This document shows positions 1 through 64,000 of a DNA stretch of 64,000 nt, piece after piece. Position 1 is the stretch's first letter; each line of letters begins with the position of its first letter. A model generated the notes under the pieces. That model ran no database searches, was not told the DNA's origin, and saw nothing but the letters and a program-made list of their open reading frames with translations. The stretch comes from Flagellimonas eckloniae (GTDB taxonomy: Bacteria > Bacteroidota > Bacteroidia > Flavobacteriales > Flavobacteriaceae). Position numbers and translations under genes: made by a program. The DNA lies in the NCBI RefSeq assembly GCF_001413955.1, contig NZ_LCTZ01000002.1, positions 2,962,501-3,026,500 of the forward strand, given 5' to 3'.

Positions 1-426
1 ATAGCTATAGGTAACGACCATGCAGGAACCGATTATAAGTTAGCAATTATTGGCTTATTAAAGTCCAAAGGCATTGAGGTTATAAATTACGGAACTGATG
101 GCACTGATAGTGTTGACTATCCAGATTTTGCACATCCTGTTGCAAAAGATGTTGAAGAAGGAACAGTTGACCTTGGCATTGTTATTTGCGGTAGTGGAAA
201 CGGAGCAAGTATGACCATAAACAAACATCAAAAGGTTAGGGGAGCTCTTTGTTGGACGAAGGAAATTACTGCTTTGGCAAGAGAGCATAATGATGCCAAT
301 GTTTTAAGTCTTCCTGCTAGATTTATTGCGCTGCAACAAGCTTTGGAAATGGTGGAAACTTTTTTGAACACTGAATTTGAAGGGGGTCGCCACGAAAGAA
401 GAGTTGAAAAAATAGCTTGCAGATAG
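1..426 (+). CDS. rpiB: Ribose-5-phosphate isomerase B (5' end cut by window)
   Basis: This enzyme interconverts ribose 5-phosphate and ribulose 5-phosphate in the non-oxidative pentose phosphate pathway, in the cytoplasm. The frame is open from base 1 and reads IAIGNDHAGTDYK, the typical RpiB N-terminus, so only about two or three codons are missing. Other family marks are DYPDFAHPVA, the active-site region VICGSGNGAS with its catalytic Cys, and a C-terminal GGRHERRVEKI. An ATG at 211 lies inside the gene and is not the start. The stop is 15 bases before the cation transporter gene, so the two are probably co-transcribed. The family call is firm; the true start lies outside the window. Confidence 0.95.
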   Translation: MAIGNDHAGTDYKLAIIGLLKSKGIEVINYGTDGTDSVDYPDFAHPVAKDVEEGTVDLGIVICGSGNGASMTINKHQKVRGALCWTKEITALAREHNDANVLSLPARFIALQQALEMVETFLNTEFEGGRHERRVEKIACR

Positions 427-441
427 CATAAATTAAACTAC

Positions 442-1355
<914 letters not shown>

Positions 1356-1356
<1 letters not shown>

Positions 1357-1796
1357 TGGATGTAATGGTAAAAACATTTGAAGAATTATCCAATTTGGAG
1401 CTTTACCAAATACTGAGATTACGGAGTGAGGTATTTGTGGTAGAACAGGACTGCGTGTACCAGGATTTGGATAATAAAGATCAGAAAGCAATACATGTTT
1501 TAGGTGTTAAAAACAACAATGTGGTTGCATATACAAGAATTTTCAAGCCCGGCGATTATTTTGATAATGCCAGTATAGGTAGGGTAGTGGTGGAGAAAAA
1601 TGAACGAAAATATGGTTATGGAAAAGAAATTATGACCGCATCCCTCAAAGAAATAGGCAAGAGCTTCCCAGCAACTCCAATAGAACTTTCTGCACAGATA
1701 TACCTTATAAAATTTTATGTCGCTTTGGGCTTTTCCTCTATTGGAGAGGAATATTTAGAGGATGGCATTCCACACATTCGTATGGTCAAGGAATAA
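1356..1796 (+). CDS. GNAT family N-acetyltransferase, ElaA-like
   Basis: Cytoplasmic acyl-CoA-dependent N-acetyltransferase of about 146 residues; its substrate is unknown. ElaA-family marks are LYQILRLRSEVFVVEQDCVYQDLD near the N-terminus, the acetyl-CoA binding strand and loop ASIGRVVV...ERKYGYGKEIM (about 80-105), and the C-terminal FYVALGFSSIGEEYLEDGIPHIRM. I chose the ATG at 1356 because it shares one base with the upstream stop (TGATG), a usual translational coupling arrangement; a TTG at 1353 is the alternative. It is the last gene of the rpiB-CDF unit, and no functional link between the three is evident. Confidence 0.88.
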
Positions 1797-1802
1797 ATAA
1801 GC

Positions 1803-2411
1803 TCACACAAACTTTTTTGCAACACCTATTTCGATTAAAAAATCTAATTTTAAAATTAGATTCAAGGGCTTTTCCACTTTATTCTTTCTAGAGAAAAAAA
1901 GATACCCTTCACGTCTTGTATCGAGCTTGTTGAGCTCAAATTTTCCATGAAAATCGTTATGTAGTATCGCTATTTCTTTTAGTTTTTCCTTTGATAACCC
2001 TATAGATTCTAAATAGTGAACAAGCATTTTTCTGTTTACAAAAGTGATGTTGCAAGAGGTAAATTTGTTTTCGTCGTCAGCATAAATACTAGTGACCAAC
2101 GAATAGAAATGAGTCTTTTTAGTTGAATCAAATAACCACCCTTGTTTTTTTGATCCGCCTTTGTCATAGAAAAGTTCAAAAGCAAAAGTTGGAAGACGCT
2201 CATTAATATAATCCAACTGTGCTTTTTCATCAACATAAAAAGAAACACCCGTTTTTCTATGCTTGAAAACAAGGTCTATACCCTGCATTTGTTCCCTATA
2301 ATTTGAAACCCGTTCAAAATGGTACCTATTTAAGTTTTTAGCATAGTAGTTGTCCAATAGGGAGTGAAGCTTTTTTTCTTTGGACAGATCTGACGCAAAA
2401 TTACTTTTCAA
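1803..2411 (-). CDS. Probable type II restriction endonuclease partner of the adjacent methyltransferase
   Basis: Protein of 202 residues that I cannot assign to a named family. Two features suggest a restriction enzyme. First, it overlaps the end of the cytosine-5 DNA methyltransferase gene by 11 bases, so the two are translated together. Second, residues 44-64 read GID-LVF...YVDEKAQ, giving D46 and D61-x-K63, the spacing of a PD-(D/E)xK nuclease core. A basic, aromatic segment follows (GGSKKQGWLFDSTKKTHFY). The only upstream start is a TTG at 2411; the next Met is at residue 42, which would remove the putative core. Cutting specificity is unknown, and fold prediction would test the nuclease call. 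Confidence 0.6.
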   Translation of the reverse strand: MKSNFASDLSKEKKLHSLLDNYYAKNLNRYHFERVSNYREQMQGIDLVFKHRKTGVSFYVDEKAQLDYINERLPTFAFELFYDKGGSKKQGWLFDSTKKTHFYSLVTSIYADDENKFTSCNITFVNRKMLVHYLESIGLSKEKLKEIAILHNDFHGKFELNKLDTRREGYLFFSRKNKVEKPLNLILKLDFLIEIGVAKKFV

Positions 2412-3636
2412 GGGATTTTAATTTTTGGAACAGGGCGGCACCAATTTTTTCCACTACACCTACCACTAAGGCATTTCCCATAAAAAACGCACGCTTGGCA
2501 TCAGATATCCCATCAAGCTTGGTGTGGTTGTCTGGAAACATATTTAATCGTTCCAACTCCAGGGGCGAGAGCCTTCTAAGTCCTTTTTTAGTTTGGACCA
2601 CATGTTTAAATCTGGAAGGGGACTTGCCTCCCTCACCAGTTATAATTGTTCTTGAAGGTTGATTTAAAGCATCTGGGAATACCATGCTTCCCTCGCTATA
2701 CTTATATTCAAAGCCAGCACTGGTCTTTCTTACTTCTTTTTTTGCTCCTTTTAGATATTCCCATTTGGGCAAATCTGTATCCGGAATAAAAAGTTCGGCA
2801 GCAGCCGTTCCATTTTCCAAAACATCAGAAAGAATAATCCTATCCTCGCCATAAGATGGGGTTGTTTTTAAGGTCGATACTTTTCCATCAATAAAGATAC
2901 CTGAGTTAAAAAATGGAGAAAGCTTTTCATCAACATTAAAAGAATTTGACAAGGAAACAAGGTCGTCTTCCAATACAAAAGAAGAACATTCCTTTGATGA
3001 GTTCTCAACAGGAAAAGATGATGAAATCACCCCTTTTTGCAAAAGCCATTGCTTTGCTGAGGTCTTTTTAAGCGTTTTGTAAAGGGTTGAGGATTTGTGA
3101 TATCCCAAGAAAAAAACCCGCCTTCGGCGTTGAGGCATTCCATAATCCGCGGCATTGATAATCCGCCATTCCACAGCATAGCCCAAATCGTCCAAACTTT
3201 TGAGCATCAATGCAAAATCCCGACCTCTTTGGGAAGATGGAGACTTAAGCAAACGATCTACATTTTCTAAAAAAAGGTATTTGGGCTTTTTCTTTTTTTC
3301 TGAGAGTATACGGTGGATGGACCACCAAAGCACCCCCTTTTTTCCAATAAGCCCCTTAGAATTTTTTAGGGTTGTGGCAACAGAATAATCTTGACAGGGA
3401 AACCCCCCAACTAAAATGTCATGATCAGGAATTTCAGCTGTGGATACATTTTCTATGTTGATGTTGGAATGATTATTCCCACCAAATCGGGCCTCGTAAA
3501 CCATGGAAGCATGTTGGGTTTTTGTGGAAGGCTCCCATTGATTACTCCAAACCACCTTAAAATGACCGGTGTTCTCTAAACCAAGTCTAAAACCACCAAC
3601 CCCTGCAAAAAGTTCGCATACTTTAAGTTGTTGCAT
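2401..3636 (-). CDS. DNA (cytosine-5-)-methyltransferase
   Basis: Transfers a methyl group from S-adenosylmethionine to C5 of cytosine at a specific DNA site. Conserved motifs appear in order: I (ELFAGVGGFRLGLE, about 8-21), IV with catalytic Cys (GGFPCQDYSVA, Cys about 81), VI (ENVDR), VIII (QRRRRVFFLG), then a variable target recognition region (about 190-330) and IX/X (RRLSPLELERLNMFPDNHT...MGNALVVGVVEKIG). At 411 residues it is full length. I prefer the ATG at 3636; a TTG two codons upstream is possible. The partner downstream overlaps by 11 bases. No controller (C) protein gene is visible. Confidence 0.93.
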   Translation of the reverse strand: MQQLKVCELFAGVGGFRLGLENTGHFKVVWSNQWEPSTKTQHASMVYEARFGGNNHSNINIENVSTAEIPDHDILVGGFPCQDYSVATTLKNSKGLIGKKGVLWWSIHRILSEKKKKPKYLFLENVDRLLKSPSSQRGRDFALMLKSLDDLGYAVEWRIINAADYGMPQRRRRVFFLGYHKSSTLYKTLKKTSAKQWLLQKGVISSSFPVENSSKECSSFVLEDDLVSLSNSFNVDEKLSPFFNSGIFIDGKVSTLKTTPSYGEDRIILSDVLENGTAAAELFIPDTDLPKWEYLKGAKKEVRKTSAGFEYKYSEGSMVFPDALNQPSRTIITGEGGKSPSRFKHVVQTKKGLRRLSPLELERLNMFPDNHTKLDGISDAKRAFFMGNALVVGVVEKIGAALFQKLKSLEK

Positions 3637-3679
3637 CTTCAAAAATAGAACTTAAAGCGATATCGTGATAAAAATTTTT

Positions 3680-3885
3680 CTACCCTAGCTGTGTCATTTC
3701 ATGAAGAGAAAACTCCTCAACAGCACCTTCGGTGGCTTTCAAATATTCGGCCAAATGAGGATTATTCATATGTTTCTGCCCTAGTGTGTCTATTAGCTTT
3801 AGCAATTCTTTTTTACCAATGCTTCATATCCTTCTTTTGCCAATATTGTAGCGACTATTGTTAATTGATTTGTCTTTTTTTGAAT
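3680..3885 (-). pseudogene. Remnant of an antibiotic biosynthesis monooxygenase (ABM) domain gene
   Basis: Reading the reverse strand from 3885 gives KKTNQLTIVATILAKEGYEA followed by LVKK, then after a one-base frameshift in the T run at 3809-3814 KELLKLIDT joined directly to QKHMNNPHLAEYLKATEGAV and EEFSLHEMTQLG, stop at 3680. These are the N-terminal and C-terminal ends of a small ABM protein (normally about 95-100 residues). Roughly 35 residues in the middle, including the usual GCINYDLH and FENW region, are missing. The codon where ATG is expected is ATT. So three defects are visible: lost start, frameshift and internal deletion. It lies one base downstream of the nitroreductase stop and was probably its operon partner. 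Confidence 0.72.
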
Positions 3886-3886
3886 G

Positions 3887-4486
3887 TTAGATTGTTTTTA
3901 TTACTTGATTCAGCGCTCTTCTTGATTTTGGTTTTTTGCTGGGTTGATTGAAATCATTCTCATCTTTATAACCAATGGCAACAGCCATAAGAGTACTATA
4001 GCTTTTTTGATTTAAAATCATATCATAATTTTCAGGTTCAACACCTTCCATAGGAGTGGAATCGATTCCCATTTCCGCACAAGCACTTAAAAACATGCCC
4101 AAGGCCAAATAGACTTGTCGGTCAAACCAAGCCATGATTTGTTCTTCGGCATTTGGTTTTATAAATTCTTTATAATAATCAACAGCCCCTTTAGGCAAAC
4201 CTTCTTCTATCTGTTGCTCAAACAAAGAGATGTCATTAATTCTGCTAAAAACTACAACAGTATTACAATCAAGCACCTTGTTTGTATTTAACCAAGACAC
4301 TTTAGAAAGCCGTTCTTTGGTTTCCCTATCGGAAACAAAGGTAAATTTCCAAGGCTGGCTATTAATTGATGAAGGACTTAAACGTAGAATCTCCTTCAAT
4401 TCTTCAATTTTTTTTGTTTCAATTTTTTTAGAACTATCATACTTCTTGGCAGTATAACGGTTTTGCATAGATTTTATAAAGCTCAT
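3887..4486 (-). CDS. NAD(P)H nitroreductase, FMN-dependent (NfsB-like)
   Basis: Soluble flavoprotein of 199 residues that reduces nitro- and quinone-type compounds with NAD(P)H. Family marks are NRYTAKKYD near the N-terminus, the FMN-binding LRLSPSSINSQPWKF segment (about 34-48), the central ACAEMGIDSTPMEG and the C-terminal VAIGYKDENDFNQPSKKPKSR. It is divergent from an HxlR-type regulator, with overlapping promoters between them, and was followed by an ABM-domain gene that is now broken. This arrangement is typical of inducible electrophile or quinone detoxification units. The physiological substrate cannot be read from sequence. Confidence 0.92.
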   Translation of the reverse strand: MSFIKSMQNRYTAKKYDSSKKIETKKIEELKEILRLSPSSINSQPWKFTFVSDRETKERLSKVSWLNTNKVLDCNTVVVFSRINDISLFEQQIEEGLPKGAVDYYKEFIKPNAEEQIMAWFDRQVYLALGMFLSACAEMGIDSTPMEGVEPENYDMILNQKSYSTLMAVAIGYKDENDFNQPSKKPKSRRALNQVIKTI

Positions 4487-4492
4487 AATTTC

Positions 4493-4527
4493 ACTATAAT
4501 TAGTATAGTTGCAAAACTAAGTATAGT
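4493..4527. promoter_or_regulatory. Putative HxlR operator in the divergent spacer
   Basis: The sequence ACTATAATTAGTATAGT (4493-4509) is a near palindrome, and a related element ACTAAGTATAGT follows at 4516-4527. Both share the core GTATAGT. They overlap the start region of the leftward promoter and the spacer of both promoters, where a repressor would block transcription. HxlR proteins commonly bind such palindromes beside their own genes; binding here is inferred. Confidence 0.5.
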
Positions 4528-4539
4528 AATTTATCTTTG
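4509..4539 (+). promoter_or_regulatory. Promoter of the HxlR regulator gene
   Basis: A TTG at 4509-4511 and TATCTTTG at 4532-4539 are separated by 20 bases, matching the Bacteroidota -33/-7 consensus (TTG and TAnnTTTG, spacing about 19-20). Transcription would begin near 4545, leaving a leader of about 45 bases before the ATG at 4589. Confidence 0.65.
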
Positions 4540-4542
4540 CAA
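4512..4542 (-). promoter_or_regulatory. Promoter of the nitroreductase gene
   Basis: On the reverse strand a TTG (4542-4540) and TAGTTTTG (4519-4512) are again 20 bases apart. This promoter lies almost exactly on top of the rightward HxlR promoter, so polymerase can serve only one at a time, and one bound repressor dimer could silence both. Confidence 0.62.
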
Positions 4543-4588
4543 TAGCGGTCGTAAAGGATAGTACTATTTTTAAAAGCCCATCGATTTT

Positions 4589-4933
4589 ATGTATGAATTT
4601 AAGGGAAAAGAATATCCGTGTTGCACAAGTCTTACCATGGGAATTATTGGAGGAAAATGGAAAACGGTTATTCTATTTCATTTGATAAAGGGAACTCTTC
4701 GATATAATCAATTGAGAAAAGAAATGCCAACGGTTACTGAGCGAACCCTAAGCCTTCAACTAAAAACCCTGGAACATGATGGAATAATCCAAAGAAAGGT
4801 ATATACCTCTAAACCACCTTTAAGGGTTGAATATTCCTTAACGAAATTTGGACAAACGCTCATCCCTGTTTTAAGTGCCATAGCTGACTGGGGGGATTTT
4901 GTGCTTCAGGATCAAGCCAAACACAATCAATGA
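4589..4933 (+). CDS. HxlR-family winged-helix transcriptional regulator
   Basis: Small DNA-binding regulator of 114 residues, the normal length for the family. It shows the HxlR pattern: a Cys pair near the N-terminus (EYPCCTSLTMGIIGGKWK), recognition helix region LRYNQLRKEMPTVTERTLSLQL and wing KPPLRVEYSLTKFGQTL. The N-terminal Cys is in many relatives the redox or electrophile sensor. It is transcribed away from the nitroreductase gene and probably controls both. Its 3' end overlaps the convergent YHYH lipoprotein gene by seven bases. Confidence 0.9.
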   Translation: MYEFKGKEYPCCTSLTMGIIGGKWKTVILFHLIKGTLRYNQLRKEMPTVTERTLSLQLKTLEHDGIIQRKVYTSKPPLRVEYSLTKFGQTLIPVLSAIADWGDFVLQDQAKHNQ

Positions 4934-5859
4934 GGATGTCTCATTAAATTATGTGGATGTGCCCCAGGAGGAGTTCCTTTAGGCCCTTTTTGTGTAAAGA
5001 CACCTTTTAAACATCTTCCCATATAGGGATATTCATCAGTCACAAAATAAACATATTCACCATTTAATTCTGTTCCGTTACACTCGTCCAGTTCACCCAA
5101 GCCTTCAATATATGTCCAGTCAGACACAAAAGTTCCATCTGGACTAGTATCTTTCAATTCTTTTTTTATGGTTGTTTTTGGGTTGGTATAGGAACAGACC
5201 TCACCAGTTCTGGACCCATCCGATAATTTAAAACTTGGTTTGTATTTTCCGCTTTTGGAATAATAGATTGGAAATCCATCATGCGCAAATCCCACTAAAA
5301 TGATATCGTCCCTTTCTCTACTATATAAAGTTTCAATTAAACCAACCGGGACACCATGATAATGATAAGCTCCGGTGGGCTGCACATGTGCATTGTTAAA
5401 ATCCAAACCTAAATCAACCAATTCCTGAAACGCTTCAATTCTATACACCTCACCAGTTTCGCAAACAAACCTTTCTGCTGTTTCTGGCTCAAATTTTACT
5501 CCGTTCAAAGCAACACCAGGTTCTCTTGCCCATCTAGATTCACCAGAGAAAACAGGATTTAATGGGAATTCATAAGACAGATTTTGGGCTGAAATTGTAT
5601 TGGGGTTTCCTTTATTTGGAAAAGTGCCTGTACTATGGTTAGGCAAACCGTTGGTCTTCATTATACGAGAATCAGCTTGTATGGCTACCGTTGTTTTTGT
5701 TCCAAATTTATCACTCACGAGTTCGTATGCTTTCAAAAAATGTGTTGTCGAAGCATTTCCTTGCGGCTTTGAAGGAGTTTTTGATGTAGAGCTTCCACAC
5801 CCAAACAGAAGTAATGCCAAGACAGCCAGTGAAGTATTTTTAGTTGTCATATTTATCAT
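4927..5859 (-). CDS. YHYH domain lipoprotein
   Basis: Envelope protein of up to 310 residues. The N-terminus carries a lipoprotein signal (SLAVLALLLFGCGSS, lipid-attached Cys about 21). The body carries the motif GAYHYHG that names the YHYH domain, followed by ILVGFAHDGFPIYY and a C-terminal DECNGTELNGEYVYFVTDEY region; five Cys are spread through the mature part. It ends in a His-rich tail (GAHPHNLMRHPH), possibly metal-binding. YHYH proteins have no established function that I can name. ATGs at 5859 and 5850 are both possible starts. Its end overlaps the convergent HxlR gene. Confidence 0.85.
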   Translation of the reverse strand: MINMTTKNTSLAVLALLLFGCGSSTSKTPSKPQGNASTTHFLKAYELVSDKFGTKTTVAIQADSRIMKTNGLPNHSTGTFPNKGNPNTISAQNLSYEFPLNPVFSGESRWAREPGVALNGVKFEPETAERFVCETGEVYRIEAFQELVDLGLDFNNAHVQPTGAYHYHGVPVGLIETLYSRERDDIILVGFAHDGFPIYYSKSGKYKPSFKLSDGSRTGEVCSYTNPKTTIKKELKDTSPDGTFVSDWTYIEGLGELDECNGTELNGEYVYFVTDEYPYMGRCLKGVFTQKGPKGTPPGAHPHNLMRHPH

Positions 5860-6201
5860 TTTAAAAGATTAGACAACTTTTTGCGGCATATCTTGTGTAT
5901 AATTAATGGAATTTTATTGGGAATCATCAACCAAGCTTATATGGGTGCAGTAGCTATAGCCATCTTTTCTGGAAAGTCCGCGTTTACTTTGCGGCCCAAA
6001 ACACCAAATCATACATAACACAATTTCATTTTTTCAATATAAGAAAAACCTTGTGTGGTTATATCGTGCTATTATGTGGAGATAAATATACTTGGTGAAT
6101 AATTCAAATTGTTAAAATGTATGCTAAAAGTTTGTTATAAATTTTGAGCTTATTCTTCTTATATTCAGATATTTATAGATTATCCAATTTCCTCCAATAG
6201 C
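5860..6201. other. Intergenic stretch without recognised gene; contains an inverted repeat
   Basis: About 340 bases between two reverse-strand genes. No credible reading frame, tRNA or terminator is seen. The only structure I noticed is an imperfect inverted repeat, CATAACACAA (6014-6023) with TTGTGTGGTTATAT (6051-6064), enclosing an AT-rich loop. The region presumably holds the 3' end of the methyltransferase transcript and the promoter of the lipoprotein gene, but no TAnnTTTG box stands out. Confidence 0.5.
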
Positions 6202-6954
6202 TTATTGACAAACGAATATTTGTTTTTCCGAATTATCATTAAATGCTTCTTCTTCAAAACTTCCAAACTTATTAATAATATTAAAACCATTCCATTCCAG
6301 GTATGAATCTAATTCTTGAGGAAAAAACAGTCTCATATCTAAATTTTGAATTGAATCAAACTCACCGTTTATATAATAATGCCATTCTATACGATTAATT
6401 TGAGTTTTGTTTTCATATCGCATTATCTGTTTTATCAACACGTCTCGTCCATCTTTGGTGGTATAGTGAGCAATTTCTTTTTGCTCTTTCTCTGCGCCAA
6501 CAATAAATTGAATATTGGGATTAAAGCAATCCAATAGAAATAAACCACTTTCTTTGAGATGCTGTTTAACAGCTTTAAATGCCTTAAATACATCTTCATT
6601 ATTATATAAATGATGGATTGAGTTAAATGGAATAAAAATAAGATCGTATTTTTTAGGCAAATTTAAAGTTCGAATATCTGCCTCAATAAACTCAATTTCT
6701 AATCCTGCTTCGGAAGCTTTTGCTTTTGCTTGTTCTAGCATTGAAGAAGTGTAGTCTACTCCACAAATATCATATCCATCATTTGCAATTGGAAGCGTAA
6801 GTCTGCCCGTGCCACAACAAAGCTCAAGTATGCGGGCACTCTTATTTTTTGGAAGCCATCGCTTGTAAAATTGCAAATCATTTAGATGTGTATTCATTCC
6901 ATCATAAACATTTGCATCATAAATCAAATCACCAACTTTATAACTGCCATCCAT
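6202..6954 (-). CDS. Class I SAM-dependent methyltransferase
   Basis: Cytosolic methyltransferase of about 250 residues with a Rossmann fold. Motif I is ILELCCGTGRLTLPIA (about 43-58), followed by the acidic strand-2 end CGVDYTSSMLEQAKAKA, IEADIRTL and the post-motif LIFIPFNSIHHLYN (about 105-118). The C-terminal part (about 165-230) is beta-rich as in many small-molecule methyltransferases. Motif I has CCGTGR instead of the usual GxGTG, which occurs in this subgroup. The ATG at 6954 is preferred; the frame also opens at a TTG (6966). The neighbours give no clue to the substrate. Confidence 0.85.
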   Translation of the reverse strand: MDGSYKVGDLIYDANVYDGMNTHLNDLQFYKRWLPKNKSARILELCCGTGRLTLPIANDGYDICGVDYTSSMLEQAKAKASEAGLEIEFIEADIRTLNLPKKYDLIFIPFNSIHHLYNNEDVFKAFKAVKQHLKESGLFLLDCFNPNIQFIVGAEKEQKEIAHYTTKDGRDVLIKQIMRYENKTQINRIEWHYYINGEFDSIQNLDMRLFFPQELDSYLEWNGFNIINKFGSFEEEAFNDNSEKQIFVCQ

Positions 6955-7089
6955 TTTATCCTTCAAAATCTGTCATTTAATTATTGCTTATTTCAAATCT
7001 GTATAGACTCTTTTCACAATTTCAATTATCCATAACGGTTTTTGTTCGTTCGGATTTCCCCTATGGACGAATATAAGATTTAACCCTGT

Positions 7090-8007
7090 TTATTTAACAA
7101 AGAGGTTTAAAATGCCGGACAAATCAGTACTGTTGTCATTAACAACGCGGAAGTTGTTGTAATAACGATCACCTATTGGATGAAACCTTTCTGCTTGTTT
7201 GGCCTCGGACCAGCCCGCCTTTAATGATTCTAATGCATTGGAATTAGTTTCATGCAGGTTGAAAAACAAATCAGAAATCTCTTTTTTATCCGATTTTGAA
7301 AGTTTATTATTTAGTAGAACAGGACCTAATGGAATTTCTTCTGAAAGCCAGAGCACTCTAGCTGATGTAAGAAAGGTAGAATCCTTTTGAATCTGTTTGA
7401 AGTACTCATTGCTCCCAATTGAACAAATATCGGATTCACCTTCCATAAACTTCTCGAAAGTTGAGGTGTGATTACCGCCGTATATTACTTTTTTGAATTG
7501 ATTTTCTGGAGATTTAATCCCAAGTGAACTTAACAATAATCTAGGTACAAGATTACCAGAAGTAGATCCTTCACTCACGAACATCATGGAAAGGTTATTG
7601 GTTTTGACCTCCAAAGCATTTAAATCAGTGACACTATCATTGTTACTCAGTACAACCGTCTTGTAATTATCAACAGCATCTTCACGTACTTTTAGAGTAG
7701 CGATTGGATGCATATTCTGGTTGTCCAGCGAAAGAAGTAAGTAGCCTAAGGTGTTTATCAATCCAATATCTACTTGGTCGGATTTTATTCCATCAAGAAA
7801 GGATGCCACATCAGGGTAACTCTTGATATGGATCGGTCTTTTGAGAAGGGTTTCCAGGTCTTTTGCGACCGGTCTTAAGTTATCTATTCGATTATTTGTG
7901 GAATAAGTATAAGTGGCCAATGTAAGTGGCTTTTTAGCATTTTCACATCCAATTTGGGTTAAACCAATCAAGATTATACTAAAAAGGGTGAATATTTTTT
8001 TCTTCAT
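7090..8007 (-). CDS. PhnD-like substrate-binding lipoprotein
   Basis: Periplasmic-side binding protein of 305 residues of the phosphate/phosphite/phosphonate class. It has a lipoprotein signal (LFSIILIGLTQIGCEN, Cys about 21) and PhnD-type features: ATYTYSTNNRIDNLRPVAKDL, a DGIKSDQVDIGLINTLGYLL ligand-cleft segment, SEGSTSGNLVPRLLL (about 154-168) and FMEGESDICSIGSNEYF. No permease or ATPase for such an importer is present nearby, so it may act alone, for instance as a sensor-type binding protein, or work with a transporter encoded elsewhere. The ligand is unknown; the fold is confident. Confidence 0.85.
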   Translation of the reverse strand: MKKKIFTLFSIILIGLTQIGCENAKKPLTLATYTYSTNNRIDNLRPVAKDLETLLKRPIHIKSYPDVASFLDGIKSDQVDIGLINTLGYLLLSLDNQNMHPIATLKVREDAVDNYKTVVLSNNDSVTDLNALEVKTNNLSMMFVSEGSTSGNLVPRLLLSSLGIKSPENQFKKVIYGGNHTSTFEKFMEGESDICSIGSNEYFKQIQKDSTFLTSARVLWLSEEIPLGPVLLNNKLSKSDKKEISDLFFNLHETNSNALESLKAGWSEAKQAERFHPIGDRYYNNFRVVNDNSTDLSGILNLFVK

Positions 8008-8112
8008 TTTTCTTCGTTGTAATTATAATGGTGGCTAACCTTTCCCATATAACCTTTAGATACAGGTTAACATGCGTTAATTTTAGATTTAGAAAAGACT
8101 CTAGTAATTTTG

Positions 8113-8140
8113 AGCGGATTCGGACTTAGTAGAATCCGCT
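8113..8140. repeat. Perfect 9-bp inverted repeat (hairpin)
   Basis: AGCGGATTC (8113-8121) and GAATCCGCT (8132-8140) are exact reverse complements around a ten-base loop, in the spacer between two reverse-strand genes. There is no T tract on either side, so a simple intrinsic terminator is not supported. Nearby, TAACCT (8050-8055) pairs with AGGTTA (8064-8069). Confidence 0.6.
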
Positions 8141-8184
8141 GTAATTGCGGTTATATGTTTTTGTAGGGCTTTATTAGGATCAAT

Positions 8185-8628
8185 TTAATGGTCTTTAGAA
8201 TTATTGAATTGCCATAACACATTGACTAATTGCCATTTATTATTCAGTTTTACTATATGCATATAATCAATCCAGTCGTCCGCAATAAGTTTCACAGAAG
8301 CAGTTTTGTCATAAATATCAAGTATAATGACCTCCTTTTTGGGGTTTTCCGGAAATTTGTCTCCATCTTGATTATATGTTTCGGCAAGTAAAACCATAGC
8401 ATCTGTAAAGGTTTCTCTTAAATACTCCTTTCCCGTTTTTTTGTTTGTCCAAAAAGTCCTTTTTACCATTCTCGGGTGAGCTGCACCCTCAAACTGTTCA
8501 GGTTTCACGTTATGTTGGGATTCAATATAATCTAAAGCAACTTGTTTAATGTCTAAAGAATCCTGTGATGTTTGTCCCTGAGCATAAAAAGTCAAAAGGG
8601 AAAATGTTAGGATAAAAGTTTGTTTCAT
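8185..8628 (-). CDS. Secreted NTF2-like protein, putative lumazine-binding family
   Basis: Protein of 147 residues with a signal peptide (MKQTFILTFSLLTFYAQGQT, cleavage after about residue 18). The mature part resembles the DUF4440/Lumazine_bd_2 NTF2-like cone fold: DIKQVALDYIES at the N-terminus, AAHPRMVKRTF, and the paired strands IILDIYDKTASVKLIADDWIDYMHIVKLNNKWQLVNVLW. Such proteins bind small ligands or act as accessory domains; no catalytic residue can be assigned. It lies alone, with about 180 bases on each side. Confidence 0.78.
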   Translation of the reverse strand: MKQTFILTFSLLTFYAQGQTSQDSLDIKQVALDYIESQHNVKPEQFEGAAHPRMVKRTFWTNKKTGKEYLRETFTDAMVLLAETYNQDGDKFPENPKKEVIILDIYDKTASVKLIADDWIDYMHIVKLNNKWQLVNVLWQFNNSKDH

Positions 8629-8807
8629 AACTAATTTGTGAATTCTAGATTTTTTAAATGTGCCACATTGATAAGTGAAGTTCGGTAAAAATCCATCCTC
8701 AATTTATAGATTTAACATATGATTTGGAAGGTGAGGGTCAGCTGCCAGAAAATCTATATTTTAATCCTAAGCCTTATCACTATTTTTAACGAAATTTTAC
8801 TGCCTGT

Positions 8808-9386
8808 ATGGATAATGAAACTTTTTTTCGATTGAAGGCTTTTTTTTCACAGGTTCCCTTGGATAAAGAAGAAGAACATCATTTCAAATCGTTGTGGTCC
8901 GTAAAGACGTTTAATCAATACGACCTGATTACGGAGGCAGGCAACATTGAGCGCTACTTTTACTTTGTTTTGGATGGAGTGCAGGCCATCTATATTTTAA
9001 ATGAAAAGGGAGAAAAAGTGGTGCTGGGTTTTTCGTATTCGGGAAGTCCGTCTGGTGTTTTTGACTCCTTCATATCAAAACAACCCTCATCTACCTTTTT
9101 GGAAGCATTAAAGCCTTCAAAGCTGTTGGGCATTACATTTAAGGATTATCAATCACTTTTTTCAATATATCCTGATTTTAATGTTTGGGGGCATCAGTTT
9201 TTTCAGCAAATATTATTTGGCCGTTTGCACAGAGAGGTAGAGTTATTGACACTTTCCGCAGAACAACGCTATATAACGTTTATGCAACGATGCCCTGAGG
9301 AATTAAAGGTGATTCCGCAAAAGTATTTAGCCTCTTACCTTAATATGAAACCAGAGACATTTAGTCGCTTAAGGACTAAGAATTAG
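8808..9386 (+). CDS. Crp/Fnr-family regulator (cyclic-nucleotide-binding-like)
   Basis: Regulator-like protein of 192 residues. The N-terminal half (about 25-120) is a cNMP-binding beta roll: NQYDLITEAGNIERYFYFVLDGVQAIY, then a turn and LGFSYSGSPSGVFDSFI. The arginine and glutamate that hold cAMP in Crp are not evident. The C-terminal segment LTLSAEQRYITFMQRCPEEL...IPQKYLASYLNMKPETFSRLR is the typical helix-turn-helix of Bacteroidota relatives. It stands alone between two reverse-strand genes. Signal and targets are unknown. Confidence 0.85.
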   Translation: MDNETFFRLKAFFSQVPLDKEEEHHFKSLWSVKTFNQYDLITEAGNIERYFYFVLDGVQAIYILNEKGEKVVLGFSYSGSPSGVFDSFISKQPSSTFLEALKPSKLLGITFKDYQSLFSIYPDFNVWGHQFFQQILFGRLHREVELLTLSAEQRYITFMQRCPEELKVIPQKYLASYLNMKPETFSRLRTKN

Positions 9387-9463
9387 ATTTTTAAAGCTGG
9401 GAATCCTATTTAGGAAAATTAAGGAGAAACAAATACACAAGGATATGGAGCACAAATGGAAAA

Positions 9464-11755
9464 TCATCTTTTTAGCGTAAAATGCGACTTAAAGCTTTTT
9501 CTAGTTGCATTCTCTGTGTAGTTTACTAAAAACCAATAATCGTTGGAGGGAAGAGGGCCATTAATGTGCAATCCGTCCCACCCCGAAGCATAAGGGTCAA
9601 TTTGTGCTAAAAGCGCGCCATATCTATCGAAAATAAATAGTTCTGCCTCCATAGACACATTTAATCCCTCAATATTCCATGTCTCGTTAACGTTATCTCC
9701 ATTTGGCGTAAAGAATGAAGGATAAAAAACGATGTCCACTGTCTCGGACAATGGGTTTCCACAGCCATTTTTATCTCGAACACTAATGGTGTGGGTGCCA
9801 CTTGGGACCTCCTCAAAGATAGCTTCATCTTGCCAAAAACCTTCATCCAATTGGTATTCATAATCGCCCAGTCCTCCTTCGGCATTTACCTCAATGGTTG
9901 CAAACCGATTGGAGAATAAGGGCGTGTCCCTATTTATTTCAATAGTTTCTGGTTCTGAAGAAACCCTGACGTTCAAGATATTTTCTACGGGCTCACAAGG
10001 CAAATTATCATAAAACCCATAGGTGTAATCTCCAGAGACAAAGGTGGAAGGGTCAAAAACACCATCAAAAACAATTCCATCTGGGTCCATCCAAACCCCT
10101 CCAGTGTCCGGTGTTCCCAGTAGCTGTGAAAACAAATTCAAAGGATTACTTTCCAAACAAACAATAATTTCGTTGCTGTTTCCTGAATTCTTGGGCGTAA
10201 CAACCTCAGTTATCTCTAAATCAACATCAATTATGGCACATCCCGTATCTAAATAATAATTGTATACCCCCAGAACATCGGAAGCAGGGTCAAAAAACCC
10301 CGAATGCGTAGCTCCGCTAGGAGCAGTCCAAGCTCCACCGGGGTCCGGATTTCCTTGTATTTGTTCAAATAAATCTGTCAGGACCAAATCGCATACTTTA
10401 GTCTCTGAATCTTTTGGAATAGAACCAAAACCAGAGTAATAGCCCCCAAAACCAGCACTTCCATTAAACCCAAATAGACCTACGGCAAGAGGTTGTGTGG
10501 ATGCTATGGAAACATTACCACTGTATCCGTCCAACCTGTACGTAACCCAATCCATGGTTCCAGAAACATTTTCAGGACTCTCGGAAATGTTGTTTCCGTT
10601 AACTGTTAATTCGGCATCTGTTCTAGTTGTGACGATGATATCCCCCTCATAAGTGGTGTTTCCAATCCTATCCACTTCGGGTATTAAATCCACTTCTTTT
10701 TGGAAAAAACAACTAAGCGGTGGTATAAAATTCATTCCCACGGTTGCCTCATTCCCATCTCCGGCCAAAAATTGATATACATATACATTTTTTGAAGAAG
10801 TGATGTACATGTTTCTATGGGAAGTTCCTCGGTAATTGCCATTGGGAATCAATATATAATCCCCAGCATTTTGTAACGTAGTGTAAAGTGCTCCATTTAT
10901 AAAAACTTCGGTATTTGCCTCCGTTGCCATGACCATTGGTCTCTCTGTAGTACTGTTTCCGTTTCCCTCTATAACCACATATTCATCGCCAACATCTTCT
11001 ACGGGCACAATTTGGTCAATGGTATAATCTCTAGATTGCCCCTGAAAACCTGCCAATCCGTTTCCTGTGTTAACGACTATAGGTTTGTCTGATGTAACCA
11101 AAGCTCCAATGAAACCATCATAATTGGCCGGATTAGTTGTGTATCCGGAAACAGCATAACTTTCTCCCTCATTTAGAATTATATCTATAGTGTTTCCCAA
11201 CGGGGAATTTGGCCCTTCAAAAACAACATTGTTGTTGTAGTCGGAAATAGAAATTACCGTATTGTCCTCCGTTGCCATGATACCAACAAAAAAGTTTTTA
11301 TCCTCGACTTCTGAACTTTGTGGTAAACTGCCAAGCCTAAAGGAGGTCCCTAGGGCTGCTTCTCCTTTTGTGGTGAGATATCCGGCCTGTGCCGGCGATC
11401 GCACACGAAAACTTGCATAAAATTCCTCGCTTCCCGAAAGCACAATCCCTTTGGATTCCAAAGGTGTATTTAACTCGGAATCGGAGGTGAAAATAGGAGA
11501 TGGTTTATTGGCGCCAATTAAAATACTCGTGGGTATTCCCGCTGAAATAGTCCTAGAAATTACGGTATTGCCATACCGTAAAGTAACTTCAAAAGGAGTT
11601 TCTGATGGAGTAGACAAATACACATAATGATCTTCTACGTCCTCTGAGGAACGACTATGGATTGGAGGAAGCCAGTGCTTGTTTCCCAATTGGGAATATG
11701 CTTCTATGCTGGAAAAAGCCAGCACTACATATATACATATTCTAAAAAAGGCCAT
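9464..11755 (-). CDS. Secreted IgGFc-binding-domain protein with type B T9SS sorting domain
   Basis: Large surface or secreted protein of about 763 residues. A signal peptide (MAFFRICIYVVLAFSS...AYSQ) is followed by HWLPPIHS and YVYLSTPSETPFEVTL, the start of the IgGFc_binding N-terminal domain (to about 450). Two similar segments follow, GNPDPGGAWTAPSGATHSGF and GTPDTGGVWMDPDGIVFDGV, tandem beta-sandwich modules each with GxPDxGGxW. The last 90 residues, from FFTPNGDNVNETWNIEG through IFDRYGALL and GWDG to FTLKR, are the gliding-motility-associated type B sorting domain recognised by the type IX secretion system. The ATG at 11755 fits the signal peptide; a GTG at 11770 is the alternative. 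Confidence 0.88.
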   Translation of the reverse strand: MAFFRICIYVVLAFSSIEAYSQLGNKHWLPPIHSRSSEDVEDHYVYLSTPSETPFEVTLRYGNTVISRTISAGIPTSILIGANKPSPIFTSDSELNTPLESKGIVLSGSEEFYASFRVRSPAQAGYLTTKGEAALGTSFRLGSLPQSSEVEDKNFFVGIMATEDNTVISISDYNNNVVFEGPNSPLGNTIDIILNEGESYAVSGYTTNPANYDGFIGALVTSDKPIVVNTGNGLAGFQGQSRDYTIDQIVPVEDVGDEYVVIEGNGNSTTERPMVMATEANTEVFINGALYTTLQNAGDYILIPNGNYRGTSHRNMYITSSKNVYVYQFLAGDGNEATVGMNFIPPLSCFFQKEVDLIPEVDRIGNTTYEGDIIVTTRTDAELTVNGNNISESPENVSGTMDWVTYRLDGYSGNVSIASTQPLAVGLFGFNGSAGFGGYYSGFGSIPKDSETKVCDLVLTDLFEQIQGNPDPGGAWTAPSGATHSGFFDPASDVLGVYNYYLDTGCAIIDVDLEITEVVTPKNSGNSNEIIVCLESNPLNLFSQLLGTPDTGGVWMDPDGIVFDGVFDPSTFVSGDYTYGFYDNLPCEPVENILNVRVSSEPETIEINRDTPLFSNRFATIEVNAEGGLGDYEYQLDEGFWQDEAIFEEVPSGTHTISVRDKNGCGNPLSETVDIVFYPSFFTPNGDNVNETWNIEGLNVSMEAELFIFDRYGALLAQIDPYASGWDGLHINGPLPSNDYWFLVNYTENATRKSFKSHFTLKR

Positions 11756-11875
11756 CTTATAAATGATCACCTCTAAAAATAGGAGAGATCTTCAACATTA
11801 AAAATGTTTATCGACTATTTACAACAAAACACCTCTGAATAATTAAAAATCAATGCTTAAAAACAATTATTTCTC

Positions 11876-12451
11876 CTAATTTTCCAAGTTTTGTAAAACA
11901 GCACGTTTTAATTCTGGCAACACCTCTTCATTGAACCACTGGTTTTTGCTCAACCAAAATCGATTTCTAGGCGAAGGATGCGGTACTACAAAATATTCAG
12001 GTGTGTAGTTGTCATAATTTCGAACTGTCTCGGTCAAATTTCTTTCCATCTTGTCCCCCAAATAATAGCGTTGGGAATATTGTCCGATTAAAATGGTCAA
12101 TGCTATGTTCGGCATTTTTTCCAGAAGGGATTTGTGCCATTGAGGCGCGCATTCTGGTCGTGGCGGCAGATCGCCTGATTTTCCTTTTCCGGGATAACAA
12201 AACCCCATGGGCATCTGGGCAATCTTTGTTTCATCATAGAAGATTTCATCGGTAACACCCATCCATTTCCTGAGCTGTTTGCCGCTTTGGTCATCCCAAG
12301 GTATTCCGGTTTTGTGCACCTTGGTTCCTGGCGCGTGCCCAATAATTAGGATTCTGGCTTCGGGATGCCCAGCAACTATAGGCCTTGGACCTAAAGGAAG
12401 GTGTGCTTTGCACACTTCACAATTTCTAATGTCAGAAAGTAGTTTTTGCAT
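11876..12451 (-). CDS. Uracil-DNA glycosylase family protein
   Basis: Protein of 191 residues of the uracil-DNA glycosylase superfamily, probably removing uracil from DNA. The N-terminal RNCEVCKAHLPLGPRPIV resembles the CxxC start of iron-sulfur-containing groups. The active-site loop is IIGHAPGTKVHKTGIPWDDQSG (about 37-57), and the DNA-intercalation motif is VPHPSPRN (about 156-163). The mid-section has LPPRPECAPQWH, where catalytic Cys clusters differ from family 4 enzymes, so the precise group is uncertain. The start overlaps the rsmI stop by one base, indicating coupled translation. Confidence 0.85.
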   Translation of the reverse strand: MQKLLSDIRNCEVCKAHLPLGPRPIVAGHPEARILIIGHAPGTKVHKTGIPWDDQSGKQLRKWMGVTDEIFYDETKIAQMPMGFCYPGKGKSGDLPPRPECAPQWHKSLLEKMPNIALTILIGQYSQRYYLGDKMERNLTETVRNYDNYTPEYFVVPHPSPRNRFWLSKNQWFNEEVLPELKRAVLQNLEN

Positions 12452-13122
12452 TATTTCTTGCCGTCAACTACAATTACAAACTCTCCTTTTGGAGGCTTGT
12501 CCGTAAAATGTTGAAATACTTCAGTTGTGGTTCCTCTGATGGTTTCTTCATACATTTTGGTCAATTCACGGGAAACAGAAATGGGTCTATCCGCTCCAAA
12601 ATACTCGACAAATTGAGTCAAAGTTTTGATTAATTTATGAGGCGATTCGTAGAAGACCAATGTTCGTGTTTCTTCAGCAAGTTGCTGCAATCTTGTTTGA
12701 CGGCCTTTTTTAATAGGGAGAAATCCCTCAAAAACAAATCTGTCATTTGGAAGTCCACTATTCACCAAAGCTGGCACAAAAGCAGTGGCTCCGGGCAAAC
12801 ATTCTACTTCAATATTATTTTGCACACAGGCTCGCGTCAATAAAAATCCTGGATCAGAAATTGCTGGAGTGCCTGCATCAGAAATCAAGGCTAACGTAGC
12901 CCCTCCCTTCAATTTTTGTACGGTGGCATCCAGCTGTTTGTGTTCATTGTGCATGTGATGGCTTTGCAAAGGGGTGGCTATGTCAAAATGCTTGAGCAAT
13001 TTTCCACTGGTGCGGGTATCTTCAGCCAAAATCAAGTCAACCTCCTTTAAAACCTTGATGGCTCGTAAGGTGATATCCTCTAAATTTCCAATTGGTGTTG
13101 GAACCAAATACAGCTTTCCCAT
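12451..13122 (-). CDS. rsmI: 16S rRNA (cytidine(1402)-2'-O)-methyltransferase
   Basis: SAM-dependent enzyme that methylates the ribose of C1402 in the 16S rRNA decoding centre. At 223 residues it contains the tetrapyrrole-methylase-like core of RsmI: LVPTPIGNLEDITLRAIKVL, AEDTRTSGKLLKHF and ISDAGTPAISDPGFLL (about 78-93), with LVFYESPHKLIKTL in the C-terminal half. It is slightly shorter than E. coli RsmI because the C-terminal extension is missing, as is usual in Bacteroidota. A CAAAGTTA (reverse TAACTTTG) at 13127-13134 could be a -7 box, but it is only a few bases from the ATG and lacks a -33 element. Confidence 0.95.
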   Translation of the reverse strand: MGKLYLVPTPIGNLEDITLRAIKVLKEVDLILAEDTRTSGKLLKHFDIATPLQSHHMHNEHKQLDATVQKLKGGATLALISDAGTPAISDPGFLLTRACVQNNIEVECLPGATAFVPALVNSGLPNDRFVFEGFLPIKKGRQTRLQQLAEETRTLVFYESPHKLIKTLTQFVEYFGADRPISVSRELTKMYEETIRGTTTEVFQHFTDKPPKGEFVIVVDGKK

Positions 13123-13184
13123 AGGCCAAAGTTAAGGCCTTACTTGCTTTTTTTGTGGAAAAGAAATAAAAAAGCTGACTGGGA

Positions 13185-13874
13185 CTAGTGTGCGAACCTG
13201 CGCTCAATCAATGCCATAAAACGGCTTTCATAGTCTTCCTTGCCTTCCCAATTACTGTACTCAGGCTTAACCATATTCGTGATAAAGGCAATGGAACGCT
13301 CCTCGGTATCAATGGTGTTTAATTGTGAAAGCACCCTGTTGTAATCATTTGTATTGTTGTTGAACAAGTGCTTTACAAAAGCCAATCTGTCATTTAGACC
13401 CACCTGAAAATCTTTTACAAAGGTATCGTTGAGTGATTTTGACTTGCCGCCCTCTACATTTCTATTTTTTCCTTCCCCCGAAAAGTATTCCATATCATTT
13501 TTTGCAACTTCCGGTTTTGCCACAAATTCTGTAAATACATTTTCTACTTCCATCTCTGTGGGCATTTCAGAAACCATGTCCCTTATAGTGTCCATTCCTG
13601 GAATCATAATGTCTTCCTCGTGAGGGTTGCTTTCCGGCACTGTAGTATTTCCACTTAAGACTGCATTTGCCATTTTTTCAAAACGTGAGGCAATTACATT
13701 TTTAGAAACATCGACTTCAACGTCGTTCAACTTCTCATCTATAAATTTAAGAACGGCTAATTTCTCATATATTTCCTTTGCCTTATCATAAAGCCCAACC
13801 AATTCCTTATCTTCTCTTGTGGTGATAATGTCTGTAGATAATTTTATCAACTCCTCCCTTAATTTCCGTATCAT
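13185..13874 (-). CDS. Conserved hypothetical protein, mostly helical
   Basis: Protein of 229 residues that I recognise only as a kind of conserved hypothetical seen in Flavobacteriia. It has no signal peptide or membrane segment, so it is cytoplasmic. The first 65 residues look like a helical coiled region (REELIKLSTDIITTREDKEL, KAKEIYEKLAVLKFIDEKL). A low-complexity acidic linker follows (about 78-145), then a conserved-looking C-terminal block: LNDTFVKDFQVGLNDRLAFV and YNRVLSQLNTIDTEERSIAF. The last part resembles modules found in cell-surface or gliding-related helper proteins, but I would not name a function. It is a single gene, divergent from tdk. Confidence 0.7.
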   Translation of the reverse strand: MIRKLREELIKLSTDIITTREDKELVGLYDKAKEIYEKLAVLKFIDEKLNDVEVDVSKNVIASRFEKMANAVLSGNTTVPESNPHEEDIMIPGMDTIRDMVSEMPTEMEVENVFTEFVAKPEVAKNDMEYFSGEGKNRNVEGGKSKSLNDTFVKDFQVGLNDRLAFVKHLFNNNTNDYNRVLSQLNTIDTEERSIAFITNMVKPEYSNWEGKEDYESRFMALIERRFAH

Positions 13875-14033
13875 AAGCTATTAATCTTTACTATAAAAAT
13901 ATAACCATTTTAATAATCCCCCTTAGAACAAAAGGTTAAATTTTATTCTAAACTCAGGGCATATTTTTTTAGTAGTTTTGTGTTTTTCCTTAATAGAACG
14001 AAAAAACTACACAATTTCGTTTAAAAGTACGGT

Positions 14034-14678
14034 ATGTTTCTTGAAAACACAGTAAACCCTAAAGAACAATTTGGCTGGATAGAAGTTATCTGTGGTTCCA
14101 TGTTCTCTGGAAAGACCGAAGAACTCATAAGAAGACTTAAACGCGCCCAATTTGCGAAACAAAAGGTTGAAATCTTTAAGCCTATTGTTGATACAAGATA
14201 CCATGAGGACATGGTAGTCTCCCATGATTCCAATGAAATACGTTCTACCCCTGTTCCTGCCGCCGCTAACATTCGCCTGTTAGCAGACGACTGTGATGTA
14301 GTTGGTATTGATGAAGCGCAATTCTTTGATGATGAGATAATTACGGTTTGCAATGACTTGGCCAACCGTGGGGTTCGTGTGCTTGTTGCTGGATTGGATA
14401 TGGATTTTAAAGGAAATCCATTTGGCCCTATGCCAGCCTTAATGGCAACTGCGGAATACGTAACCAAAGTACATGCTGTTTGCACGCGTACCGGAAATTT
14501 GGCGAATTACAGTTTTAGAAAATCTAGTAATGAAAAACTTGTTTTGCTGGGTGAAACCGGCGAGTATGAGCCCTTAAGTAGAGCTGCATTCTATAAGGCC
14601 ATGCTCAAGGAGAAAGTGAGCCAAATGGATGTTGATGCTGAAGAGGTAGCGGCCAAAAAGAAATCTACTAATGAGTAA
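14034..14678 (+). CDS. tdk: Thymidine kinase, type II
   Basis: Phosphorylates thymidine with ATP in the nucleotide salvage pathway. At 214 residues it has the Walker A loop [11 protein letters not shown] (about 21-31), IDEAQFFDD Walker B region (about 92-100) and the lasso region [20 protein letters not shown]. The structural zinc site of E. coli-like enzymes, normally four Cys or His, is not intact here: only the first Cys of VCTRTG is seen. This appears common in Bacteroidota. Its end overlaps alr by eight bases. A TAGTTTTG at 13973-13980 may be the -7 promoter box, though no TTG is placed correctly upstream. Confidence 0.95.
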
Positions 14679-15780
14679 AATTGGCGAGACCATACTTCAA
14701 CTAGATTTGAAGGCATTGGAACATAATTACAGGTTTTTAAGATCTAAATTAGCTGCTAAAACCAAGTTTTTGGCTGTTGTAAAAGCCTTTGCATATGGAA
14801 GCGATATGGTGACCATAGCCCAGAAATTGGAAAGCTTGGGTGTTGATTATTTTGCGGTTGCCTATACAAAAGAGGGTGTTTTGTTGAGGAAATCTGGGAT
14901 TAAGATCCCTATTCTGGTGCTTCACCCTCAACCCATAAATTTTACAGAGCTCATTGACCATTCTTTGGAGCCAAATTTATATTCCTCAAAGATTCTGAAA
15001 CTTTTTTTGGAGGTTGCCAAACAAAAGGGCCAAACAAATTACCCTGTTCATCTTAAATTTAATACAGGATTAAATCGCTTGGGATTTTTGGAAAATGATA
15101 TAGCCAACATCGCAGAACAATTAAAAGAAACGGATGAGCTAAAAATCATTTCCTTTTTTTCACATTTGGCTGCTTCAGAGGATCTATCTGAAAAAGCATT
15201 TAGCCTAAATCAAATAGACCGCTTCAAAAAAATATGCAAAGTGTTGCATCAAAAATTGGGGTATACCCCTTTTCGACATATGTTGAACACATCAGGAATC
15301 ATCAACTATCCTGAAGCCCAATTTGAAATGGTGAGAAGTGGAATAGGCTTATACGGTTATGGCAATAGCAAAGCCGTTGATAGCAAATTGGTTCCAGTTG
15401 CCACACTCAAGACCATTATTTCCCAAATACACAAGATTGAATCCAATGAAAGCGTAGGCTACAATCGTGCATACAAATCTGAAAAGCCTAGAACTACCGC
15501 TACCTTGCCGCTTGGGCATGCAGATGGTATAGGGAGGCACTACGGAAATGGCAAAACATATGTTTCCATAAATGGCAAAAATGCTCCTATCATAGGCAAT
15601 GTTTGTATGGATATGATTATGGTTGATGTGACGGATATTGACTGCCAAGAAGGGGATGAAGTGCTGGTATTTGGTCAAAATCAGTCAGCAGAGGATTTTG
15701 CCTCATCCGTAAATACTATCTCCTATGAACTATTGACCGCAATTTCTTCTAGGGTAAAAAGGGTAATTGTAAACTCATGA
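14671..15780 (+). CDS. alr: Alanine racemase
   Basis: PLP enzyme that makes D-alanine for peptidoglycan from L-alanine. The 369-residue protein shows an N-terminal TIM barrel with the cofactor lysine in [11 protein letters not shown] (K38), [12 protein letters not shown] and [12 protein letters not shown], then a C-terminal beta domain with the second catalytic base (Tyr) in ESVGYNRAY and [31 protein letters not shown]. All match functional Alr proteins. It overlaps tdk by eight bases, an unusual metabolic pairing that is nevertheless frequent in this phylum. mscL follows 76 bases later and may be transcribed separately. Confidence 0.96.
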
Positions 15781-15856
15781 TTTTCAACGGCCAATTGGCA
15801 AAACCCTCATTTTTGATTACATTGTAGACGTATTAACCATTTAAAACTATACTAAA

Positions 15857-16258
15857 ATGCTTAAAGAATTCAAAGATTTTGCAATGAAAGGTAACCTGGT
15901 GGATATTGCCGTAGGTTTCGTTATGGGTGCCGCCTTTAACAAGGTTGTTGCCTCTTTTACCGGTGGAATTGTTTCTCCATTAATTGGACTTATTTTCAAT
16001 GCAGATTTTAAAGATTTAAAGTATACCATTAAGGAAGGTACTATGAATGACGCAGGTGAAACAGTGGGTGAAGTAGCTGTACTTTATGGAGATTTTTTAA
16101 CCAATGTTATAGACTTTATCATTGTTGCATTTGTTATGTTCATGATTGTCAAGGGCGTAAACAAGATGAAGAAAAAAGAAGAACCGGCTCCAGAAGCACC
16201 AGCAGGCCCATCCCAAGAAGAATTGCTTGCTGAAATAAGGGATTTATTGAAAAAGTAA
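15857..16258 (+). CDS. mscL: Large-conductance mechanosensitive channel
   Basis: Homopentameric inner-membrane channel opened by membrane tension during hypo-osmotic shock. It has 133 residues. The N-terminal MLKEFKDFAMKGNLVDIAVG and following GFVMGAAFNKVV form the amphipathic helix and pore-lining first segment; the second segment is FLTNVIDFIIVAFVMFMIVKGVN (about 78-100). A charged C-terminal helix bundle ends in QEELLAEIRDLLKK. It is followed by a good intrinsic terminator, which fits a single-gene unit. Confidence 0.96.
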   Translation: MLKEFKDFAMKGNLVDIAVGFVMGAAFNKVVASFTGGIVSPLIGLIFNADFKDLKYTIKEGTMNDAGETVGEVAVLYGDFLTNVIDFIIVAFVMFMIVKGVNKMKKKEEPAPEAPAGPSQEELLAEIRDLLKK

Positions 16259-16310
16259 AATCGGCTTCAATTAATTTGAAGCTACCGCTACACTACTAGC
16301 ATAACTTTAA

Positions 16311-16352
16311 AACCGTCAGTTTGTTTCGCTAACAAGTTGACGGTTGTTTTAT
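16311..16352 (+). terminator. Intrinsic terminator after mscL
   Basis: AACCGTCA (16311-16318) pairs with TGACGGTT (16338-16345), extended inward by TTGTT/AACAA across a small internal mismatch and closed by a TCGCT loop. The tract GTTTTATTT follows the stem. It isolates mscL from asd. Confidence 0.75.
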
Positions 16353-16394
16353 TTATAACATTTTGTTATTTTTTGATTATGAAGCCTGAAATGC

Positions 16395-16424
16395 TTGTTT
16401 AGAAGTTTATCTGTACTAACTTTG
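16395..16424 (+). promoter_or_regulatory. Promoter of asd
   Basis: TTG at 16395-16397 and TAACTTTG at 16417-16424 with a 19-base spacer match the Bacteroidota housekeeping consensus. Transcription would start near 16430, giving a very short leader before the ATG at 16445. Confidence 0.68.
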
Positions 16425-16444
16425 CCTTCACAAAAGAATTAAAA

Positions 16445-17458
16445 ATGAAAGTAGCAGTTGTAGGTGCCACTGGAATGGTTGGCGAAGTGATGTTGAAAGT
16501 ATTGGCCGAACGTAACTTTCCAATAACAGAATTGTTATTGGTTGCCTCTGAACGCTCCATAGGAAAAAAATTGAATTATCGAGATGAAGAATATACGGTA
16601 ATAGGGTTAGCGGATGCTGTTGCTTCACAACCAGATATCGCGATATTTTCTGCAGGAGGAGACACTTCTTTGGAATGGGCTCCAAAATTTGCCGAAGTAG
16701 GCACAACTGTTATTGATAATTCATCAGCATGGCGCATGGATCCATCCAAAAAATTGGTAGTTCCCGAAATCAACGCCAATACATTGACCGCTGAAGACAA
16801 AATTATTGCAAACCCCAATTGTTCCACCATACAAATGGTAATGGCGCTGGACCCATTGCATAAAAAATATCAAATGAAACGCGTAGTGGTTTCTACCTAT
16901 CAGTCCGTTTCCGGAACAGGTGTTAAAGCCGTTGAACAATTGGAAAATGAGATTGCGGGTATAGAAGGTGAAATGGCTTACCCTTACCCTATTGGTAGAA
17001 ATGCCTTGCCACATTGTGATGTATTTCTGGAAAACGGATACACAAAAGAAGAAATGAAACTTGCTCGCGAGCCACAAAAAATATTGGACGACAGGACTTT
17101 TTCAGTTTCAGCGACCGCTGTTCGTATCCCAACCGCTGGTGGTCATTCTGAATCTGTAAATGTGGAATTCCACAATAACTTTGATTTGTCCGAAGTGAGA
17201 AAGCTACTTAGTGAGACCCCTGGAGTTACTGTTCAGGACAATCCTGATACCAATACGTATCCTATGCCCATCTATGCACATGGAAAGGATGATGTATTTG
17301 TTGGTAGAATTCGCCGTGATGAAACGCAACGCAATACGCTAAATATGTGGGTGGTCTCCGATAATTTACGAAAAGGGGCCGCTACCAATGCAGTTCAAAT
17401 AGCCGAATATTTAGTAGAAAAAGGACTGATTGTTGGTACTTCTGAGGCTGTTTCTTAA
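16445..17458 (+). CDS. asd: Aspartate-semialdehyde dehydrogenase
   Basis: Reduces aspartyl phosphate to aspartate semialdehyde with NADPH, at the branch to lysine/diaminopimelate, threonine and methionine. The 337-residue protein has the NADP-binding start VAVVGATGMVGEVMLKVL, the catalytic Cys in IIANPNCSTIQMVMAL (about 125-140), the substrate-binding SVSGTGVKAVEQLENEI, and the catalytic His in IPTAGGHSESVNVEF. The tail WVVSDNLRKGAATNAVQIAE is typical. It is a single-gene transcript between its own promoter and terminator. Confidence 0.97.
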   Translation: MKVAVVGATGMVGEVMLKVLAERNFPITELLLVASERSIGKKLNYRDEEYTVIGLADAVASQPDIAIFSAGGDTSLEWAPKFAEVGTTVIDNSSAWRMDPSKKLVVPEINANTLTAEDKIIANPNCSTIQMVMALDPLHKKYQMKRVVVSTYQSVSGTGVKAVEQLENEIAGIEGEMAYPYPIGRNALPHCDVFLENGYTKEEMKLAREPQKILDDRTFSVSATAVRIPTAGGHSESVNVEFHNNFDLSEVRKLLSETPGVTVQDNPDTNTYPMPIYAHGKDDVFVGRIRRDETQRNTLNMWVVSDNLRKGAATNAVQIAEYLVEKGLIVGTSEAVS

Positions 17459-17491
17459 TCTCATATCATACTTTCATTCACCATATAAAAT

Positions 17492-17522
17492 AAATCCGCT
17501 TTCTTTGAGGCGGATTTTTTAT
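17492..17522 (+). terminator. Intrinsic terminator after asd
   Basis: AAATCCGC (17492-17499) pairs with GCGGATTT (17510-17517) around a ten-base loop, followed by a run of T (17514-17521). The next gene starts only 17 bases later, so its promoter must lie within or upstream of this structure, or it is served by read-through. Confidence 0.82.
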
Positions 17523-17538
17523 TGATTCCAACCCAATT

Positions 17539-18534
17539 ATGCTAAAAGTTCATATTGATTCCTTCAGTTATCAAGATCAGCTTGTGTTGGAAGATATCCG
17601 CTTTCAAGTAGCTAAAGGAGAGCATATAGCCTTGATGGGAGAGAGTGGCTCTGGGAAAAGTACCTTACTGAAAATTATCTATGGCCTTTTGCATGTTGAA
17701 AATGGTTCTATTTTTTGGGGTGAAAAAGAAGCGTTGGGCCCAAATTTCAATTTAGTTCCAGGCGAATCCTACATGAAATACCTTTCGCAAGATTTTGATT
17801 TGATGCCCTATACTACGGTGGAAGAAAATATTGGGCAATATTTATCTGTATTTCAGATTGAAACCCATCAACAACGAACACAAGAGCTTTTAGGCCTTAT
17901 TCAACTTGAGGCTTTTGCAAAAACAAAGGTGAAAAATTTGAGTGGTGGACAACAACAACGCGTGGCCTTGGCAAGAGTTTTGGCCCAAGAACCTGAAGTA
18001 CTTTTACTCGACGAGCCCTTTGGACATATAGATAATTTCAAAAGAAACTCTCTAAGGAGAAACCTGTTTCCTTACTTAAAAGAAAAAGGCATAACGGTTC
18101 TTACGGCCAGCCATGACCCAAATGATGTTTTGCCTTATGCAGAACGCACTCTTATTTTAGAAAAAGGCAAAATCATTGTCAACCAAAAAACCAAAAAACT
18201 ATACAAAACCCCACCAAATTACTATACTGCTTCGCTTTTTGGTGAAGTGAACAAAATTCCCGTCAAACTTTTGAAGTCCTATGCCAAAATTGATAGATCT
18301 GTTCTAATTTATCCACATGAGTTTCAAATTTCGGATGAATCCGGATTAAAAGTATGCGTCAAAAATTCTTTTTTTAAGGGAAGTCACTTTTTAAATGAAG
18401 CTACGGTAAATGAGGAAACCGTATTGTATTTCAACAGTACAAAAAGACTAAAAGAAGGAGACATCGTCTTCCTTAATGTATCTTTGGAGACTATCAATAC
18501 CCGCCTTCAAATTGAACAAGGAAAAGATACGTAA
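17539..18534 (+). CDS. Lone ABC transporter ATPase with C-terminal TOBE-like extension
   Basis: ABC ATPase of 331 residues. Walker A is GESGSGKST (about 34-42), the signature is [14 protein letters not shown] (about 134-147), Walker B LLLDEPFGHID and the switch His in LTASHDPNDV. After residue 215 there is an extra domain (about 250-325: LIYPHEFQISDESGLKVCVK, RLKEGDIVFLNVS) resembling the TOBE domain of importer ATPases such as those for sulfate, iron(III) or polyamines. No permease or binding protein gene is adjacent. The arfB start lies within or close to its 3' end, so the two overlap slightly. The transported substrate is unknown. Confidence 0.88.
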   Translation: MLKVHIDSFSYQDQLVLEDIRFQVAKGEHIALMGESGSGKSTLLKIIYGLLHVENGSIFWGEKEALGPNFNLVPGESYMKYLSQDFDLMPYTTVEENIGQYLSVFQIETHQQRTQELLGLIQLEAFAKTKVKNLSGGQQQRVALARVLAQEPEVLLLDEPFGHIDNFKRNSLRRNLFPYLKEKGITVLTASHDPNDVLPYAERTLILEKGKIIVNQKTKKLYKTPPNYYTASLFGEVNKIPVKLLKSYAKIDRSVLIYPHEFQISDESGLKVCVKNSFFKGSHFLNEATVNEETVLYFNSTKRLKEGDIVFLNVSLETINTRLQIEQGKDT

Positions 18535-18916
18535 AGAATTAAAATTCAAAGCAATTCGCAGCAGTGGTGCTGGTGGACAGCATGTAAATAAGGTTTCCTC
18601 CAAAGTTGAGTTATCCTATGCCATACAATCCTCTGAAGGTCTGTCCATGGCTGAAAAAGAAAGACTTTCCTTAAAACTAAGCTCTCGGTTAACCAAGGAA
18701 GGTATGCTTGTTCTGCAATGTGATGAAGCCCGCAGCCAACATAAAAACAAAGAACTTGTAATCAAACGATTTTTTGTGGTATTAAACAAAGGATTGGAGG
18801 TTCCTAAAAAGCGAAGGCCTACAAAGCCTTCTAGATCTTCCATTGAAAGGCGCTTAAAATCCAAAAAGAGAGATGCCAATAAAAAAGCCAATCGCAAGAA
18901 ACCAGATTTGGATTAA
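18512..18916 (+). CDS. arfB: Alternative ribosome-rescue factor B / peptidyl-tRNA hydrolase
   Basis: Releases peptides from ribosomes stalled on truncated mRNA. The core RSSGAGGQHVNKVSSKVELSY contains the GGQ catalytic motif shared with release factor 1, and the C-terminus is a basic tail (KKRRPTKPSRSSIERRLKSK...NKKANRKKP) that in ArfB enters the empty mRNA channel. The first ATG in frame (18476) would add twelve atypical residues and lie deep in the ABC gene; relatives begin only about nine residues before FKAIRSSGAGG, so I prefer the TTG at 18512. The gene still overlaps the ABC ATPase by 23 bases. Confidence 0.88.
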   Translation: MNKEKIRKELKFKAIRSSGAGGQHVNKVSSKVELSYAIQSSEGLSMAEKERLSLKLSSRLTKEGMLVLQCDEARSQHKNKELVIKRFFVVLNKGLEVPKKRRPTKPSRSSIERRLKSKKRDANKKANRKKPDLD

Positions 18917-18937
18917 CAGGCCGTAGTTCCAAATCAA

Positions 18938-19405
18938 CTACACAACTTCTAGAATGCCACTCTCGTTTCCATTGAATGAAAATGCATCTCCTTTTTCCTT
19001 TCCCAACAGCAGTTTTGCTATTGGTGAGCTTGCAGAAATACAAAAAAACGCGTCATTATCTTTATTGAATACTCCAGCTGAAATTGCGATAAAATAATTT
19101 GCGGTGGTGGTTTTTACCAAACTTCCCAAGCTAATTTTTTCAGAATGTTTGGCAATGTCAACTTTAGAGAGAATCATTTTTGTCTTTTCAAGTTCAACCC
19201 TCTGTTTTCCAAGCTTTTCTTGTTCCAACTGAACCATGGCCCTACCCGTTTCGTGTTTGTCCCCAGCGCTGCTTTTGGTCTCGGAATTAAGCGATTCTTG
19301 TAAGGCATCACTCCTTTTTCTTAAGCTTTCCGTGCGCTCGTTTATTTGGTTCCAACAAAATTCCAGAATCTGTTGTTTTATCTCTTTTTCACCAATCATT
19401 ATCAC
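18938..19405 (-). CDS. GreA/GreB-like transcription factor domain protein
   Basis: Protein of 155 residues: an N-terminal coiled coil (about 10-85: ESLRKRSDALQESL, QLEQEKLGKQRVELEKTK) and a C-terminal FKBP-like beta domain (about 88-150) with SLVKTTTANYFIAISAG and SPIAKLLLGKEKGDAFSFNG, the latter close to the GreA signature SPLGxALLGKxxGD. The acidic tip of the coiled coil that GreA uses for RNA cleavage is not obvious; the corresponding loop reads SETKSSAGDKHETG. In databases such proteins have sometimes been mislabelled 3-oxoacyl-ACP synthase. A GTG start at 19405 overlaps the histidine kinase stop by four bases; ATG 19399 is the alternative. Confidence 0.78.
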   Translation of the reverse strand: MIMIGEKEIKQQILEFCWNQINERTESLRKRSDALQESLNSETKSSAGDKHETGRAMVQLEQEKLGKQRVELEKTKMILSKVDIAKHSEKISLGSLVKTTTANYFIAISAGVFNKDNDAFFCISASSPIAKLLLGKEKGDAFSFNGNESGILEVV

Positions 19406-20754
19406 GCAAAGGTTAATCTGAAAATGGTTTCTTTATTGGGAATAGATCTAACTTTTAAACTACCTCCGTGTAACTGCATTACCTGCCTGGAAAGACTTAG
19501 TCCAATTCCCGTGCCCTCATTTTTGGTAGTAAAGAAGGGAACAAAAATCTCATCGATAAGATCTGTTGGAATGCCCGGGCCATTATCTTTTATCTCAATA
19601 TATTTTACCCCATCATTTTGTATTCCCGCCACCATATGTACTTGGCCACCTTCAATTTCTTTTATGGACTGCAGTGCATTCTTGCAGAGATTGATTAAAA
19701 CTTGGGTAATTTGTTTTTCGTCAATAAAAAACTCCAACTCCTCTGGTTGGCATGTTACATAAAATGTTGATTGCTCTTCTCCCAGTCTCGTCGACATTAA
19801 AACATCAATCTTTTCCAAAAGGTTTTTTCCTTTTACAATAGTTTGATTTGGTTCAGGAACATTTAACAAACTTCTGTAGGATTGGACAAAATCCATTAGG
19901 TTTCCACCTTGTTCCTTAATTACCTCAAGTCCTTTTAGTGTATTTTTTATCTGACTTTCATCCAACTCCTTGGAAGAAACAATCTCTCCGTTGTTCTTAT
20001 AATATTTGATAATTGAGTCAGAAATTGAGGCAATTGGAGTAATGGTATTCATAATTTCATGGGTCAGCACCCGTATAAGGCGCACCCAAGACTCGGTTTC
20101 CTTTTCGTCCAGTTCTTCATTGATATCCTGAACAACAACCAACAAAAGTGACTTGCCATCTAAAGTTATAGGAGTGGATTTAAGAGCCAGTTGCACTTGT
20201 TCCCGTTCATTGGTCAGTTGGAACAGCTTTCTTTCAAAAGGGCGAAAAGATTTAAAGGTTTCATACAGGTTTTCATCAACTTGGGTTAGTTGCTTAATGT
20301 GGTTTAGCGGGGTATAATTCAACAGTTTTTCCAATGTAGGGTTCGAAAATAGTATGTGCCCTTTTTCATTAAAAGTCATAATCCCTATGCTTGCTTGCTT
20401 AAGGATTTCCTGATAATACTGCTCCCTTATCTGTAATTGCAAATGAACTTCTTGAATGAGCCCGTTTACCCTATTGAGGCTTTGATTAAGTTCTTTAAAG
20501 GACTTAATGGATACCTTTTCGGGAAACCGGAGTGTAAAATCCTCATTACGGATTGCATCAAAAAAATAAGCGATTTTACGATTGGTGCTATTTATAAAAT
20601 TGATTAAAGAATAAACTTGTGCAACAAAGAAACAAATAGAAAAGGCCAAGGTAAAATACCATGTTTTTACCAAAGCAAAAGCAAAAACCAGAGCAGTCAA
20701 GGCTATAAAAAGAACCCTGAATATTAGCTGTATGTAAAAATTACGACTCGCCAT
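19402..20754 (-). CDS. Sensor histidine kinase, NtrB/NtrY-like
   Basis: Inner-membrane sensor of 450 residues. Two closely spaced hydrophobic segments lie at about 10-30 and 33-55, leaving almost no periplasmic loop, so the input is probably membrane or cytoplasmic. Then come a HAMP-like linker (about 60-110), a PAS domain (about 115-215: ASIGIMTFNEKGHILFSNPT), a HisKA box with H232 (VLTHEIMNTITPIASISD) and the ATPase domain with N box (NLCKNALQSI, about 355-364), G1 (IKDNGPGIP) and G2 (TGIGLSLSRQ). The start overlaps the response regulator stop by one base (TAATG), so the pair is co-translated and almost certainly cognate. Confidence 0.93.
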   Translation of the reverse strand: MASRNFYIQLIFRVLFIALTALVFAFALVKTWYFTLAFSICFFVAQVYSLINFINSTNRKIAYFFDAIRNEDFTLRFPEKVSIKSFKELNQSLNRVNGLIQEVHLQLQIREQYYQEILKQASIGIMTFNEKGHILFSNPTLEKLLNYTPLNHIKQLTQVDENLYETFKSFRPFERKLFQLTNEREQVQLALKSTPITLDGKSLLLVVVQDINEELDEKETESWVRLIRVLTHEIMNTITPIASISDSIIKYYKNNGEIVSSKELDESQIKNTLKGLEVIKEQGGNLMDFVQSYRSLLNVPEPNQTIVKGKNLLEKIDVLMSTRLGEEQSTFYVTCQPEELEFFIDEKQITQVLINLCKNALQSIKEIEGGQVHMVAGIQNDGVKYIEIKDNGPGIPTDLIDEIFVPFFTTKNEGTGIGLSLSRQVMQLHGGSLKVRSIPNKETIFRLTFA

Positions 20755-22118
20755 TATTTATTCTTTTTCTTCAGTTTATTATATAGGGTTTGCCGAGAAA
20801 TACCCAATTGATCGGCAGCGGCACTATAATTTCCATCGTTTTGGTCTAGGGCCTTGAAAATCATTTGCTGCTCCATTTCATCTAAGGTTGCAGGTCCATT
20901 CTCAAAAGATTGGGAAGGTTTTGCATGTAATAAAAAGTCTGTGGGCTTGAGCACATTACCCTCTGAAAGAATAACTGCCCGTTCCATGGTGTGCTGTAAT
21001 TCCCTCACATTGCCAGGCCATGAATACTCCATCAGTTTTTCTTCTGCCAAATTGTTTATTCGAAGTCCTTGTTTGTCATATTTATTGGCAAACCTTTTCA
21101 GAAAAAAATCTGCTAAGATTAAAATATCGCCTTCTCGTTCCCGTAATGGGGGAACTTCAATGTGTATGGTATTAATTCTATACAAAAGATCTTCCCTGAA
21201 AAGGCCATCAACAACCATTTGTTCCAAATTGCAATTGGTGGCGCACACCAAACGAATATCTACATTTACCGCTTTATTGGAACCCACTCTTACAATAGAC
21301 TTATTTTGAATGGCAGATAACAATTTGGCTTGCATTTGTAGAGAGAGGTTTCCCATTTCATCTAAAAATAAGCTGCCTTGATGAGCAGCCTCAAACTTTC
21401 CGGCACGATCCTCTTTTGCGTCTGTAAAAGAACCTTTTATGTGGCCAAAAAGTTCACTTTCAAATAAGTTTTCAGCAATAGAACCCATATCAACCCCAAT
21501 AAACACTTCATCTTTTCGTGATGAAAGTCTATGCAATTCTCGTGCTATAAGTTCCTTTCCCGTTCCATTTTCACCAGTTATTAGGACATTTACATCTGTT
21601 TTGGCCACTTTTCTGACCAGGTTTAAAACTGAGGTCAAAGCCCTGGAGTTTCCTATTATAAAATTCTTGTCTTCATTAATGACCTGCTTTAGGTTGCTCT
21701 CTTGCTTTTTTAATTTATGAATCTCCTGTTTGGATTTTCTAAGTTCATATGCCGACTTCACTGTTGTTAATAGTCGCTCATTGTTCCAAGGTTTTAAAAC
21801 AAAATCAGAAGCTCCCTGTTTCAATGCCTTAACCGCTAAGTCTACCGCACCATAGGCGGTCATCATAATAACTGAAGTAAGCGGGGATTTCTTTTTAATT
21901 TCGTTTAACCAGTACAATCCTTCGTTCCCGGTATTCACCCCTGCTGAAAAATTCATGTCCAAAAGCACAATATCAATCTTTTCCATGTTTGCAAAAGAAG
22001 AAATCTGATTTGGGTTAAACAGTGTTTGGACACTCTTATATTCAAACTGCAACAGAATCTCCAAGGCGCTCAACACACTTTTATTATCGTCAATGACTAA
22101 AATACTGGCTTCGGTCAT
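20754..22118 (-). CDS. Sigma-54-dependent response regulator, NtrC family
   Basis: Transcription activator of 454 residues with three domains. The receiver domain has D10/D11 and the phosphorylation site D54 (VLLDMNF). The AAA+ domain has Walker A GENGTGKE (182-189), Walker B LFLDEM (250-255) and the sigma-54 contact loop GSFTDA (229-234), a variant of GAFTGA. A Fis-type helix-turn-helix ends the protein (about 415-450: NYSAAADQLGISRQTLYNKL). It needs RNA polymerase with sigma-54 and ATP to open promoters. It is divergent from the TolC-adaptor-permease cluster, whose leader holds a sigma-54 promoter and two palindromes that fit this protein. Confidence 0.95.
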   Translation of the reverse strand: MTEASILVIDDNKSVLSALEILLQFEYKSVQTLFNPNQISSFANMEKIDIVLLDMNFSAGVNTGNEGLYWLNEIKKKSPLTSVIMMTAYGAVDLAVKALKQGASDFVLKPWNNERLLTTVKSAYELRKSKQEIHKLKKQESNLKQVINEDKNFIIGNSRALTSVLNLVRKVAKTDVNVLITGENGTGKELIARELHRLSSRKDEVFIGVDMGSIAENLFESELFGHIKGSFTDAKEDRAGKFEAAHQGSLFLDEMGNLSLQMQAKLLSAIQNKSIVRVGSNKAVNVDIRLVCATNCNLEQMVVDGLFREDLLYRINTIHIEVPPLREREGDILILADFFLKRFANKYDKQGLRINNLAEEKLMEYSWPGNVRELQHTMERAVILSEGNVLKPTDFLLHAKPSQSFENGPATLDEMEQQMIFKALDQNDGNYSAAADQLGISRQTLYNKLKKKNK

Positions 22119-22168
22119 AAGCTTTATAATCTACTTTGGTATAAAACTACAAATTGAAAACACATATT

Positions 22169-22184
22169 TTTTACAACTGTAAAA
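22169..22184. promoter_or_regulatory. Palindrome, candidate upstream activator site 1
   Basis: TTTTACAACTGTAAAA is a perfect inverted repeat with two seven-base arms and a two-base centre. It lies in the spacer between the NtrC-like gene and the efflux cluster. Its centre is about 110 bases upstream of the -24 element, a normal distance for an enhancer-type site. Confidence 0.6.
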
Positions 22185-22199
22185 TATTTGGACATTTTT

Positions 22200-22218
22200 T
22201 GTATAAAAATTTTACACA
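22200..22218. promoter_or_regulatory. Palindrome, candidate upstream activator site 2
   Basis: TGTATAAAAATTTTACACA is an inverted repeat with nine-base arms around one base, with one mismatch. It shares the TGTAnAAAA/TTTTACA half-site with site 1. The two centres are about 32 bases apart, close to three helical turns, so two activator dimers would sit on the same DNA face. Confidence 0.6.
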
Positions 22219-22279
22219 TTGACACACGAAAAATATTCATAAATAATATAAATATCTATTAATCAACATTTTATATTTA

Positions 22280-22295
22280 TGGCACAAGAATGGCA
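22280..22295 (+). promoter_or_regulatory. Sigma-54 (-24/-12) promoter of the efflux cluster
   Basis: TGGCACAAGAATGGCA matches the consensus TGGCAC-N5-TTGCA at all but one of the conserved positions (TGGC in place of TTGC); the invariant GG (-24) and GC (-12) are correctly spaced. Transcription would begin near 22307, leaving a leader of about a dozen bases before the TolC gene. I saw no comparable element upstream of any other gene in the cluster. Confidence 0.75.
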
Positions 22296-22319
22296 AATAG
22301 TTTGGCACAGTAATAAATT

Positions 22320-23660
22320 ATGACCTTGAAAATATACCTTACAACACTTGCTTTATTGATTTCCATAATTGGATCTGCACAAAAGGTGTGGACATTGGAA
22401 GAATGCATCGCGTTTGCTGTGAAAAACAACTTACAAGTAAAAAATACCGACTACAGTAAAGATTCGAGCAAGGAAACATATAGACAATCTATTAGAGACT
22501 TATTGCCCAATGTATCCGGTTTTTCTGATTCTAGATACAGCTCTGGTCTTACAGAAGATCCACAGACAGGGGTGCTTGTAAACAATGAGTTCTTCAGCAC
22601 TAGTTATAGTCTAAACGCAAATATTGACCTATTCCAGGGATTTCAAAAACTTAATACCATTAAAGCTTCCAAGTTTATTTATAGGGCCACCCAAGAGGAT
22701 GTATTACAGGAAAAGTTTCTTTTGGCTTTTAGGGTGATGTCTGCTTATTATGATATAAAATTCAATGAGGGTTTGGTTGCAAACTCACTTGAACAACTGG
22801 AAATTTCACAATCCAACTATGATATTGTGAAAAAGCAGGTAGAATTGGGCTTAATGGCAAAAGCAGATTTATATGAAGCAGAATCGAACCTGTTGGGGGA
22901 TCATCTTTTGGTTACACAGAACAAAAATTTATTGGCACTTTCCAAGCTTACACTACTTCAAGAAATGAATCTAACAGATGAAAGTGATATTGAGTTGCAG
23001 ACCACATTGGACCCTATCTCCAATGAGTTGACCGAAAGTGTTTCATTGGACTCTGTTTATAATGTGGCCAAGAATTTTGTCCCGCTTGTTAAAGGGCAAG
23101 ATTTAAGAGTAAAGGCCGCTAAAAAACAGCTGCAAGCTACAAGAGGCAGCTTATACCCATCTATCTCTTTAATTGCAGGTTTGAGCTCCAGATTTTCGGA
23201 AACGAATCTTGATGATAATGATATGATTATTCCTTTTAGGGATCAAATCGATGAAAACTTTTCTCGCTTTGTTGGAGCACAACTTAGTGTCCCTATTAGT
23301 TTGGGATGGGCCAATCACTCAAGGGTAAAGCAACAAAAAATAGCATATCAGCAAGCTCAGACCAATCTTGATATCCAAGAACAAGAGTTATTCCAATTAT
23401 TGCAACAATTGGTTCAAACAAATCAAGCACTTATTGCAGAATATGAGCAAAGCAATAAAAGAGTACAAGCACAGGAATTGGCCTTCACCATCTCACAAAA
23501 ACGATATGAAAAAGGCTTGATCAATGCTTTAGAGCTATTCCAGGCCAAAAATTTATACGGCGTAGCACAGAACGAAAACCTACAGGTAAGACTTCGGTTA
23601 AAGGTGAACAAGAGTACACTAGATTTCTATAACGGCTTGCCAATATTTAATATCAACTAA
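22320..23660 (+). CDS. TolC-family outer membrane efflux protein
   Basis: Outer-membrane exit duct of 446 residues, forming trimers with a long periplasmic alpha-helical barrel. A signal peptide (MTLKIYLTTLALLISIIGSAQ) precedes the family start WTLEECIAFAVKNNLQVKN. Two homologous helical repeats follow, the first with FRVMSAYYDIKFNEGLVANS and VKKQVELGLMAKADLYEAES (about 135-190) and the second with AFTISQKRYEKGLINALELF (about 380-400). It is the first gene after the sigma-54 promoter and is separated from the adaptor gene by eight bases. Confidence 0.94.
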   Translation: MTLKIYLTTLALLISIIGSAQKVWTLEECIAFAVKNNLQVKNTDYSKDSSKETYRQSIRDLLPNVSGFSDSRYSSGLTEDPQTGVLVNNEFFSTSYSLNANIDLFQGFQKLNTIKASKFIYRATQEDVLQEKFLLAFRVMSAYYDIKFNEGLVANSLEQLEISQSNYDIVKKQVELGLMAKADLYEAESNLLGDHLLVTQNKNLLALSKLTLLQEMNLTDESDIELQTTLDPISNELTESVSLDSVYNVAKNFVPLVKGQDLRVKAAKKQLQATRGSLYPSISLIAGLSSRFSETNLDDNDMIIPFRDQIDENFSRFVGAQLSVPISLGWANHSRVKQQKIAYQQAQTNLDIQEQELFQLLQQLVQTNQALIAEYEQSNKRVQAQELAFTISQKRYEKGLINALELFQAKNLYGVAQNENLQVRLRLKVNKSTLDFYNGLPIFNIN

Positions 23661-23668
23661 GAAACACA

Positions 23669-24919
23669 ATGGATATACAATTAGAAAAAAAGAAAGGATT
23701 AAAACCAAAACATTACGGTTACATTGCCCTAGGCATATTCGTGTTGTTTGCCGGGTGGAAATTAATTTTTGCCAACTCCGTATCCTCCTTTAGAACAGAC
23801 AAAGAAAGACTTTCCATAGCACAGGTTACGGAGGGTAAGTTTGATGACTACATTACCATAAATGGAACCGTTGCACCAATTGCCACAATTTATATGGATG
23901 CTTATGAAGGAGGCAGGGTTACTGAAAAATTGATTGAAGAGGGAAGTATGGTCAAGAAAGGTGATATAATCCTTAAGCTTGAAAATATGGGACTTTACGA
24001 GCAAATATTGGCCAGTGAAAGCAACTTGGCCCTAAAGCAAAACGACCTTCGCTCCACACGTCTCACTTTTGATGCCCGACAGGTAGAAGGACGTCGTTCC
24101 CTTGCCACTACAAGTACAGACTTACAGCGACTAAAACGTAATTACGAGCAAAATCAAGCACTTTTTGAAGACGAGTTGGTGTCCAAGGAAGTATACTTGA
24201 CGTCCAAGGAAAATTATGAACTGGCGCAAAAACAATATGATATTGTAAAACTCCAAACCGAGCAAGATGATGAATTGCGCAAAACATCCCTTACGGGGTT
24301 GGATGTGGACCTGCAACGTATGCGCAAAACCTTGGGCATGGTGTACGAACGATTAGATCATTTAAATGTCCGTGCTCCTGCAGATGGGCAGTTAGGGTTT
24401 TTAGACGCTGAAATAGGACAGAGTATTGCCCAGGGACAGCGCATAGGACAGGTCAATGTTTTGACAGATTTTAAAATTGAAGCAGAAATAGACGAACATT
24501 ATATTGATCGTGTTAAAAGAGAGTTATCTGCTTCCCTTGAAAGAAATAATAAGGAATATGGTCTTCGGTTACGAAAAGTATATCCTGAGGTTAGGAACGG
24601 CAGATTTAAAGTGGATTTGGTTTTTACCGGTGAAAAACCAGAAACTATTAGAGCTGGACAGAGCTACAACATCAAATTACAACTTGGTGCTTCCAATGAT
24701 GCCCTTTTACTTCCAAAAGGAGGTTTTTTCCAAAGCACAGGCGGACAATGGGTCTTTGTTTTGGGCACGGACGAAAATGAAGCCTTAAAACGTAATATCA
24801 GAATAGGAAAACAAAACTCAAAATATTATGAGGTATTGGAGGGTCTAGAACCCGGGGAGCAAGTTATTACCAGTAACTATGACAGCTTCGGTACCGCTGA
24901 AAGAATAGTATTAAAATAA
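23669..24919 (+). CDS. Periplasmic adaptor (HlyD/MacA type)
   Basis: Membrane-fusion protein of 416 residues linking an inner-membrane ABC permease to the TolC-like duct. One N-terminal membrane anchor (YIALGIFVLFAGWKLIFA, about 18-35) is followed by the lipoyl half-motif GGRVTEKLIEEGSMVKKGDIILKL (about 90-113), an alpha-helical hairpin (about 115-220, rich in Gln, Leu and Arg), the second lipoyl half (LNVRAPADGQLGFLDAEIGQSIAQGQ, about 233-258) and beta-barrel and membrane-proximal domains with LRAGQSYNIKL-like and EVLEGLEPGEQVITSNYDSF. The arrangement is that of MacA. It is the only adaptor gene in the cluster. Confidence 0.93.
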   Translation: MDIQLEKKKGLKPKHYGYIALGIFVLFAGWKLIFANSVSSFRTDKERLSIAQVTEGKFDDYITINGTVAPIATIYMDAYEGGRVTEKLIEEGSMVKKGDIILKLENMGLYEQILASESNLALKQNDLRSTRLTFDARQVEGRRSLATTSTDLQRLKRNYEQNQALFEDELVSKEVYLTSKENYELAQKQYDIVKLQTEQDDELRKTSLTGLDVDLQRMRKTLGMVYERLDHLNVRAPADGQLGFLDAEIGQSIAQGQRIGQVNVLTDFKIEAEIDEHYIDRVKRELSASLERNNKEYGLRLRKVYPEVRNGRFKVDLVFTGEKPETIRAGQSYNIKLQLGASNDALLLPKGGFFQSTGGQWVFVLGTDENEALKRNIRIGKQNSKYYEVLEGLEPGEQVITSNYDSFGTAERIVLK

Positions 24920-24932
24920 AAATTCAATCAAA

Positions 24933-25463
24933 ATGAACAAGTTATTACTAATTTATGGATGCATACTACTAGGTGGTGTGGCCGTAGCGAACAATCAACA
25001 AAGTACAGAAAGTACTTTTGTTATAGAGCATACTTCCAATGAAGTAAAAGAAAGCTCTTCTGAACTAGACCTTAGTGAAATAGTGTTTATTGAGGAAGAC
25101 GCTGAAATTGATTTAGGCTTTAATACTGCCGATTATCTTCCCGAGGATTTTAATCCCTATAAAGCGTATTTTAATTTGGACTCCATCACGTACATTGAGG
25201 AGGAGGAATTGGCACTGGACTTTGATACGAATGCTTATTTGCCAAAAGGATTTGACCCATATACTGAAGTGGTACCAGTTAATTCAATAAACTTTATCGA
25301 AGAAGAATCAATCGACTTAGGTTTTGACACTAAAAAGTATCTTCCTAAAGGATTTTCTCCTTATAAAACAGCCAAAAAACCTTACATGGAAGAGAAAGTG
25401 ATTCTAGAATTTGACACTTGTAAAATTGCTTTCTACCCAATACTGAAATTAGCATCCAAATAA
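24933..25463 (+). CDS. Exported protein with three YLPxxFxPY repeats, function unknown
   Basis: Protein of 176 residues with a signal peptide (LLIYGCILLGGVAVA, cleavage near residue 19). The mature part is three tandem repeats of 32-35 residues at about 50-84, 85-118 and 119-150, each built as [IT]xFIEE-(acidic)-L[GD]F[ND]T-xx-YLPx[DG]FxPY; a fourth, partial copy ends the protein (EEKVILEFDTCK). I know no domain with a function for this repeat. It lies between the adaptor and the first ATPase gene, 13 and 31 bases away, so it is made with the transporter. It could be an accessory subunit, a periplasmic sensor or the exported cargo. Confidence 0.82.
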   Translation: MNKLLLIYGCILLGGVAVANNQQSTESTFVIEHTSNEVKESSSELDLSEIVFIEEDAEIDLGFNTADYLPEDFNPYKAYFNLDSITYIEEEELALDFDTNAYLPKGFDPYTEVVPVNSINFIEEESIDLGFDTKKYLPKGFSPYKTAKKPYMEEKVILEFDTCKIAFYPILKLASK

Positions 25464-25494
25464 ATTAAAGATTTAAAAAATAACAATCAACAAA

Positions 25495-26190
25495 ATGATA
25501 CAAATACAAAACCTTAAAAAAAGTTTTAGAACGGAAGAAGTGGAAACGCTTGCCTTAAATGGAGTTACCCTCAATGTTGCTGAAGGCGAATTCGCAGCCA
25601 TAATGGGGCCTTCAGGATGTGGAAAATCTACCTTGCTCAACATTATTGGCATGCTGGATAACCCAACCGAGGGAAGTTATCAATTTGCCGGCCATGAAGT
25701 GGGAGGGCTTAAAGAGAGCCAACGTACGCAACTTAGAAAAGGGAATTTGGGCTTTGTGTTCCAAAGTTTTAACCTCATCGATGAGCTTACCGTTTTTGAA
25801 AATGTTGAGCTTCCGTTGATTTATTTGAAAATGAACAAAGCCGAACGCAGGGAAAAAGTGAAAACAGTTTTGGAGCGAATGAAAATTGCACATCGCGAAA
25901 AACATTTTCCACAACAACTTTCTGGTGGACAACAACAAAGAGTCGCTATTGCCCGTGCCGTAGTAACCAATCCAAAATTGATTCTTGCGGATGAGCCCAC
26001 GGGTAATTTGGACTCAAAAAACGGAATTGAGGTAATGAATCTGCTTACAGAACTAAATCAAGAAGGAACCACCATTGTTATGGTAACCCACTCTGATAGG
26101 GATTCCCATTATGCGCATAGAGTAATCAACTTGTTTGATGGGCAAATCGTTACCGAAAGTCAAAATAAGCCCATGGGAGCAATGGCATAA
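25495..26190 (+). CDS. ABC transporter ATPase, LolD/MacB type (first of two)
   Basis: Cytoplasmic ATPase subunit of 231 residues that drives FtsX-type permeases. Walker A is GPSGCGKST (about 38-46), Q-loop [17 protein letters not shown], signature [14 protein letters not shown] (about 141-154), Walker B LILADEP with D-loop TGNLDS, and switch His in MVTHSDRD. All catalytic positions are intact. It lies upstream of the permease array. Because the permeases have no ATPase domain of their own, unlike true MacB, this protein probably powers most or all of them. Confidence 0.95.
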
Positions 26191-26210
26191 TTACAAATAG
26201 GGGGTTTATT

Positions 26211-26244
26211 CATCAATCAAAAACAAAATCATCAATCAAAAAAC
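26211..26244 (+). repeat. Short direct repeat CATCAATCAAAAAC (two copies)
   Basis: CATCAATCAAAAAC at 26211-26224 is followed by CATCAATCAAAAAAC at 26230-26244 in the leader of the DUF2807 gene. The same 14-base word reappears before the sixth (39165-39178) and eighth (44118-44131) permease genes, so it marks three separate junctions of the cluster. Confidence 0.7.
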
Positions 26245-26252
26245 GAATTGTT

Positions 26253-27017
26253 ATGAAATCAATCAAAATACAAAAGGCAGCACAAAAACTACTCATCATT
26301 AGTTTGGCTCTTTTATCCGGATTCTCTTTTGGACAGCTTAAAAGTACATCCGTGAAACATTTTGATAAAGTAATTATTAGCCCTCATATAGCTGTAAATT
26401 TTGTTGAGGGCATATCTGAGTCTGTTACTGTTCATTCAAGTACGGAACCATTGGAAAAATTAAACATAGAAGTTGTTGGAAAGACATTGCGTCTTTACTT
26501 GGATGATGCCAAAATGGTTACAAAAGGAGAAAAAATCAAAAATGATAATTGGAAAGGCAAACAATCAATCTACAAAGGAACTGTGATTACAGCAACAATA
26601 ACGTACAAACAACTCAAAGAACTTTCATTGCGTGGAGAAGAAAAATTTGTTTGTGAGAGTGCGCTAACAGGGTCTGAATTTAAGCTAAAACTCTATGGAG
26701 AATCTGAAGTGTACTTAAATGAAGTAGATCTAGATAATTTAACAACAAGTATTTATGGGGAAAGTTATTTGGAGGTTAAAAAGGGAGCTGTTGGCAGACA
26801 AAAAATAACTGCATATGGCGAAAGCACCATCAACACTTTAGAAGCAAATTCTATTGAGACCAAGATAACTGCATATGGTGAAGGAAGCTATCGCGTAGCA
26901 GTTTCTGATAGATTAAAAGTAACTGCATATGGCGAGGCAATAGTTGCGTATGCAGGTTCGCCTGAAGTAGATAGGGGAATAATAATCGGTGAAGCTGAAA
27001 TTCAAAAAATAGATTAA
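26253..27017 (+). CDS. DUF2807 (head GIN domain) exported protein
   Basis: Exported protein of 254 residues with a signal peptide (LLIISLALLSGFSFGQ). The mature part is a DUF2807-type beta helix: KHFDKVIISPHIAVNFVEG, a LRGEEKFVCES segment, and then repeated coils of about 20 residues that each carry YGE (KLYGESEVYL, SIYGESYLEV, TAYGESTINT, TAYGEGSYRV, TAYGEAIVAY; about 145-235). The DNA word AACTGCATATGG occurs three times in this part. Such proteins are widespread in Bacteroidota beside regulators and transporters but have no proven role. It ends three bases before the first permease gene, so it is tied tightly to the array. Confidence 0.88.
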   Translation: MKSIKIQKAAQKLLIISLALLSGFSFGQLKSTSVKHFDKVIISPHIAVNFVEGISESVTVHSSTEPLEKLNIEVVGKTLRLYLDDAKMVTKGEKIKNDNWKGKQSIYKGTVITATITYKQLKELSLRGEEKFVCESALTGSEFKLKLYGESEVYLNEVDLDNLTTSIYGESYLEVKKGAVGRQKITAYGESTINTLEANSIETKITAYGEGSYRVAVSDRLKVTAYGEAIVAYAGSPEVDRGIIIGEAEIQKID

Positions 27018-27020
27018 GTC

Positions 27021-29444
27021 ATGCTTAAAAATCATATCAAGGTCGCATTCAGATATTTAAAGAACCATTTATCTTTTACTATCATTAATGTATTAGGGCT
27101 TACTTTAGGGTTCTTTTGCTTTTTCCTTCTGAATGCCTATGTCTTGAGGGAAACTTCTTTTGATAAAGGCCAAGAAAATGTTTTTAGGTTGCTGCAAGAA
27201 ACAACAGATGAGAATGGTACTACACGAGAAATAGCACAATCTCCACCCAAAGTTGGTATAGAATCTAGACTTCTTTTTGATGAAATTGAAACCCAGACCC
27301 AAATACTATATTTGGGAAGAGCCAATGTTGGCAATAACCCACAAACAGTAAATCATCAACAAATTGCCGTATTGGATGATGATTTTTTAAATGTTTTTAG
27401 TTTCCCCCTCATAGAAGGTACTACCAATGGTCTAATAAATCATCCTAACGGTATTATTCTTACCCAAACAATAAAGGAAAACTACTTTGGAAAGCAATCG
27501 GCACTTGGTAAAATATTAAAGACCAGCTATGGTGATTATCCTGTGGTAGGAGTTTTAGAAGATTTTCCGGAAAATTCCCATTTAGAAAACTTAGTTTTCT
27601 TCAGCAGTCAAATGGCTTCGGAGGTGGTTAGTTGGTATACCGATTTTATGTCTGCAAATTGGACAAGAAACGAGCTTATAACATATCTTAAAGTTTCGCC
27701 TAGTGCAGATTTAGCTGCGCTGGGAGATAAAATCACCAAACTTGCACAAGAAAATCAACCAAAAGATATCCTTTACAATAGCAGCTTTGCTGTTCAATCT
27801 GTTCAGGACATTCACTTATATGAAAATGAAGTAGAGGGTGAAATGAATAAAGACAAGGGGAATGGATTCTATGTGAGTTTATTCTTTTGGGTAAGCATCC
27901 TTATTTTATTGGTGGCCTGTTTTAACTACGCAGGATTGTTGAACATTGCTTTTATAGACAGAGCAAAAGAAATAGGTTTAAGGCAAATTGTAGGGGCTGG
28001 GAAACTTAGCCTTCTAAAACAATTTTTGTCTGAAAGCCTATTGTTGATTTCGGTTTCCATCATATTGGCTTATACTCTGTTATGGTTGCTGCAGCCATTG
28101 GTTCAGATTTGGTTTAGCACAACCCTTAACTTACGGTCAATTCCTTTTAATGGGATTGTTATAATGGTGGCATCCGGTTTATTTCTTGGGCTCCTATCCG
28201 TGGCTTATCCGTTTTGGCTTATCATAAGATCAGGGGTGTCATCCTCTATAAAAAGTACAATATCCTTAAACTCCAAATTGCCTTTTAGAAGATTTATGCT
28301 CACGTTTCAGTTCATAGCTGTTATTGTATTTATTACCGCGTCTTTGGTCTTTAACAAGCAGATGGATTTTTTAAAAAACAGAGAGCTCGGGTTTAAAAAA
28401 GAAGGCTTGGCCACTGTGGATATAAACAGTAGAATTTTAAGAAATCAGTTTGAAGCTATTAAAACCGAATTTTCAAGAATTCCAGAAGTTCAGTCCGTTA
28501 GTGTTAGTTCAAGGGTTCCTGGAGAATGGAAAAACATACCAACGGTAAAGACGAAACGAAACGGTCAGTCCCTTGCAGAGGCAAAGGACATGTTGTTTAT
28601 GGGCGCCGACAAAGACTTTCTCAAGACCTTTAATATCAGATTATTGGATGGCACAAATTTTAAGGATGCTCCATCAGATAGCTCCAAAGTGTTTATTAAT
28701 CAAGCAGCCGTAATTGCATTAGGGTTGGAAAACCCCATAGGCGAAATGATCAGCATCCCGGCCGTTAACTATGGTGGAAGTAATCGGAACTTAAACCAAC
28801 CTTTTATTGCCCAAGTCGCAGGTGTTTTAGAAGATTTTCAAATTGAAGATTTTAGAACAAACATAAAGCCCCTAGTTATGGGCAACTGGAACAATCCAAT
28901 ACACTCCATTGATTATTACACATTGAAAATTAAAACATCAGACTGGTCAAAAACAATGATTGCACTTAAAAAAGTTAACGATTCTTTTGACCCTAAAACC
29001 CCCATAGAGTTTAATGTTTTGGATGACAAATTTGCCCGGTTTTTTGAACGTGATATGGAACATTTTAAACTACTTAATTTCTTTTCCATTATAGTGGTTT
29101 TACTTTCCTGTATGGGCCTTTTTGCAATGAGCGCATTTGTTGCAAAAAGTAGGACCAAGGAAATTGGGATTAGAAAAGTATTGGGCTCAAGTGTTTTACA
29201 ATTGCAATACCTCTTATCCAAGGATTTTGTGAGGTTGATGTTGGTAGGGCTACTTGTGGCAACTCCATTAACTTGGTATGCCTTGCAAACTTGGTTATCA
29301 GATTTTGCATATCACATAGATTTTAAATGGTGGATGGTAGCCATAGGTGGCTTTATTTGTTTTTCATTGACCATTGTAACTGTGAGTTTTCAATCTATAA
29401 AAGCCGCTGTTGCTAATCCAATAAAAAGTTTAAGAACCGAATGA
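27021..29444 (+). CDS. FtsX/MacB-type permease 1 of 11
   Basis: 807 residues. Membrane segments are predicted near 20-43, 285-305, 330-352, 370-392, 415-435, 682-703, 735-755 and 766-790. This is the most diverged copy in its first half: where the others have ACINFxNLSTA, it reads VACFNYAGLLNIAFIDRAKE with GLRQIVGA, and the usual SGSYPALxLSxFxP after the fourth segment is LSVAYPFWLIIRSGV. The second half is standard (SRTKEIGIRKVLGSSV). It starts three bases after the DUF2807 gene. It may have a specialised role or an altered contact with the ATPase, but it is full length and in frame. Confidence 0.93.
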   Translation: MLKNHIKVAFRYLKNHLSFTIINVLGLTLGFFCFFLLNAYVLRETSFDKGQENVFRLLQETTDENGTTREIAQSPPKVGIESRLLFDEIETQTQILYLGRANVGNNPQTVNHQQIAVLDDDFLNVFSFPLIEGTTNGLINHPNGIILTQTIKENYFGKQSALGKILKTSYGDYPVVGVLEDFPENSHLENLVFFSSQMASEVVSWYTDFMSANWTRNELITYLKVSPSADLAALGDKITKLAQENQPKDILYNSSFAVQSVQDIHLYENEVEGEMNKDKGNGFYVSLFFWVSILILLVACFNYAGLLNIAFIDRAKEIGLRQIVGAGKLSLLKQFLSESLLLISVSIILAYTLLWLLQPLVQIWFSTTLNLRSIPFNGIVIMVASGLFLGLLSVAYPFWLIIRSGVSSSIKSTISLNSKLPFRRFMLTFQFIAVIVFITASLVFNKQMDFLKNRELGFKKEGLATVDINSRILRNQFEAIKTEFSRIPEVQSVSVSSRVPGEWKNIPTVKTKRNGQSLAEAKDMLFMGADKDFLKTFNIRLLDGTNFKDAPSDSSKVFINQAAVIALGLENPIGEMISIPAVNYGGSNRNLNQPFIAQVAGVLEDFQIEDFRTNIKPLVMGNWNNPIHSIDYYTLKIKTSDWSKTMIALKKVNDSFDPKTPIEFNVLDDKFARFFERDMEHFKLLNFFSIIVVLLSCMGLFAMSAFVAKSRTKEIGIRKVLGSSVLQLQYLLSKDFVRLMLVGLLVATPLTWYALQTWLSDFAYHIDFKWWMVAIGGFICFSLTIVTVSFQSIKAAVANPIKSLRTE

Positions 29445-29459
29445 AAAATTAACTAGATC

Positions 29460-31844
29460 ATGCTTAGGAACTATATCAGAATTGCTTGGAGAAATTTATT
29501 AAAACGAAAAGTATTTACCGCTATTAACATTTTAGGGCTGGCTATTGGTTTTGGTAGCAGTATCCTAATCTATTTGTTTCTAAGCTATCATCTTTCCTTT
29601 GATGGATTCCATAACTATTCTGATAGAATCCACAGAATGGTTACCGAGGAGCACCGTGATTTAATTGATTATGAAGCCAGCGTTCCGCCGGCATTTGCAA
29701 AAACATTTCGCGAAGACTATGATTATGCGGATTATGTAGCAAAGATGGTGCAACAAGGTGGGTTGATCATGGATGTGGAAAGAAATGGTTCCACGGATAA
29801 ATTTAAAGAAGACATAGCCTTTGTTGAAGAAGATTTTTTTAAAATCTTCAATTTTCCTTTGCTTGATGGCAGCAACACCATATCACTTTCTGCACCTAAT
29901 ACCGCTGTAATAACGGAGACAGTTGCCAATAGAATGTATGGAAAAACTAATGTCATTGGCGAGACGTTTATTTTGCAAAATGATAAAATCATTGAAATTA
30001 CAGGGGTTTTAAAAGCATTACCAAAAACCACTTTTCTGGAAAATGAGGTTTTCATTTCCTTTAACAATCTTGAAGATTTTTTTGGATTTGCTGCCAATGA
30101 ATCTTGGGGTGGGATTACAAGTAATTTACAATGTTTTGCCTTGTTAAAACAAAACCAGAATGTTTCCCATATTGAGACCGCCCTTCTGGAGCTCCCCAAA
30201 GAGCACAGACCAGAAAGCAAGAATAAGCATGTCTATAAACTACAACCCTTGTCAGACATGCACTTTAATCCATTGTATGGCGGGTTAGACCCAATGCTTT
30301 TATGGGTCTTTGCCATAATCGGGTTATTCTTGATCACTATAGCATGTATAAATTTTATAAATATTTCTACGGCACAGGCTTTTTATCGTTCTAAGGAAAT
30401 AGGAATCCGTAAAGTGTTGGGAAGCTTTAAACAACATCTGTTTTGGCAGTTTCTGTCTGAAACCTTTGTCATTAGTTTGTTTGCCATTCTTTTGGGAGGT
30501 GCTTTGGCCCTAGTATTTTTGCCTTCCTTTAACGCCCTTTTTGAATTAAGATTATCTTGGAAAGACCTTTTAGACCTTAGATTCTTTGGGTTTTTATTTT
30601 TGATTCTGGCTCTGGTTTCATTGTTATCTGGAAGTTACCCAGGAATATTAATGTCCCGTATTGTTCCAGTACTAGCACTTAAAGGAAAACTTAGCCATAA
30701 TGATACGGGCGGAACAACCACAAGAAAAGTATTGGTGGTAGCGCAATTTGCCATCTCCATAACACTTATTGCAGCAACATTTATCATTTCCAGACAGATT
30801 GATTATGCAGTTTATACTGATTTAGGTTTTGATAAGGAATCAATGGTAATGGTTGAAGTTCCCTCCGACCTTGAACCAGTCCAATTTGAAAGCTTAAAAA
30901 ATAGATTGAGCCAAATTCCAGGCGTGCAAAATGTTTCTGCATGCTTGAGTAGTCCAGGTGCGGCTGAAAACAATTGGGGTACTAATGTAAAATACCATAC
31001 CAACCCAGAGGTTGAAGAGTTTAACATACAGGCTAAAATAGGTGATGAGAATTACCTAAACACTTTTGGCATCCCGCTTGTGGCAGGAAGAAACTTTTTT
31101 AAAAGTGATTCTATAACTGAAGTATTGGTAAATGAAGCCTTCGGAGAGAAGCTTGGAGTTTCCAAATCCGAAGATTTACTGGGGAAAAAGCTTTGGGCAA
31201 ATGGAGGCAGCGTTAATGCAACCATTGTTGGTGTGGTAAGCAATTTTCATGATTCTGATTTTACCGAGGAGATCAAGCCAGCCTTTATTGCTGCAAACAA
31301 TAATTGGTATAGTGAAATTGCTCTTAAAATCAATCATGCAAATACAAAATCAACATTGGACCAAATAGGGACAACATGGTCTGAAACTTTTACAGGATAT
31401 ATATTTGAATACCGTTTTCTAGACGAGCGCGTAGCGGAACTGTATGAAACCGAACAACGCTATTTATCACTTTCCAAAGTATTTTCTGGCCTTGCCATTT
31501 TAATAGGTTGTCTTGGTTTATACGGGTTAATCTTATTTTTTGTGGGCCAGCGCACTAAAGAAATTGGAATCCGTAAGGTCTTGGGAAGCAGCATAATCCA
31601 CATTTTGACTTTATTTACAACAGACTTTTTTAAACTTATTCTTGTTGCAGGTGCATTGGCTACCCCAATAGCGTGGTATTTAATGGAGCAATGGCTTCAA
31701 GGATATACTTACCGTGTAGAAATTCATTGGTGGATGTTTGCCTTGGCCATTGTTTCAATTATGGCCATAACCCTGATAACAATAAGTTATCAAACTTTAA
31801 AGGTAGCCATAGCAAACCCTATAGAAAGCTTAAGAACCGAATAA
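29460..31844 (+). CDS. FtsX/MacB-type permease 2 of 11
   Basis: 794 residues. The first coupling motif reads ACINFINISTAQAFYRSKEI followed by GIRKVLGS, the second QRTKEIGIRKVLGSSIIHIL, both intact. The first periplasmic domain (about 45-280) begins SFDGFHNYSDRIHRMVTEEH; the second (about 430-670) contains NFHDSDFTEEIKPAFIAANN. The tail is NPIESLRTE. It follows permease 1 by 15 bases, and its initiation region (GATCATGCTTAGGAACTATATC) resembles that of permease 3, pointing to common descent of these junctions. Sequence gives no substrate. Confidence 0.93.
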   Translation: MLRNYIRIAWRNLLKRKVFTAINILGLAIGFGSSILIYLFLSYHLSFDGFHNYSDRIHRMVTEEHRDLIDYEASVPPAFAKTFREDYDYADYVAKMVQQGGLIMDVERNGSTDKFKEDIAFVEEDFFKIFNFPLLDGSNTISLSAPNTAVITETVANRMYGKTNVIGETFILQNDKIIEITGVLKALPKTTFLENEVFISFNNLEDFFGFAANESWGGITSNLQCFALLKQNQNVSHIETALLELPKEHRPESKNKHVYKLQPLSDMHFNPLYGGLDPMLLWVFAIIGLFLITIACINFINISTAQAFYRSKEIGIRKVLGSFKQHLFWQFLSETFVISLFAILLGGALALVFLPSFNALFELRLSWKDLLDLRFFGFLFLILALVSLLSGSYPGILMSRIVPVLALKGKLSHNDTGGTTTRKVLVVAQFAISITLIAATFIISRQIDYAVYTDLGFDKESMVMVEVPSDLEPVQFESLKNRLSQIPGVQNVSACLSSPGAAENNWGTNVKYHTNPEVEEFNIQAKIGDENYLNTFGIPLVAGRNFFKSDSITEVLVNEAFGEKLGVSKSEDLLGKKLWANGGSVNATIVGVVSNFHDSDFTEEIKPAFIAANNNWYSEIALKINHANTKSTLDQIGTTWSETFTGYIFEYRFLDERVAELYETEQRYLSLSKVFSGLAILIGCLGLYGLILFFVGQRTKEIGIRKVLGSSIIHILTLFTTDFFKLILVAGALATPIAWYLMEQWLQGYTYRVEIHWWMFALAIVSIMAITLITISYQTLKVAIANPIESLRTE

Positions 31845-31858
31845 AAAATTAGCTGATC

Positions 31859-34258
31859 ATGTTTAAGAATTATCTAAAAATCGCTTGGCGGAACATTGTA
31901 AAAAACAAAGTTTATTCTATAATCAACATCGGTGGACTCGCCATAGGTTTAAGCTGCTTCTTACTCATTACTCTTTATATAATCAAAGAGCTCTCCTATG
32001 ATAGCTATCATGAAAAAGGAGATCAGATTTATAGGGTATTGCACCACAGCAGTTCGGAAGATACCTCAAGTGCTTGGGTTTGGGGCAATGCTCCTGTGGG
32101 TCCTGCATTAAAAGCCGATTTTCCAGAAATACTTGAAAAAGTCCAGTTTTCTGGCCAGTCAGCCATTTTATTAAAATATGGGGAGAATGCTTTTCAAGAG
32201 AACGATTGCTTTTATGCGGATGCGGCGGCTTTTGACGTATTCAGTTGGCCTTTGATTTCAGGTGACCCAGCAATGGCTTTGGAAGCACCATATTCCATAG
32301 TACTTACTGAAACTACTGCTAAGAAATACTTTGGTGACCAAGACCCTTTGGGAAAGGTAATTGAAGGCGTTGGCGGACGGGCCAGCGATGGCAATTATAC
32401 GGTCACGGGTGTGATGAAAGATATTCCCGAAAATTCACATTTTTCGTTTGATTTACTTATGTCAATGGGCAGTTTTTACCAATCGCGCCCAGCTATTTTT
32501 GATTGGTGGGGTTACGTCGATTTCTATACGTACCTATTGGTGTCCGAAAATTTTGATGAAAAAGTATTCAACTCAAAAATCCCTTCTTTTTTGGAGAAAC
32601 ATATCGAGGAAACTTCCGATGAGGACTTCTACAATATTTCATTGGAGTCCCTTGGTAATATATACTTGCATTCCGAGGCGGATCGCCAGCCTGGGATTAT
32701 AGGAAGTCTTTCCAACATTTACATTTTTGCTATTATCGGGCTTTTTATTTTGATCATCGCATGCATCAATTTCATGAACCTTTCTACTGCAAGGTCATTG
32801 GAAAGAGCTAAAGAAGTTGGTGTAAGAAAAGTAATAGGGGCAAATAGAAAGGGGCTTATTTATCAATTTTTCGGAGAATCATTGGTCTTGGTTTTATTGT
32901 CTTCTGTATTTGGTTTATTATTAGTTTTCTTGGCTTTACCTTGGATGTCAAACCTAACAGGATTACGTTTTTATGCCCATGATGTAATCGAAATACAATT
33001 GCTACTGTTCTTTTTTGGGACCGCGATACTTACAGCTTTTTTATCAGGCAGTTACCCCGCGCTTATCTTATCAGGGTTTAAGCCGGTAAGTATTTTAAGG
33101 GGCACCTTTAGAAAATCACCTCAAGGAGCCAATTTAAGAAAAGGACTGGTCATTTTTCAGTTTAGCCTTTCCATAGCCTTGATTGCAAGCACCATAATTG
33201 TATACGATCAATTGGGGTATTTATTCAATAAGGATATGGGCTTTGATAAAGAGCAACAGTTGGTACTTGATTTTAACTGGGATCAAGATGTAATCTCGAA
33301 TATGGAGACCATAAAGAGTGAGTTCAAAGCAATGCCCAATGTTACTTCAGTTTCCATGTCAAGAACCGTTCCTGGAAGTCACTTCCCCGCAGCAGGGACT
33401 ACTGTGGAAATAGCTTCTGGAGAAATGAAAACTTTCAGTCCTTATATATACGAGGTTGACAATGATTTCATACCACATTATAATATAGAAATGGTTGCGG
33501 GCAGGGCCTTTTCACGAGACTTTCCTACGGATAGTATTGGTTCTTTGGTCATCAATGAAGCAGCAGTAAAAGCTTTTGGGTATTCTGAACCTAATGAGAT
33601 TATTGGCAAAAAATTTGATCAATGGGGAAGACAAGGTACTATTATTGGTGTGGCCAAAGATTTTAATTACTTGTCCCTACATGAAGAGATAGCTCCCTTG
33701 ACATTGAGACAGGTGCCCTACGGACAGTATTTTTCATTAAAACTTAGCTCCAATGACTATTATGCCACTGTTTCAAAAATTCGTCAAAAATGGGCTGACC
33801 TAGTACCTCATCGACCATTTTTATACAGCTTTTTGGATACGTCCTTTAATGAACAATATCAGGCAGATATTAGATTTAGAAAACTCTTTACCATTTTTTC
33901 ATTTCTCACCATATTCATTGCCTGTCTAGGACTTTTTGGCTTAGTTACCTATAGTGCACTGCAACGAACCAAGGAAATTGGTATTCGAAAAGTATTGGGG
34001 GCTGAAGTAACCAATATCATTGCTTTAATATCCAAAGATTTTATCAAACTGGTTGGAGTGGCTCTTATTGTTGCCATCCCTTTTTCTTGGTTTGCTATGG
34101 ATCAATGGCTTAATGATTTTGCCTACCGAATTGAAATACAATGGTGGGTCTTTGTACTTGCCGGAATGTTGGCCTTGTTCATTACTTTTTTCACAATCAG
34201 CTTTCAAGCCATAAAAGCGGCCCTTGTCAACCCTATAAAAAGTTTACGTACAGAATGA
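31859..34258 (+). CDS. FtsX/MacB-type permease 3 of 11
   Basis: 799 residues with two intact coupling motifs (ACINFMNLSTARSLERAKEV then GVRKVIGA; QRTKEIGIRKVLGAEVTNII). The first periplasmic domain opens with SYDSYHEKGDQIYRVLHHSS and contains WGNAPVGPALKADFPEI, the form most often annotated as MacB_PCD. The second holds VAKDFNYLSLHEEIAPLTL. Its first codons share a 23-base identical stretch (31871-31893) with permease 11. The gap to permease 4 is 47 bases, the longest in the array. Confidence 0.94.
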   Translation: MFKNYLKIAWRNIVKNKVYSIINIGGLAIGLSCFLLITLYIIKELSYDSYHEKGDQIYRVLHHSSSEDTSSAWVWGNAPVGPALKADFPEILEKVQFSGQSAILLKYGENAFQENDCFYADAAAFDVFSWPLISGDPAMALEAPYSIVLTETTAKKYFGDQDPLGKVIEGVGGRASDGNYTVTGVMKDIPENSHFSFDLLMSMGSFYQSRPAIFDWWGYVDFYTYLLVSENFDEKVFNSKIPSFLEKHIEETSDEDFYNISLESLGNIYLHSEADRQPGIIGSLSNIYIFAIIGLFILIIACINFMNLSTARSLERAKEVGVRKVIGANRKGLIYQFFGESLVLVLLSSVFGLLLVFLALPWMSNLTGLRFYAHDVIEIQLLLFFFGTAILTAFLSGSYPALILSGFKPVSILRGTFRKSPQGANLRKGLVIFQFSLSIALIASTIIVYDQLGYLFNKDMGFDKEQQLVLDFNWDQDVISNMETIKSEFKAMPNVTSVSMSRTVPGSHFPAAGTTVEIASGEMKTFSPYIYEVDNDFIPHYNIEMVAGRAFSRDFPTDSIGSLVINEAAVKAFGYSEPNEIIGKKFDQWGRQGTIIGVAKDFNYLSLHEEIAPLTLRQVPYGQYFSLKLSSNDYYATVSKIRQKWADLVPHRPFLYSFLDTSFNEQYQADIRFRKLFTIFSFLTIFIACLGLFGLVTYSALQRTKEIGIRKVLGAEVTNIIALISKDFIKLVGVALIVAIPFSWFAMDQWLNDFAYRIEIQWWVFVLAGMLALFITFFTISFQAIKAALVNPIKSLRTE

Positions 34259-34305
34259 AGATAAACTCATGTTGAACTTATTTCAGCATCAAAAAACGAA
34301 GTATC

Positions 34306-36741
34306 ATGATCAAAAGTTATATAAAAGCGGCTTGGAGAAGCCTTTTAAAGAACAAAGGATTCACCTTTATCAATGTGGTTGGACTTAGCATAGGTGTTGC
34401 GGCATGTATTCTAATTTCAGTTTACATAATTCATGAAAATAGCTATGACAAGGATGTGGCCAATTCCCCAAATATCTATAGGATGGTCAACCGGTATATA
34501 AATGATGGTCGTTTAGAAGATGGAGTACATTTTTCTGCCAACACCGCATCAACCGTACTTGATGATTTTGCTGAGGTGGAAAATTCGGGACGCCTTATGG
34601 ATAATGGCCTTTTTTATGGTGCTGGTAGTAATGAAATCAGAATAGACGGAGAGCAAATGCAACACCATGAAGATGGTTTTAGTTATGCAGATCAAAGCAT
34701 CATTGATATCATGGACATAAAAATGATTTATGGGGAAGCCTCTTCCGCACTTGATGAACCAAACACCATCGTTATTTCAAACACCATGTCTGAAAAATAC
34801 TTTGGAAAGAGCAATCCTATTGGAAGGTCTATTTATCTCAATGGAAACAATGATGAACCCTTTCGAATCAATGGGGTGATGGAGGATTTTGCAAGCAACT
34901 CACATTTGGATTATGATTTCCTACTTACTTTGGAAGGCGTTGAGTTTGGTGAAGGAGAGCAAACACGATGGGTACAGAATAACTATTTCACGTATTTAGT
35001 TTTTCGAAATGACGCAAATTTAGCGGGATTTGAAGAAAAGATGTCCAATAGAATAATCAAAACCTATTTGGTCCCAGCATATAAATCTGCAGGCTTTGTG
35101 CTTCCTGAGAATTTTCAAGAGAAGTTTTTCATTAAGTTACAACCTTTGACGGATATCAATCTTTATTCCAAGAATATTGTTTTTGAAGCTAGCAAAAGAA
35201 ACGATATTAAGATCATCTGGATTTTCGGAATCGTGGCTTTATTTATTTTAATCATTGCCAGCATCAATTTTGTAAACCTGTCTACCGCAAAATCGGCGAA
35301 CAGAGCCAAAGAAGTTGGTGTACGTAAAGTGGTTGGTTCTTCCAAAAGCCATCTCATTGGACAATTTTTGACAGAGTCAATCTTAATTTCTTTGATTTCT
35401 TTTGCTTTGGGACTTTTACTCTCTTGGATGATGATGCCTATTTTCAGGGATATGTCCGGTAAAGAATTGATTCTTCCTTTTTCAAATAGCACTTTTTTAC
35501 CAGGTGTTCTTATTGCCGCAATTGTGGTTGGAGTCCTTGCAGGATTATACCCCTCTTTTTATTTATCACGATTCCGTCCCGTAGTGGTGCTAAAAGGAAA
35601 ACTTAGTTCTGGCAGTAAATCCAGCTCATTACGGAGCAGTCTTGTTGTTTTTCAGTTCACCATATCCATAATTTTAATTATAGGTACGCTCATAGTGAAC
35701 CAACAGATGGACTTTGTGTTGAATTCCAAAATAGGTTTTGAAAAAGATCAGGTAATACAACTTTATGGCACCAATATGCTTGGGGATAGAATAGGCACCT
35801 TTAAGGATGAACTCAAAAATATGCCCGGCGTAAAAAATGTGAGTATTAGTGATTACCTGCCCATTGAAAATACTAAAAGAAACGGCAATAGTTTTGTAAA
35901 CGAAGGGAAGGACAATATAGATGAGACTATTCCCGGTCAAGCTTGGGTAATAGATGAAGATTATTTGGCCACCTTGGGTATGAAATTGGTAGAAGGAAGA
36001 AATTTTTCCGAAGAGCGCAGCACTGATGACCGTGCAGTAATCATTAATCAAACCTTGGCCAATAAACTCTTATTGGACGAACCTCTTGGAAAAAGAATAT
36101 CCAGATACGGTACACTTTACGAAGTCATCGGAGTTGTGGAAGATTTTAATTTCAACTCCATGAAGCAAAAAGTTGAACCCCTTTGTTTCTTTAGAGGAAT
36201 AAGCCCATCCATAATTTCCATTAAGGCCAACACCGGGGATATTGCCGCTCTTTTAAAAGATATTGAAGAGAAATGGGATGTGTTTTCACCAAACATGGCG
36301 GTGCGCTATAGCTTTATGAACGATTCCTTTGCCAAAATGTATGACAATGTGAGTAGAATACGAACCATTTTTCTCTCATTTTCCATTCTGGCAATTCTCG
36401 TGGCCTGTCTTGGTCTTTTTGCACTGTCAGCATTTATGGTGGAACAACGGAAAAAGGAAATCAGCATTCGTATGGTACTTGGAGCATCCTTCAAAAATAT
36501 CTATAGCTTGTTGAGTGTTAATTTCTTAAAACTTGTTGGTGTATCTATTATCATGGCCATTCCTGTAGGATGGTATGTGATGAGTCGTTGGCTTGAAGAT
36601 TTTGCATACCGGATATCCTTGGATTGGACCATGTTTGTGGTTGCCGGTATAATTGCACTAATCATCGCCATTTTCACTATTAGTTATCAATCCATTAGTG
36701 CAGCATTGATTCAACCCTTAAAAAGTTTACGTACAGAATAA
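34306..36741 (+). CDS. FtsX/MacB-type permease 4 of 11
   Basis: 811 residues. The first coupling motif is ASINFVNLSTAKSANRAKEV and GVRKVVGS. The second is altered: EQRKKEISIRMVLGASFKNI instead of RTKEIGIRKVLG, and the tail reads QPLKSLRTE rather than NPxKSL. The first periplasmic domain is richer in Gly and acidic residues than in the neighbours (GRLMDNGLFYGAGSNEIRID). The 47-base spacer before it has no promoter that I recognise. The changed second motif may alter ATPase contact; otherwise the gene looks functional. Confidence 0.93.
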   Translation: MIKSYIKAAWRSLLKNKGFTFINVVGLSIGVAACILISVYIIHENSYDKDVANSPNIYRMVNRYINDGRLEDGVHFSANTASTVLDDFAEVENSGRLMDNGLFYGAGSNEIRIDGEQMQHHEDGFSYADQSIIDIMDIKMIYGEASSALDEPNTIVISNTMSEKYFGKSNPIGRSIYLNGNNDEPFRINGVMEDFASNSHLDYDFLLTLEGVEFGEGEQTRWVQNNYFTYLVFRNDANLAGFEEKMSNRIIKTYLVPAYKSAGFVLPENFQEKFFIKLQPLTDINLYSKNIVFEASKRNDIKIIWIFGIVALFILIIASINFVNLSTAKSANRAKEVGVRKVVGSSKSHLIGQFLTESILISLISFALGLLLSWMMMPIFRDMSGKELILPFSNSTFLPGVLIAAIVVGVLAGLYPSFYLSRFRPVVVLKGKLSSGSKSSSLRSSLVVFQFTISIILIIGTLIVNQQMDFVLNSKIGFEKDQVIQLYGTNMLGDRIGTFKDELKNMPGVKNVSISDYLPIENTKRNGNSFVNEGKDNIDETIPGQAWVIDEDYLATLGMKLVEGRNFSEERSTDDRAVIINQTLANKLLLDEPLGKRISRYGTLYEVIGVVEDFNFNSMKQKVEPLCFFRGISPSIISIKANTGDIAALLKDIEEKWDVFSPNMAVRYSFMNDSFAKMYDNVSRIRTIFLSFSILAILVACLGLFALSAFMVEQRKKEISIRMVLGASFKNIYSLLSVNFLKLVGVSIIMAIPVGWYVMSRWLEDFAYRISLDWTMFVVAGIIALIIAIFTISYQSISAALIQPLKSLRTE

Positions 36742-36762
36742 TCATATCAAAAAAACAAAATC

Positions 36763-39162
36763 ATGTTAACGAATTATTTCAAAATTGCATGGAGAAATCT
36801 AACCAAGAACAAAGGGTATACCACTATAAATATTGGTGGCCTGGCATTGGGCATGGCTGTAACTACTATTATAGGCCTTTGGGTAGAAGATGAGCTTTCC
36901 TATAATGACCACTTCGAGCAAAAAGACAAGGTTGCCCAAGTTTGGCAATCGCAAACCTTCAATGGCAACGTGGGCACCGGCACAGCAATACCCTTGCCAT
37001 TGGCACCTGCATTGAAAGAAAGCTATGGGGACTATTTTGAGGAATTGATGATGGCTTCGTGGACATTTGATGCCTACCTAAAGTATGGCGAAAAGAGTAT
37101 TTCAAGGCCTGGAAACCGTATGCAGCCCAATGCCCCAAAAATGTTGGAATTACAAATTTTAAAAGGAGAAAAGGACGGTCTTCGCGAAATCAACTCCATA
37201 ATGCTTTCCTTATCTACTGCAGATGCTCTTTTTGGGGAAGAAGATCCTATTGGGAAAGTTGTAAAGCTCAGTAACGAGTATGATATGATGGTTACAGGTG
37301 TTTACAAGGATATACCCGTTAACAATTCCTTCCATAACACCGATTATATTGTCCCTTGGGACCATTACGTGGCCAATGCCGAATGGATCAAAAACTCCTT
37401 GGATAATTGGGGTAATAATTCCTTTCAATTATTTGTCAAAATAAGTGATAATGTAACATTCGAACAGGTTACCAAAGCCATAATTGATATTAAGAAAAAT
37501 GCTGATGAGGAAATTGCACAGTATGATCCAAAAATTTTCTTGTTGTCTATGGAGGATTGGTATTTGCGCAGCAGATTTGAAGATGGTATTCAAAAAGGGG
37601 GCAGAATTACTTATGTATGGCTTTTTTCCATTATCGGAATTTTTGTGTTGTTGTTGGCATGTATCAACTTTATGAACCTGAGCACGGCACGCTCAGAAAA
37701 GAGGTCAAAGGAAGTTGGTATCCGTAAATCTATTGGTTCTCAGCGAGGACACTTGATCAACCAGTTTTTAAGTGAGTCTTTTTTGGTGGTTCTATTTGCG
37801 TTTTTGGTTGCTTTAGGCATAGTGTTGTTATTCCTAAATGGGTTTAACGAACTTTCCAGAAAGGAAATCAATTTTCCATGGGATAATCCTTTATTTTGGA
37901 CCTTTTCTCTTCTTTTTGTAGTAGTGACAGCGCTTCTGGCGGGAAGCTACCCTGCCTTGTATCTTTCATCATTCCGTCCTGTGGATGTATTGAAAGGCAC
38001 ACATCAAACTGGTAAATATTCAGGTTTGCCGAGAAAAATCTTGGTGGTTGTCCAGTTTACCGTATCCGTTGCTTTCATAATAGGAACGGTAATCGTAATG
38101 CAGCAGATCAACCATGCCAAGAACAGACCTGTAGGGTATGACAAAGAGGGGCTGATACAAATACCCACTTTTGCACAAGATTTTGTTGGGAAGACCGATT
38201 TAATGCGCACTGAGTTTATTAATTCAGGTGCGGTTGTGGAAATGGCAACATCCAGTAGTCCTACCACGCAAATATGGTCTAATAGAAGTGGTTTTACCTG
38301 GGAAGGCAAACCCGATGGATTTCAAGAAGATTTGGCCTGGACAGAGGTATCTCCGGAATATGCCAAGACCCTGAATTTAAGAATTGTGGAAGGAAGGGAC
38401 TTTTCAAGGGAATTTGCTAGCGATTCGTTGGGTGTTTTGATCAACGAGACTGCCAAGCGGTATCTAGGGATGGAAAACCCAGTAGGGAAATTTATTATAG
38501 ATGATGATGATGAGGATCCAGACCCACCTATGAAAATTATAGGTGTTGTGCAAGATATCATCGCCCAGTCTCCCTATGAGCCAGTGAAACAGGGGCTTTA
38601 TGTATATGACCGGGAAGACAACTTCAGTTACTATACCTTGCGTTTAAACCCAAAACAGAGTGCAGGCCAAAGCATTGCCGTTGTGGAACGTGTTTTTAAG
38701 GAACACTTTCCAGATATTCCATTTGAATATGATTTTGTGGATGAAAATTATGGTGAAAAATTTGCGTCTGAAGAGCGCATTGGAAGTTTAACTGGCATTT
38801 TTACGGCCTTGGCCATTCTAATTAGTTGTTTGGGATTATTTGGACTCACCTCCTTTGTTGCAGAACAGCGCACCAAGGAAATTGGCGTAAGAAAAGTATT
38901 GGGAGCAACGGTCTTCAATGTGTGGAACATGCTTTCCAAGGATTTTTTAAAGTTGGTGGTCATTTCTTGTTTTATTGCCATTCCAGTTGCTTATTATATT
39001 ATGAATGGGTGGCTTCAGGCCTATCCCTATCGAATCATTCTAAAATGGTGGATTTTTGGTCTGGCCATTGTTGGTGCATTTGGACTCACGGTCCTTACCG
39101 TAAGTTTTCAGGCCATACGTGCTGCAAGACAAAACCCTGTAAAAAGCTTACGAATGGAATAA
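36763..39162 (+). CDS. FtsX/MacB-type permease 5 of 11
   Basis: 799 residues. Together with permease 11 it belongs to a subgroup with Trp in the first membrane segment (GLWVEDELSYND) and the linker PRKILVVVQFTVSVAFIIGT. The first coupling motif is ACINFMNLSTARSEKRSKEV with GIRKSIGS, the second EQRTKEIGVRKVLGATVFNV. The second periplasmic domain has an unusual acidic run, IIDDDDEDPDPP, encoded by GAT repeats at 38500-38511. The tail is QNPVKSLRME. The last 38-base stretch before the stop region (39109-39146) is identical to one in permease 6. Confidence 0.94.
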   Translation: MLTNYFKIAWRNLTKNKGYTTINIGGLALGMAVTTIIGLWVEDELSYNDHFEQKDKVAQVWQSQTFNGNVGTGTAIPLPLAPALKESYGDYFEELMMASWTFDAYLKYGEKSISRPGNRMQPNAPKMLELQILKGEKDGLREINSIMLSLSTADALFGEEDPIGKVVKLSNEYDMMVTGVYKDIPVNNSFHNTDYIVPWDHYVANAEWIKNSLDNWGNNSFQLFVKISDNVTFEQVTKAIIDIKKNADEEIAQYDPKIFLLSMEDWYLRSRFEDGIQKGGRITYVWLFSIIGIFVLLLACINFMNLSTARSEKRSKEVGIRKSIGSQRGHLINQFLSESFLVVLFAFLVALGIVLLFLNGFNELSRKEINFPWDNPLFWTFSLLFVVVTALLAGSYPALYLSSFRPVDVLKGTHQTGKYSGLPRKILVVVQFTVSVAFIIGTVIVMQQINHAKNRPVGYDKEGLIQIPTFAQDFVGKTDLMRTEFINSGAVVEMATSSSPTTQIWSNRSGFTWEGKPDGFQEDLAWTEVSPEYAKTLNLRIVEGRDFSREFASDSLGVLINETAKRYLGMENPVGKFIIDDDDEDPDPPMKIIGVVQDIIAQSPYEPVKQGLYVYDREDNFSYYTLRLNPKQSAGQSIAVVERVFKEHFPDIPFEYDFVDENYGEKFASEERIGSLTGIFTALAILISCLGLFGLTSFVAEQRTKEIGVRKVLGATVFNVWNMLSKDFLKLVVISCFIAIPVAYYIMNGWLQAYPYRIILKWWIFGLAIVGAFGLTVLTVSFQAIRAARQNPVKSLRME
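38500..38526 (+). repeat. GAT trinucleotide run encoding an Asp/Glu patch
   Basis: Four GAT codons in a row, followed by GAG GAT CCA GAC CCA, encode DDDDEDPDP within the second periplasmic domain of permease 5. A short in-frame triplet run like this can change length by slippage without breaking the frame. The patch is absent from the other ten permeases and could bind divalent cations. Confidence 0.7.
39109..39146 (+). repeat. 38-bp perfect repeat at the 3' end of permease 5 (copy A)
   Basis: Bases 39109-39146 are identical to 41608-41645 at the end of permease 6. They encode the same AIRAARQNPVKS tail. The match continues with four substitutions to the stop codon. Neighbouring upstream sequence is much less alike, which suggests local gene conversion rather than a young duplication of the full gene. 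Confidence 0.8.
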
Positions 39163-39163
39163 G

Positions 39164-39213
39164 TCATCAATCAAAAACAAGGAACTATGTTTAAAAATCA
39201 ATTGAAAATTGCT
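39164..39213 (+). repeat. 50-bp perfect repeat at the permease 5/6 junction (copy A)
   Basis: Bases 39164-39213 are identical to 44117-44166 at the permease 7/8 junction. The block covers nearly the full spacer and the first nine codons of permease 6 (MFKNQLKIA). Identity ends abruptly inside the coding region (GTTAGAA against TGGAGAA). Confidence 0.88.
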
Positions 39214-41661
39214 GTTAGAAATGCTTTTCGATATAAAAGAAACAGCCTTATCAATATTGCTGGTTTAAGTTTGGGTCTGGCCTCTGTACTTTTGATTACA
39301 TTGTACATTACTGATGAACTACACTACGATGAATTTATAAAGGACACCGATCGCATTTACCGGGTCAATATTGATGCTAAAATGGGGGCAGATGAGTTTT
39401 TTGCTGGGTATACCCCGCCGCCGGCTGGTAGGACCTTGGTTGAAAATTACCCCGAGATTGAAGCGTACACAAGACTGTACAGACCAAGCACTGATGTTGT
39501 TGAGTATTCAGAAGGAGGTACAAAAAATGTCTTTAATGAAAGTGAAGTTTTTGGAGTTGATCCTAATTTTTTAGAAGTACTTACCTATCCTTTGGAAAAA
39601 GGGAACCCAAAGACTTGTTTGACCAACCCCAACAGTATTGTTATTACTCGGGTTATTGCGAAAAAGTATTTCGGCAATACAGATCCTATAGGCAAGACCC
39701 TTTATTACGGTTCTGATAGAAAACCACTACAAGTAACGGGCATATTGGCCGATATGAAAAATTTGTCAGCCTCTGTAAAGTTTGATATGCTGATACCCGT
39801 TGAAAATTTTGGGAATGTCACCTATTTTGATTGGAGCTGGGTGTGGTTGAACATGGCCACTTATGTGAAGCTAACAGAAAAAGCGGTAACAGATCCCAAC
39901 ACTGTAGTAAACTTAGAAGCACAATTTCCCAATTTGGTGAAAACTCATGCAGCTGGAGCTTTTGAGCGTATTGGGCAGCCTTTTGAAGCCTTTTTGCAAA
40001 AGGGAAATAGATGGGATTTACATCTACAGTCATTACCCAATATTCATTTACATTCCGAAGGAATAGAATCTGTGATTACAGAACAGAACAGTATTAAAAA
40101 CTTATACATCTTTGGGCTTATTGCGCTGTTAATAATCGTTTTGGCCTGTGTTAATTTCATTAATCTGGCAACGGCGCAATCTGTAAAAAGAAGTAAGGAA
40201 ATAGGCATCAGAAAGGTGTTGGGTTCTTTTAGAATACAGTTGATTCGGCAGTTTTTGACCGAGGCCTTTTTATATACAATTGTAGCAACCCTGCTTTCGT
40301 TGGTTTTGGTATGGGCCGCCCTCCCTATTTTCAACGAGGTGTCTGGAAAGACCATTTCATTGGCTTATATTTTTGATAAGGGTATTTGGTTGTTTTTAGT
40401 GGGATTGAGCCTGCTCTCCGCCCTGTTGGCAGGTGCCTACCCTGCTTTCTACCTTACCGCTTTTAAACCGGTACAAGTGCTAAAGGGGGCTCAGAATACG
40501 GCAAACCCTAAAAATAGTTTTGTTAGAAACGGATTGGTTGTTTTTCAGTTTACAGTTGCCATTACCATGATTATTGCAACGGCCATTATATACCTTCAAT
40601 TAAGGTACGCCCAAAACAAAGACCTGGGGTACGAAAAGGAAAATATAATTGTACTTCAAAACACAGAAAAATTAGGGGAGCAGGAAGAAACGTTTCGTGA
40701 TGAGTTGGCCGCTCTTTCGGAAATCAAAAGTGCAAGTATTTCATCAAGTATTCTAACGAAAGGTACTTTTGCTGATTTTTATGTTCCCCAAATCTCCAGT
40801 GAAAATGAAGACATTGCTAAAGACATCATTTTAGAATCCTATATGGTGGATGACCAGTTCATATCCACCTTAAATTTTGAATTGGCGGCTGGTAGGGGGT
40901 TTGCCAAAAATTTCAACGATTCCCTCTCAGTGGTAATCAATGAGGCTATGGTTAAACAGATGGGTTGGCAAAACCCCATTGGAAAACATATCCGATACAC
41001 TAGCGGAAGAAATGAAACCTATAGTGTAATTGGAGTAATCAAAGATTTTAATTTACAGTCTTTGCACACGGCCATTAGACCTTTTGCACTCTTTTCAGAT
41101 CGGTCAAAAAGTTACGATAATGGCATGTCTTTCATAACTCTTAAAATACAAGCGGGAAATCCTAGAAAAATTTTGGAAACCCTTCAAAACAAATGGAACA
41201 GCTACCAACCCAATGTCCCGTTTGAATATTCTTTTTTAGACGAAGATTTAAACACGGCATATATTTCTGAAGAGCGACAGGCAACCTTATTTGGGGTATT
41301 TGCTTTTTTGGCGATTTTCATTGCCTGTATTGGCTTGCTTGGGCTTATCGCGTTCATGGCCCAGCAAAAAGCAAAAGAAATAGGCATTCGAAAAGTCTTA
41401 GGGGCAAATATTTTGGAAATTCTGCAATTGTTAGCGATTGACTTTGTAAAATTAATTGTGATTGCCTTGTTGATTGCCTCACCTTTTGCCGTTTACTTTA
41501 TGAACAACTGGCTGCAAGATTTTGCCTATAGAATTTCTATACCATGGTGGGTATTTGCAGGGGCAGGGTTGGCATCACTCATTATTGCATTAACAACAGT
41601 GAGCTATCAGGCCATACGTGCTGCAAGACAAAACCCTGTAAAAAGTCTACGGATGGAATAA
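39187..41661 (+). CDS. FtsX/MacB-type permease 6 of 11
   Basis: 824 residues, the longest copy. The N-terminal MFKNQLKIAVRNAFRYKRNS differs from the usual IAWRN. Coupling motifs are ACVNFINLATAQSVKRSKEI with GIRKVLGS, and AQQKAKEIGIRKVLGANILE. The first periplasmic domain contains FAGYTPPPAGRTLVENYPEI and an extended region (about 200-270) accounting for the extra length. The tail QNPVKSLRME matches that of permease 5. Its first nine codons and leader are identical to those of permease 8. It stops nine bases before permease 7. Confidence 0.94.
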   Translation: MFKNQLKIAVRNAFRYKRNSLINIAGLSLGLASVLLITLYITDELHYDEFIKDTDRIYRVNIDAKMGADEFFAGYTPPPAGRTLVENYPEIEAYTRLYRPSTDVVEYSEGGTKNVFNESEVFGVDPNFLEVLTYPLEKGNPKTCLTNPNSIVITRVIAKKYFGNTDPIGKTLYYGSDRKPLQVTGILADMKNLSASVKFDMLIPVENFGNVTYFDWSWVWLNMATYVKLTEKAVTDPNTVVNLEAQFPNLVKTHAAGAFERIGQPFEAFLQKGNRWDLHLQSLPNIHLHSEGIESVITEQNSIKNLYIFGLIALLIIVLACVNFINLATAQSVKRSKEIGIRKVLGSFRIQLIRQFLTEAFLYTIVATLLSLVLVWAALPIFNEVSGKTISLAYIFDKGIWLFLVGLSLLSALLAGAYPAFYLTAFKPVQVLKGAQNTANPKNSFVRNGLVVFQFTVAITMIIATAIIYLQLRYAQNKDLGYEKENIIVLQNTEKLGEQEETFRDELAALSEIKSASISSSILTKGTFADFYVPQISSENEDIAKDIILESYMVDDQFISTLNFELAAGRGFAKNFNDSLSVVINEAMVKQMGWQNPIGKHIRYTSGRNETYSVIGVIKDFNLQSLHTAIRPFALFSDRSKSYDNGMSFITLKIQAGNPRKILETLQNKWNSYQPNVPFEYSFLDEDLNTAYISEERQATLFGVFAFLAIFIACIGLLGLIAFMAQQKAKEIGIRKVLGANILEILQLLAIDFVKLIVIALLIASPFAVYFMNNWLQDFAYRISIPWWVFAGAGLASLIIALTTVSYQAIRAARQNPVKSLRME
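41608..41645 (+). repeat. 38-bp perfect repeat at the 3' end of permease 6 (copy B)
   Basis: Second copy of the 39109-39146 block. The final bases of permease 6 (TAAAAAGTCTACGGATGGAA and stop) are in turn identical to those of permease 7 (44093-44115), so three consecutive genes share their ends in an overlapping pattern. Confidence 0.8.
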
Positions 41662-41670
41662 GAACATGTT

Positions 41671-44115
41671 ATGTTAAAAAACCACCTTAAAATAGCATTT
41701 AGGAACATCTGGAAAAACAAATTTTTTTCAGCTATACATATCATTGGTCTTTCCATTGGTTTAAGTGCCGCCTTTGTCATCGGAGTTATAATTTATTACG
41801 ATATGACATTTGACACCTTCCATCCTGATGCTGACCGTATTTACCGCGTCACTACGGATTTTACTACCCCAGTGGGCAACTTCCATAACAGAGGTGTAGC
41901 GGTACCCTTGGCAGAGGCCCTTGACCAAGATGTGCCGGGAATAGAATTGGTGACCTCATTTTTTAATACCCGATTTCAAAAAGTTGAAAATAAAGCTACC
42001 GGTCGTATCTTCAAAAGTCCAGATGATATGATATACGCTCAGGGGAACTATTTTGATTTGATTCATTATGATTGGTTGGTTGGCACTCCTAACGGAGTAC
42101 TTTCCAGTCCAAATGAAGTGGTATTGACTGAGACCAGGGCTGCACAATATTTTCCTAATACACCTTTGAAAAAAGTATTGGGAAGTGTTTTAACCTATAA
42201 CGATTCCATTCCCGTAGAAGTGGTTGGCGTTGTTTCAGATTTTCAAAAACGGACCGATTTTGTCTTTAAGGAATTCTTATCCTTTAAAACGGCAATCAGT
42301 GCAGGTGAAAAGGAAAAAGTCTTTAATAAAAAATGGAACAGCACTAATTCTGGCACCCAAATATTTATAAAATTAGAAGACCATCAAAGTTTGGGCATTA
42401 TCCAAAATCGGTTAGACGCGATAGCCAAAGCAAATGAAGATGAACAGATAAGGAACACTGGACAAGAGCGGAGCTTTAACCTACAACCGTTGAGTGATCT
42501 TCATTTTAACCCTAACTATGGGATATTTAACAATGTAGGGCATCTGGGAAACAAGAACATATTGATAGGTCTTTCCCTAGCAGCACTGTTTTTATTGCTT
42601 TTGGCCTGCATCAATTTTATCAACTTAAATACCGCACAGGCCACCAAACGTTCCATGGAAATAGGGATACGTAAGACTTTGGGAAGCTCCAGAAAACAAC
42701 TAGTGTTGCAGTTTATGGGCGAGACTTTTTTGTTGACATCGGCCGCTGCACTAGTCTCCTTGGCACTATCACCTTGGTTGTTGCACATGTTTGTCGACTT
42801 TATTCCCAAAGGTGTTGATTATACCCTTTTCTATCAACCTCAGGTTCTATTATCTATAGCCGGATTATTGGTGTTGGTAAGCCTTTTATCGGGTTTTTAC
42901 CCCGCCCTTTTTCAATCCCGTTTTCAACCCATATCGGTACTCAAGAACCGTTTGGTTTCAGGAGAGTCTAAATGGCCATTGCGAAAATACCTGACCATTT
43001 TTCAATTTATTATCGCCCAGATTTTTATTGTAGCGACTTTGTTTGTAGGGAAACAGCTTAATTATGTGATGAAACGGGATATGGGTTTTAAGACTGAGGC
43101 AAACGTTTATATTAGAGGCTTGCAAGTTGATGATTTTGGTAAACGAAATGTCTTCGCGGAGAAATTACGTTCTTTTCCCCAAATATCGGAAGTAAGTATG
43201 GGTGGACCACCGCCGGCATCTTCCAATATGTTTGCTTCAACCTTTACCTTTATCAAAGATGAGAGTAAAATCCACACAGATGTGGAACTGCTCTTTGGAG
43301 ACCTCAATTATCGAAAGCTATACGATATCAATTTACTGGCGGGAAGAGCACGGCTCAATGACACTATTGGCGAGTATGTAATCAACCAAACCTATGCCAG
43401 ATTACTGGGTTTTGAAAATCCTAATGATGCTATTGGCCATATGCTAAAAGTCAATGACAAAAGCAATCCCATCGTTGGCGTCATGGAGGATTTTAACCAG
43501 CGTTCCCTGCGTAGTGCCATTAAGCCCATGGCCTTGGTAGGTGATAGGGATAGAAAAGAATATTCACAATTCAATATTATTCATTTTTCCTTACAGGATA
43601 CTGCCTCCGAGAAATGGTCCAATGTTATTGCCGATATAGAAGAAACCTGGAAGTCTCTTTATCCACAAGCTAATTTTGACCTTCATTTTATGGACGATAC
43701 CATAAAACGTTTTTATGAACAGGAGCGTAAAACCACAGTTCTTTTAAATTGGGCCACAGGCCTGGCCATACTTATAAGCTGCTTAGGACTTCTGGGATTG
43801 GTTATTCATACCACAGAACGGCGCACAAAGGAAATTGGGGTACGAAAAGTTTTAGGAGCTTCCTTAGGGCAATTAAACCTATTGCTCTGCAAAGAATTCT
43901 TGATTTTGGTAGCCATTGCATTTGTAATTGCTGCACCCATTGCTTGGTGGGGTGTTAGTAATTGGCTACAAGGCTTCGCATACAAGACCCAGCTCAATTG
44001 GTGGGTTTTTGTTTTGAGCGTTACAGCCATGCTTCTTATTGCCTTGGCTATTATTAGTATACGAACAATAGCTGCTGCGAATGCCAACCCCATAAAAAGT
44101 CTACGGATGGAATAA
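41671..44115 (+). CDS. FtsX/MacB-type permease 7 of 11
   Basis: 814 residues. The first coupling motif is ACINFINLNTAQATKRSMEI with GIRKTLGS (Met where Lys is usual), the second ERRTKEIGVRKVLGASLGQL. After the fourth segment the pattern is LLSGFYPALFQSRFQPISVL. The first periplasmic domain has DADRIYRVTTDFTTPVGNFH; the second includes MEDFNQRSLRSAIKPMALVG. The tail is NPIKSLRME. The spacer after it is the second copy of the 50-base junction block. Confidence 0.93.
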   Translation: MLKNHLKIAFRNIWKNKFFSAIHIIGLSIGLSAAFVIGVIIYYDMTFDTFHPDADRIYRVTTDFTTPVGNFHNRGVAVPLAEALDQDVPGIELVTSFFNTRFQKVENKATGRIFKSPDDMIYAQGNYFDLIHYDWLVGTPNGVLSSPNEVVLTETRAAQYFPNTPLKKVLGSVLTYNDSIPVEVVGVVSDFQKRTDFVFKEFLSFKTAISAGEKEKVFNKKWNSTNSGTQIFIKLEDHQSLGIIQNRLDAIAKANEDEQIRNTGQERSFNLQPLSDLHFNPNYGIFNNVGHLGNKNILIGLSLAALFLLLLACINFINLNTAQATKRSMEIGIRKTLGSSRKQLVLQFMGETFLLTSAAALVSLALSPWLLHMFVDFIPKGVDYTLFYQPQVLLSIAGLLVLVSLLSGFYPALFQSRFQPISVLKNRLVSGESKWPLRKYLTIFQFIIAQIFIVATLFVGKQLNYVMKRDMGFKTEANVYIRGLQVDDFGKRNVFAEKLRSFPQISEVSMGGPPPASSNMFASTFTFIKDESKIHTDVELLFGDLNYRKLYDINLLAGRARLNDTIGEYVINQTYARLLGFENPNDAIGHMLKVNDKSNPIVGVMEDFNQRSLRSAIKPMALVGDRDRKEYSQFNIIHFSLQDTASEKWSNVIADIEETWKSLYPQANFDLHFMDDTIKRFYEQERKTTVLLNWATGLAILISCLGLLGLVIHTTERRTKEIGVRKVLGASLGQLNLLLCKEFLILVAIAFVIAAPIAWWGVSNWLQGFAYKTQLNWWVFVLSVTAMLLIALAIISIRTIAAANANPIKSLRME

Positions 44116-44116
44116 A

Positions 44117-44166
44117 TCATCAATCAAAAACAAGGAACTATGTTTAAAAATCAATTGAAAATTGCT
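44117..44166 (+). repeat. 50-bp perfect repeat at the permease 7/8 junction (copy B)
   Basis: Identical to 39164-39213. It includes the word CATCAATCAAAAAC (44118-44131) that also occurs twice in front of the DUF2807 gene. About 5 kb, two permease genes, separate the two 50-base copies, so recombination between them would delete or add exactly two genes in frame. Confidence 0.88.
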
Positions 44167-46569
44167 TGGAGAAGCATTAAAAAACAGCCTTTTTTAAATG
44201 CCCTTAATACGTTTGGTTTGGCTATTGGTATAGCAGGGACACTTTTGATCTGCCTCTATATTTATGATGAGTTAAGCTATGATAAGATGTTTGCCGATGC
44301 TGAAAGAATTCATAGAATCAATGTGGATATGAAGTTTGGGGGGCCGGACAGACAAGTATCTCAAGTTTCGGGACCCATGGCGGAAGCGGTGTTGAATGAT
44401 ATTCCCCAAGTTGAAAGTGCCGTAAGGTTTAGGCCCTGGGGAACATCCTCTTTAAACAAAACAACCGAAACAAATTTGGTTTTGGAAGACAGAACAGCCT
44501 TTGCGGATAGCACACTGATAACCGTGTTTGGTTTGAATATGATCTATGGAAATCCAAACAAAGCACTTACGGAACCAAATACATTGATTCTTACCAAAAC
44601 GGCTGCCGAGAAACACTTTCCTATAATAAATGCCATTGGGCAAAAATTGATTCTGAATGAAGGAAACACCTACACCATAACTGGAATCATTGAAGATCTG
44701 CCCAACAACTCTTTTTTGGCAGATTATTCAGTGTTTATGTCAATGGCGAGCCATGTAGACAACTATATTAACTGGGGAAGCCATAATTACAATACCTTCA
44801 TAAAATTAAAGCAAAACACAACGGCTAGCGATATTGCCGAACCTTTGGCAGGCATGATGGAACGTTATTTAATGCCCTATGCCCAACAGTTTTTTCCTGG
44901 AATTACCAAGGAGCAGTTTGAAGCTTCCGGCAATTATGTCAACTATTCCACGATTCCATTGACGGATATGCATTTGTATTCCCACAGAGAGCAGGATATG
45001 GGGGTAAACGGAGATATCAACAATATTTATATCCTGGGGTGCATCGCACTTTTCCTGATTCTACTGGCCAGTATCAACTACATGAACCTGTCTACAGCAT
45101 ATTCATTAAAAAGGGCTAAAGAGGTAGGCATTCGAAAGACATTGGGGTCGAACAAAAATTCGTTGGTAAAACAGTTTTTGACCGAATCGGGCTTGATCAC
45201 TTTTGGGGCCATGCTCATCGCAATAGTATTGGCCATAATTGCTTTGCCCTTCTTCAATCAGTTGGGCGATAAATCAATCAGTGTCCCACTTTCCAATCCT
45301 TTTTTTTGGATGGTCTTGATTTTGTCAGCTGCCTTGTTGGCTCTTTTATCAGGTAGTTATCCTGCCTTTTTTATGTCAAAGTTTAAACCTGTTAAAGTGT
45401 TGAAGGGCGGGGGTGAGAACAGCACTGGTGGCTCAAAACTTAGAAAAGCACTGGTTATTTTTCAATTTGCCGTCTCGGTCTTTTTGATTGTTGGGACTTT
45501 GGTAGTATCCAATCAATTGCAGTTTATGCAAAACAAAGATCTTGGCTATAGTAAAGATCAAGTGTTGCTGGTAAACAATATGAATAGATTGAATGACCAA
45601 GTGGACTCTTTTAAAGAGGAGGTTATGCAATTGGCACAAGTTTCAAGCGCCTCCCTTAGCGCTTATGTTCCCACGCCTTCATATAGAAGTGATTCCTCCT
45701 ATTTCTTGGAAGATAAATTGGAACAAGAATCAGCAATCAACATGCAAGGGTGGCAGGTCGATTTTGATTATATGGAAACTTTAGACCTGACTCTTTTGTC
45801 GGGGAGGACTTTTGATTCAAATATCACTACAGACTCCACGGCTGTGATTATTAATGAATCTGCTTTAAAAGTGACCGGACTTGATCAAAAGGCTGTATTG
45901 GGAAAACGTATTTTCAATGGTATAGGAGAAGATGATATTTCTGAGTTCACGGTGATCGGGGTAGTTAAGAATTTTCATTTTGAAACCATGCGTCACGAGG
46001 TTCGCCCACTTTCATTGCAAATAGGAAGAAGCACGGGGAACCTGATTGTAAAACTTAAATCGGGCAATTTCACAAATACCATTTCACAAATACAACAATT
46101 GTGGGACACTAGGTCACCAAGCTTGCCATTTGACTATCAATTTATGGACGAGTCTTTCAACGAGGTCTATGAAAACGAAAGACGATTGGGAGATATTTTC
46201 ATCATATTTACGTCGCTTTCTATTTTTATTGCCTGTCTAGGACTCTTTGGATTGGCTGCATTTAATGCCCAGAAACGAATTAAGGAAATAGGGGTTAGAA
46301 AAGTGTTGGGGGCCACAATCGGTCAAATAACCTATAGATTATCGTTTGACTTTTTAAAACTGGTATTTATCGCCATTACTATTGCATTGCCGGTGGGTTG
46401 GTTCGCTATGAACAAATGGCTCGAAGATTTCTCCTATAGAGTAGAGATAAAATGGTGGGTTCTGGTATCAGCAGCAGTCTTGGCTATTTTAATTTCACTA
46501 CTTACTGTAAGTTATCAGAGCATAAAGGCGGCCATTGTAAATCCAGTGAAAAGTCTTAAAACGGAATAG
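44140..46569 (+). CDS. FtsX/MacB-type permease 8 of 11
   Basis: 809 residues. It begins MFKNQLKIAWRSIKKQPFLN, sharing nine codons with permease 6. Coupling motifs are ASINYMNLSTAYSLKRAKEV with GIRKTLGS, and AQKRIKEIGVRKVLGATIGQ. The first periplasmic domain contains VDMKFGGPDRQVSQVSGPMA; the second, VVKNFHFETMRHEVRPLSLQ. The tail is NPVKSLKTE. Outside the shared start it is clearly different from permease 6, so only the junction was copied or converted. Permease 9 follows after 31 bases. Confidence 0.94.
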   Translation: MFKNQLKIAWRSIKKQPFLNALNTFGLAIGIAGTLLICLYIYDELSYDKMFADAERIHRINVDMKFGGPDRQVSQVSGPMAEAVLNDIPQVESAVRFRPWGTSSLNKTTETNLVLEDRTAFADSTLITVFGLNMIYGNPNKALTEPNTLILTKTAAEKHFPIINAIGQKLILNEGNTYTITGIIEDLPNNSFLADYSVFMSMASHVDNYINWGSHNYNTFIKLKQNTTASDIAEPLAGMMERYLMPYAQQFFPGITKEQFEASGNYVNYSTIPLTDMHLYSHREQDMGVNGDINNIYILGCIALFLILLASINYMNLSTAYSLKRAKEVGIRKTLGSNKNSLVKQFLTESGLITFGAMLIAIVLAIIALPFFNQLGDKSISVPLSNPFFWMVLILSAALLALLSGSYPAFFMSKFKPVKVLKGGGENSTGGSKLRKALVIFQFAVSVFLIVGTLVVSNQLQFMQNKDLGYSKDQVLLVNNMNRLNDQVDSFKEEVMQLAQVSSASLSAYVPTPSYRSDSSYFLEDKLEQESAINMQGWQVDFDYMETLDLTLLSGRTFDSNITTDSTAVIINESALKVTGLDQKAVLGKRIFNGIGEDDISEFTVIGVVKNFHFETMRHEVRPLSLQIGRSTGNLIVKLKSGNFTNTISQIQQLWDTRSPSLPFDYQFMDESFNEVYENERRLGDIFIIFTSLSIFIACLGLFGLAAFNAQKRIKEIGVRKVLGATIGQITYRLSFDFLKLVFIAITIALPVGWFAMNKWLEDFSYRVEIKWWVLVSAAVLAILISLLTVSYQSIKAAIVNPVKSLKTE

Positions 46570-46600
46570 TCAATTATTATCTAATTAAAGAATCATCATC

Positions 46601-49015
46601 ATGGTAAAGAATCATTTTAGAACAGCCTGGAGAAGCCTCCTAAAGAATAAAATATTTGCCGGTTTAAACATTATTGGGCTGTCAGTTGCTTTTGCTATTG
46701 CCATTCTGCTATCCATGGCCGGTTTTTTTGACCTATCGTATGATAAGTTCCATACCAACTCCAAAGATATTTATAAGGTGTACTCCATGTGGCAGAATCC
46801 CAAAGGCTCCCAAGTAAGCGTAAGCCATTCTGTACCGTTAATGCCCACTATCATGGGTGAAGTACCGGGGATAAAAAAAGCCACCCGCCATTTACAGCAA
46901 GAAGCCGTACTTACGTATGGGGAAAAAGAAATTAATATGGATGCCATTTGGGTGGATGCCGATTTCTTTACGATGTTCACCTTTCCCGCTATTAAGGGAA
47001 AAATGGATAATCCCTTGGAAAAGCAGTCGGACATCGTCATTACGGAAAAAACGGCAAAAATGTTGTTCGGAGATGAAGAGGCCATAGGCAAAACAGTGCA
47101 AATTCTAATCAATGGAAAAGACCATCCTTTTACTGTAGGAACTGTGGTCGAGAACAATCCATCACAGAGTACACTGGATTTTGAAGTTGCTGTACGGTTT
47201 GAAAAAGAAGCACATTATTTAGAAAATAAAGATGAATGGGGCGCGAGGTATCACGATATATATGTGCAATTGGTTAAAGACGTTGCTCCAAGCCAATTTG
47301 ATGTGGCAACACGTTCACTGGTGAATCACAATTTTAAAGAACGAATCGATAATGCTAAGCGAGATGGCGCCCAGCCTGATGCGGACGGCCTTTTCTATAA
47401 GTTTGAACTTTTGCCATTCTTGGATGAAAATTTTACGACTTTCCGAAATGGATATGTAGAAGTCAGCCGTAGCAATACCTATTTGGTGTTGGGCGTTGCT
47501 TTTTTGATTCTTTTTATAGCCTGTGTCAACTTTGTTAATATGAGCATTGCCAGAAGTGGAGAACGCCTAAAAGAGATAGGTATGCGAAAAACACTTGGGG
47601 CAAAACGCAAACAACTATTTTTTCAGTTTTGGACAGAAAGTTTACTTGTTTTCTTTTTCTCCATAAGTATCGGCCTGCTCATAAGCATGTTGTTGATTGA
47701 TGATTTTAAAACCATTTTTAGGACTGATGTCTCCTTTGGATTGATTTTATCACCGGTTATAATCTTACTTTTTCTGTTGAGCATACTCATGATAACCTTA
47801 ATTGTAGGAGGGTATCCTGCATTGCTTTTGAGTAAACTGGGCACTATTCAATCTTTAAAAGGAAAACTAGATGTCTCCGGTAAAAATAGGGTTCGGGATG
47901 CCTTAATGGTTTTACAGTTTGGGATAGCCATTTTAATGATAACGGGAACATTGGTACTGCATAGTCAGTTAGATTTTATGCGCAACAAAGATCTTGGTTT
48001 TAATAAAGAGCAAGTACTCTCTTTTCCATTGGATGGAAAAAAGAATAGCTATGACGCTTTGGAACTAATGCGCAACGAATTGGCGGGCAATCCGGATATT
48101 TTGGAAATATCTGGAGCCGATAATAATTTGGGCTACGGGAAAGATGGTAGTGTTTCCAGTAGTATGTTCGGTTTTGAATACAAGAACAGGGTAATCAATA
48201 CCAACTATCTCACGGTTGATTATGATTATGTGGAAACCTTGGATTTGAAACTCGTAGCAGGCAGGAACTTTAGTAGGGAATTTGAAAGTGATAGGTCAGG
48301 AGCAGTGATCAACGAAGCCATGGCAAAAGAGTTTGGGGAAAAAGACCCATTAACGGCATATATTAGCTTTAGTGATTCATTGCGTTTTCCGGTAATAGGG
48401 GTGGTCAAAGATTACCACTTCGAAAACTTGGATAAGACCATAGCACCTATTACCATGATGATGAGCCGTGATGATGATCTTTATTATGCCTATGTGAAAG
48501 TAGCACCGGCTAATCTGGCAAAATCCTATGAAGCTATTAAAAATGCGTGGGCACGGGTCTCGCCCAACTCAAAATTCCTAGGTTCATTTTTAGATGAGAA
48601 TATTGACCGGACCTTTAGAAAAGAAAAGCGAATGACCACTATGATTACCAGTGGTGCCGTTCTGGCAATTGCGTTGAGTTGTATTGGTCTGTTTGCTATT
48701 TCGTTACTAATTGTAAATCAGCGCACCAAGGAGATAGGGGTTAGAAAAGTAATAGGCGCAAGCGTATCGAACATTACTTTTTTATTGACCAAGGATTTCT
48801 TGAAATTAGTTGGAATATCATTTTTGATTGCTTCGCCAATAGCATGGTGGTTTATGAAAGAATGGTTAAAGAATTATCCGTTTAAAATTGACCTTAGTCC
48901 CTTGTTTTTTGTCACGGCGGGCTTGCTGGCCGGCATTATTGCTTTATTTACGGTTGGCAGCAGAACTATTAGGGCGGCAAAGCAAAACCCAATAAAGAGT
49001 CTGAGAACAGAGTAA
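46601..49015 (+). CDS. FtsX/MacB-type permease 9 of 11
   Basis: 804 residues. Coupling motifs are ACVNFVNMSIARSGERLKEI with GMRKTLGA, and NQRTKEIGVRKVIGASVSNI. It departs from the array in its periplasmic parts: the first domain has VYSMWQNPKGSQVSVSHSVP and a long central insertion with LVNHNFKERIDNAKRDGAQP (about 240-265), and the second is short on aromatic residues. The usual SGSYPAL is IVGGYPALLLSKLG. The tail is QNPIKSLRTE. It is preceded by ATCATCATC directly at the start codon. Confidence 0.93.
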   Translation: MVKNHFRTAWRSLLKNKIFAGLNIIGLSVAFAIAILLSMAGFFDLSYDKFHTNSKDIYKVYSMWQNPKGSQVSVSHSVPLMPTIMGEVPGIKKATRHLQQEAVLTYGEKEINMDAIWVDADFFTMFTFPAIKGKMDNPLEKQSDIVITEKTAKMLFGDEEAIGKTVQILINGKDHPFTVGTVVENNPSQSTLDFEVAVRFEKEAHYLENKDEWGARYHDIYVQLVKDVAPSQFDVATRSLVNHNFKERIDNAKRDGAQPDADGLFYKFELLPFLDENFTTFRNGYVEVSRSNTYLVLGVAFLILFIACVNFVNMSIARSGERLKEIGMRKTLGAKRKQLFFQFWTESLLVFFFSISIGLLISMLLIDDFKTIFRTDVSFGLILSPVIILLFLLSILMITLIVGGYPALLLSKLGTIQSLKGKLDVSGKNRVRDALMVLQFGIAILMITGTLVLHSQLDFMRNKDLGFNKEQVLSFPLDGKKNSYDALELMRNELAGNPDILEISGADNNLGYGKDGSVSSSMFGFEYKNRVINTNYLTVDYDYVETLDLKLVAGRNFSREFESDRSGAVINEAMAKEFGEKDPLTAYISFSDSLRFPVIGVVKDYHFENLDKTIAPITMMMSRDDDLYYAYVKVAPANLAKSYEAIKNAWARVSPNSKFLGSFLDENIDRTFRKEKRMTTMITSGAVLAIALSCIGLFAISLLIVNQRTKEIGVRKVIGASVSNITFLLTKDFLKLVGISFLIASPIAWWFMKEWLKNYPFKIDLSPLFFVTAGLLAGIIALFTVGSRTIRAAKQNPIKSLRTE

Positions 49016-49026
49016 AAATCAACATC

Positions 49027-51453
49027 ATGTATAAGCTTTTTTTTAAGATTGCCACCAGATTTCTATTGAAGAACAAACTATATTCCTTTATCAATATTTT
49101 TGGTTTGGCCATTGGCGTGGCATCTTTTGTATTGATTATGCTGTATGTAAATTATGAACGTAGCTATGATAAGTTTGAGGGCTCAGAAAATGTTTATAGA
49201 CCTTACATGGATTATTTGGAGGGAGACACATTTGCCCCTGGTGATGCCATGACCTATAACCTTTCGGGACCAACCTTAAAAGAGAAGTTTCCAGAGGTGC
49301 TGGATTACGTTCGGTTCTATTATTTTGAAAAGCTAACTTTTAAAGTTGGTGACAGAATATTGGAACAACCCTTGGGGTCATTATCTGACGCATCCTATTT
49401 TGATATTTTCAATTATCCCCTATTGAAAGGGAATAAAGAGGTAGTTCTTGCAGAACCTTATTCTATTGTCCTTTCAAAATCATTTGCGAAAAAGCTTTTT
49501 GGTAATGAAGATCCTTTGCAAAAAACGATTTCTGCCTTTCGAGATGGTCGTGAAGCGGTATTAACCGTCACTGGCGTAATGGAAGACGTTCCCAAAACGG
49601 CTCATTATAGAAATTCTTTTTTAATTTCTTACGAGACGGAGAAAACATGGACAGATTGGGGTCCAAGTGCTCATGAGCTCAACTGGAATATGAATAATTA
49701 TTATACCTATATTAAGGTAGCTCCAAATACTAATGCTGCACTTCTGCGTCAAAAAATAATTGATAGTGATATTGAAGAAGACACAGAAGAACGTCACAAT
49801 ATTGAGGCTATTGAAAGTATTCATTTATATTCTAACAAGCCTTACGAAGTATCAGCAAATGGTAGCGTTACACGCATAAAGTTTTTGTCGGCTATAGCAT
49901 TTATTATTCTTATTCTTTCTTGGTTAAATTATGTAAACCTTTCTACAACAAAATCTATGGAGAGGGCAAAGGAGGCAGGAATACGAAAAGTTGCTGGAGC
50001 AAAAAAATCGCAATTAATTATCCAATCTTTAGTAGAGTCGGTTTTGCTCAATTTTATTGCCATGGCAATAGCCCTGACTATAGTTTTAATTTTGTTGCCC
50101 ATTTATAATAATATTACGGGTACAGACCTTAGCCTTACTTTAAAAAGTCTTTTCGGTTTCTTGCCCTATTTCGCTTTCATTCTTTTAGGCATTATAGTAG
50201 CAGGCCTTTACCCTGCACTTTTATTGAGTAGCTACTCGCCTGCCAAGGCACTAAAAGGAAAAATCAGAACCTCAACCCAAGGACTTACTATTAGAAAAGG
50301 ACTTATTGTCACACAATTTTTAGCTACTATAGTTTTATTGGTTGGCACCTTGGTAGTCACTAAGCAAATCAACTTTTTAGAAAGCCAGCCAATAGGAGCT
50401 GATATTAATCAAACTATTGCATTACGCGGCGAAGTAGTTACAAGTGAAGCAGATTCTTTGGTTGTAAATGATTTTAAGGTTTTAAAGGAAGAACTTAAGA
50501 CTTTACCTTTTGTAAACAAGACAGCAATTGCACAAACCTATCCTGGTGATAGTTTTGATAATCTTTCATCAACAAGAGGAATTAAATTGGCAGATGGACG
50601 AAGAGTAGATGATAAAATATTTTATAGCTATCACGCGCAGCCAAATTATTTTGACTTGATAGGATTTGAATTCTTGGCTGGAGGTACCTTTCTTCCATCA
50701 TCAGATTGGGAAGGCAATCAAGTTGTGGTCAATGAAACTTTCTTAAAGACTATGGGTATTTCATCTCCTGAAGAAATTATGAATAAAACTATTAGCTTCT
50801 GGGGGAACAATGATTGGAGGGTTTCAGGGGTGATTAAAGATTACTATCATTTTGGATTAAAAAGTCCCATGTTGCCCATAGTTATTCGTTATCAAAAAGA
50901 AGTAAGCAACCTTTTGGTAAAACTAGATTCTTCCGTTACCTCTACCGCTGGGTTTGGTTCAGCAATCAGTCAGATTGAAACTAGATGGAAAAAAGTGTTC
51001 CCACAGAGTACCTTCAACTATGCGTTTTTAGACCAAAAGTTCGAAGCCCAATATGAACAGGATAAGGCATTTAAATCAGCCTTTCAAATCTTTACTTTGC
51101 TTGCTATAATTATTGCATCAATGGGTCTTTTTGGGCTTACATCATACACTGTAGTGCAGCGAAAAAAAGAAATAGGAATACGAAAGGTAAATGGTGCTAG
51201 CATTACCCAGGTACTGACCCTATTGAACAAAGATTTTGTGAAATGGGTTGGCTTGGCATTTATTGCGGCGGTTCCCATCTCTTGGTACGCAATGAACCAA
51301 TGGCTGGAAGGCTTTACGTATAGAACAACACTCAGCTGGTGGATTTTTGCACTTGCCGGGGCCTCTGCATTGATCATTGCCCTATTCACAGTAAGTTGGC
51401 AAAGTTTTAAAGCGGCAATAGCCAACCCCGTGGAAAGTTTACGAACGGAATAA
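49027..51453 (+). CDS. FtsX/MacB-type permease 10 of 11
   Basis: 808 residues. The first coupling region reads ILSWLNYVNLSTTKSMERAK then AGIRKVAGA, lacking the ACINF Cys, and the second is QRKKEIGIRKVNGASITQVL, with Asn in place of the usual Leu. It starts MYKLFFKIATRFLLKNKLYS rather than with KIAWRN. The first periplasmic domain has FAPGDAMTYNLSGPTLKEKF; the second, IKDYYHFGLKSPMLPIVIRY. The tail is NPVESLRTE. Like permeases 1 and 4 it departs at motif positions but is otherwise complete. Confidence 0.93.
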   Translation: MYKLFFKIATRFLLKNKLYSFINIFGLAIGVASFVLIMLYVNYERSYDKFEGSENVYRPYMDYLEGDTFAPGDAMTYNLSGPTLKEKFPEVLDYVRFYYFEKLTFKVGDRILEQPLGSLSDASYFDIFNYPLLKGNKEVVLAEPYSIVLSKSFAKKLFGNEDPLQKTISAFRDGREAVLTVTGVMEDVPKTAHYRNSFLISYETEKTWTDWGPSAHELNWNMNNYYTYIKVAPNTNAALLRQKIIDSDIEEDTEERHNIEAIESIHLYSNKPYEVSANGSVTRIKFLSAIAFIILILSWLNYVNLSTTKSMERAKEAGIRKVAGAKKSQLIIQSLVESVLLNFIAMAIALTIVLILLPIYNNITGTDLSLTLKSLFGFLPYFAFILLGIIVAGLYPALLLSSYSPAKALKGKIRTSTQGLTIRKGLIVTQFLATIVLLVGTLVVTKQINFLESQPIGADINQTIALRGEVVTSEADSLVVNDFKVLKEELKTLPFVNKTAIAQTYPGDSFDNLSSTRGIKLADGRRVDDKIFYSYHAQPNYFDLIGFEFLAGGTFLPSSDWEGNQVVVNETFLKTMGISSPEEIMNKTISFWGNNDWRVSGVIKDYYHFGLKSPMLPIVIRYQKEVSNLLVKLDSSVTSTAGFGSAISQIETRWKKVFPQSTFNYAFLDQKFEAQYEQDKAFKSAFQIFTLLAIIIASMGLFGLTSYTVVQRKKEIGIRKVNGASITQVLTLLNKDFVKWVGLAFIAAVPISWYAMNQWLEGFTYRTTLSWWIFALAGASALIIALFTVSWQSFKAAIANPVESLRTE

Positions 51454-51463
51454 AACAAAAATT

Positions 51464-53827
51464 ATGTTTAGAAACTATCTAAAAATCGCTTGGCGGAATC
51501 TAGCTCGAAACAAGAGTTTTTCACTACTTAATATTTTAGGCCTTTCCATTGGTTTGGCAGTGACCGCCCTTATTCTACTGTGGATCAATTTTGAACTTGG
51601 GTTTAATCAGTTTCACGAAAAGAAAGACCGTATTTATGAAGTATACAATAAGTACGAGATAGATGGTGAAATTTGGACATGGAATTCCACCCCAAAAATA
51701 ATGGCGGCAACAATAAAAAAGGATTATCCAGAGGTCGAAGCTGTTTCTAGATTTTTTTATGACAATACATTTCTCTTTTCCAAAAATGAAAAACGAATAA
51801 AATCTACGGGTACCATGGTGGATCCCGATTTTTTGAAGATGTTCAGTTTTCCTCTTGTGGAGGGAGACATTGAAACTGTTCTTGAAGATGTAAATTCTGT
51901 GGTCATCACCGAAGACTTTGCAAAAAAAATGTTTGGTAATGAGCCTGCCGTGGGAAAAATAGTTAAGGTAGACAATACAGATAGTTTTAAGGTTACGGGC
52001 ATTTTAAAAAATCTACCCCAAAATAGCGAATTCAATTTTGAATTTTTGATGCCTTGGAAGTATGTTAAGCAAAAGGGTTGGGATGATGAAAATTGGAGCA
52101 ACAATTCCGTTGCCACCTATGTATTGTTAAAAGAAGGCGTTAATTATACTGTATTTTCCAACAAAATCAAACCGTTACGAAAGTCTTATGATAAGGGCGC
52201 GCCAGATATGATAACCTTTCTTTATCCATACAATAGGTCACACCTGTATTCAGAATTTGATAACGGAGAGGAGATAGGTGGTCTTATTGATTTAATTCGA
52301 TTGTTTGGTATCATAGCAATTATAGTGTTAGTAATAGCATGTATCAACTTTATGAACTTGAGTACCGCCCGAAGCGAAAAAAGAGCTAAAGAGGTAGGTG
52401 TAAGAAAAGCGGTAGGCGCACAAAAAGGGGCTCTTATAAGTCAGTTTTTAGGGGAATCCATTTTAATTTCTTTTTTGTCCGCCTTGTTGGCATTGGCAAT
52501 CGTTTTAATAGTACTTCCCTCTTTTTCCGAACAAGTAGTAGGCAGAGAGCTTACTATAGAATGGGCCAATCCATGGTTTTGGATTGCAGCAATAAGCATA
52601 ATACTTATTACAGGGATTTTAGCGGGAAGTTATCCAGCCCTGTACCTATCCGCATTCAGACCGTCATCAGTTTTAAAGGGAACTTTCAATAAGAAAAATA
52701 CATTAATAACTCCAAGAAAAGTCTTGGTCATAGCACAATTTTCAATTGCAATTATATTGATTATAAGCACTTTAGTGGTTAAAAAACAAATCGGCATCGT
52801 TCAAGACCGTCAGTTGGGCTACAATAAAAACAACTTAGTCTATATTCAAATGGAAGGTGATATTGAAAAAAACTATGACCTTATTAAATCAGAGTTACTG
52901 GATTTAGGTGTTGCTTCCTCCATTTCAAAAACAAATTCTCCCATTACTGAAAGTTGGAGCAATTCGTGGAACGTTGGCTGGAAAGGAAAGGATGAAGAGA
53001 ACAAAACATTGGTGCATCGATTGGTAGCAGATGAGGCCGTGGTCAAGACCATGGGGTTGCAACTTGTTGAGGGCCGAGATTTTGATTTGAAAAAATATGC
53101 CACAGATTCAACCGCAGCAATACTCAACGAATCTGCAGTGTCGCTTATGGAACTAAAAAATCCGATAGGACAAACAATTAGAGACAATGGCACTGACTGG
53201 CATATTGTGGGTGTAGTAAAGGATTTTGTATTTAATTCCCCCTTTCAAAAGATAGAACCAATGGTCATTGAAGGGGCTAGGGCTTGGTTCAATGTTATAC
53301 ATATTAAATTTAACCTTGAAAGGAATATGTCTGATAATCTGGCTTTTACCAAAACCATTTTTAATAAGTACAACCCTGAATATCCGTTTAATTATGAATT
53401 TGTTGACGCCGATTATGCAGAAAAATTTGTTACTGAAGAACGGACCGAAAAACTAGCCAGTCTATTCAGTTTATTGACCATTTTGATTTCTTGTCTTGGA
53501 TTATTTGGATTGGCCAGCTATATGGCCGAAAATAGAATAAAGGAAATAGGTGTTCGGAAAGTATTAGGGGCCTCAGTAAGTGGGATTACTACATTACTTT
53601 CCAAGGATTTTTTAAAGCTGGTTCTAATTTCAATTGTGATAGCAATTCCTATTTCATGGTATGCAATGAACCAATGGCTTGAAGAATTTGATTTTAGGAT
53701 TGCCATTTCTTGGCAGATTTTTGCCCTCGCAGGCCTTCTTGCAATGGCAATTGCATTTCTAACTGTGAGTTATCAAGCAATCAAGGCGGCAAAATCTAAC
53801 CCAGTAAAAAGTTTGCGAACAGAATAA
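51464..53827 (+). CDS. FtsX/MacB-type permease 11 of 11
   Basis: 787 residues, the shortest copy, and closest in pattern to permease 5. Coupling motifs are ACINFMNLSTARSEKRAKEV with GVRKAVGA, and ENRIKEIGVRKVLGASVSGI. The first membrane segment continues into LLWINFELGFNQFHEKKDRI. The second periplasmic domain carries SPITESWSNSWNVGWKGKDE. Its start shares 23 identical bases (51476-51498) with permease 3, eight genes upstream. It lies ten bases before the second ATPase gene and may be that ATPase's main partner. Confidence 0.94.
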   Translation: MFRNYLKIAWRNLARNKSFSLLNILGLSIGLAVTALILLWINFELGFNQFHEKKDRIYEVYNKYEIDGEIWTWNSTPKIMAATIKKDYPEVEAVSRFFYDNTFLFSKNEKRIKSTGTMVDPDFLKMFSFPLVEGDIETVLEDVNSVVITEDFAKKMFGNEPAVGKIVKVDNTDSFKVTGILKNLPQNSEFNFEFLMPWKYVKQKGWDDENWSNNSVATYVLLKEGVNYTVFSNKIKPLRKSYDKGAPDMITFLYPYNRSHLYSEFDNGEEIGGLIDLIRLFGIIAIIVLVIACINFMNLSTARSEKRAKEVGVRKAVGAQKGALISQFLGESILISFLSALLALAIVLIVLPSFSEQVVGRELTIEWANPWFWIAAISIILITGILAGSYPALYLSAFRPSSVLKGTFNKKNTLITPRKVLVIAQFSIAIILIISTLVVKKQIGIVQDRQLGYNKNNLVYIQMEGDIEKNYDLIKSELLDLGVASSISKTNSPITESWSNSWNVGWKGKDEENKTLVHRLVADEAVVKTMGLQLVEGRDFDLKKYATDSTAAILNESAVSLMELKNPIGQTIRDNGTDWHIVGVVKDFVFNSPFQKIEPMVIEGARAWFNVIHIKFNLERNMSDNLAFTKTIFNKYNPEYPFNYEFVDADYAEKFVTEERTEKLASLFSLLTILISCLGLFGLASYMAENRIKEIGVRKVLGASVSGITTLLSKDFLKLVLISIVIAIPISWYAMNQWLEEFDFRIAISWQIFALAGLLAMAIAFLTVSYQAIKAAKSNPVKSLRTE

Positions 53828-53837
53828 ATTAAATATT

Positions 53838-54500
53838 ATGCTTTTACAATTAAACAATATTTTTAAATGGGTCAACTCAGGTGGCCAACGAATTTTTCTT
53901 TTAAAGGATATCAATCTTAATGTTGAAGAGGGAGAGTTTATCTCCATAATGGGGCCTTCCGGCTCTGGAAAATCGACCTTGCTCAATGTTATTGGAATGC
54001 TAGATGGATTTGAAGAGGGGGAATACCATTTTTTGGATGAATCCGTACATTCCCTAAAGGAAAAACATCGAGCCAATTTGTATAAAGAATATATTGGGTT
54101 TGTATTTCAATCCTATCATCTTTTAGACGATTTAACGGTTAAAGAAAACCTGGAAATGCCACTTCTCTACAAAAAATTTAAAGGTTCTGAACGTAAAGCC
54201 ATGGTTGCCGATATGTTAGATCGATTTAATATTGTTGGAAAAAAGGATTTGTTTCCTGCCCAATTGAGCGGTGGCCAACAACAATTGGTTGGGATAGCAC
54301 GAGCATTAATCTCTAACCCAAAGTTGATTTTAGCCGATGAGCCCACCGGAAATTTAAATTCCAAACAAGGAGAGGAAATTATGGAACTATTCAAGCAATT
54401 AAATGAAGAAGGAGTTACTATTATTCAGGTGACACATTCGGAAAAAAATGCAGAATATGGCTCCCGAATTATCAATCTTTTGGATGGACGGATGATTTAA
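53838..54500 (+). CDS. ABC transporter ATPase, LolD/MacB type (second, with altered motifs)
   Basis: 220-residue ATPase. Walker A is GPSGSGKST (about 39-47), Q-loop VFQSYHLLDDLTVKENL, Walker B LILADEP and switch His in QVTHSEKN are intact. Two positions differ from the upstream ATPase: the signature helix reads LSGGQQQLVGIARA (Leu-Val-Gly for Arg-Val-Ala), and the D-loop is TGNLNS with Asn for the conserved Asp. D-loop Asp couples the two nucleotide sites, so the protein may be slower or may work in a heterodimer with the first ATPase. It is ten bases after permease 11. Confidence 0.93.
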   Translation: MLLQLNNIFKWVNSGGQRIFLLKDINLNVEEGEFISIMGPSGSGKSTLLNVIGMLDGFEEGEYHFLDESVHSLKEKHRANLYKEYIGFVFQSYHLLDDLTVKENLEMPLLYKKFKGSERKAMVADMLDRFNIVGKKDLFPAQLSGGQQQLVGIARALISNPKLILADEPTGNLNSKQGEEIMELFKQLNEEGVTIIQVTHSEKNAEYGSRIINLLDGRMI

Positions 54501-54565
54501 AAATGATGCACCTATCTGCCTTGTGTATGATTTATGCCTTTTTGGTTATGCACAATAGAAAAACT

Positions 54566-56080
54566 ATGAACTCAAAAAACTATATCAATATCATAGCATT
54601 GACTTTTTTAATATGGTCTTGCAACAACAATACGGAACAATCAAACCAAGCGAAATCAGACCCCAGGATTTCACATGTTGATAGTGTTCTCACCCAATTG
54701 AACAATGAAAGAGGGTTTAATGGAAATATGCTGATTGCCGAACAAGGTAATATTTCCTATTCTAAGTCTTTTGGATTTGCAGATTATCAAAAACGTGTAA
54801 AACTCACCGAAAATACCATTTTCAACATTGCTTCGATTTCAAAAACGTTTACAGCTGTTGGCATAATGATTCTTGTGGAGCAAGGAAAACTTGCTCTTGA
54901 CAATAACGTAATTGACGTATTGGATAATTTTCCATACCCAGAAGTTACTGTTCAGCAGCTATTGTCCCATACATCAGGTATTATCGTTGAGCAAAGGCCA
55001 CCTTTCTTATATGAAATCAAAGACAAAGGCTATGACAATCAAAAGGTGTATGAGCTCTTCTCAGAGATTAAGCCAGAATTGGTTTTCCCTTCAGGCACTA
55101 ATTATATGTACAGCAATTCCAATTACATTTTTTTGGCTCTTATTATTGAAAAGCTATCAGATGAGTCTTATGCTTCCTTTTTAAAGGATAACATATTTAA
55201 GCCCGCACAAATGAATCGTTCATTTTTACATTACAATGATATTCCTGAAGACCTATTGGAATCCGTGGCAAAACCACATCAAAGTTCCTTCCTATCCAAG
55301 GACCCTTTTCCTGTAAGTCACGAAGATTCCACTTTTATAAATATGTATGGTGAAGGTTGGATTTATTCTACCACAAAAGATTTGTTTCAATATCACAAAG
55401 CACTTCAAGATGGGAAAATTTTGTCCAAAAAAACATTGGAAGAAATGTACACGCCAATTTCATTAAAAAACGATAAAACATATGAAATTAATGGAAAAAC
55501 GAATTATCCATCCCTTAGTGGGTTGGCTTGGAGAGTTGCCAAAGACAGTATTTCGGGTAAGATTGTTTATCATTCGGGCGGTGTCCTCGGTGGAAGAACC
55601 ATGCTTTTTAGGAACGTCAGTAAGGATATGTTCTACGTTTGCCTTACCAATAACGATGAATCAGCAAGAAATACATTTTCATTTCCTTTCAAAAAATTAC
55701 ATAACGAGGATTATAAACTGGATAAATTATATCTATCCAAAGAGTTTGGGAAAATCTACTTGGAAAAAGGGGTTGATGTTGCCATAGATTTTTTTGAAGA
55801 ACACAAATCAGATAAAAACTATGTTCCTTTTTCGGGTTGGGACTATGAAGATATAGGCATCGAGCTTATTGCCAAGAAAGACCTAAAATCAGCAATAAAG
55901 CTCTATGAACTATATAACTCAGAGTACCCAAAAGTATCGTTTGGCCATAAAAACCTTGGAAAGGTCTACAATTTAATGGAAGATAAAAACCAGTCCATCA
56001 AGCACTATAAATTGGCTCTAGAATATTCCGATGATGAAGACGAAAAAAAAGAAATTAAAAGTGCTTTAGGTAGTTCGTGA
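54566..56080 (+). CDS. Beta-lactamase-fold serine hydrolase lipoprotein with TPR-like tail
   Basis: About 504 residues. A lipoprotein signal (IIALTFLIWSCNNN) puts it in the envelope. The class C beta-lactamase/D-aminopeptidase-like domain (about 40-370) shows SxxK as SISK in FNIASISKTFTAVG, YxN as YSNSNY and a third box HSGGVLGGR. The C-terminal 110 residues (GWDYEDIGIELIAKKDLKSA, FGHKNLGKVYNLMEDKNQSI) form one or two TPR-like repeats. The substrate (peptidoglycan peptide, D-amino acid peptide or ester) cannot be read. The ATG at 54566 gives a proper lipoprotein signal; the frame also opens at 54503, two bases after the ATPase gene. It appears to be the last gene of the cluster. Confidence 0.88.
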   Translation: MNSKNYINIIALTFLIWSCNNNTEQSNQAKSDPRISHVDSVLTQLNNERGFNGNMLIAEQGNISYSKSFGFADYQKRVKLTENTIFNIASISKTFTAVGIMILVEQGKLALDNNVIDVLDNFPYPEVTVQQLLSHTSGIIVEQRPPFLYEIKDKGYDNQKVYELFSEIKPELVFPSGTNYMYSNSNYIFLALIIEKLSDESYASFLKDNIFKPAQMNRSFLHYNDIPEDLLESVAKPHQSSFLSKDPFPVSHEDSTFINMYGEGWIYSTTKDLFQYHKALQDGKILSKKTLEEMYTPISLKNDKTYEINGKTNYPSLSGLAWRVAKDSISGKIVYHSGGVLGGRTMLFRNVSKDMFYVCLTNNDESARNTFSFPFKKLHNEDYKLDKLYLSKEFGKIYLEKGVDVAIDFFEEHKSDKNYVPFSGWDYEDIGIELIAKKDLKSAIKLYELYNSEYPKVSFGHKNLGKVYNLMEDKNQSIKHYKLALEYSDDEDEKKEIKSALGSS

Positions 56081-56094
56081 AACTAAAACTACGC

Positions 56095-56173
56095 ATAACA
56101 AAATGCATAAGTAATAGCGGTTTAAATGATAAACCGAAAGGTTAGTGAGTAGAAATTCGCTATTAATCGTTAT
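56095..56173. repeat. Nested inverted repeats downstream of the efflux cluster
   Basis: CGGTTTA and TAAACCG (56118-56136) form a hairpin with a five-base loop. Around it TAATAGCG (56112-56119) pairs with CGCTATTA (56158-56165), and ATAAC (56095-56099) with GTTAT (56169-56173). There is no T tract, so this is not a simple terminator, but it could protect the 3' end of the long transcript. The remaining bases to 56346 show no gene. Confidence 0.55.
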
Positions 56174-56346
56174 AATGGTTTAAATCCAATGATAGGTGAA
56201 GTATGGGTATTTTAACTAAGATTCAAGTCCAAATATCTGGAGATTTAGATGATGGATAGCGGAAAACTTTAATGAGTCACTTCCTTTTTCCTTTGATTGC
56301 CAGTTCACTGTCTAAGACTTCGGTAGAAGGGAATTCAGGATTATCG

Positions 56347-57465
56347 TTAATACGTCAATTCTGCTAGCTCTTTTCCTAATAAACTCCCCAGAGCAATACC
56401 CATTCCTCCTAAGCGAACTCCACAATATATGTTATTGGAAAGTTGCTTTACAATTGGAGTTTTTTGTGGCCCAACCCCCATTATTCCGCTCCAGCGACGG
56501 TCAATTTCAACTTGTTGCCTAGGCAAAATAACTGTTTTGAGCAGTTTTTCAAGTTCATTTTGAACTATTTCAGTCTGTCCAAATCTATCGGTCTGTTCTG
56601 TTGTAAAATCAAGATTTCGTCCACCTCCAAAAAGAATGCGATTGTCAATATTTCGGAAATAGTAATACCCTTCATCAAAGTGAAAAGTGCCTTTTATTTT
56701 AAGGTCTTTGATTGGCTTGGTAATCAAAACCTGGGCTCTTGCTGGTTTTACGTTTTCCGTTTTTAAAAACTGTGAAGCAAATCCATTGGTTGCAATGCAT
56801 ACTTTTTTTGTTTCAAATTCAAAGTTGGAAGTTTTTAAAACCACTTTGCTTTCCAAATCTTCAATAGCTTCAACGGCAATACCATTAAGAACATATATTC
56901 CTTTTTCAAGGCATTTTTGAAGTAATGCTCCCATCATTTTTCCAGTATCCAACTGACCTTCAAAACTATGGGTAATATAATTTTCGTTGATGTTTTCAAA
57001 TCCAAAAATATTTTTGCTTTTCCTAAAAGGATCAGCTCCAAAAATGGGTTTTAGTAATTTATTCAGGTGCGTTATGTTCTCTCTACAATCCTCAAATAAG
57101 GCCATGTCCTTTTTCAAAAAAAGCTCGTGTCCTCCCTCTTGTTGGAAATCAATAGTAGTATCGCCCAATAAACTACGAAGTACTTGTATGCCCTCCCAAC
57201 GCTGTTTAACCAAGTCAAATACTTGCTCTTCCGCGTGTGTCTTTAAATCGGACAACAGCTCAGAAATACTGCCAAAACATGCAAACCCAGCGTTTTTTGT
57301 GCTTGCCCCTTGTGGCAAAGCACCTTTTTCCAGAACTAAAATCTTGCTTTTTGGGAAACGTTCCTTAAGAGTATATGCACAACTAAGCCCTACTATACCA
57401 CTGCCAATTATAGTAAAATCTATATTGGACAACCAGGTTTTGTATTCCCAATAGCTCAGTTCCAT
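56347..57465 (-). CDS. FAD-dependent oxidoreductase (D-amino-acid oxidase/GlpO fold)
   Basis: Soluble flavoenzyme of 372 residues. The dinucleotide-binding motif FTIIGSGIVGLSCAYTL lies at about 17-33, followed by LVLEKGALPQGASTKNAGFA (about 44-63), the second FAD loop typical of the DAO family. A substrate-domain strand is FHFDEGYYYFRNIDNRILFG, and the C-terminal FAD-binding segment is YCGVRLGGMGIALGSLLGKEL. The family includes glycine/sarcosine and D-amino-acid oxidases; the substrate is not evident. It starts 28 bases after accC, beyond an intrinsic terminator, so it is probably expressed apart from the fatty acid genes. Confidence 0.88.
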   Translation of the reverse strand: MELSYWEYKTWLSNIDFTIIGSGIVGLSCAYTLKERFPKSKILVLEKGALPQGASTKNAGFACFGSISELLSDLKTHAEEQVFDLVKQRWEGIQVLRSLLGDTTIDFQQEGGHELFLKKDMALFEDCRENITHLNKLLKPIFGADPFRKSKNIFGFENINENYITHSFEGQLDTGKMMGALLQKCLEKGIYVLNGIAVEAIEDLESKVVLKTSNFEFETKKVCIATNGFASQFLKTENVKPARAQVLITKPIKDLKIKGTFHFDEGYYYFRNIDNRILFGGGRNLDFTTEQTDRFGQTEIVQNELEKLLKTVILPRQQVEIDRRWSGIMGVGPQKTPIVKQLSNNIYCGVRLGGMGIALGSLLGKELAELTY

Positions 57466-57470
57466 AAAGC

Positions 57471-57494
57471 AAAAACCCTGATAAAATCAGGGTT
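57471..57494 (-). terminator. Intrinsic terminator at the end of accC
   Basis: On the reverse strand, AACCCTGAT pairs with ATCAGGGTT around a TTT loop, followed by TTTGC. The nine-base stem begins at the accC stop codon itself. The T tract is short, so read-through into the oxidoreductase gene is possible. Confidence 0.7.
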
Positions 57495-58845
57495 AATCTA
57501 AATATTTTGGGTCTATTTCAAAATCTTCCATAAACTTGGTGGTATAATTTCCCGCCAAATAATCGGGATGATCCATTAACTGTCTGTGAAATGGAATAGT
57601 AGTTTTTACGCCTTCTATCACAAATTCGTCAAGAGCCCTTCGCATTTTATTAATGGCTTCCTCCCTTGTCTGTGCCGTGGTTATCAATTTGGCAATCATG
57701 GAGTCGTAATTTGGTGGAATCATATAGCCACTATATACATGAGTATCTAATCGTACGCCGTGTCCACCTGGAGTATGGAGGGTAGTAATTTTACCTGGGG
57801 AAGGCCTAAAATCATTAAAAGGGTCCTCGGCATTGATTCTACATTCAATGGAATGTAGTTTGGGCAGATAATTTTTTCCTGAAATTGGAACACCTCCTGC
57901 AACCAAGATCTGTTCCCGAATCAAATCATAATCTACTACTTGCTCCGTAATAGGATGTTCCACCTGAATACGTGTGTTCATCTCCATAAAGTAGAAATTC
58001 CGATGCTTATCAACCAAAAATTCTACTGTGCCTGCACCTTCATATTTTATAAACTCAGCTGCTTTTACTGCTGCTTTTCCCATATCATCACGAAGAGAGT
58101 CCGTCATAAATGGCGATGGTGTTTCTTCCGTAAGTTTTTGGTGCCTGCGTTGAACGGAACAATCCCGCTCCGAAAGATGACAAGCTTTTCCATACTGATC
58201 TCCAACAATTTGAATTTCAATATGACGGGGCTCCTCAATTAATTTTTCCATGTACATTCCGCCATTGCCAAATGCTGCAGTGGCTTCTTGTACAGCGCTC
58301 TCAAAATGACTTTCCATTTCATTCTCAGACCAGACAGCACGCATTCCTTTTCCTCCTCCACCGGCAGTGGCTTTTATCATTACCGGATAGCCCATCTTTT
58401 TGGCTATTTTTTTTGCATCAGTAACATCTTTCAATAATCCTTCAGAACCTGGAATTGTTGGTACTCCAGCTTTTTTCATGGTTTCCTTGGCCGTGGCCTT
58501 GTCTCCCATTTTATCAATTTGTTCTCCAGAAGCTCCTATAAATTTAATTTCGTGTTCCGCACAAATCTTGGAGAATTTGGAATTTTCTGAAAGGAATCCA
58601 TATCCTGGATGGATGGCATCCGCATTTGTGATTTCTGCAGCTGCAATAATATTTGGAATCTTTAAATAGGATTCATGGCTTGGTGCGGGCCCAATACAAA
58701 CGGCCTCATCAGCAAATCTAACATGTAGGCTCTCCTCATCTGCCTTGGAGTATACCGCTACTGTTTTGATGCCCATTTCCTTGCACGTGCGTATGATACG
58801 GAGTGCTATTTCTCCCCTATTTGCAATCAATATTTTTTTAAACAT
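57493..58845 (-). CDS. accC: Acetyl-CoA carboxylase, biotin carboxylase subunit
   Basis: Carboxylates the biotin on AccB with bicarbonate and ATP, the first step of fatty acid synthesis. The 450-residue protein has the N-terminal [20 protein letters not shown], the ATP-grasp glycine loop [15 protein letters not shown], the catalytic [20 protein letters not shown] and [26 protein letters not shown], all intact. It is the third gene of fabH-accB-accC, 64 bases after accB. Confidence 0.98.
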
Positions 58846-58909
58846 AGTCTTTGATGTTAAACCCTAAAGTTATAAATGCCCTTAAGTCCTTAAACTATTG
58901 GAATCTGAT

Positions 58910-59404
58910 TTAAGAAGGATCAACCAGAAATAAAGGCTGATCAAATTCAACTGGTGAAGAATCGTCAACCAATACCTTAACTATTTTACCAGAAACCTCT
59001 GATTCAATATCATTGAATAACTTCATGGCCTCTATAACACAAAGCACATCTCCTTGATTGATAGTACTTCCAACTTCAACAAAAACAGGTTTGTCTGGAG
59101 AAGGTTTTCTATAAAAGGTTCCTATTATTGGGGATTTTATGGTGATATATTTTGAATCATCGTTTTCTGCGGCAGCTTGCTCTGATGAAACAGGGGCAGT
59201 TTCGGCGGCTGGAACCGGTGTTGAGGCAACAGGAGCAACAGGGGCCTGAGCCATAGGAATTTGTTGTACGATAGTAGTTTCAGGAGTAACTGAATCGCCA
59301 CCGGTACGAATGGTAATCTTAATATCCTCCATTTCCAACTTCACCTCGCTAGCGCCCGATTTAGCTACAAACTTGATTAAACTTTGAATTTCCTTAATAT
59401 CCAT
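58910..59404 (-). CDS. accB: Acetyl-CoA carboxylase, biotin carboxyl carrier protein
   Basis: Carries biotin between the two half-reactions of acetyl-CoA carboxylase. The 164-residue protein has an N-terminal helical region (DIKEIQSLIKFVAKSGASEV), a flexible Ala/Pro/Val linker (about 48-78) and the biotinyl domain with the thumb segment and the attachment lysine K128 in VIEAMKLFND. It lies 26 bases after fabH and is probably transcribed with it. Confidence 0.98.
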   Translation of the reverse strand: MDIKEIQSLIKFVAKSGASEVKLEMEDIKITIRTGGDSVTPETTIVQQIPMAQAPVAPVASTPVPAAETAPVSSEQAAAENDDSKYITIKSPIIGTFYRKPSPDKPVFVEVGSTINQGDVLCVIEAMKLFNDIESEVSGKIVKVLVDDSSPVEFDQPLFLVDPS

Positions 59405-59430
59405 GGAATATGATTTAGTTAGTTTTTGTT

Positions 59431-60426
59431 TTATGAATTATATGCCCATTTTAAATAAATAGACCCCCAGGTAAAACCTCCGCCAAAAGCGGCAAAAATG
59501 AGATTATCTCCTTTTTTTAGTTGCTTTTCATAGTCAAACAACAACAAAGGCAATGTTGCAGATGTGGTGTTTCCGTATTTGTGAATGTTAATCATGACCT
59601 TCTCCTTATCTACCCCCATCCTATTGGCAGTGGCATCTATTATCCGCTTATTTGCTTGATGAGGCACCAACCATTGTACGTCTTCCTTGCTCAGATTGTT
59701 ACGTTCCATGATCAATGCAGAAACATCTGCCATATTGGAAACCGCAAACTTAAACACTGATTTTCCATCTTGATAAACATAGTGTTGTTTGTTCTTTACA
59801 GTTTCTTCAGATGCTGGCAAAATAGAGCCCCCGGCATCTATCTTTAAGAATTTACGTCCTATCCCATCTGTACGCAAATATTCATCCTGTAACCCCAAAC
59901 CTTCATTATTGGGCTCAAATAGTGCTGCACCGGCCCCATCGCCAAAAATAATACAGGTTGTTCTGTCAGTATAATCAATTATTGAAGACATTTTATCGGC
60001 ACCGATCAATAGCACCTTTTTATATCTTCCAGATTCAATATAGCTCGCTGCCGTAGACATTCCAAAAAGAAAACTGGAACATGCAGCCTGAAGATCATAG
60101 GAAAATGCGTTGACCGCACCTATCTCCGATGCAACATATGCTGCCGTGGCCGCAACCATAACATCTGGTGTTGCCGTGGCCACCAAGACAAAATCTATTT
60201 CCTTGGGGTCTACACCGCTTTTATTGATTAAATCTTCAGCGGCTTTGATTGCCATATATGAAGTTCCCTCGTTTTCTTTTTTAAGGATTCTGCGCTCCTT
60301 TATTCCAGTTCTTGAAGTGATCCATTCGTCATTGGTTTCAACCATAGTTTCCAAAACCTTGTTGGATAAAACGAAATCGGGAACATATCCTCCCACAGCT
60401 GTAATCGCTGCTGTTTGTTTTTTCAT
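59431..60426 (-). CDS. fabH: 3-oxoacyl-ACP synthase III
   Basis: Condenses acetyl-CoA or another short acyl-CoA with malonyl-ACP to start fatty acid synthesis. The catalytic triad is visible: Cys in DLQAACSSFLFGM (about 105-117), His in VPHQANKRI and Asn in HKYGNTTSAT. With the ATG at 60426 the protein has 331 residues and begins MKKQTAAITAVGGYVPD, as in other Bacteroidota; an earlier ATG (60468) would add 14 unrelated residues and is unlikely. It follows the rpmF terminator and heads fabH-accB-accC. The primer (acetyl or branched acyl) cannot be told here. Confidence 0.96.
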   Translation of the reverse strand: MKKQTAAITAVGGYVPDFVLSNKVLETMVETNDEWITSRTGIKERRILKKENEGTSYMAIKAAEDLINKSGVDPKEIDFVLVATATPDVMVAATAAYVASEIGAVNAFSYDLQAACSSFLFGMSTAASYIESGRYKKVLLIGADKMSSIIDYTDRTTCIIFGDGAGAALFEPNNEGLGLQDEYLRTDGIGRKFLKIDAGGSILPASEETVKNKQHYVYQDGKSVFKFAVSNMADVSALIMERNNLSKEDVQWLVPHQANKRIIDATANRMGVDKEKVMINIHKYGNTTSATLPLLLFDYEKQLKKGDNLIFAAFGGGFTWGSIYLKWAYNS

Positions 60427-60542
60427 ATGAGTGTCTTTTTTTGTCAAAAAAGTTAAAATTTGACCCAAAAACGGTGAAAAATAGTCATTTTCTATGACTT
60501 TTTGATTAAAAACGACTTGTTTTTAAAATTCCCCATAGTCCA

Positions 60543-60574
60543 TAAAAAAACTCCCGTTGTTTGAAAACGGGAGT
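60543..60574 (-). terminator. Intrinsic terminator after rpmF
   Basis: On the reverse strand, ACTCCCGTT pairs with AACGGGAGT around a seven-base loop and is followed by seven T residues (A run at 60543-60550 on the plus strand). It separates the DUF177-rpmF unit from fabH, which then needs its own promoter in the following 120 bases. Confidence 0.88.
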
Positions 60575-60598
60575 CGGTTTATTATGAAAGGTTTGCGG

Positions 60599-60799
60599 TT
60601 AAGCCGCAGTTTCCTCTTCTGTTTTATCTATCAAAACTTGGCCTCGGTAATATAGTTTACCTTCATGCCAATGTGCTCTGTGGTACAAATGCATTTCTCC
60701 TGTTACAGAATCCTTTGCAATTGTTGGCATTGTTGCCTTGTAGTGGGTTCTTCTTTTGTCCCTTCTGGTTTTTGATATTTTTCTTTTAGGATGTGCCAT
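60599..60799 (-). CDS. rpmF: Ribosomal protein L32
   Basis: Small basic protein of the 50S subunit, 66 residues. It starts with the invariant [20 protein letters not shown] and contains [17 protein letters not shown]. The zinc-binding Cys pairs of some L32 proteins are absent, so this is the Cys-free form. It lies eight bases after the DUF177 gene, the usual pairing. Confidence 0.98.
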
Positions 60800-60807
60800 T
60801 ATAAAAC

Positions 60808-61341
60808 CTATTTATCCGTTAGTAACTTCTTTAAATCATCCCATCTGGGATCTGTATTTTCTGATTCTTCTTTGATTTCTTTTGGTTGCAATTCTTCCAA
60901 CTTATCCAATATTTCTGATTGCAACGTACCATCTAATACTCCTGGGTGTATCCGTTTTTGCGGAACGGCCAAAACTAACATTTCATATATGTATTGCGAA
61001 ATATTAATTTGATATTCTCCGTGGGGTATGACTAAAATTTCGTCATTCTCATCATTATATTCCTCCCCAAACTTGACCACAAGGTGCAAATCTGATGTAA
61101 TGGGTTGATCAAAAGGTTCCCCTGTTAAATCCCCATCCACATTGACTGTTCCTTCTGCTTCAATGGTGAGTTCCATCATATTGTTCATTTTGTCCAATAT
61201 GGCAGTAATCACTATTGAGGCACTGTTAAATTCATGGTATTCAAAAGATTCAAAGAACGTATTGTCAATCTCATACCCAAACTCATGTTTCCCTAACTTC
61301 AATCCCGAAAAAGGAATAAAAAACTCCTTCAGCTTCATCAT
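60808..61341 (-). CDS. DUF177 (YceD-like) protein
   Basis: Protein of about 177 residues of the YceD/DUF177 family, encoded next to rpmF in most bacteria and linked to rRNA or ribosome maturation. It shows [20 protein letters not shown] at the N-terminus, the core [20 protein letters not shown] (where relatives have CxRC), and the tail [11 protein letters not shown]. The Cys residues that some relatives carry are missing. The ATG at 61341 (or 61338) is chosen because the promoter -7 box at 61384-61391 covers the first in-frame ATG at 61386, which therefore cannot be in the transcript. Confidence 0.9.
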
Positions 61342-61383
61342 TTCTACACTTAAGGTTTGTGTACCAGCCCTTAAAGGCGGGTG

Positions 61384-61413
61384 CAAAGATACTATTTATT
61401 TGGAAAACTACAA
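61384..61413 (-). promoter_or_regulatory. Promoter of the DUF177-rpmF operon
   Basis: On the reverse strand, TTG (61413-61411) and TATCTTTG (61391-61384) have a 19-base spacer, an excellent match to the Bacteroidota consensus. Transcription would begin near 61378, leaving a leader of about 37 bases before the ATG at 61341. Confidence 0.75.
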
Positions 61414-61450
61414 TTCTATTCCAATAAATATAATGCGTCTGGACTAAGTT

Positions 61451-62503
61451 CTAACTTGCCCGTTTTACCTTCTGTTTTTGCAGAGGGTTTTTATTCAGTT
61501 TTATGTACTCTTCCCTATTTTTAAAAACCTTGATGGCAGTAAAAACAGCTTCTTTAAATGAGCTTTCATCTGCCTCTCCTTTTCCCGCAATCTCATAGGC
61601 CGTTCCATGATCTGGCGATGTTCTTATTTTTTCCAATCCTGCGGTGTAGTTTACTCCTTTACCAAAGGACAAGGTCTTAAAGGGAATAAGTCCTTGGTCA
61701 TGATATGCTGCAAGTATGGCATCAAAACTTGAATGTGTGTTGGAACCGAAAAAACTATCTGCGGAATATGGTCCATAAACCAAGGTTCCTTGATCAAACA
61801 ATTCCTGTATGGCAGGTTTTAATATCTTTTCGTCTTCCTCACCTATGGTACCGTTATCACCGCTATGCGGATTAATGCCCAATAAGGCTATTTTGGGCCT
61901 ACGTATTCCAAAATCCATTTTTAAGGATTTTTCCATAGTCGCCACCTTTTCATAGATTAATTTTGGTGTAATTGCTTGGGCTACATCTTTAACTGCAATA
62001 TGATCAGTTAACAAGCCAACTCTTAAGGTATCCGCCACCATAAACATAAGGCTCTCCCCATTCAATTCTTGGGCGAGAAAATCAGTATGTCCGGGAAATT
62101 TAAAATCTTCAGCCTGAATATTGTTTTTGTTTATTGGAGCTGTGACCAAAACATCTAGGGCATTACTTTTCAAGGCGGCTACAGCAGCCCTTAAAGATTT
62201 AATTGCATATTCTCCACCTTGATCCGTTGCTTTACCATACTCAAGTTGAGGTGCTTCCTTCCATACGTTAACTACATTGATTTTCCCATCAACGGCTTGA
62301 GACGCATTGTTTATTCCATTAAAGCTGATGTTGAGCTCCAAATCGGACTTTTGCTGAGATATTAATTTATTGGATGCAAAGATTATTGGTGTACAAAAAT
62401 CCAGCATTCTTGGGTCCTGAAACGTTTTCAATGCCACCTCACATCCTATACCATTGAAATCGCCTATAGAAATCCCAAGTTTTATTTTCCCCTTTTCCTT
62501 CAT
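61451..62503 (-). CDS. pdxA: 4-hydroxythreonine-4-phosphate dehydrogenase
   Basis: NAD-dependent enzyme of vitamin B6 (pyridoxal phosphate) synthesis by the DXP-dependent route. The 350-residue protein shows LGISIGDFNGIGCEVALKTF, the metal-binding and substrate residues FPGHTDFLAQELNG, ALLGINPHSGDNGTIGEED and AYHDQGLIPFKTLSFGKGVN, and SPDHGTAYEIAGKG. All expected His and Asp residues are visible. It is divergent from ribE with a 58-base spacer, where TAGTTTTG (reverse of 62537-62544) may be its -7 box. Confidence 0.97.
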   Translation of the reverse strand: MKEKGKIKLGISIGDFNGIGCEVALKTFQDPRMLDFCTPIIFASNKLISQQKSDLELNISFNGINNASQAVDGKINVVNVWKEAPQLEYGKATDQGGEYAIKSLRAAVAALKSNALDVLVTAPINKNNIQAEDFKFPGHTDFLAQELNGESLMFMVADTLRVGLLTDHIAVKDVAQAITPKLIYEKVATMEKSLKMDFGIRRPKIALLGINPHSGDNGTIGEEDEKILKPAIQELFDQGTLVYGPYSADSFFGSNTHSSFDAILAAYHDQGLIPFKTLSFGKGVNYTAGLEKIRTSPDHGTAYEIAGKGEADESSFKEAVFTAIKVFKNREEYIKLNKNPLQKQKVKRAS

Positions 62504-62561
62504 AAAATCAATGCTGATATAGCTACATTTACATTACAAAACTACTCAATTAAAAAGATTC

Positions 62562-63152
62562 ATGTTTACAGGTATTATTGAGACTTTGGGGAAGGTAGAA
62601 AAGCTTGAAAAAGAAGGTGATAATTTTCATATCACCATCGCGTCAGAAATCACCTCAGAATTAAAGATAGATCAGAGTGTTGCCCATAATGGGGTTTGCT
62701 TAACTGTTGTTTCCGTTGATGGTGAATGCTATACCGTCACGGCTATTGAAGAAACACTGAATAAGACCAATTTAGATGAATTGGAGGTTGGTGATGTAAT
62801 GAATCTTGAACGTGCCATGGTTCTGGGCGCAAGATTGGATGGCCATATTGTGCAGGGTCATGTGGACCAGACAGCAGTTTGCATTTCAACAGAAGAAAAG
62901 GATGGGAGTTGGATTTTTACTTTTGAATATGATTCTGCCCTTAACAATGTAACTATTGAAAAAGGTTCAATTACAGTGGACGGAGTAAGTTTGACGGTTA
63001 TTGATTCTAAAAACAACAGCTTTAGTGTGGCGATAATTCCCTATACCTATGAACACACTCGATTTAATACCTATAAAAAGGGAACTACTGTAAATTTAGA
63101 ATTTGATGTGATTGGGAAATATGTGGCGCGGTTGATGGAATTCCGGGTCTAA
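62562..63152 (+). CDS. ribE: Riboflavin synthase, alpha subunit
   Basis: Makes riboflavin from two molecules of 6,7-dimethyl-8-ribityllumazine. The 196-residue protein has the typical start MFTGIIETLG and two homologous halves: VAHNGVCLTVVSVDGECYTV (about 40-59) and ITVDGVSLTVIDSKNNSFSV (about 138-157), with DGHIVQGHVDQTA between them. The stop overlaps the end of the convergent membrane protein gene by four bases. Confidence 0.97.
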   Translation: MFTGIIETLGKVEKLEKEGDNFHITIASEITSELKIDQSVAHNGVCLTVVSVDGECYTVTAIEETLNKTNLDELEVGDVMNLERAMVLGARLDGHIVQGHVDQTAVCISTEEKDGSWIFTFEYDSALNNVTIEKGSITVDGVSLTVIDSKNNSFSVAIIPYTYEHTRFNTYKKGTTVNLEFDVIGKYVARLMEFRV

Positions 63153-64000
63153 ACTTTTATAAAAATCCTTCTTTTATAAAGTACATATGCCAAGAGACAA
63201 TAAAAAGAAACAACACTTAGTCCGTATAGTAATGATGACAGCTCCATTGTCATAAAATCATGTACATAGATTTTATTGAAAATCCAGCCATGTAAAGAAG
63301 TGTCCTCATCAACTTTTATGGTATAAAACAATTTGGTGATGAAACTGGATAAAAAATATACGGTAATGGCGTTGGCCCCTGCATATTTGAATATACTTCC
63401 GAGCTTTATTTTCTTAACATCAGTAAGAAAATAAATCAATGCCAAAACAATGTTAGCCCAACCTGCTGTGACCAAAACAAAACTGCTTGTCCAAAGTGCT
63501 TTGTTAATGGGAAATATGAAATCCCAAAGATGTCCAACCAATAACATTGAACCTCCTATGCCAAATAACAGCGTCGTTTTTTTATCATGCTTTGAAGTAA
63601 GTATCAAACCAGTGAAAATTCCCAAAATCGAACTTACAATTGCCGGTATTGTGCTCAATAATCCTTCAGGGTCATAATCCGGTTTGTAATTATGGGTTCC
63701 AAAAATATGGACATCCACGTAATTGGCCAAGTTATTTGGTGCTCTCTCCAAAGTTGATGCCACTCCTTCAACAGGAACAAAAACCATTAACAGCCAATAG
63801 CCGATTAACAAAATTGCAGCAACCCAAATCAGTTTTTTCCAATTTAGATTTATAAAGAGTATTGCTGCAAAAAAGAACACTACTCCAATGCGTTGCAAAA
63901 CTCCTGGAAAGCGTATTTCAGCAAAATCCTTGAAAAACGGAAAAGTAATTGTAAATGCTCCAAGAAAAAGCCCAAGCCCGATTAACTTTAGGCTTCGAAT
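63149..64000 (-). CDS. Membrane acyltransferase-like protein, COG4299/DUF5009 type (5' end cut by window)
   Basis: The frame is open to the right edge of the window and reads IRSLKLIGLGLFLGAF before the internal Met at 63898, so the gene starts outside. The visible 283 residues hold about seven hydrophobic segments (for example VLQRIGVVFFFAAILFI, LIWVAAILLIGYWLLMVFV, SIVSSILGIFTGLILTS, NIVLALIYFLTDV, AITVYFLSSFIT). The FPGVLQRIGV, DPEGLLSTIPAI and FGTHNY patterns fit the family of heparan-alpha-glucosaminide N-acetyltransferase-like proteins, which transfer acetyl groups to sugars across a membrane. Function in this organism is inferred only. Confidence 0.82.
   Translation of the reverse strand: MRSLKLIGLGLFLGAFTITFPFFKDFAEIRFPGVLQRIGVVFFFAAILFINLNWKKLIWVAAILLIGYWLLMVFVPVEGVASTLERAPNNLANYVDVHIFGTHNYKPDYDPEGLLSTIPAIVSSILGIFTGLILTSKHDKKTTLLFGIGGSMLLVGHLWDFIFPINKALWTSSFVLVTAGWANIVLALIYFLTDVKKIKLGSIFKYAGANAITVYFLSSFITKLFYTIKVDEDTSLHGWIFNKIYVHDFMTMELSSLLYGLSVVSFYCLLAYVLYKRRIFIKV

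Follow-up and report, generated by a model that had tools for sequence, protein, structure and literature searches.

Duplicated MacB/FtsX-type permeases in tandem between two ATPases in Flagellimonas eckloniae: a proposed shared-engine variant of the type VII ABC exporters

How could eleven permeases encoded one after another be served by a single outer membrane factor, a single adaptor, and two ATPases? The question is raised by a stretch of 64,000 nucleotides of Flagellimonas eckloniae (contig NZ_LCTZ01000002.1, positions 2,962,501 to 3,026,500), hereafter called the window. The first-pass annotation had described eleven complete permease genes on the same strand, of 787–824 codons and 9–47 bp apart, and the ORF listing confirmed it: between 27021 and 53827 there are eleven intact ORFs on the + strand, coding for 807, 794, 799, 811, 799, 824, 814, 809, 804, 808, and 787 aa and separated by 15, 14, 47, 21, 24, 9, 24, 31, 11, and 10 bp. 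The one TolC (OEP), one adaptor, and two ATPases that it had assigned to them were all found flanking the array. On the 5′ side of the permeases the order is TolC, adaptor, rep176, ABC1, and a DUF2807 protein; on the 3′ side it is ABC2 and a beta-lactamase-fold hydrolase. Two further genes, for a histidine kinase and a sigma54-type response regulator, diverge from TolC. The features are as follows.

19402..20754, − strand: histidine kinase (HK) with HATPase_c and PAS domains and two N-terminal TM segments; syntenic in relatives
20754..22118, − strand: NtrC-type, sigma54-interacting response regulator (RR54); Response_reg, Sigma54_activat, and HTH_8
22280..22308, + strand: two TGGCAC elements with 23 bp spacing upstream of TolC, putative promoter elements
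22320..23660, + strand: TolC-family outer membrane factor; PF02321 OEP at 144.2 bits (cut-off 22)
23669..24919, + strand: periplasmic adaptor (HlyD/RND-MFP, DarC-like); HlyD_3, TIGR01730 at 145.8 bits (cut-off 94.9)
24933..25463, + strand: rep176, optional accessory secreted protein of 176 aa with internal repeats; no Pfam or NCBIfam match
25495..26190, + strand: ATPase 1 (ABC1), canonical NBD; ABC_tran, DarD-like at 299.4 bits (below the cut-off of 375), TGNLDS D-loop
26253..27017, + strand: secreted DUF2807 (GIN domain) protein, accessory and optional; PF10988 at 115.9 bits
27021..29444, + strand: permease P01, duplicated MacB_PCD/FtsX; 2 + 2 Pfam domains, 8 TM
29460..31844, + strand: permease P02; 2 MacB_PCD, 8 TM
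31859..34258, + strand: permease P03; 2 MacB_PCD, 8 TM
34306..36741, + strand: permease P04; 2 MacB_PCD, 8 TM
36763..39162, + strand: permease P05, core type, with the YbbP fold match
39187..41661, + strand: permease P06, missing in the near-identical G020; 2 + 2 Pfam domains, best relative 42%
41671..44115, + strand: permease P07, missing in G020; best relative 61%
44140..46569, + strand: permease P08, core type
46601..49015, + strand: permease P09; 2 MacB_PCD, 8 TM
49027..51453, + strand: permease P10; 2 MacB_PCD, 7 TM above the hydropathy threshold
51464..53827, + strand: permease P11; 2 + 2 Pfam domains, 8 TM
53838..54500, + strand: ATPase 2 (ABC2), NBD with a non-Asp D-loop and the signature Arg lost; ABC_tran, TGNLNS and LSGGQQQLV
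54503..56080, + strand: beta-lactamase-fold serine hydrolase, accessory and optional; PF00144 at 172 bits, absent here in G020

The permeases of the window are duplicated permeases, since each has two MacB_PCD domains; together they hold 22 of the 27 MacB_PCD matches of the genome, and the other five belong to single-domain proteins of 416–433 aa outside the array. A separate cluster of four such single-domain permeases lies at C2:2123915-2130307. PF12704 was found in 11/11 permeases, and the three that were scanned with Pfam presented both PF12704 and PF02687 above cut-off, with two FtsX blocks in each. Hydropathy gave eight TM segments in 10/11. The MacB_PCD periplasmic core and the FtsX TM block are those of the type VII ABC class, and the predicted model of P05 had its best fold match in YbbP, with which it aligned over the whole length; helix 376–402 is followed by 422–453, without the two linking TM helices of YbbP. 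The fold is that of the YbbAP-type single-chain, pseudo-dimeric type VII proteins. The domains, the topology, and the predicted fold of one permease show that each window permease is a fused pseudo-dimer, with both MacB/FtsX halves in one chain. The first-pass annotation had suggested homodimers or mixed dimers, a model in which the proteins would be half-size permeases, and according to a passage of PMC5985334 two half units make up the MacB homodimer. Against this stand the two PCDs per chain, the eight TM segments in 10/11, the paired FtsX blocks of the three permeases scanned, and the whole-length match of P05, so that we consider half-size permeases extremely improbable; homodimers or mixed dimers are not needed, because each chain has both type VII transmembrane halves.

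Several known systems resemble parts of this locus. In YbbAP of E. coli one chain also provides both TM halves and a separate NBD is bound twice; this system is not known to have a TolC or an adaptor, and it has one permease. YbbP differs by its two extra linking helices (10 TM), and its complex contains two copies of one NBD, as given in a passage of PMC12646458. MacAB-TolC shares the TolC, the adaptor, the MacB-like periplasmic core, and the FtsX-type TM fold, and here too adaptor and TolC are encoded alongside; the fusion of an NBD to a 4-TM permease half was not found, the window having separate NBD genes and 8-TM permeases, whereas MacB carries its NBD in the same chain (passage of PMC5985334), with one permease per system. 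The duplicated PCD-FtsX architecture is also that of ADOP, the acidobacterial duplicated orphan permease (TIGR03434), from which the window differs in having an ATPase pair, an adaptor, and a TolC attached. The TIGR03434 scores of P01, P06, and P11 (222, 320, and 297 bits) were below the cut-off of 622.3, which was exceeded in 0/198 genomes of the phylum. Two Dyadobacter genomes have been described with 28 and 33 duplicated permeases (PMC11573002) and an acidobacterial MAG with 102 (PMC10564751), and neither passage assigns a motor to them. The darobactin exporter DarBCD supplied the best-scoring NCBIfam models for the window adaptor and ATPases, and the DarB model aligned along the duplicated permeases, with all equivalog cut-offs unreached (DarB 113–143 of 700, DarC 194 of 450, DarD 299 and 249 of 375 bits). 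DarBCD has one permease and one ATPase.

Taking into account the eleven genes of the window, the occurrence and length of such arrays in other genomes were considered. A skeleton formed by kinase and sigma54 regulator, TolC, adaptor, ATPase 1, permeases, and ATPase 2 is recurrent in Bacteroidota. TIGR03434 matches at E 0.001 were present in 36 of 39 genomes (its own and 38 relatives), but also in 13/14 controls; at 4e-89 or better they were found in 22 of the 23 other same-genus genomes, the exception being G007 (best 3e-35), a genome 83% complete. The rarity that the first-pass annotation had implied for a long array was not sustained, as the array was found in all 19 same-genus genomes read (the window and 18 of the 23 others) and the arrangement also in other Bacteroidota classes. 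In a sample of 149 genomes of the family, ABC2 was detected in 36 and an adaptor match in 25. We compared 28 arrays of Flavobacteriaceae, namely, the window, 18 of the same genus, and nine from other genera, the array of G012 being cut by a contig end; the nine genera were picked from genomes with ABC2 and the adaptor on one contig, with the longest and some of the shortest spans deliberately included, which makes them a non-random choice. These arrays have 4–27 permeases with a median of 8. There is therefore no fixed common number, and the variation agrees with the interchangeable modules postulated at first, the part of that proposal which stood. Eleven permeases are in the upper part of the range and no record; the array length is ordinary.

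Within each array all permeases are on the same strand, with ABC1 on the adaptor side and ABC2 on the opposite side, and 189 of 218 permease-permease gaps measured up to 60 bp and 29 were longer, in a count that takes in a few permeases outside the 28 arrays. Of the 11 permeases counted in G099, one lies between adaptor and ABC1 and another, cut by the stretch end, beyond ABC2. In the phylum, loci were read in 13 of the 40 genomes having both ATPases. Permeases were located between ABC1 and ABC2 in G188 (7), G258 (10), G362 (8), G257 (8), G314 (4), G272 (3), and G215 (2). The two ATPase genes adjoin each other in G221 and G233, and in G295 the distance between them is 591 bp; permeases were found next to them in G221 and G295. 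One permease is beside ABC2 in G304, where ABC1 is on another contig. In the loci read, no permease adjoined the ATPases in G266 and G233, nor ABC2 in G361.

The periplasmic domains of the window permeases do differ as widely as had been stated, with a mean pairwise identity of 23% and 26%, and TM blocks 1 and 2 reach 37% and 49%. The KEIGIRK-type motif, also reported before in all eleven, was present in 11/11 chains and twice in each, with small departures (for example, KEIGLRQ in half 1 of P01, MEIGIRK in half 1 of P07, KEAGIRK in half 1 of P10, and KEISIRM in half 2 of P04). Among 251 permeases, the coupling Glu and Arg of half 2 were kept in 251/251 chains; in half 1 the Glu was kept in 240 (11 without it) and the Arg in 205.

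It is at the ATPases that the asymmetry of the locus is located. Neither the D-loop Asp nor the signature Arg was lost in any of the 29 ABC1 rows (27 from arrays, two from G036, of another family of the order), and D and R were likewise found in 11/11 from other Bacteroidota loci. ABC2 presented TGNLNS and LSGGQQQLV in 28/28 array rows. In the other Bacteroidota loci its D-loop Asp is replaced by N, H, or Q and its signature Arg by L, I, or V in 13/13 readable rows, a count that leaves out the 184-aa fragment of G295, without a readable motif. Walker A, Walker B, and the H-loop are intact in both. According to a passage of PMC7756269, the D-loops occupy the middle of the NBD interface, and in heterodimeric exporters their differences matter. 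Over 15 genomes of the genus the identity to the window was 95.0% for ABC1 and 94.5% for ABC2 versus 77.1% for one control ABC ATPase (17539). Orthologues of ABC1 (E ≤1e-80, at least 59% identity) were found in 54 and those of ABC2 (at least 60% identity) in 40 of 198 Bacteroidota genomes. When the listings were compared by eye, 40 genomes had both, 14 only ABC1, 0 only ABC2, and 144 neither (Fisher P about 2e-30, shared ancestry not removed). In 14 genomes ABC1 is alone, so the basic machine does not depend on ABC2. Considering the co-occurrence, the gene adjacency in a few genomes, and the motif asymmetry, ABC1 and ABC2 probably form a shared, heterodimeric engine; we know of no earlier proposal of a heterodimeric NBD pair within the type VII ABC class. 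Such a shared heterodimer would explain duplicated permeases without ATPases of their own.

The number of duplicated permeases (matches at E 1e-48) was higher in genomes with both ATPases than in those with ABC1 only (Mann-Whitney P = 7e-7, ancestry uncorrected). With all candidates scored, each of the 14 ABC1-only genomes had 1–3 matches, one of the two in G313 being a 428-aa half. The 25 of 40 both-ATPase genomes that were counted had from 2 to at least 29: the low values were those of G215 (2), G272, G369, and G203 (3 each), twenty others had 4 to at least 29 (seven of these counts being lower bounds, as 29 candidates were scored at most), and the window genome had 11. Where neither ATPase was present, 11/144 genomes had 1-2 matches and 133 none among the 4 candidates scored per genome. 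These 14 genomes in which ABC1 accompanies a few duplicated permeases alone would also suit two separate engines, with ABC1 homodimers driving one permease set and ABC2 homodimers another, and the shared locus reflecting common regulation only; Walker A, Walker B, the LSGGQ core, and the H-loop are preserved in ABC1 as well as in ABC2, and the related LolCDE uses a homodimeric NBD. We regard two engines as unlikely, given that ABC2 was always accompanied by ABC1 (40/40), that the two genes are neighbours in G221 and G233, that both interface changes are in every readable ABC2 row, and that most chains have a recognisable coupling site in each half (the Glu in 240 and in 251 out of 251), with no two-class split visible.

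The shared engine may also act at a distance from its permeases. In G361 one ABC1 and one ABC2 orthologue are about 294 kb apart, and the genome has 30 dispersed duplicated-permease matches with long open frames, three of which follow ABC1. The remaining 27 occupy 17 places; in these, and in at least about 4.5 kb to either side, there were 0 ORFs of at least 90 aa similar to ABC1 or ABC2 (E 1e-5), and a motif scan gave only one ORF, of 1178 aa, matching neither. Since 27 of the 30 permeases are without an ABC ATPase gene within about 4.5 kb, most are orphans without a local motor; they could use other ABC ATPases encoded elsewhere. Several scattered permeases of G361 (L215-L233) have an N-terminal extension of 60–90 aa (about 860–900 aa in total), absent from the window permeases, which we take to recall the "permease prefix" domains. 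As some other Bacteroidota have the same ATPases along with scattered orphan permeases, the array of the window can be seen as the consolidated form.

In the tree of the 251 permeases, one depth cut gave 83 groups, 48 of them single (other cuts gave 102, 74, and 51). The P08 type was in 27/28 arrays and the P05 type in 26/28, while every other group was in 12 genomes at most; some groups are common to several genera. G099 lacks both of these types, and in G119 the closest relative of P05 (66%) fell outside the group cut. Between the window and the very close G020, P06, P07, and the hydrolase gene 3′ of ABC2 are found only in the window, and G020 alone has two other permeases between P08 and P09. 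The nine permeases common to both had dN/dS values from 0.010 (P05) to 0.113 (P11), which shows purifying selection on the sequences, and dS ranged from 0.10 to 0.37 between genes, a spread that hints at recombination. Replacement inside a gene is indicated by G002 and G013: their DNA agrees at 85% from the upstream genes as far as 38 nt into the first permease, the interior is mostly 30–60% identical per 30 codons, and the identity rises again to 81% over a 363-bp segment that starts near codon 692 and runs slightly beyond the end of the gene, a pattern that we read as an interior replaced between conserved ends. No other equally clear event of this kind was found. About 50 bp are identical between P06 and P08 over the gap and the gene start (39164-39213 and 44117-44166), and there are identical stretches at the 3′ ends of P05/P06 and P06/P07; these shared stretches from P05 to P08 are possible traces of recent recombination. 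From these comparisons, P05 and P08 are taken as core types and the other permeases as cassettes that are gained, lost, or replaced. A redundant tandem amplification without functional diversification would also produce a strongly variable number with cassettes gained and lost; it is very unlikely in view of periplasmic domains averaging 23–26% identity, of 11/11 intact ORFs, of the low dN/dS in 9/9 shared members, and of groups that cross genera.

The accessory genes vary as well. By BLAST, rep176 was present in 4/28 arrays; it has 366 homologues, and those among the 120 listed have 176–300 aa and belong to Flavobacteriaceae where the source names one closely. The protein (24933-25463) contains about three repeats around LGFDTxxYLPxGFxPY, and relatives are also found elsewhere in its own genome (C2:3606419-3607815). 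The hydrolase reached none of the NCBIfam cut-offs among its best 25 matches, and relatives of 26–29% identity lie between the last permease and ABC2 in G002, G013, G016, G019, and G022. DUF2807 genes were seen between permease genes at L070-L072 (G021), L170-L173 (G051), L174-L176 (G123), and L201-L202 (G257); because they sit among the permease genes in these arrays, cassette movement may extend to such secreted accessory proteins.

With regard to expression, TGGCAC occurs in the window at 22280 and 22303, and only the second copy fits the stricter TTGGCA[CT]. Of 26 RR54-TolC intergenic regions, 19 had two or more copies of this stricter form (exactly 23 bp apart in 17) and 23 had one or more; among control windows, 32/5200 had two copies at any spacing. 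The pair is thus retained in most of the genus. The element upstream of tolC resembles a sigma54 −24 element, and one of the paired copies may be such an element, which fits the divergent gene of a sigma54 activator; the −12 part is variable. Other promoter-like and terminator-like sites were near chance. The close packing and the conserved promoter-like elements fit one transcription unit, and a single long transcript from tolC is likely. Alternatively, the permeases could be mechanotransmission or sensing units which relay periplasmic signals to the kinase next to them, as in BceAB-type detoxification and sensing, and not transporters. We hold this to be quite improbable, given that TolC and the adaptor belong to the same conserved block and that one single kinase protein faces up to 27 permeases.

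The reading that we favour, to which we assign a probability of about 0.6, is a type VII ABC exporter in which a shared ATPase pair, one adaptor, and TolC drive many interchangeable single-chain permeases. In it, each permease supplies both transmembrane halves and two periplasmic domains. The pair of ABC1 and ABC2, a probable heterodimer of one canonical ATPase and one with an altered D-loop, would dock under whichever permease through the two coupling helices. As the gene order and co-conservation suggest, the single adaptor and TolC would be the exit path for all permeases; substrates would be picked up in the periplasm, chosen by the divergent periplasmic domains, and expelled through TolC. 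The sigma54-dependent two-component system would control one long operon from tolC, as indicated by the divergent RR54, the promoter-like elements, and the gaps of 9–47 bp. By analogy with MacAB, BceAB, and YbbAP, the default guess for the substrates is antimicrobial or envelope-derived compounds, hydrophobic or peptide in nature.

The nearest logical analogue, and no relative, is the group II ECF system; the analogy is in logic only, the ECF systems being importers with EcfT and S-components of another fold. According to a passage of PMC7755397, one shared ECF module associates with different membrane S-components. The module contains two ATPases. More tentatively, and at slightly under even odds, we propose that the locus is the exporter counterpart of group II ECF in Bacteroidota, where the asymmetric ABC1/ABC2 heterodimer and the adaptor would energise up to about 30 exchangeable permeases, arrayed or scattered. 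In the part of the open-licence literature that was searched, no description of an ATPase-bracketed permease array was found, which does not prove its absence. Duplicated permeases in large numbers were known already; the shared-engine array is filed here as new, as a variant of the type VII ABC exporters. If this is true, a motor would be available, in Bacteroidota at least, for many orphan duplicated permeases without an assigned function, and the type VII ABC class would gain a shared-engine architecture with an asymmetric ATPase pair. The turnover of cassettes would then offer a natural series to map substrate specificity onto the periplasmic domains.
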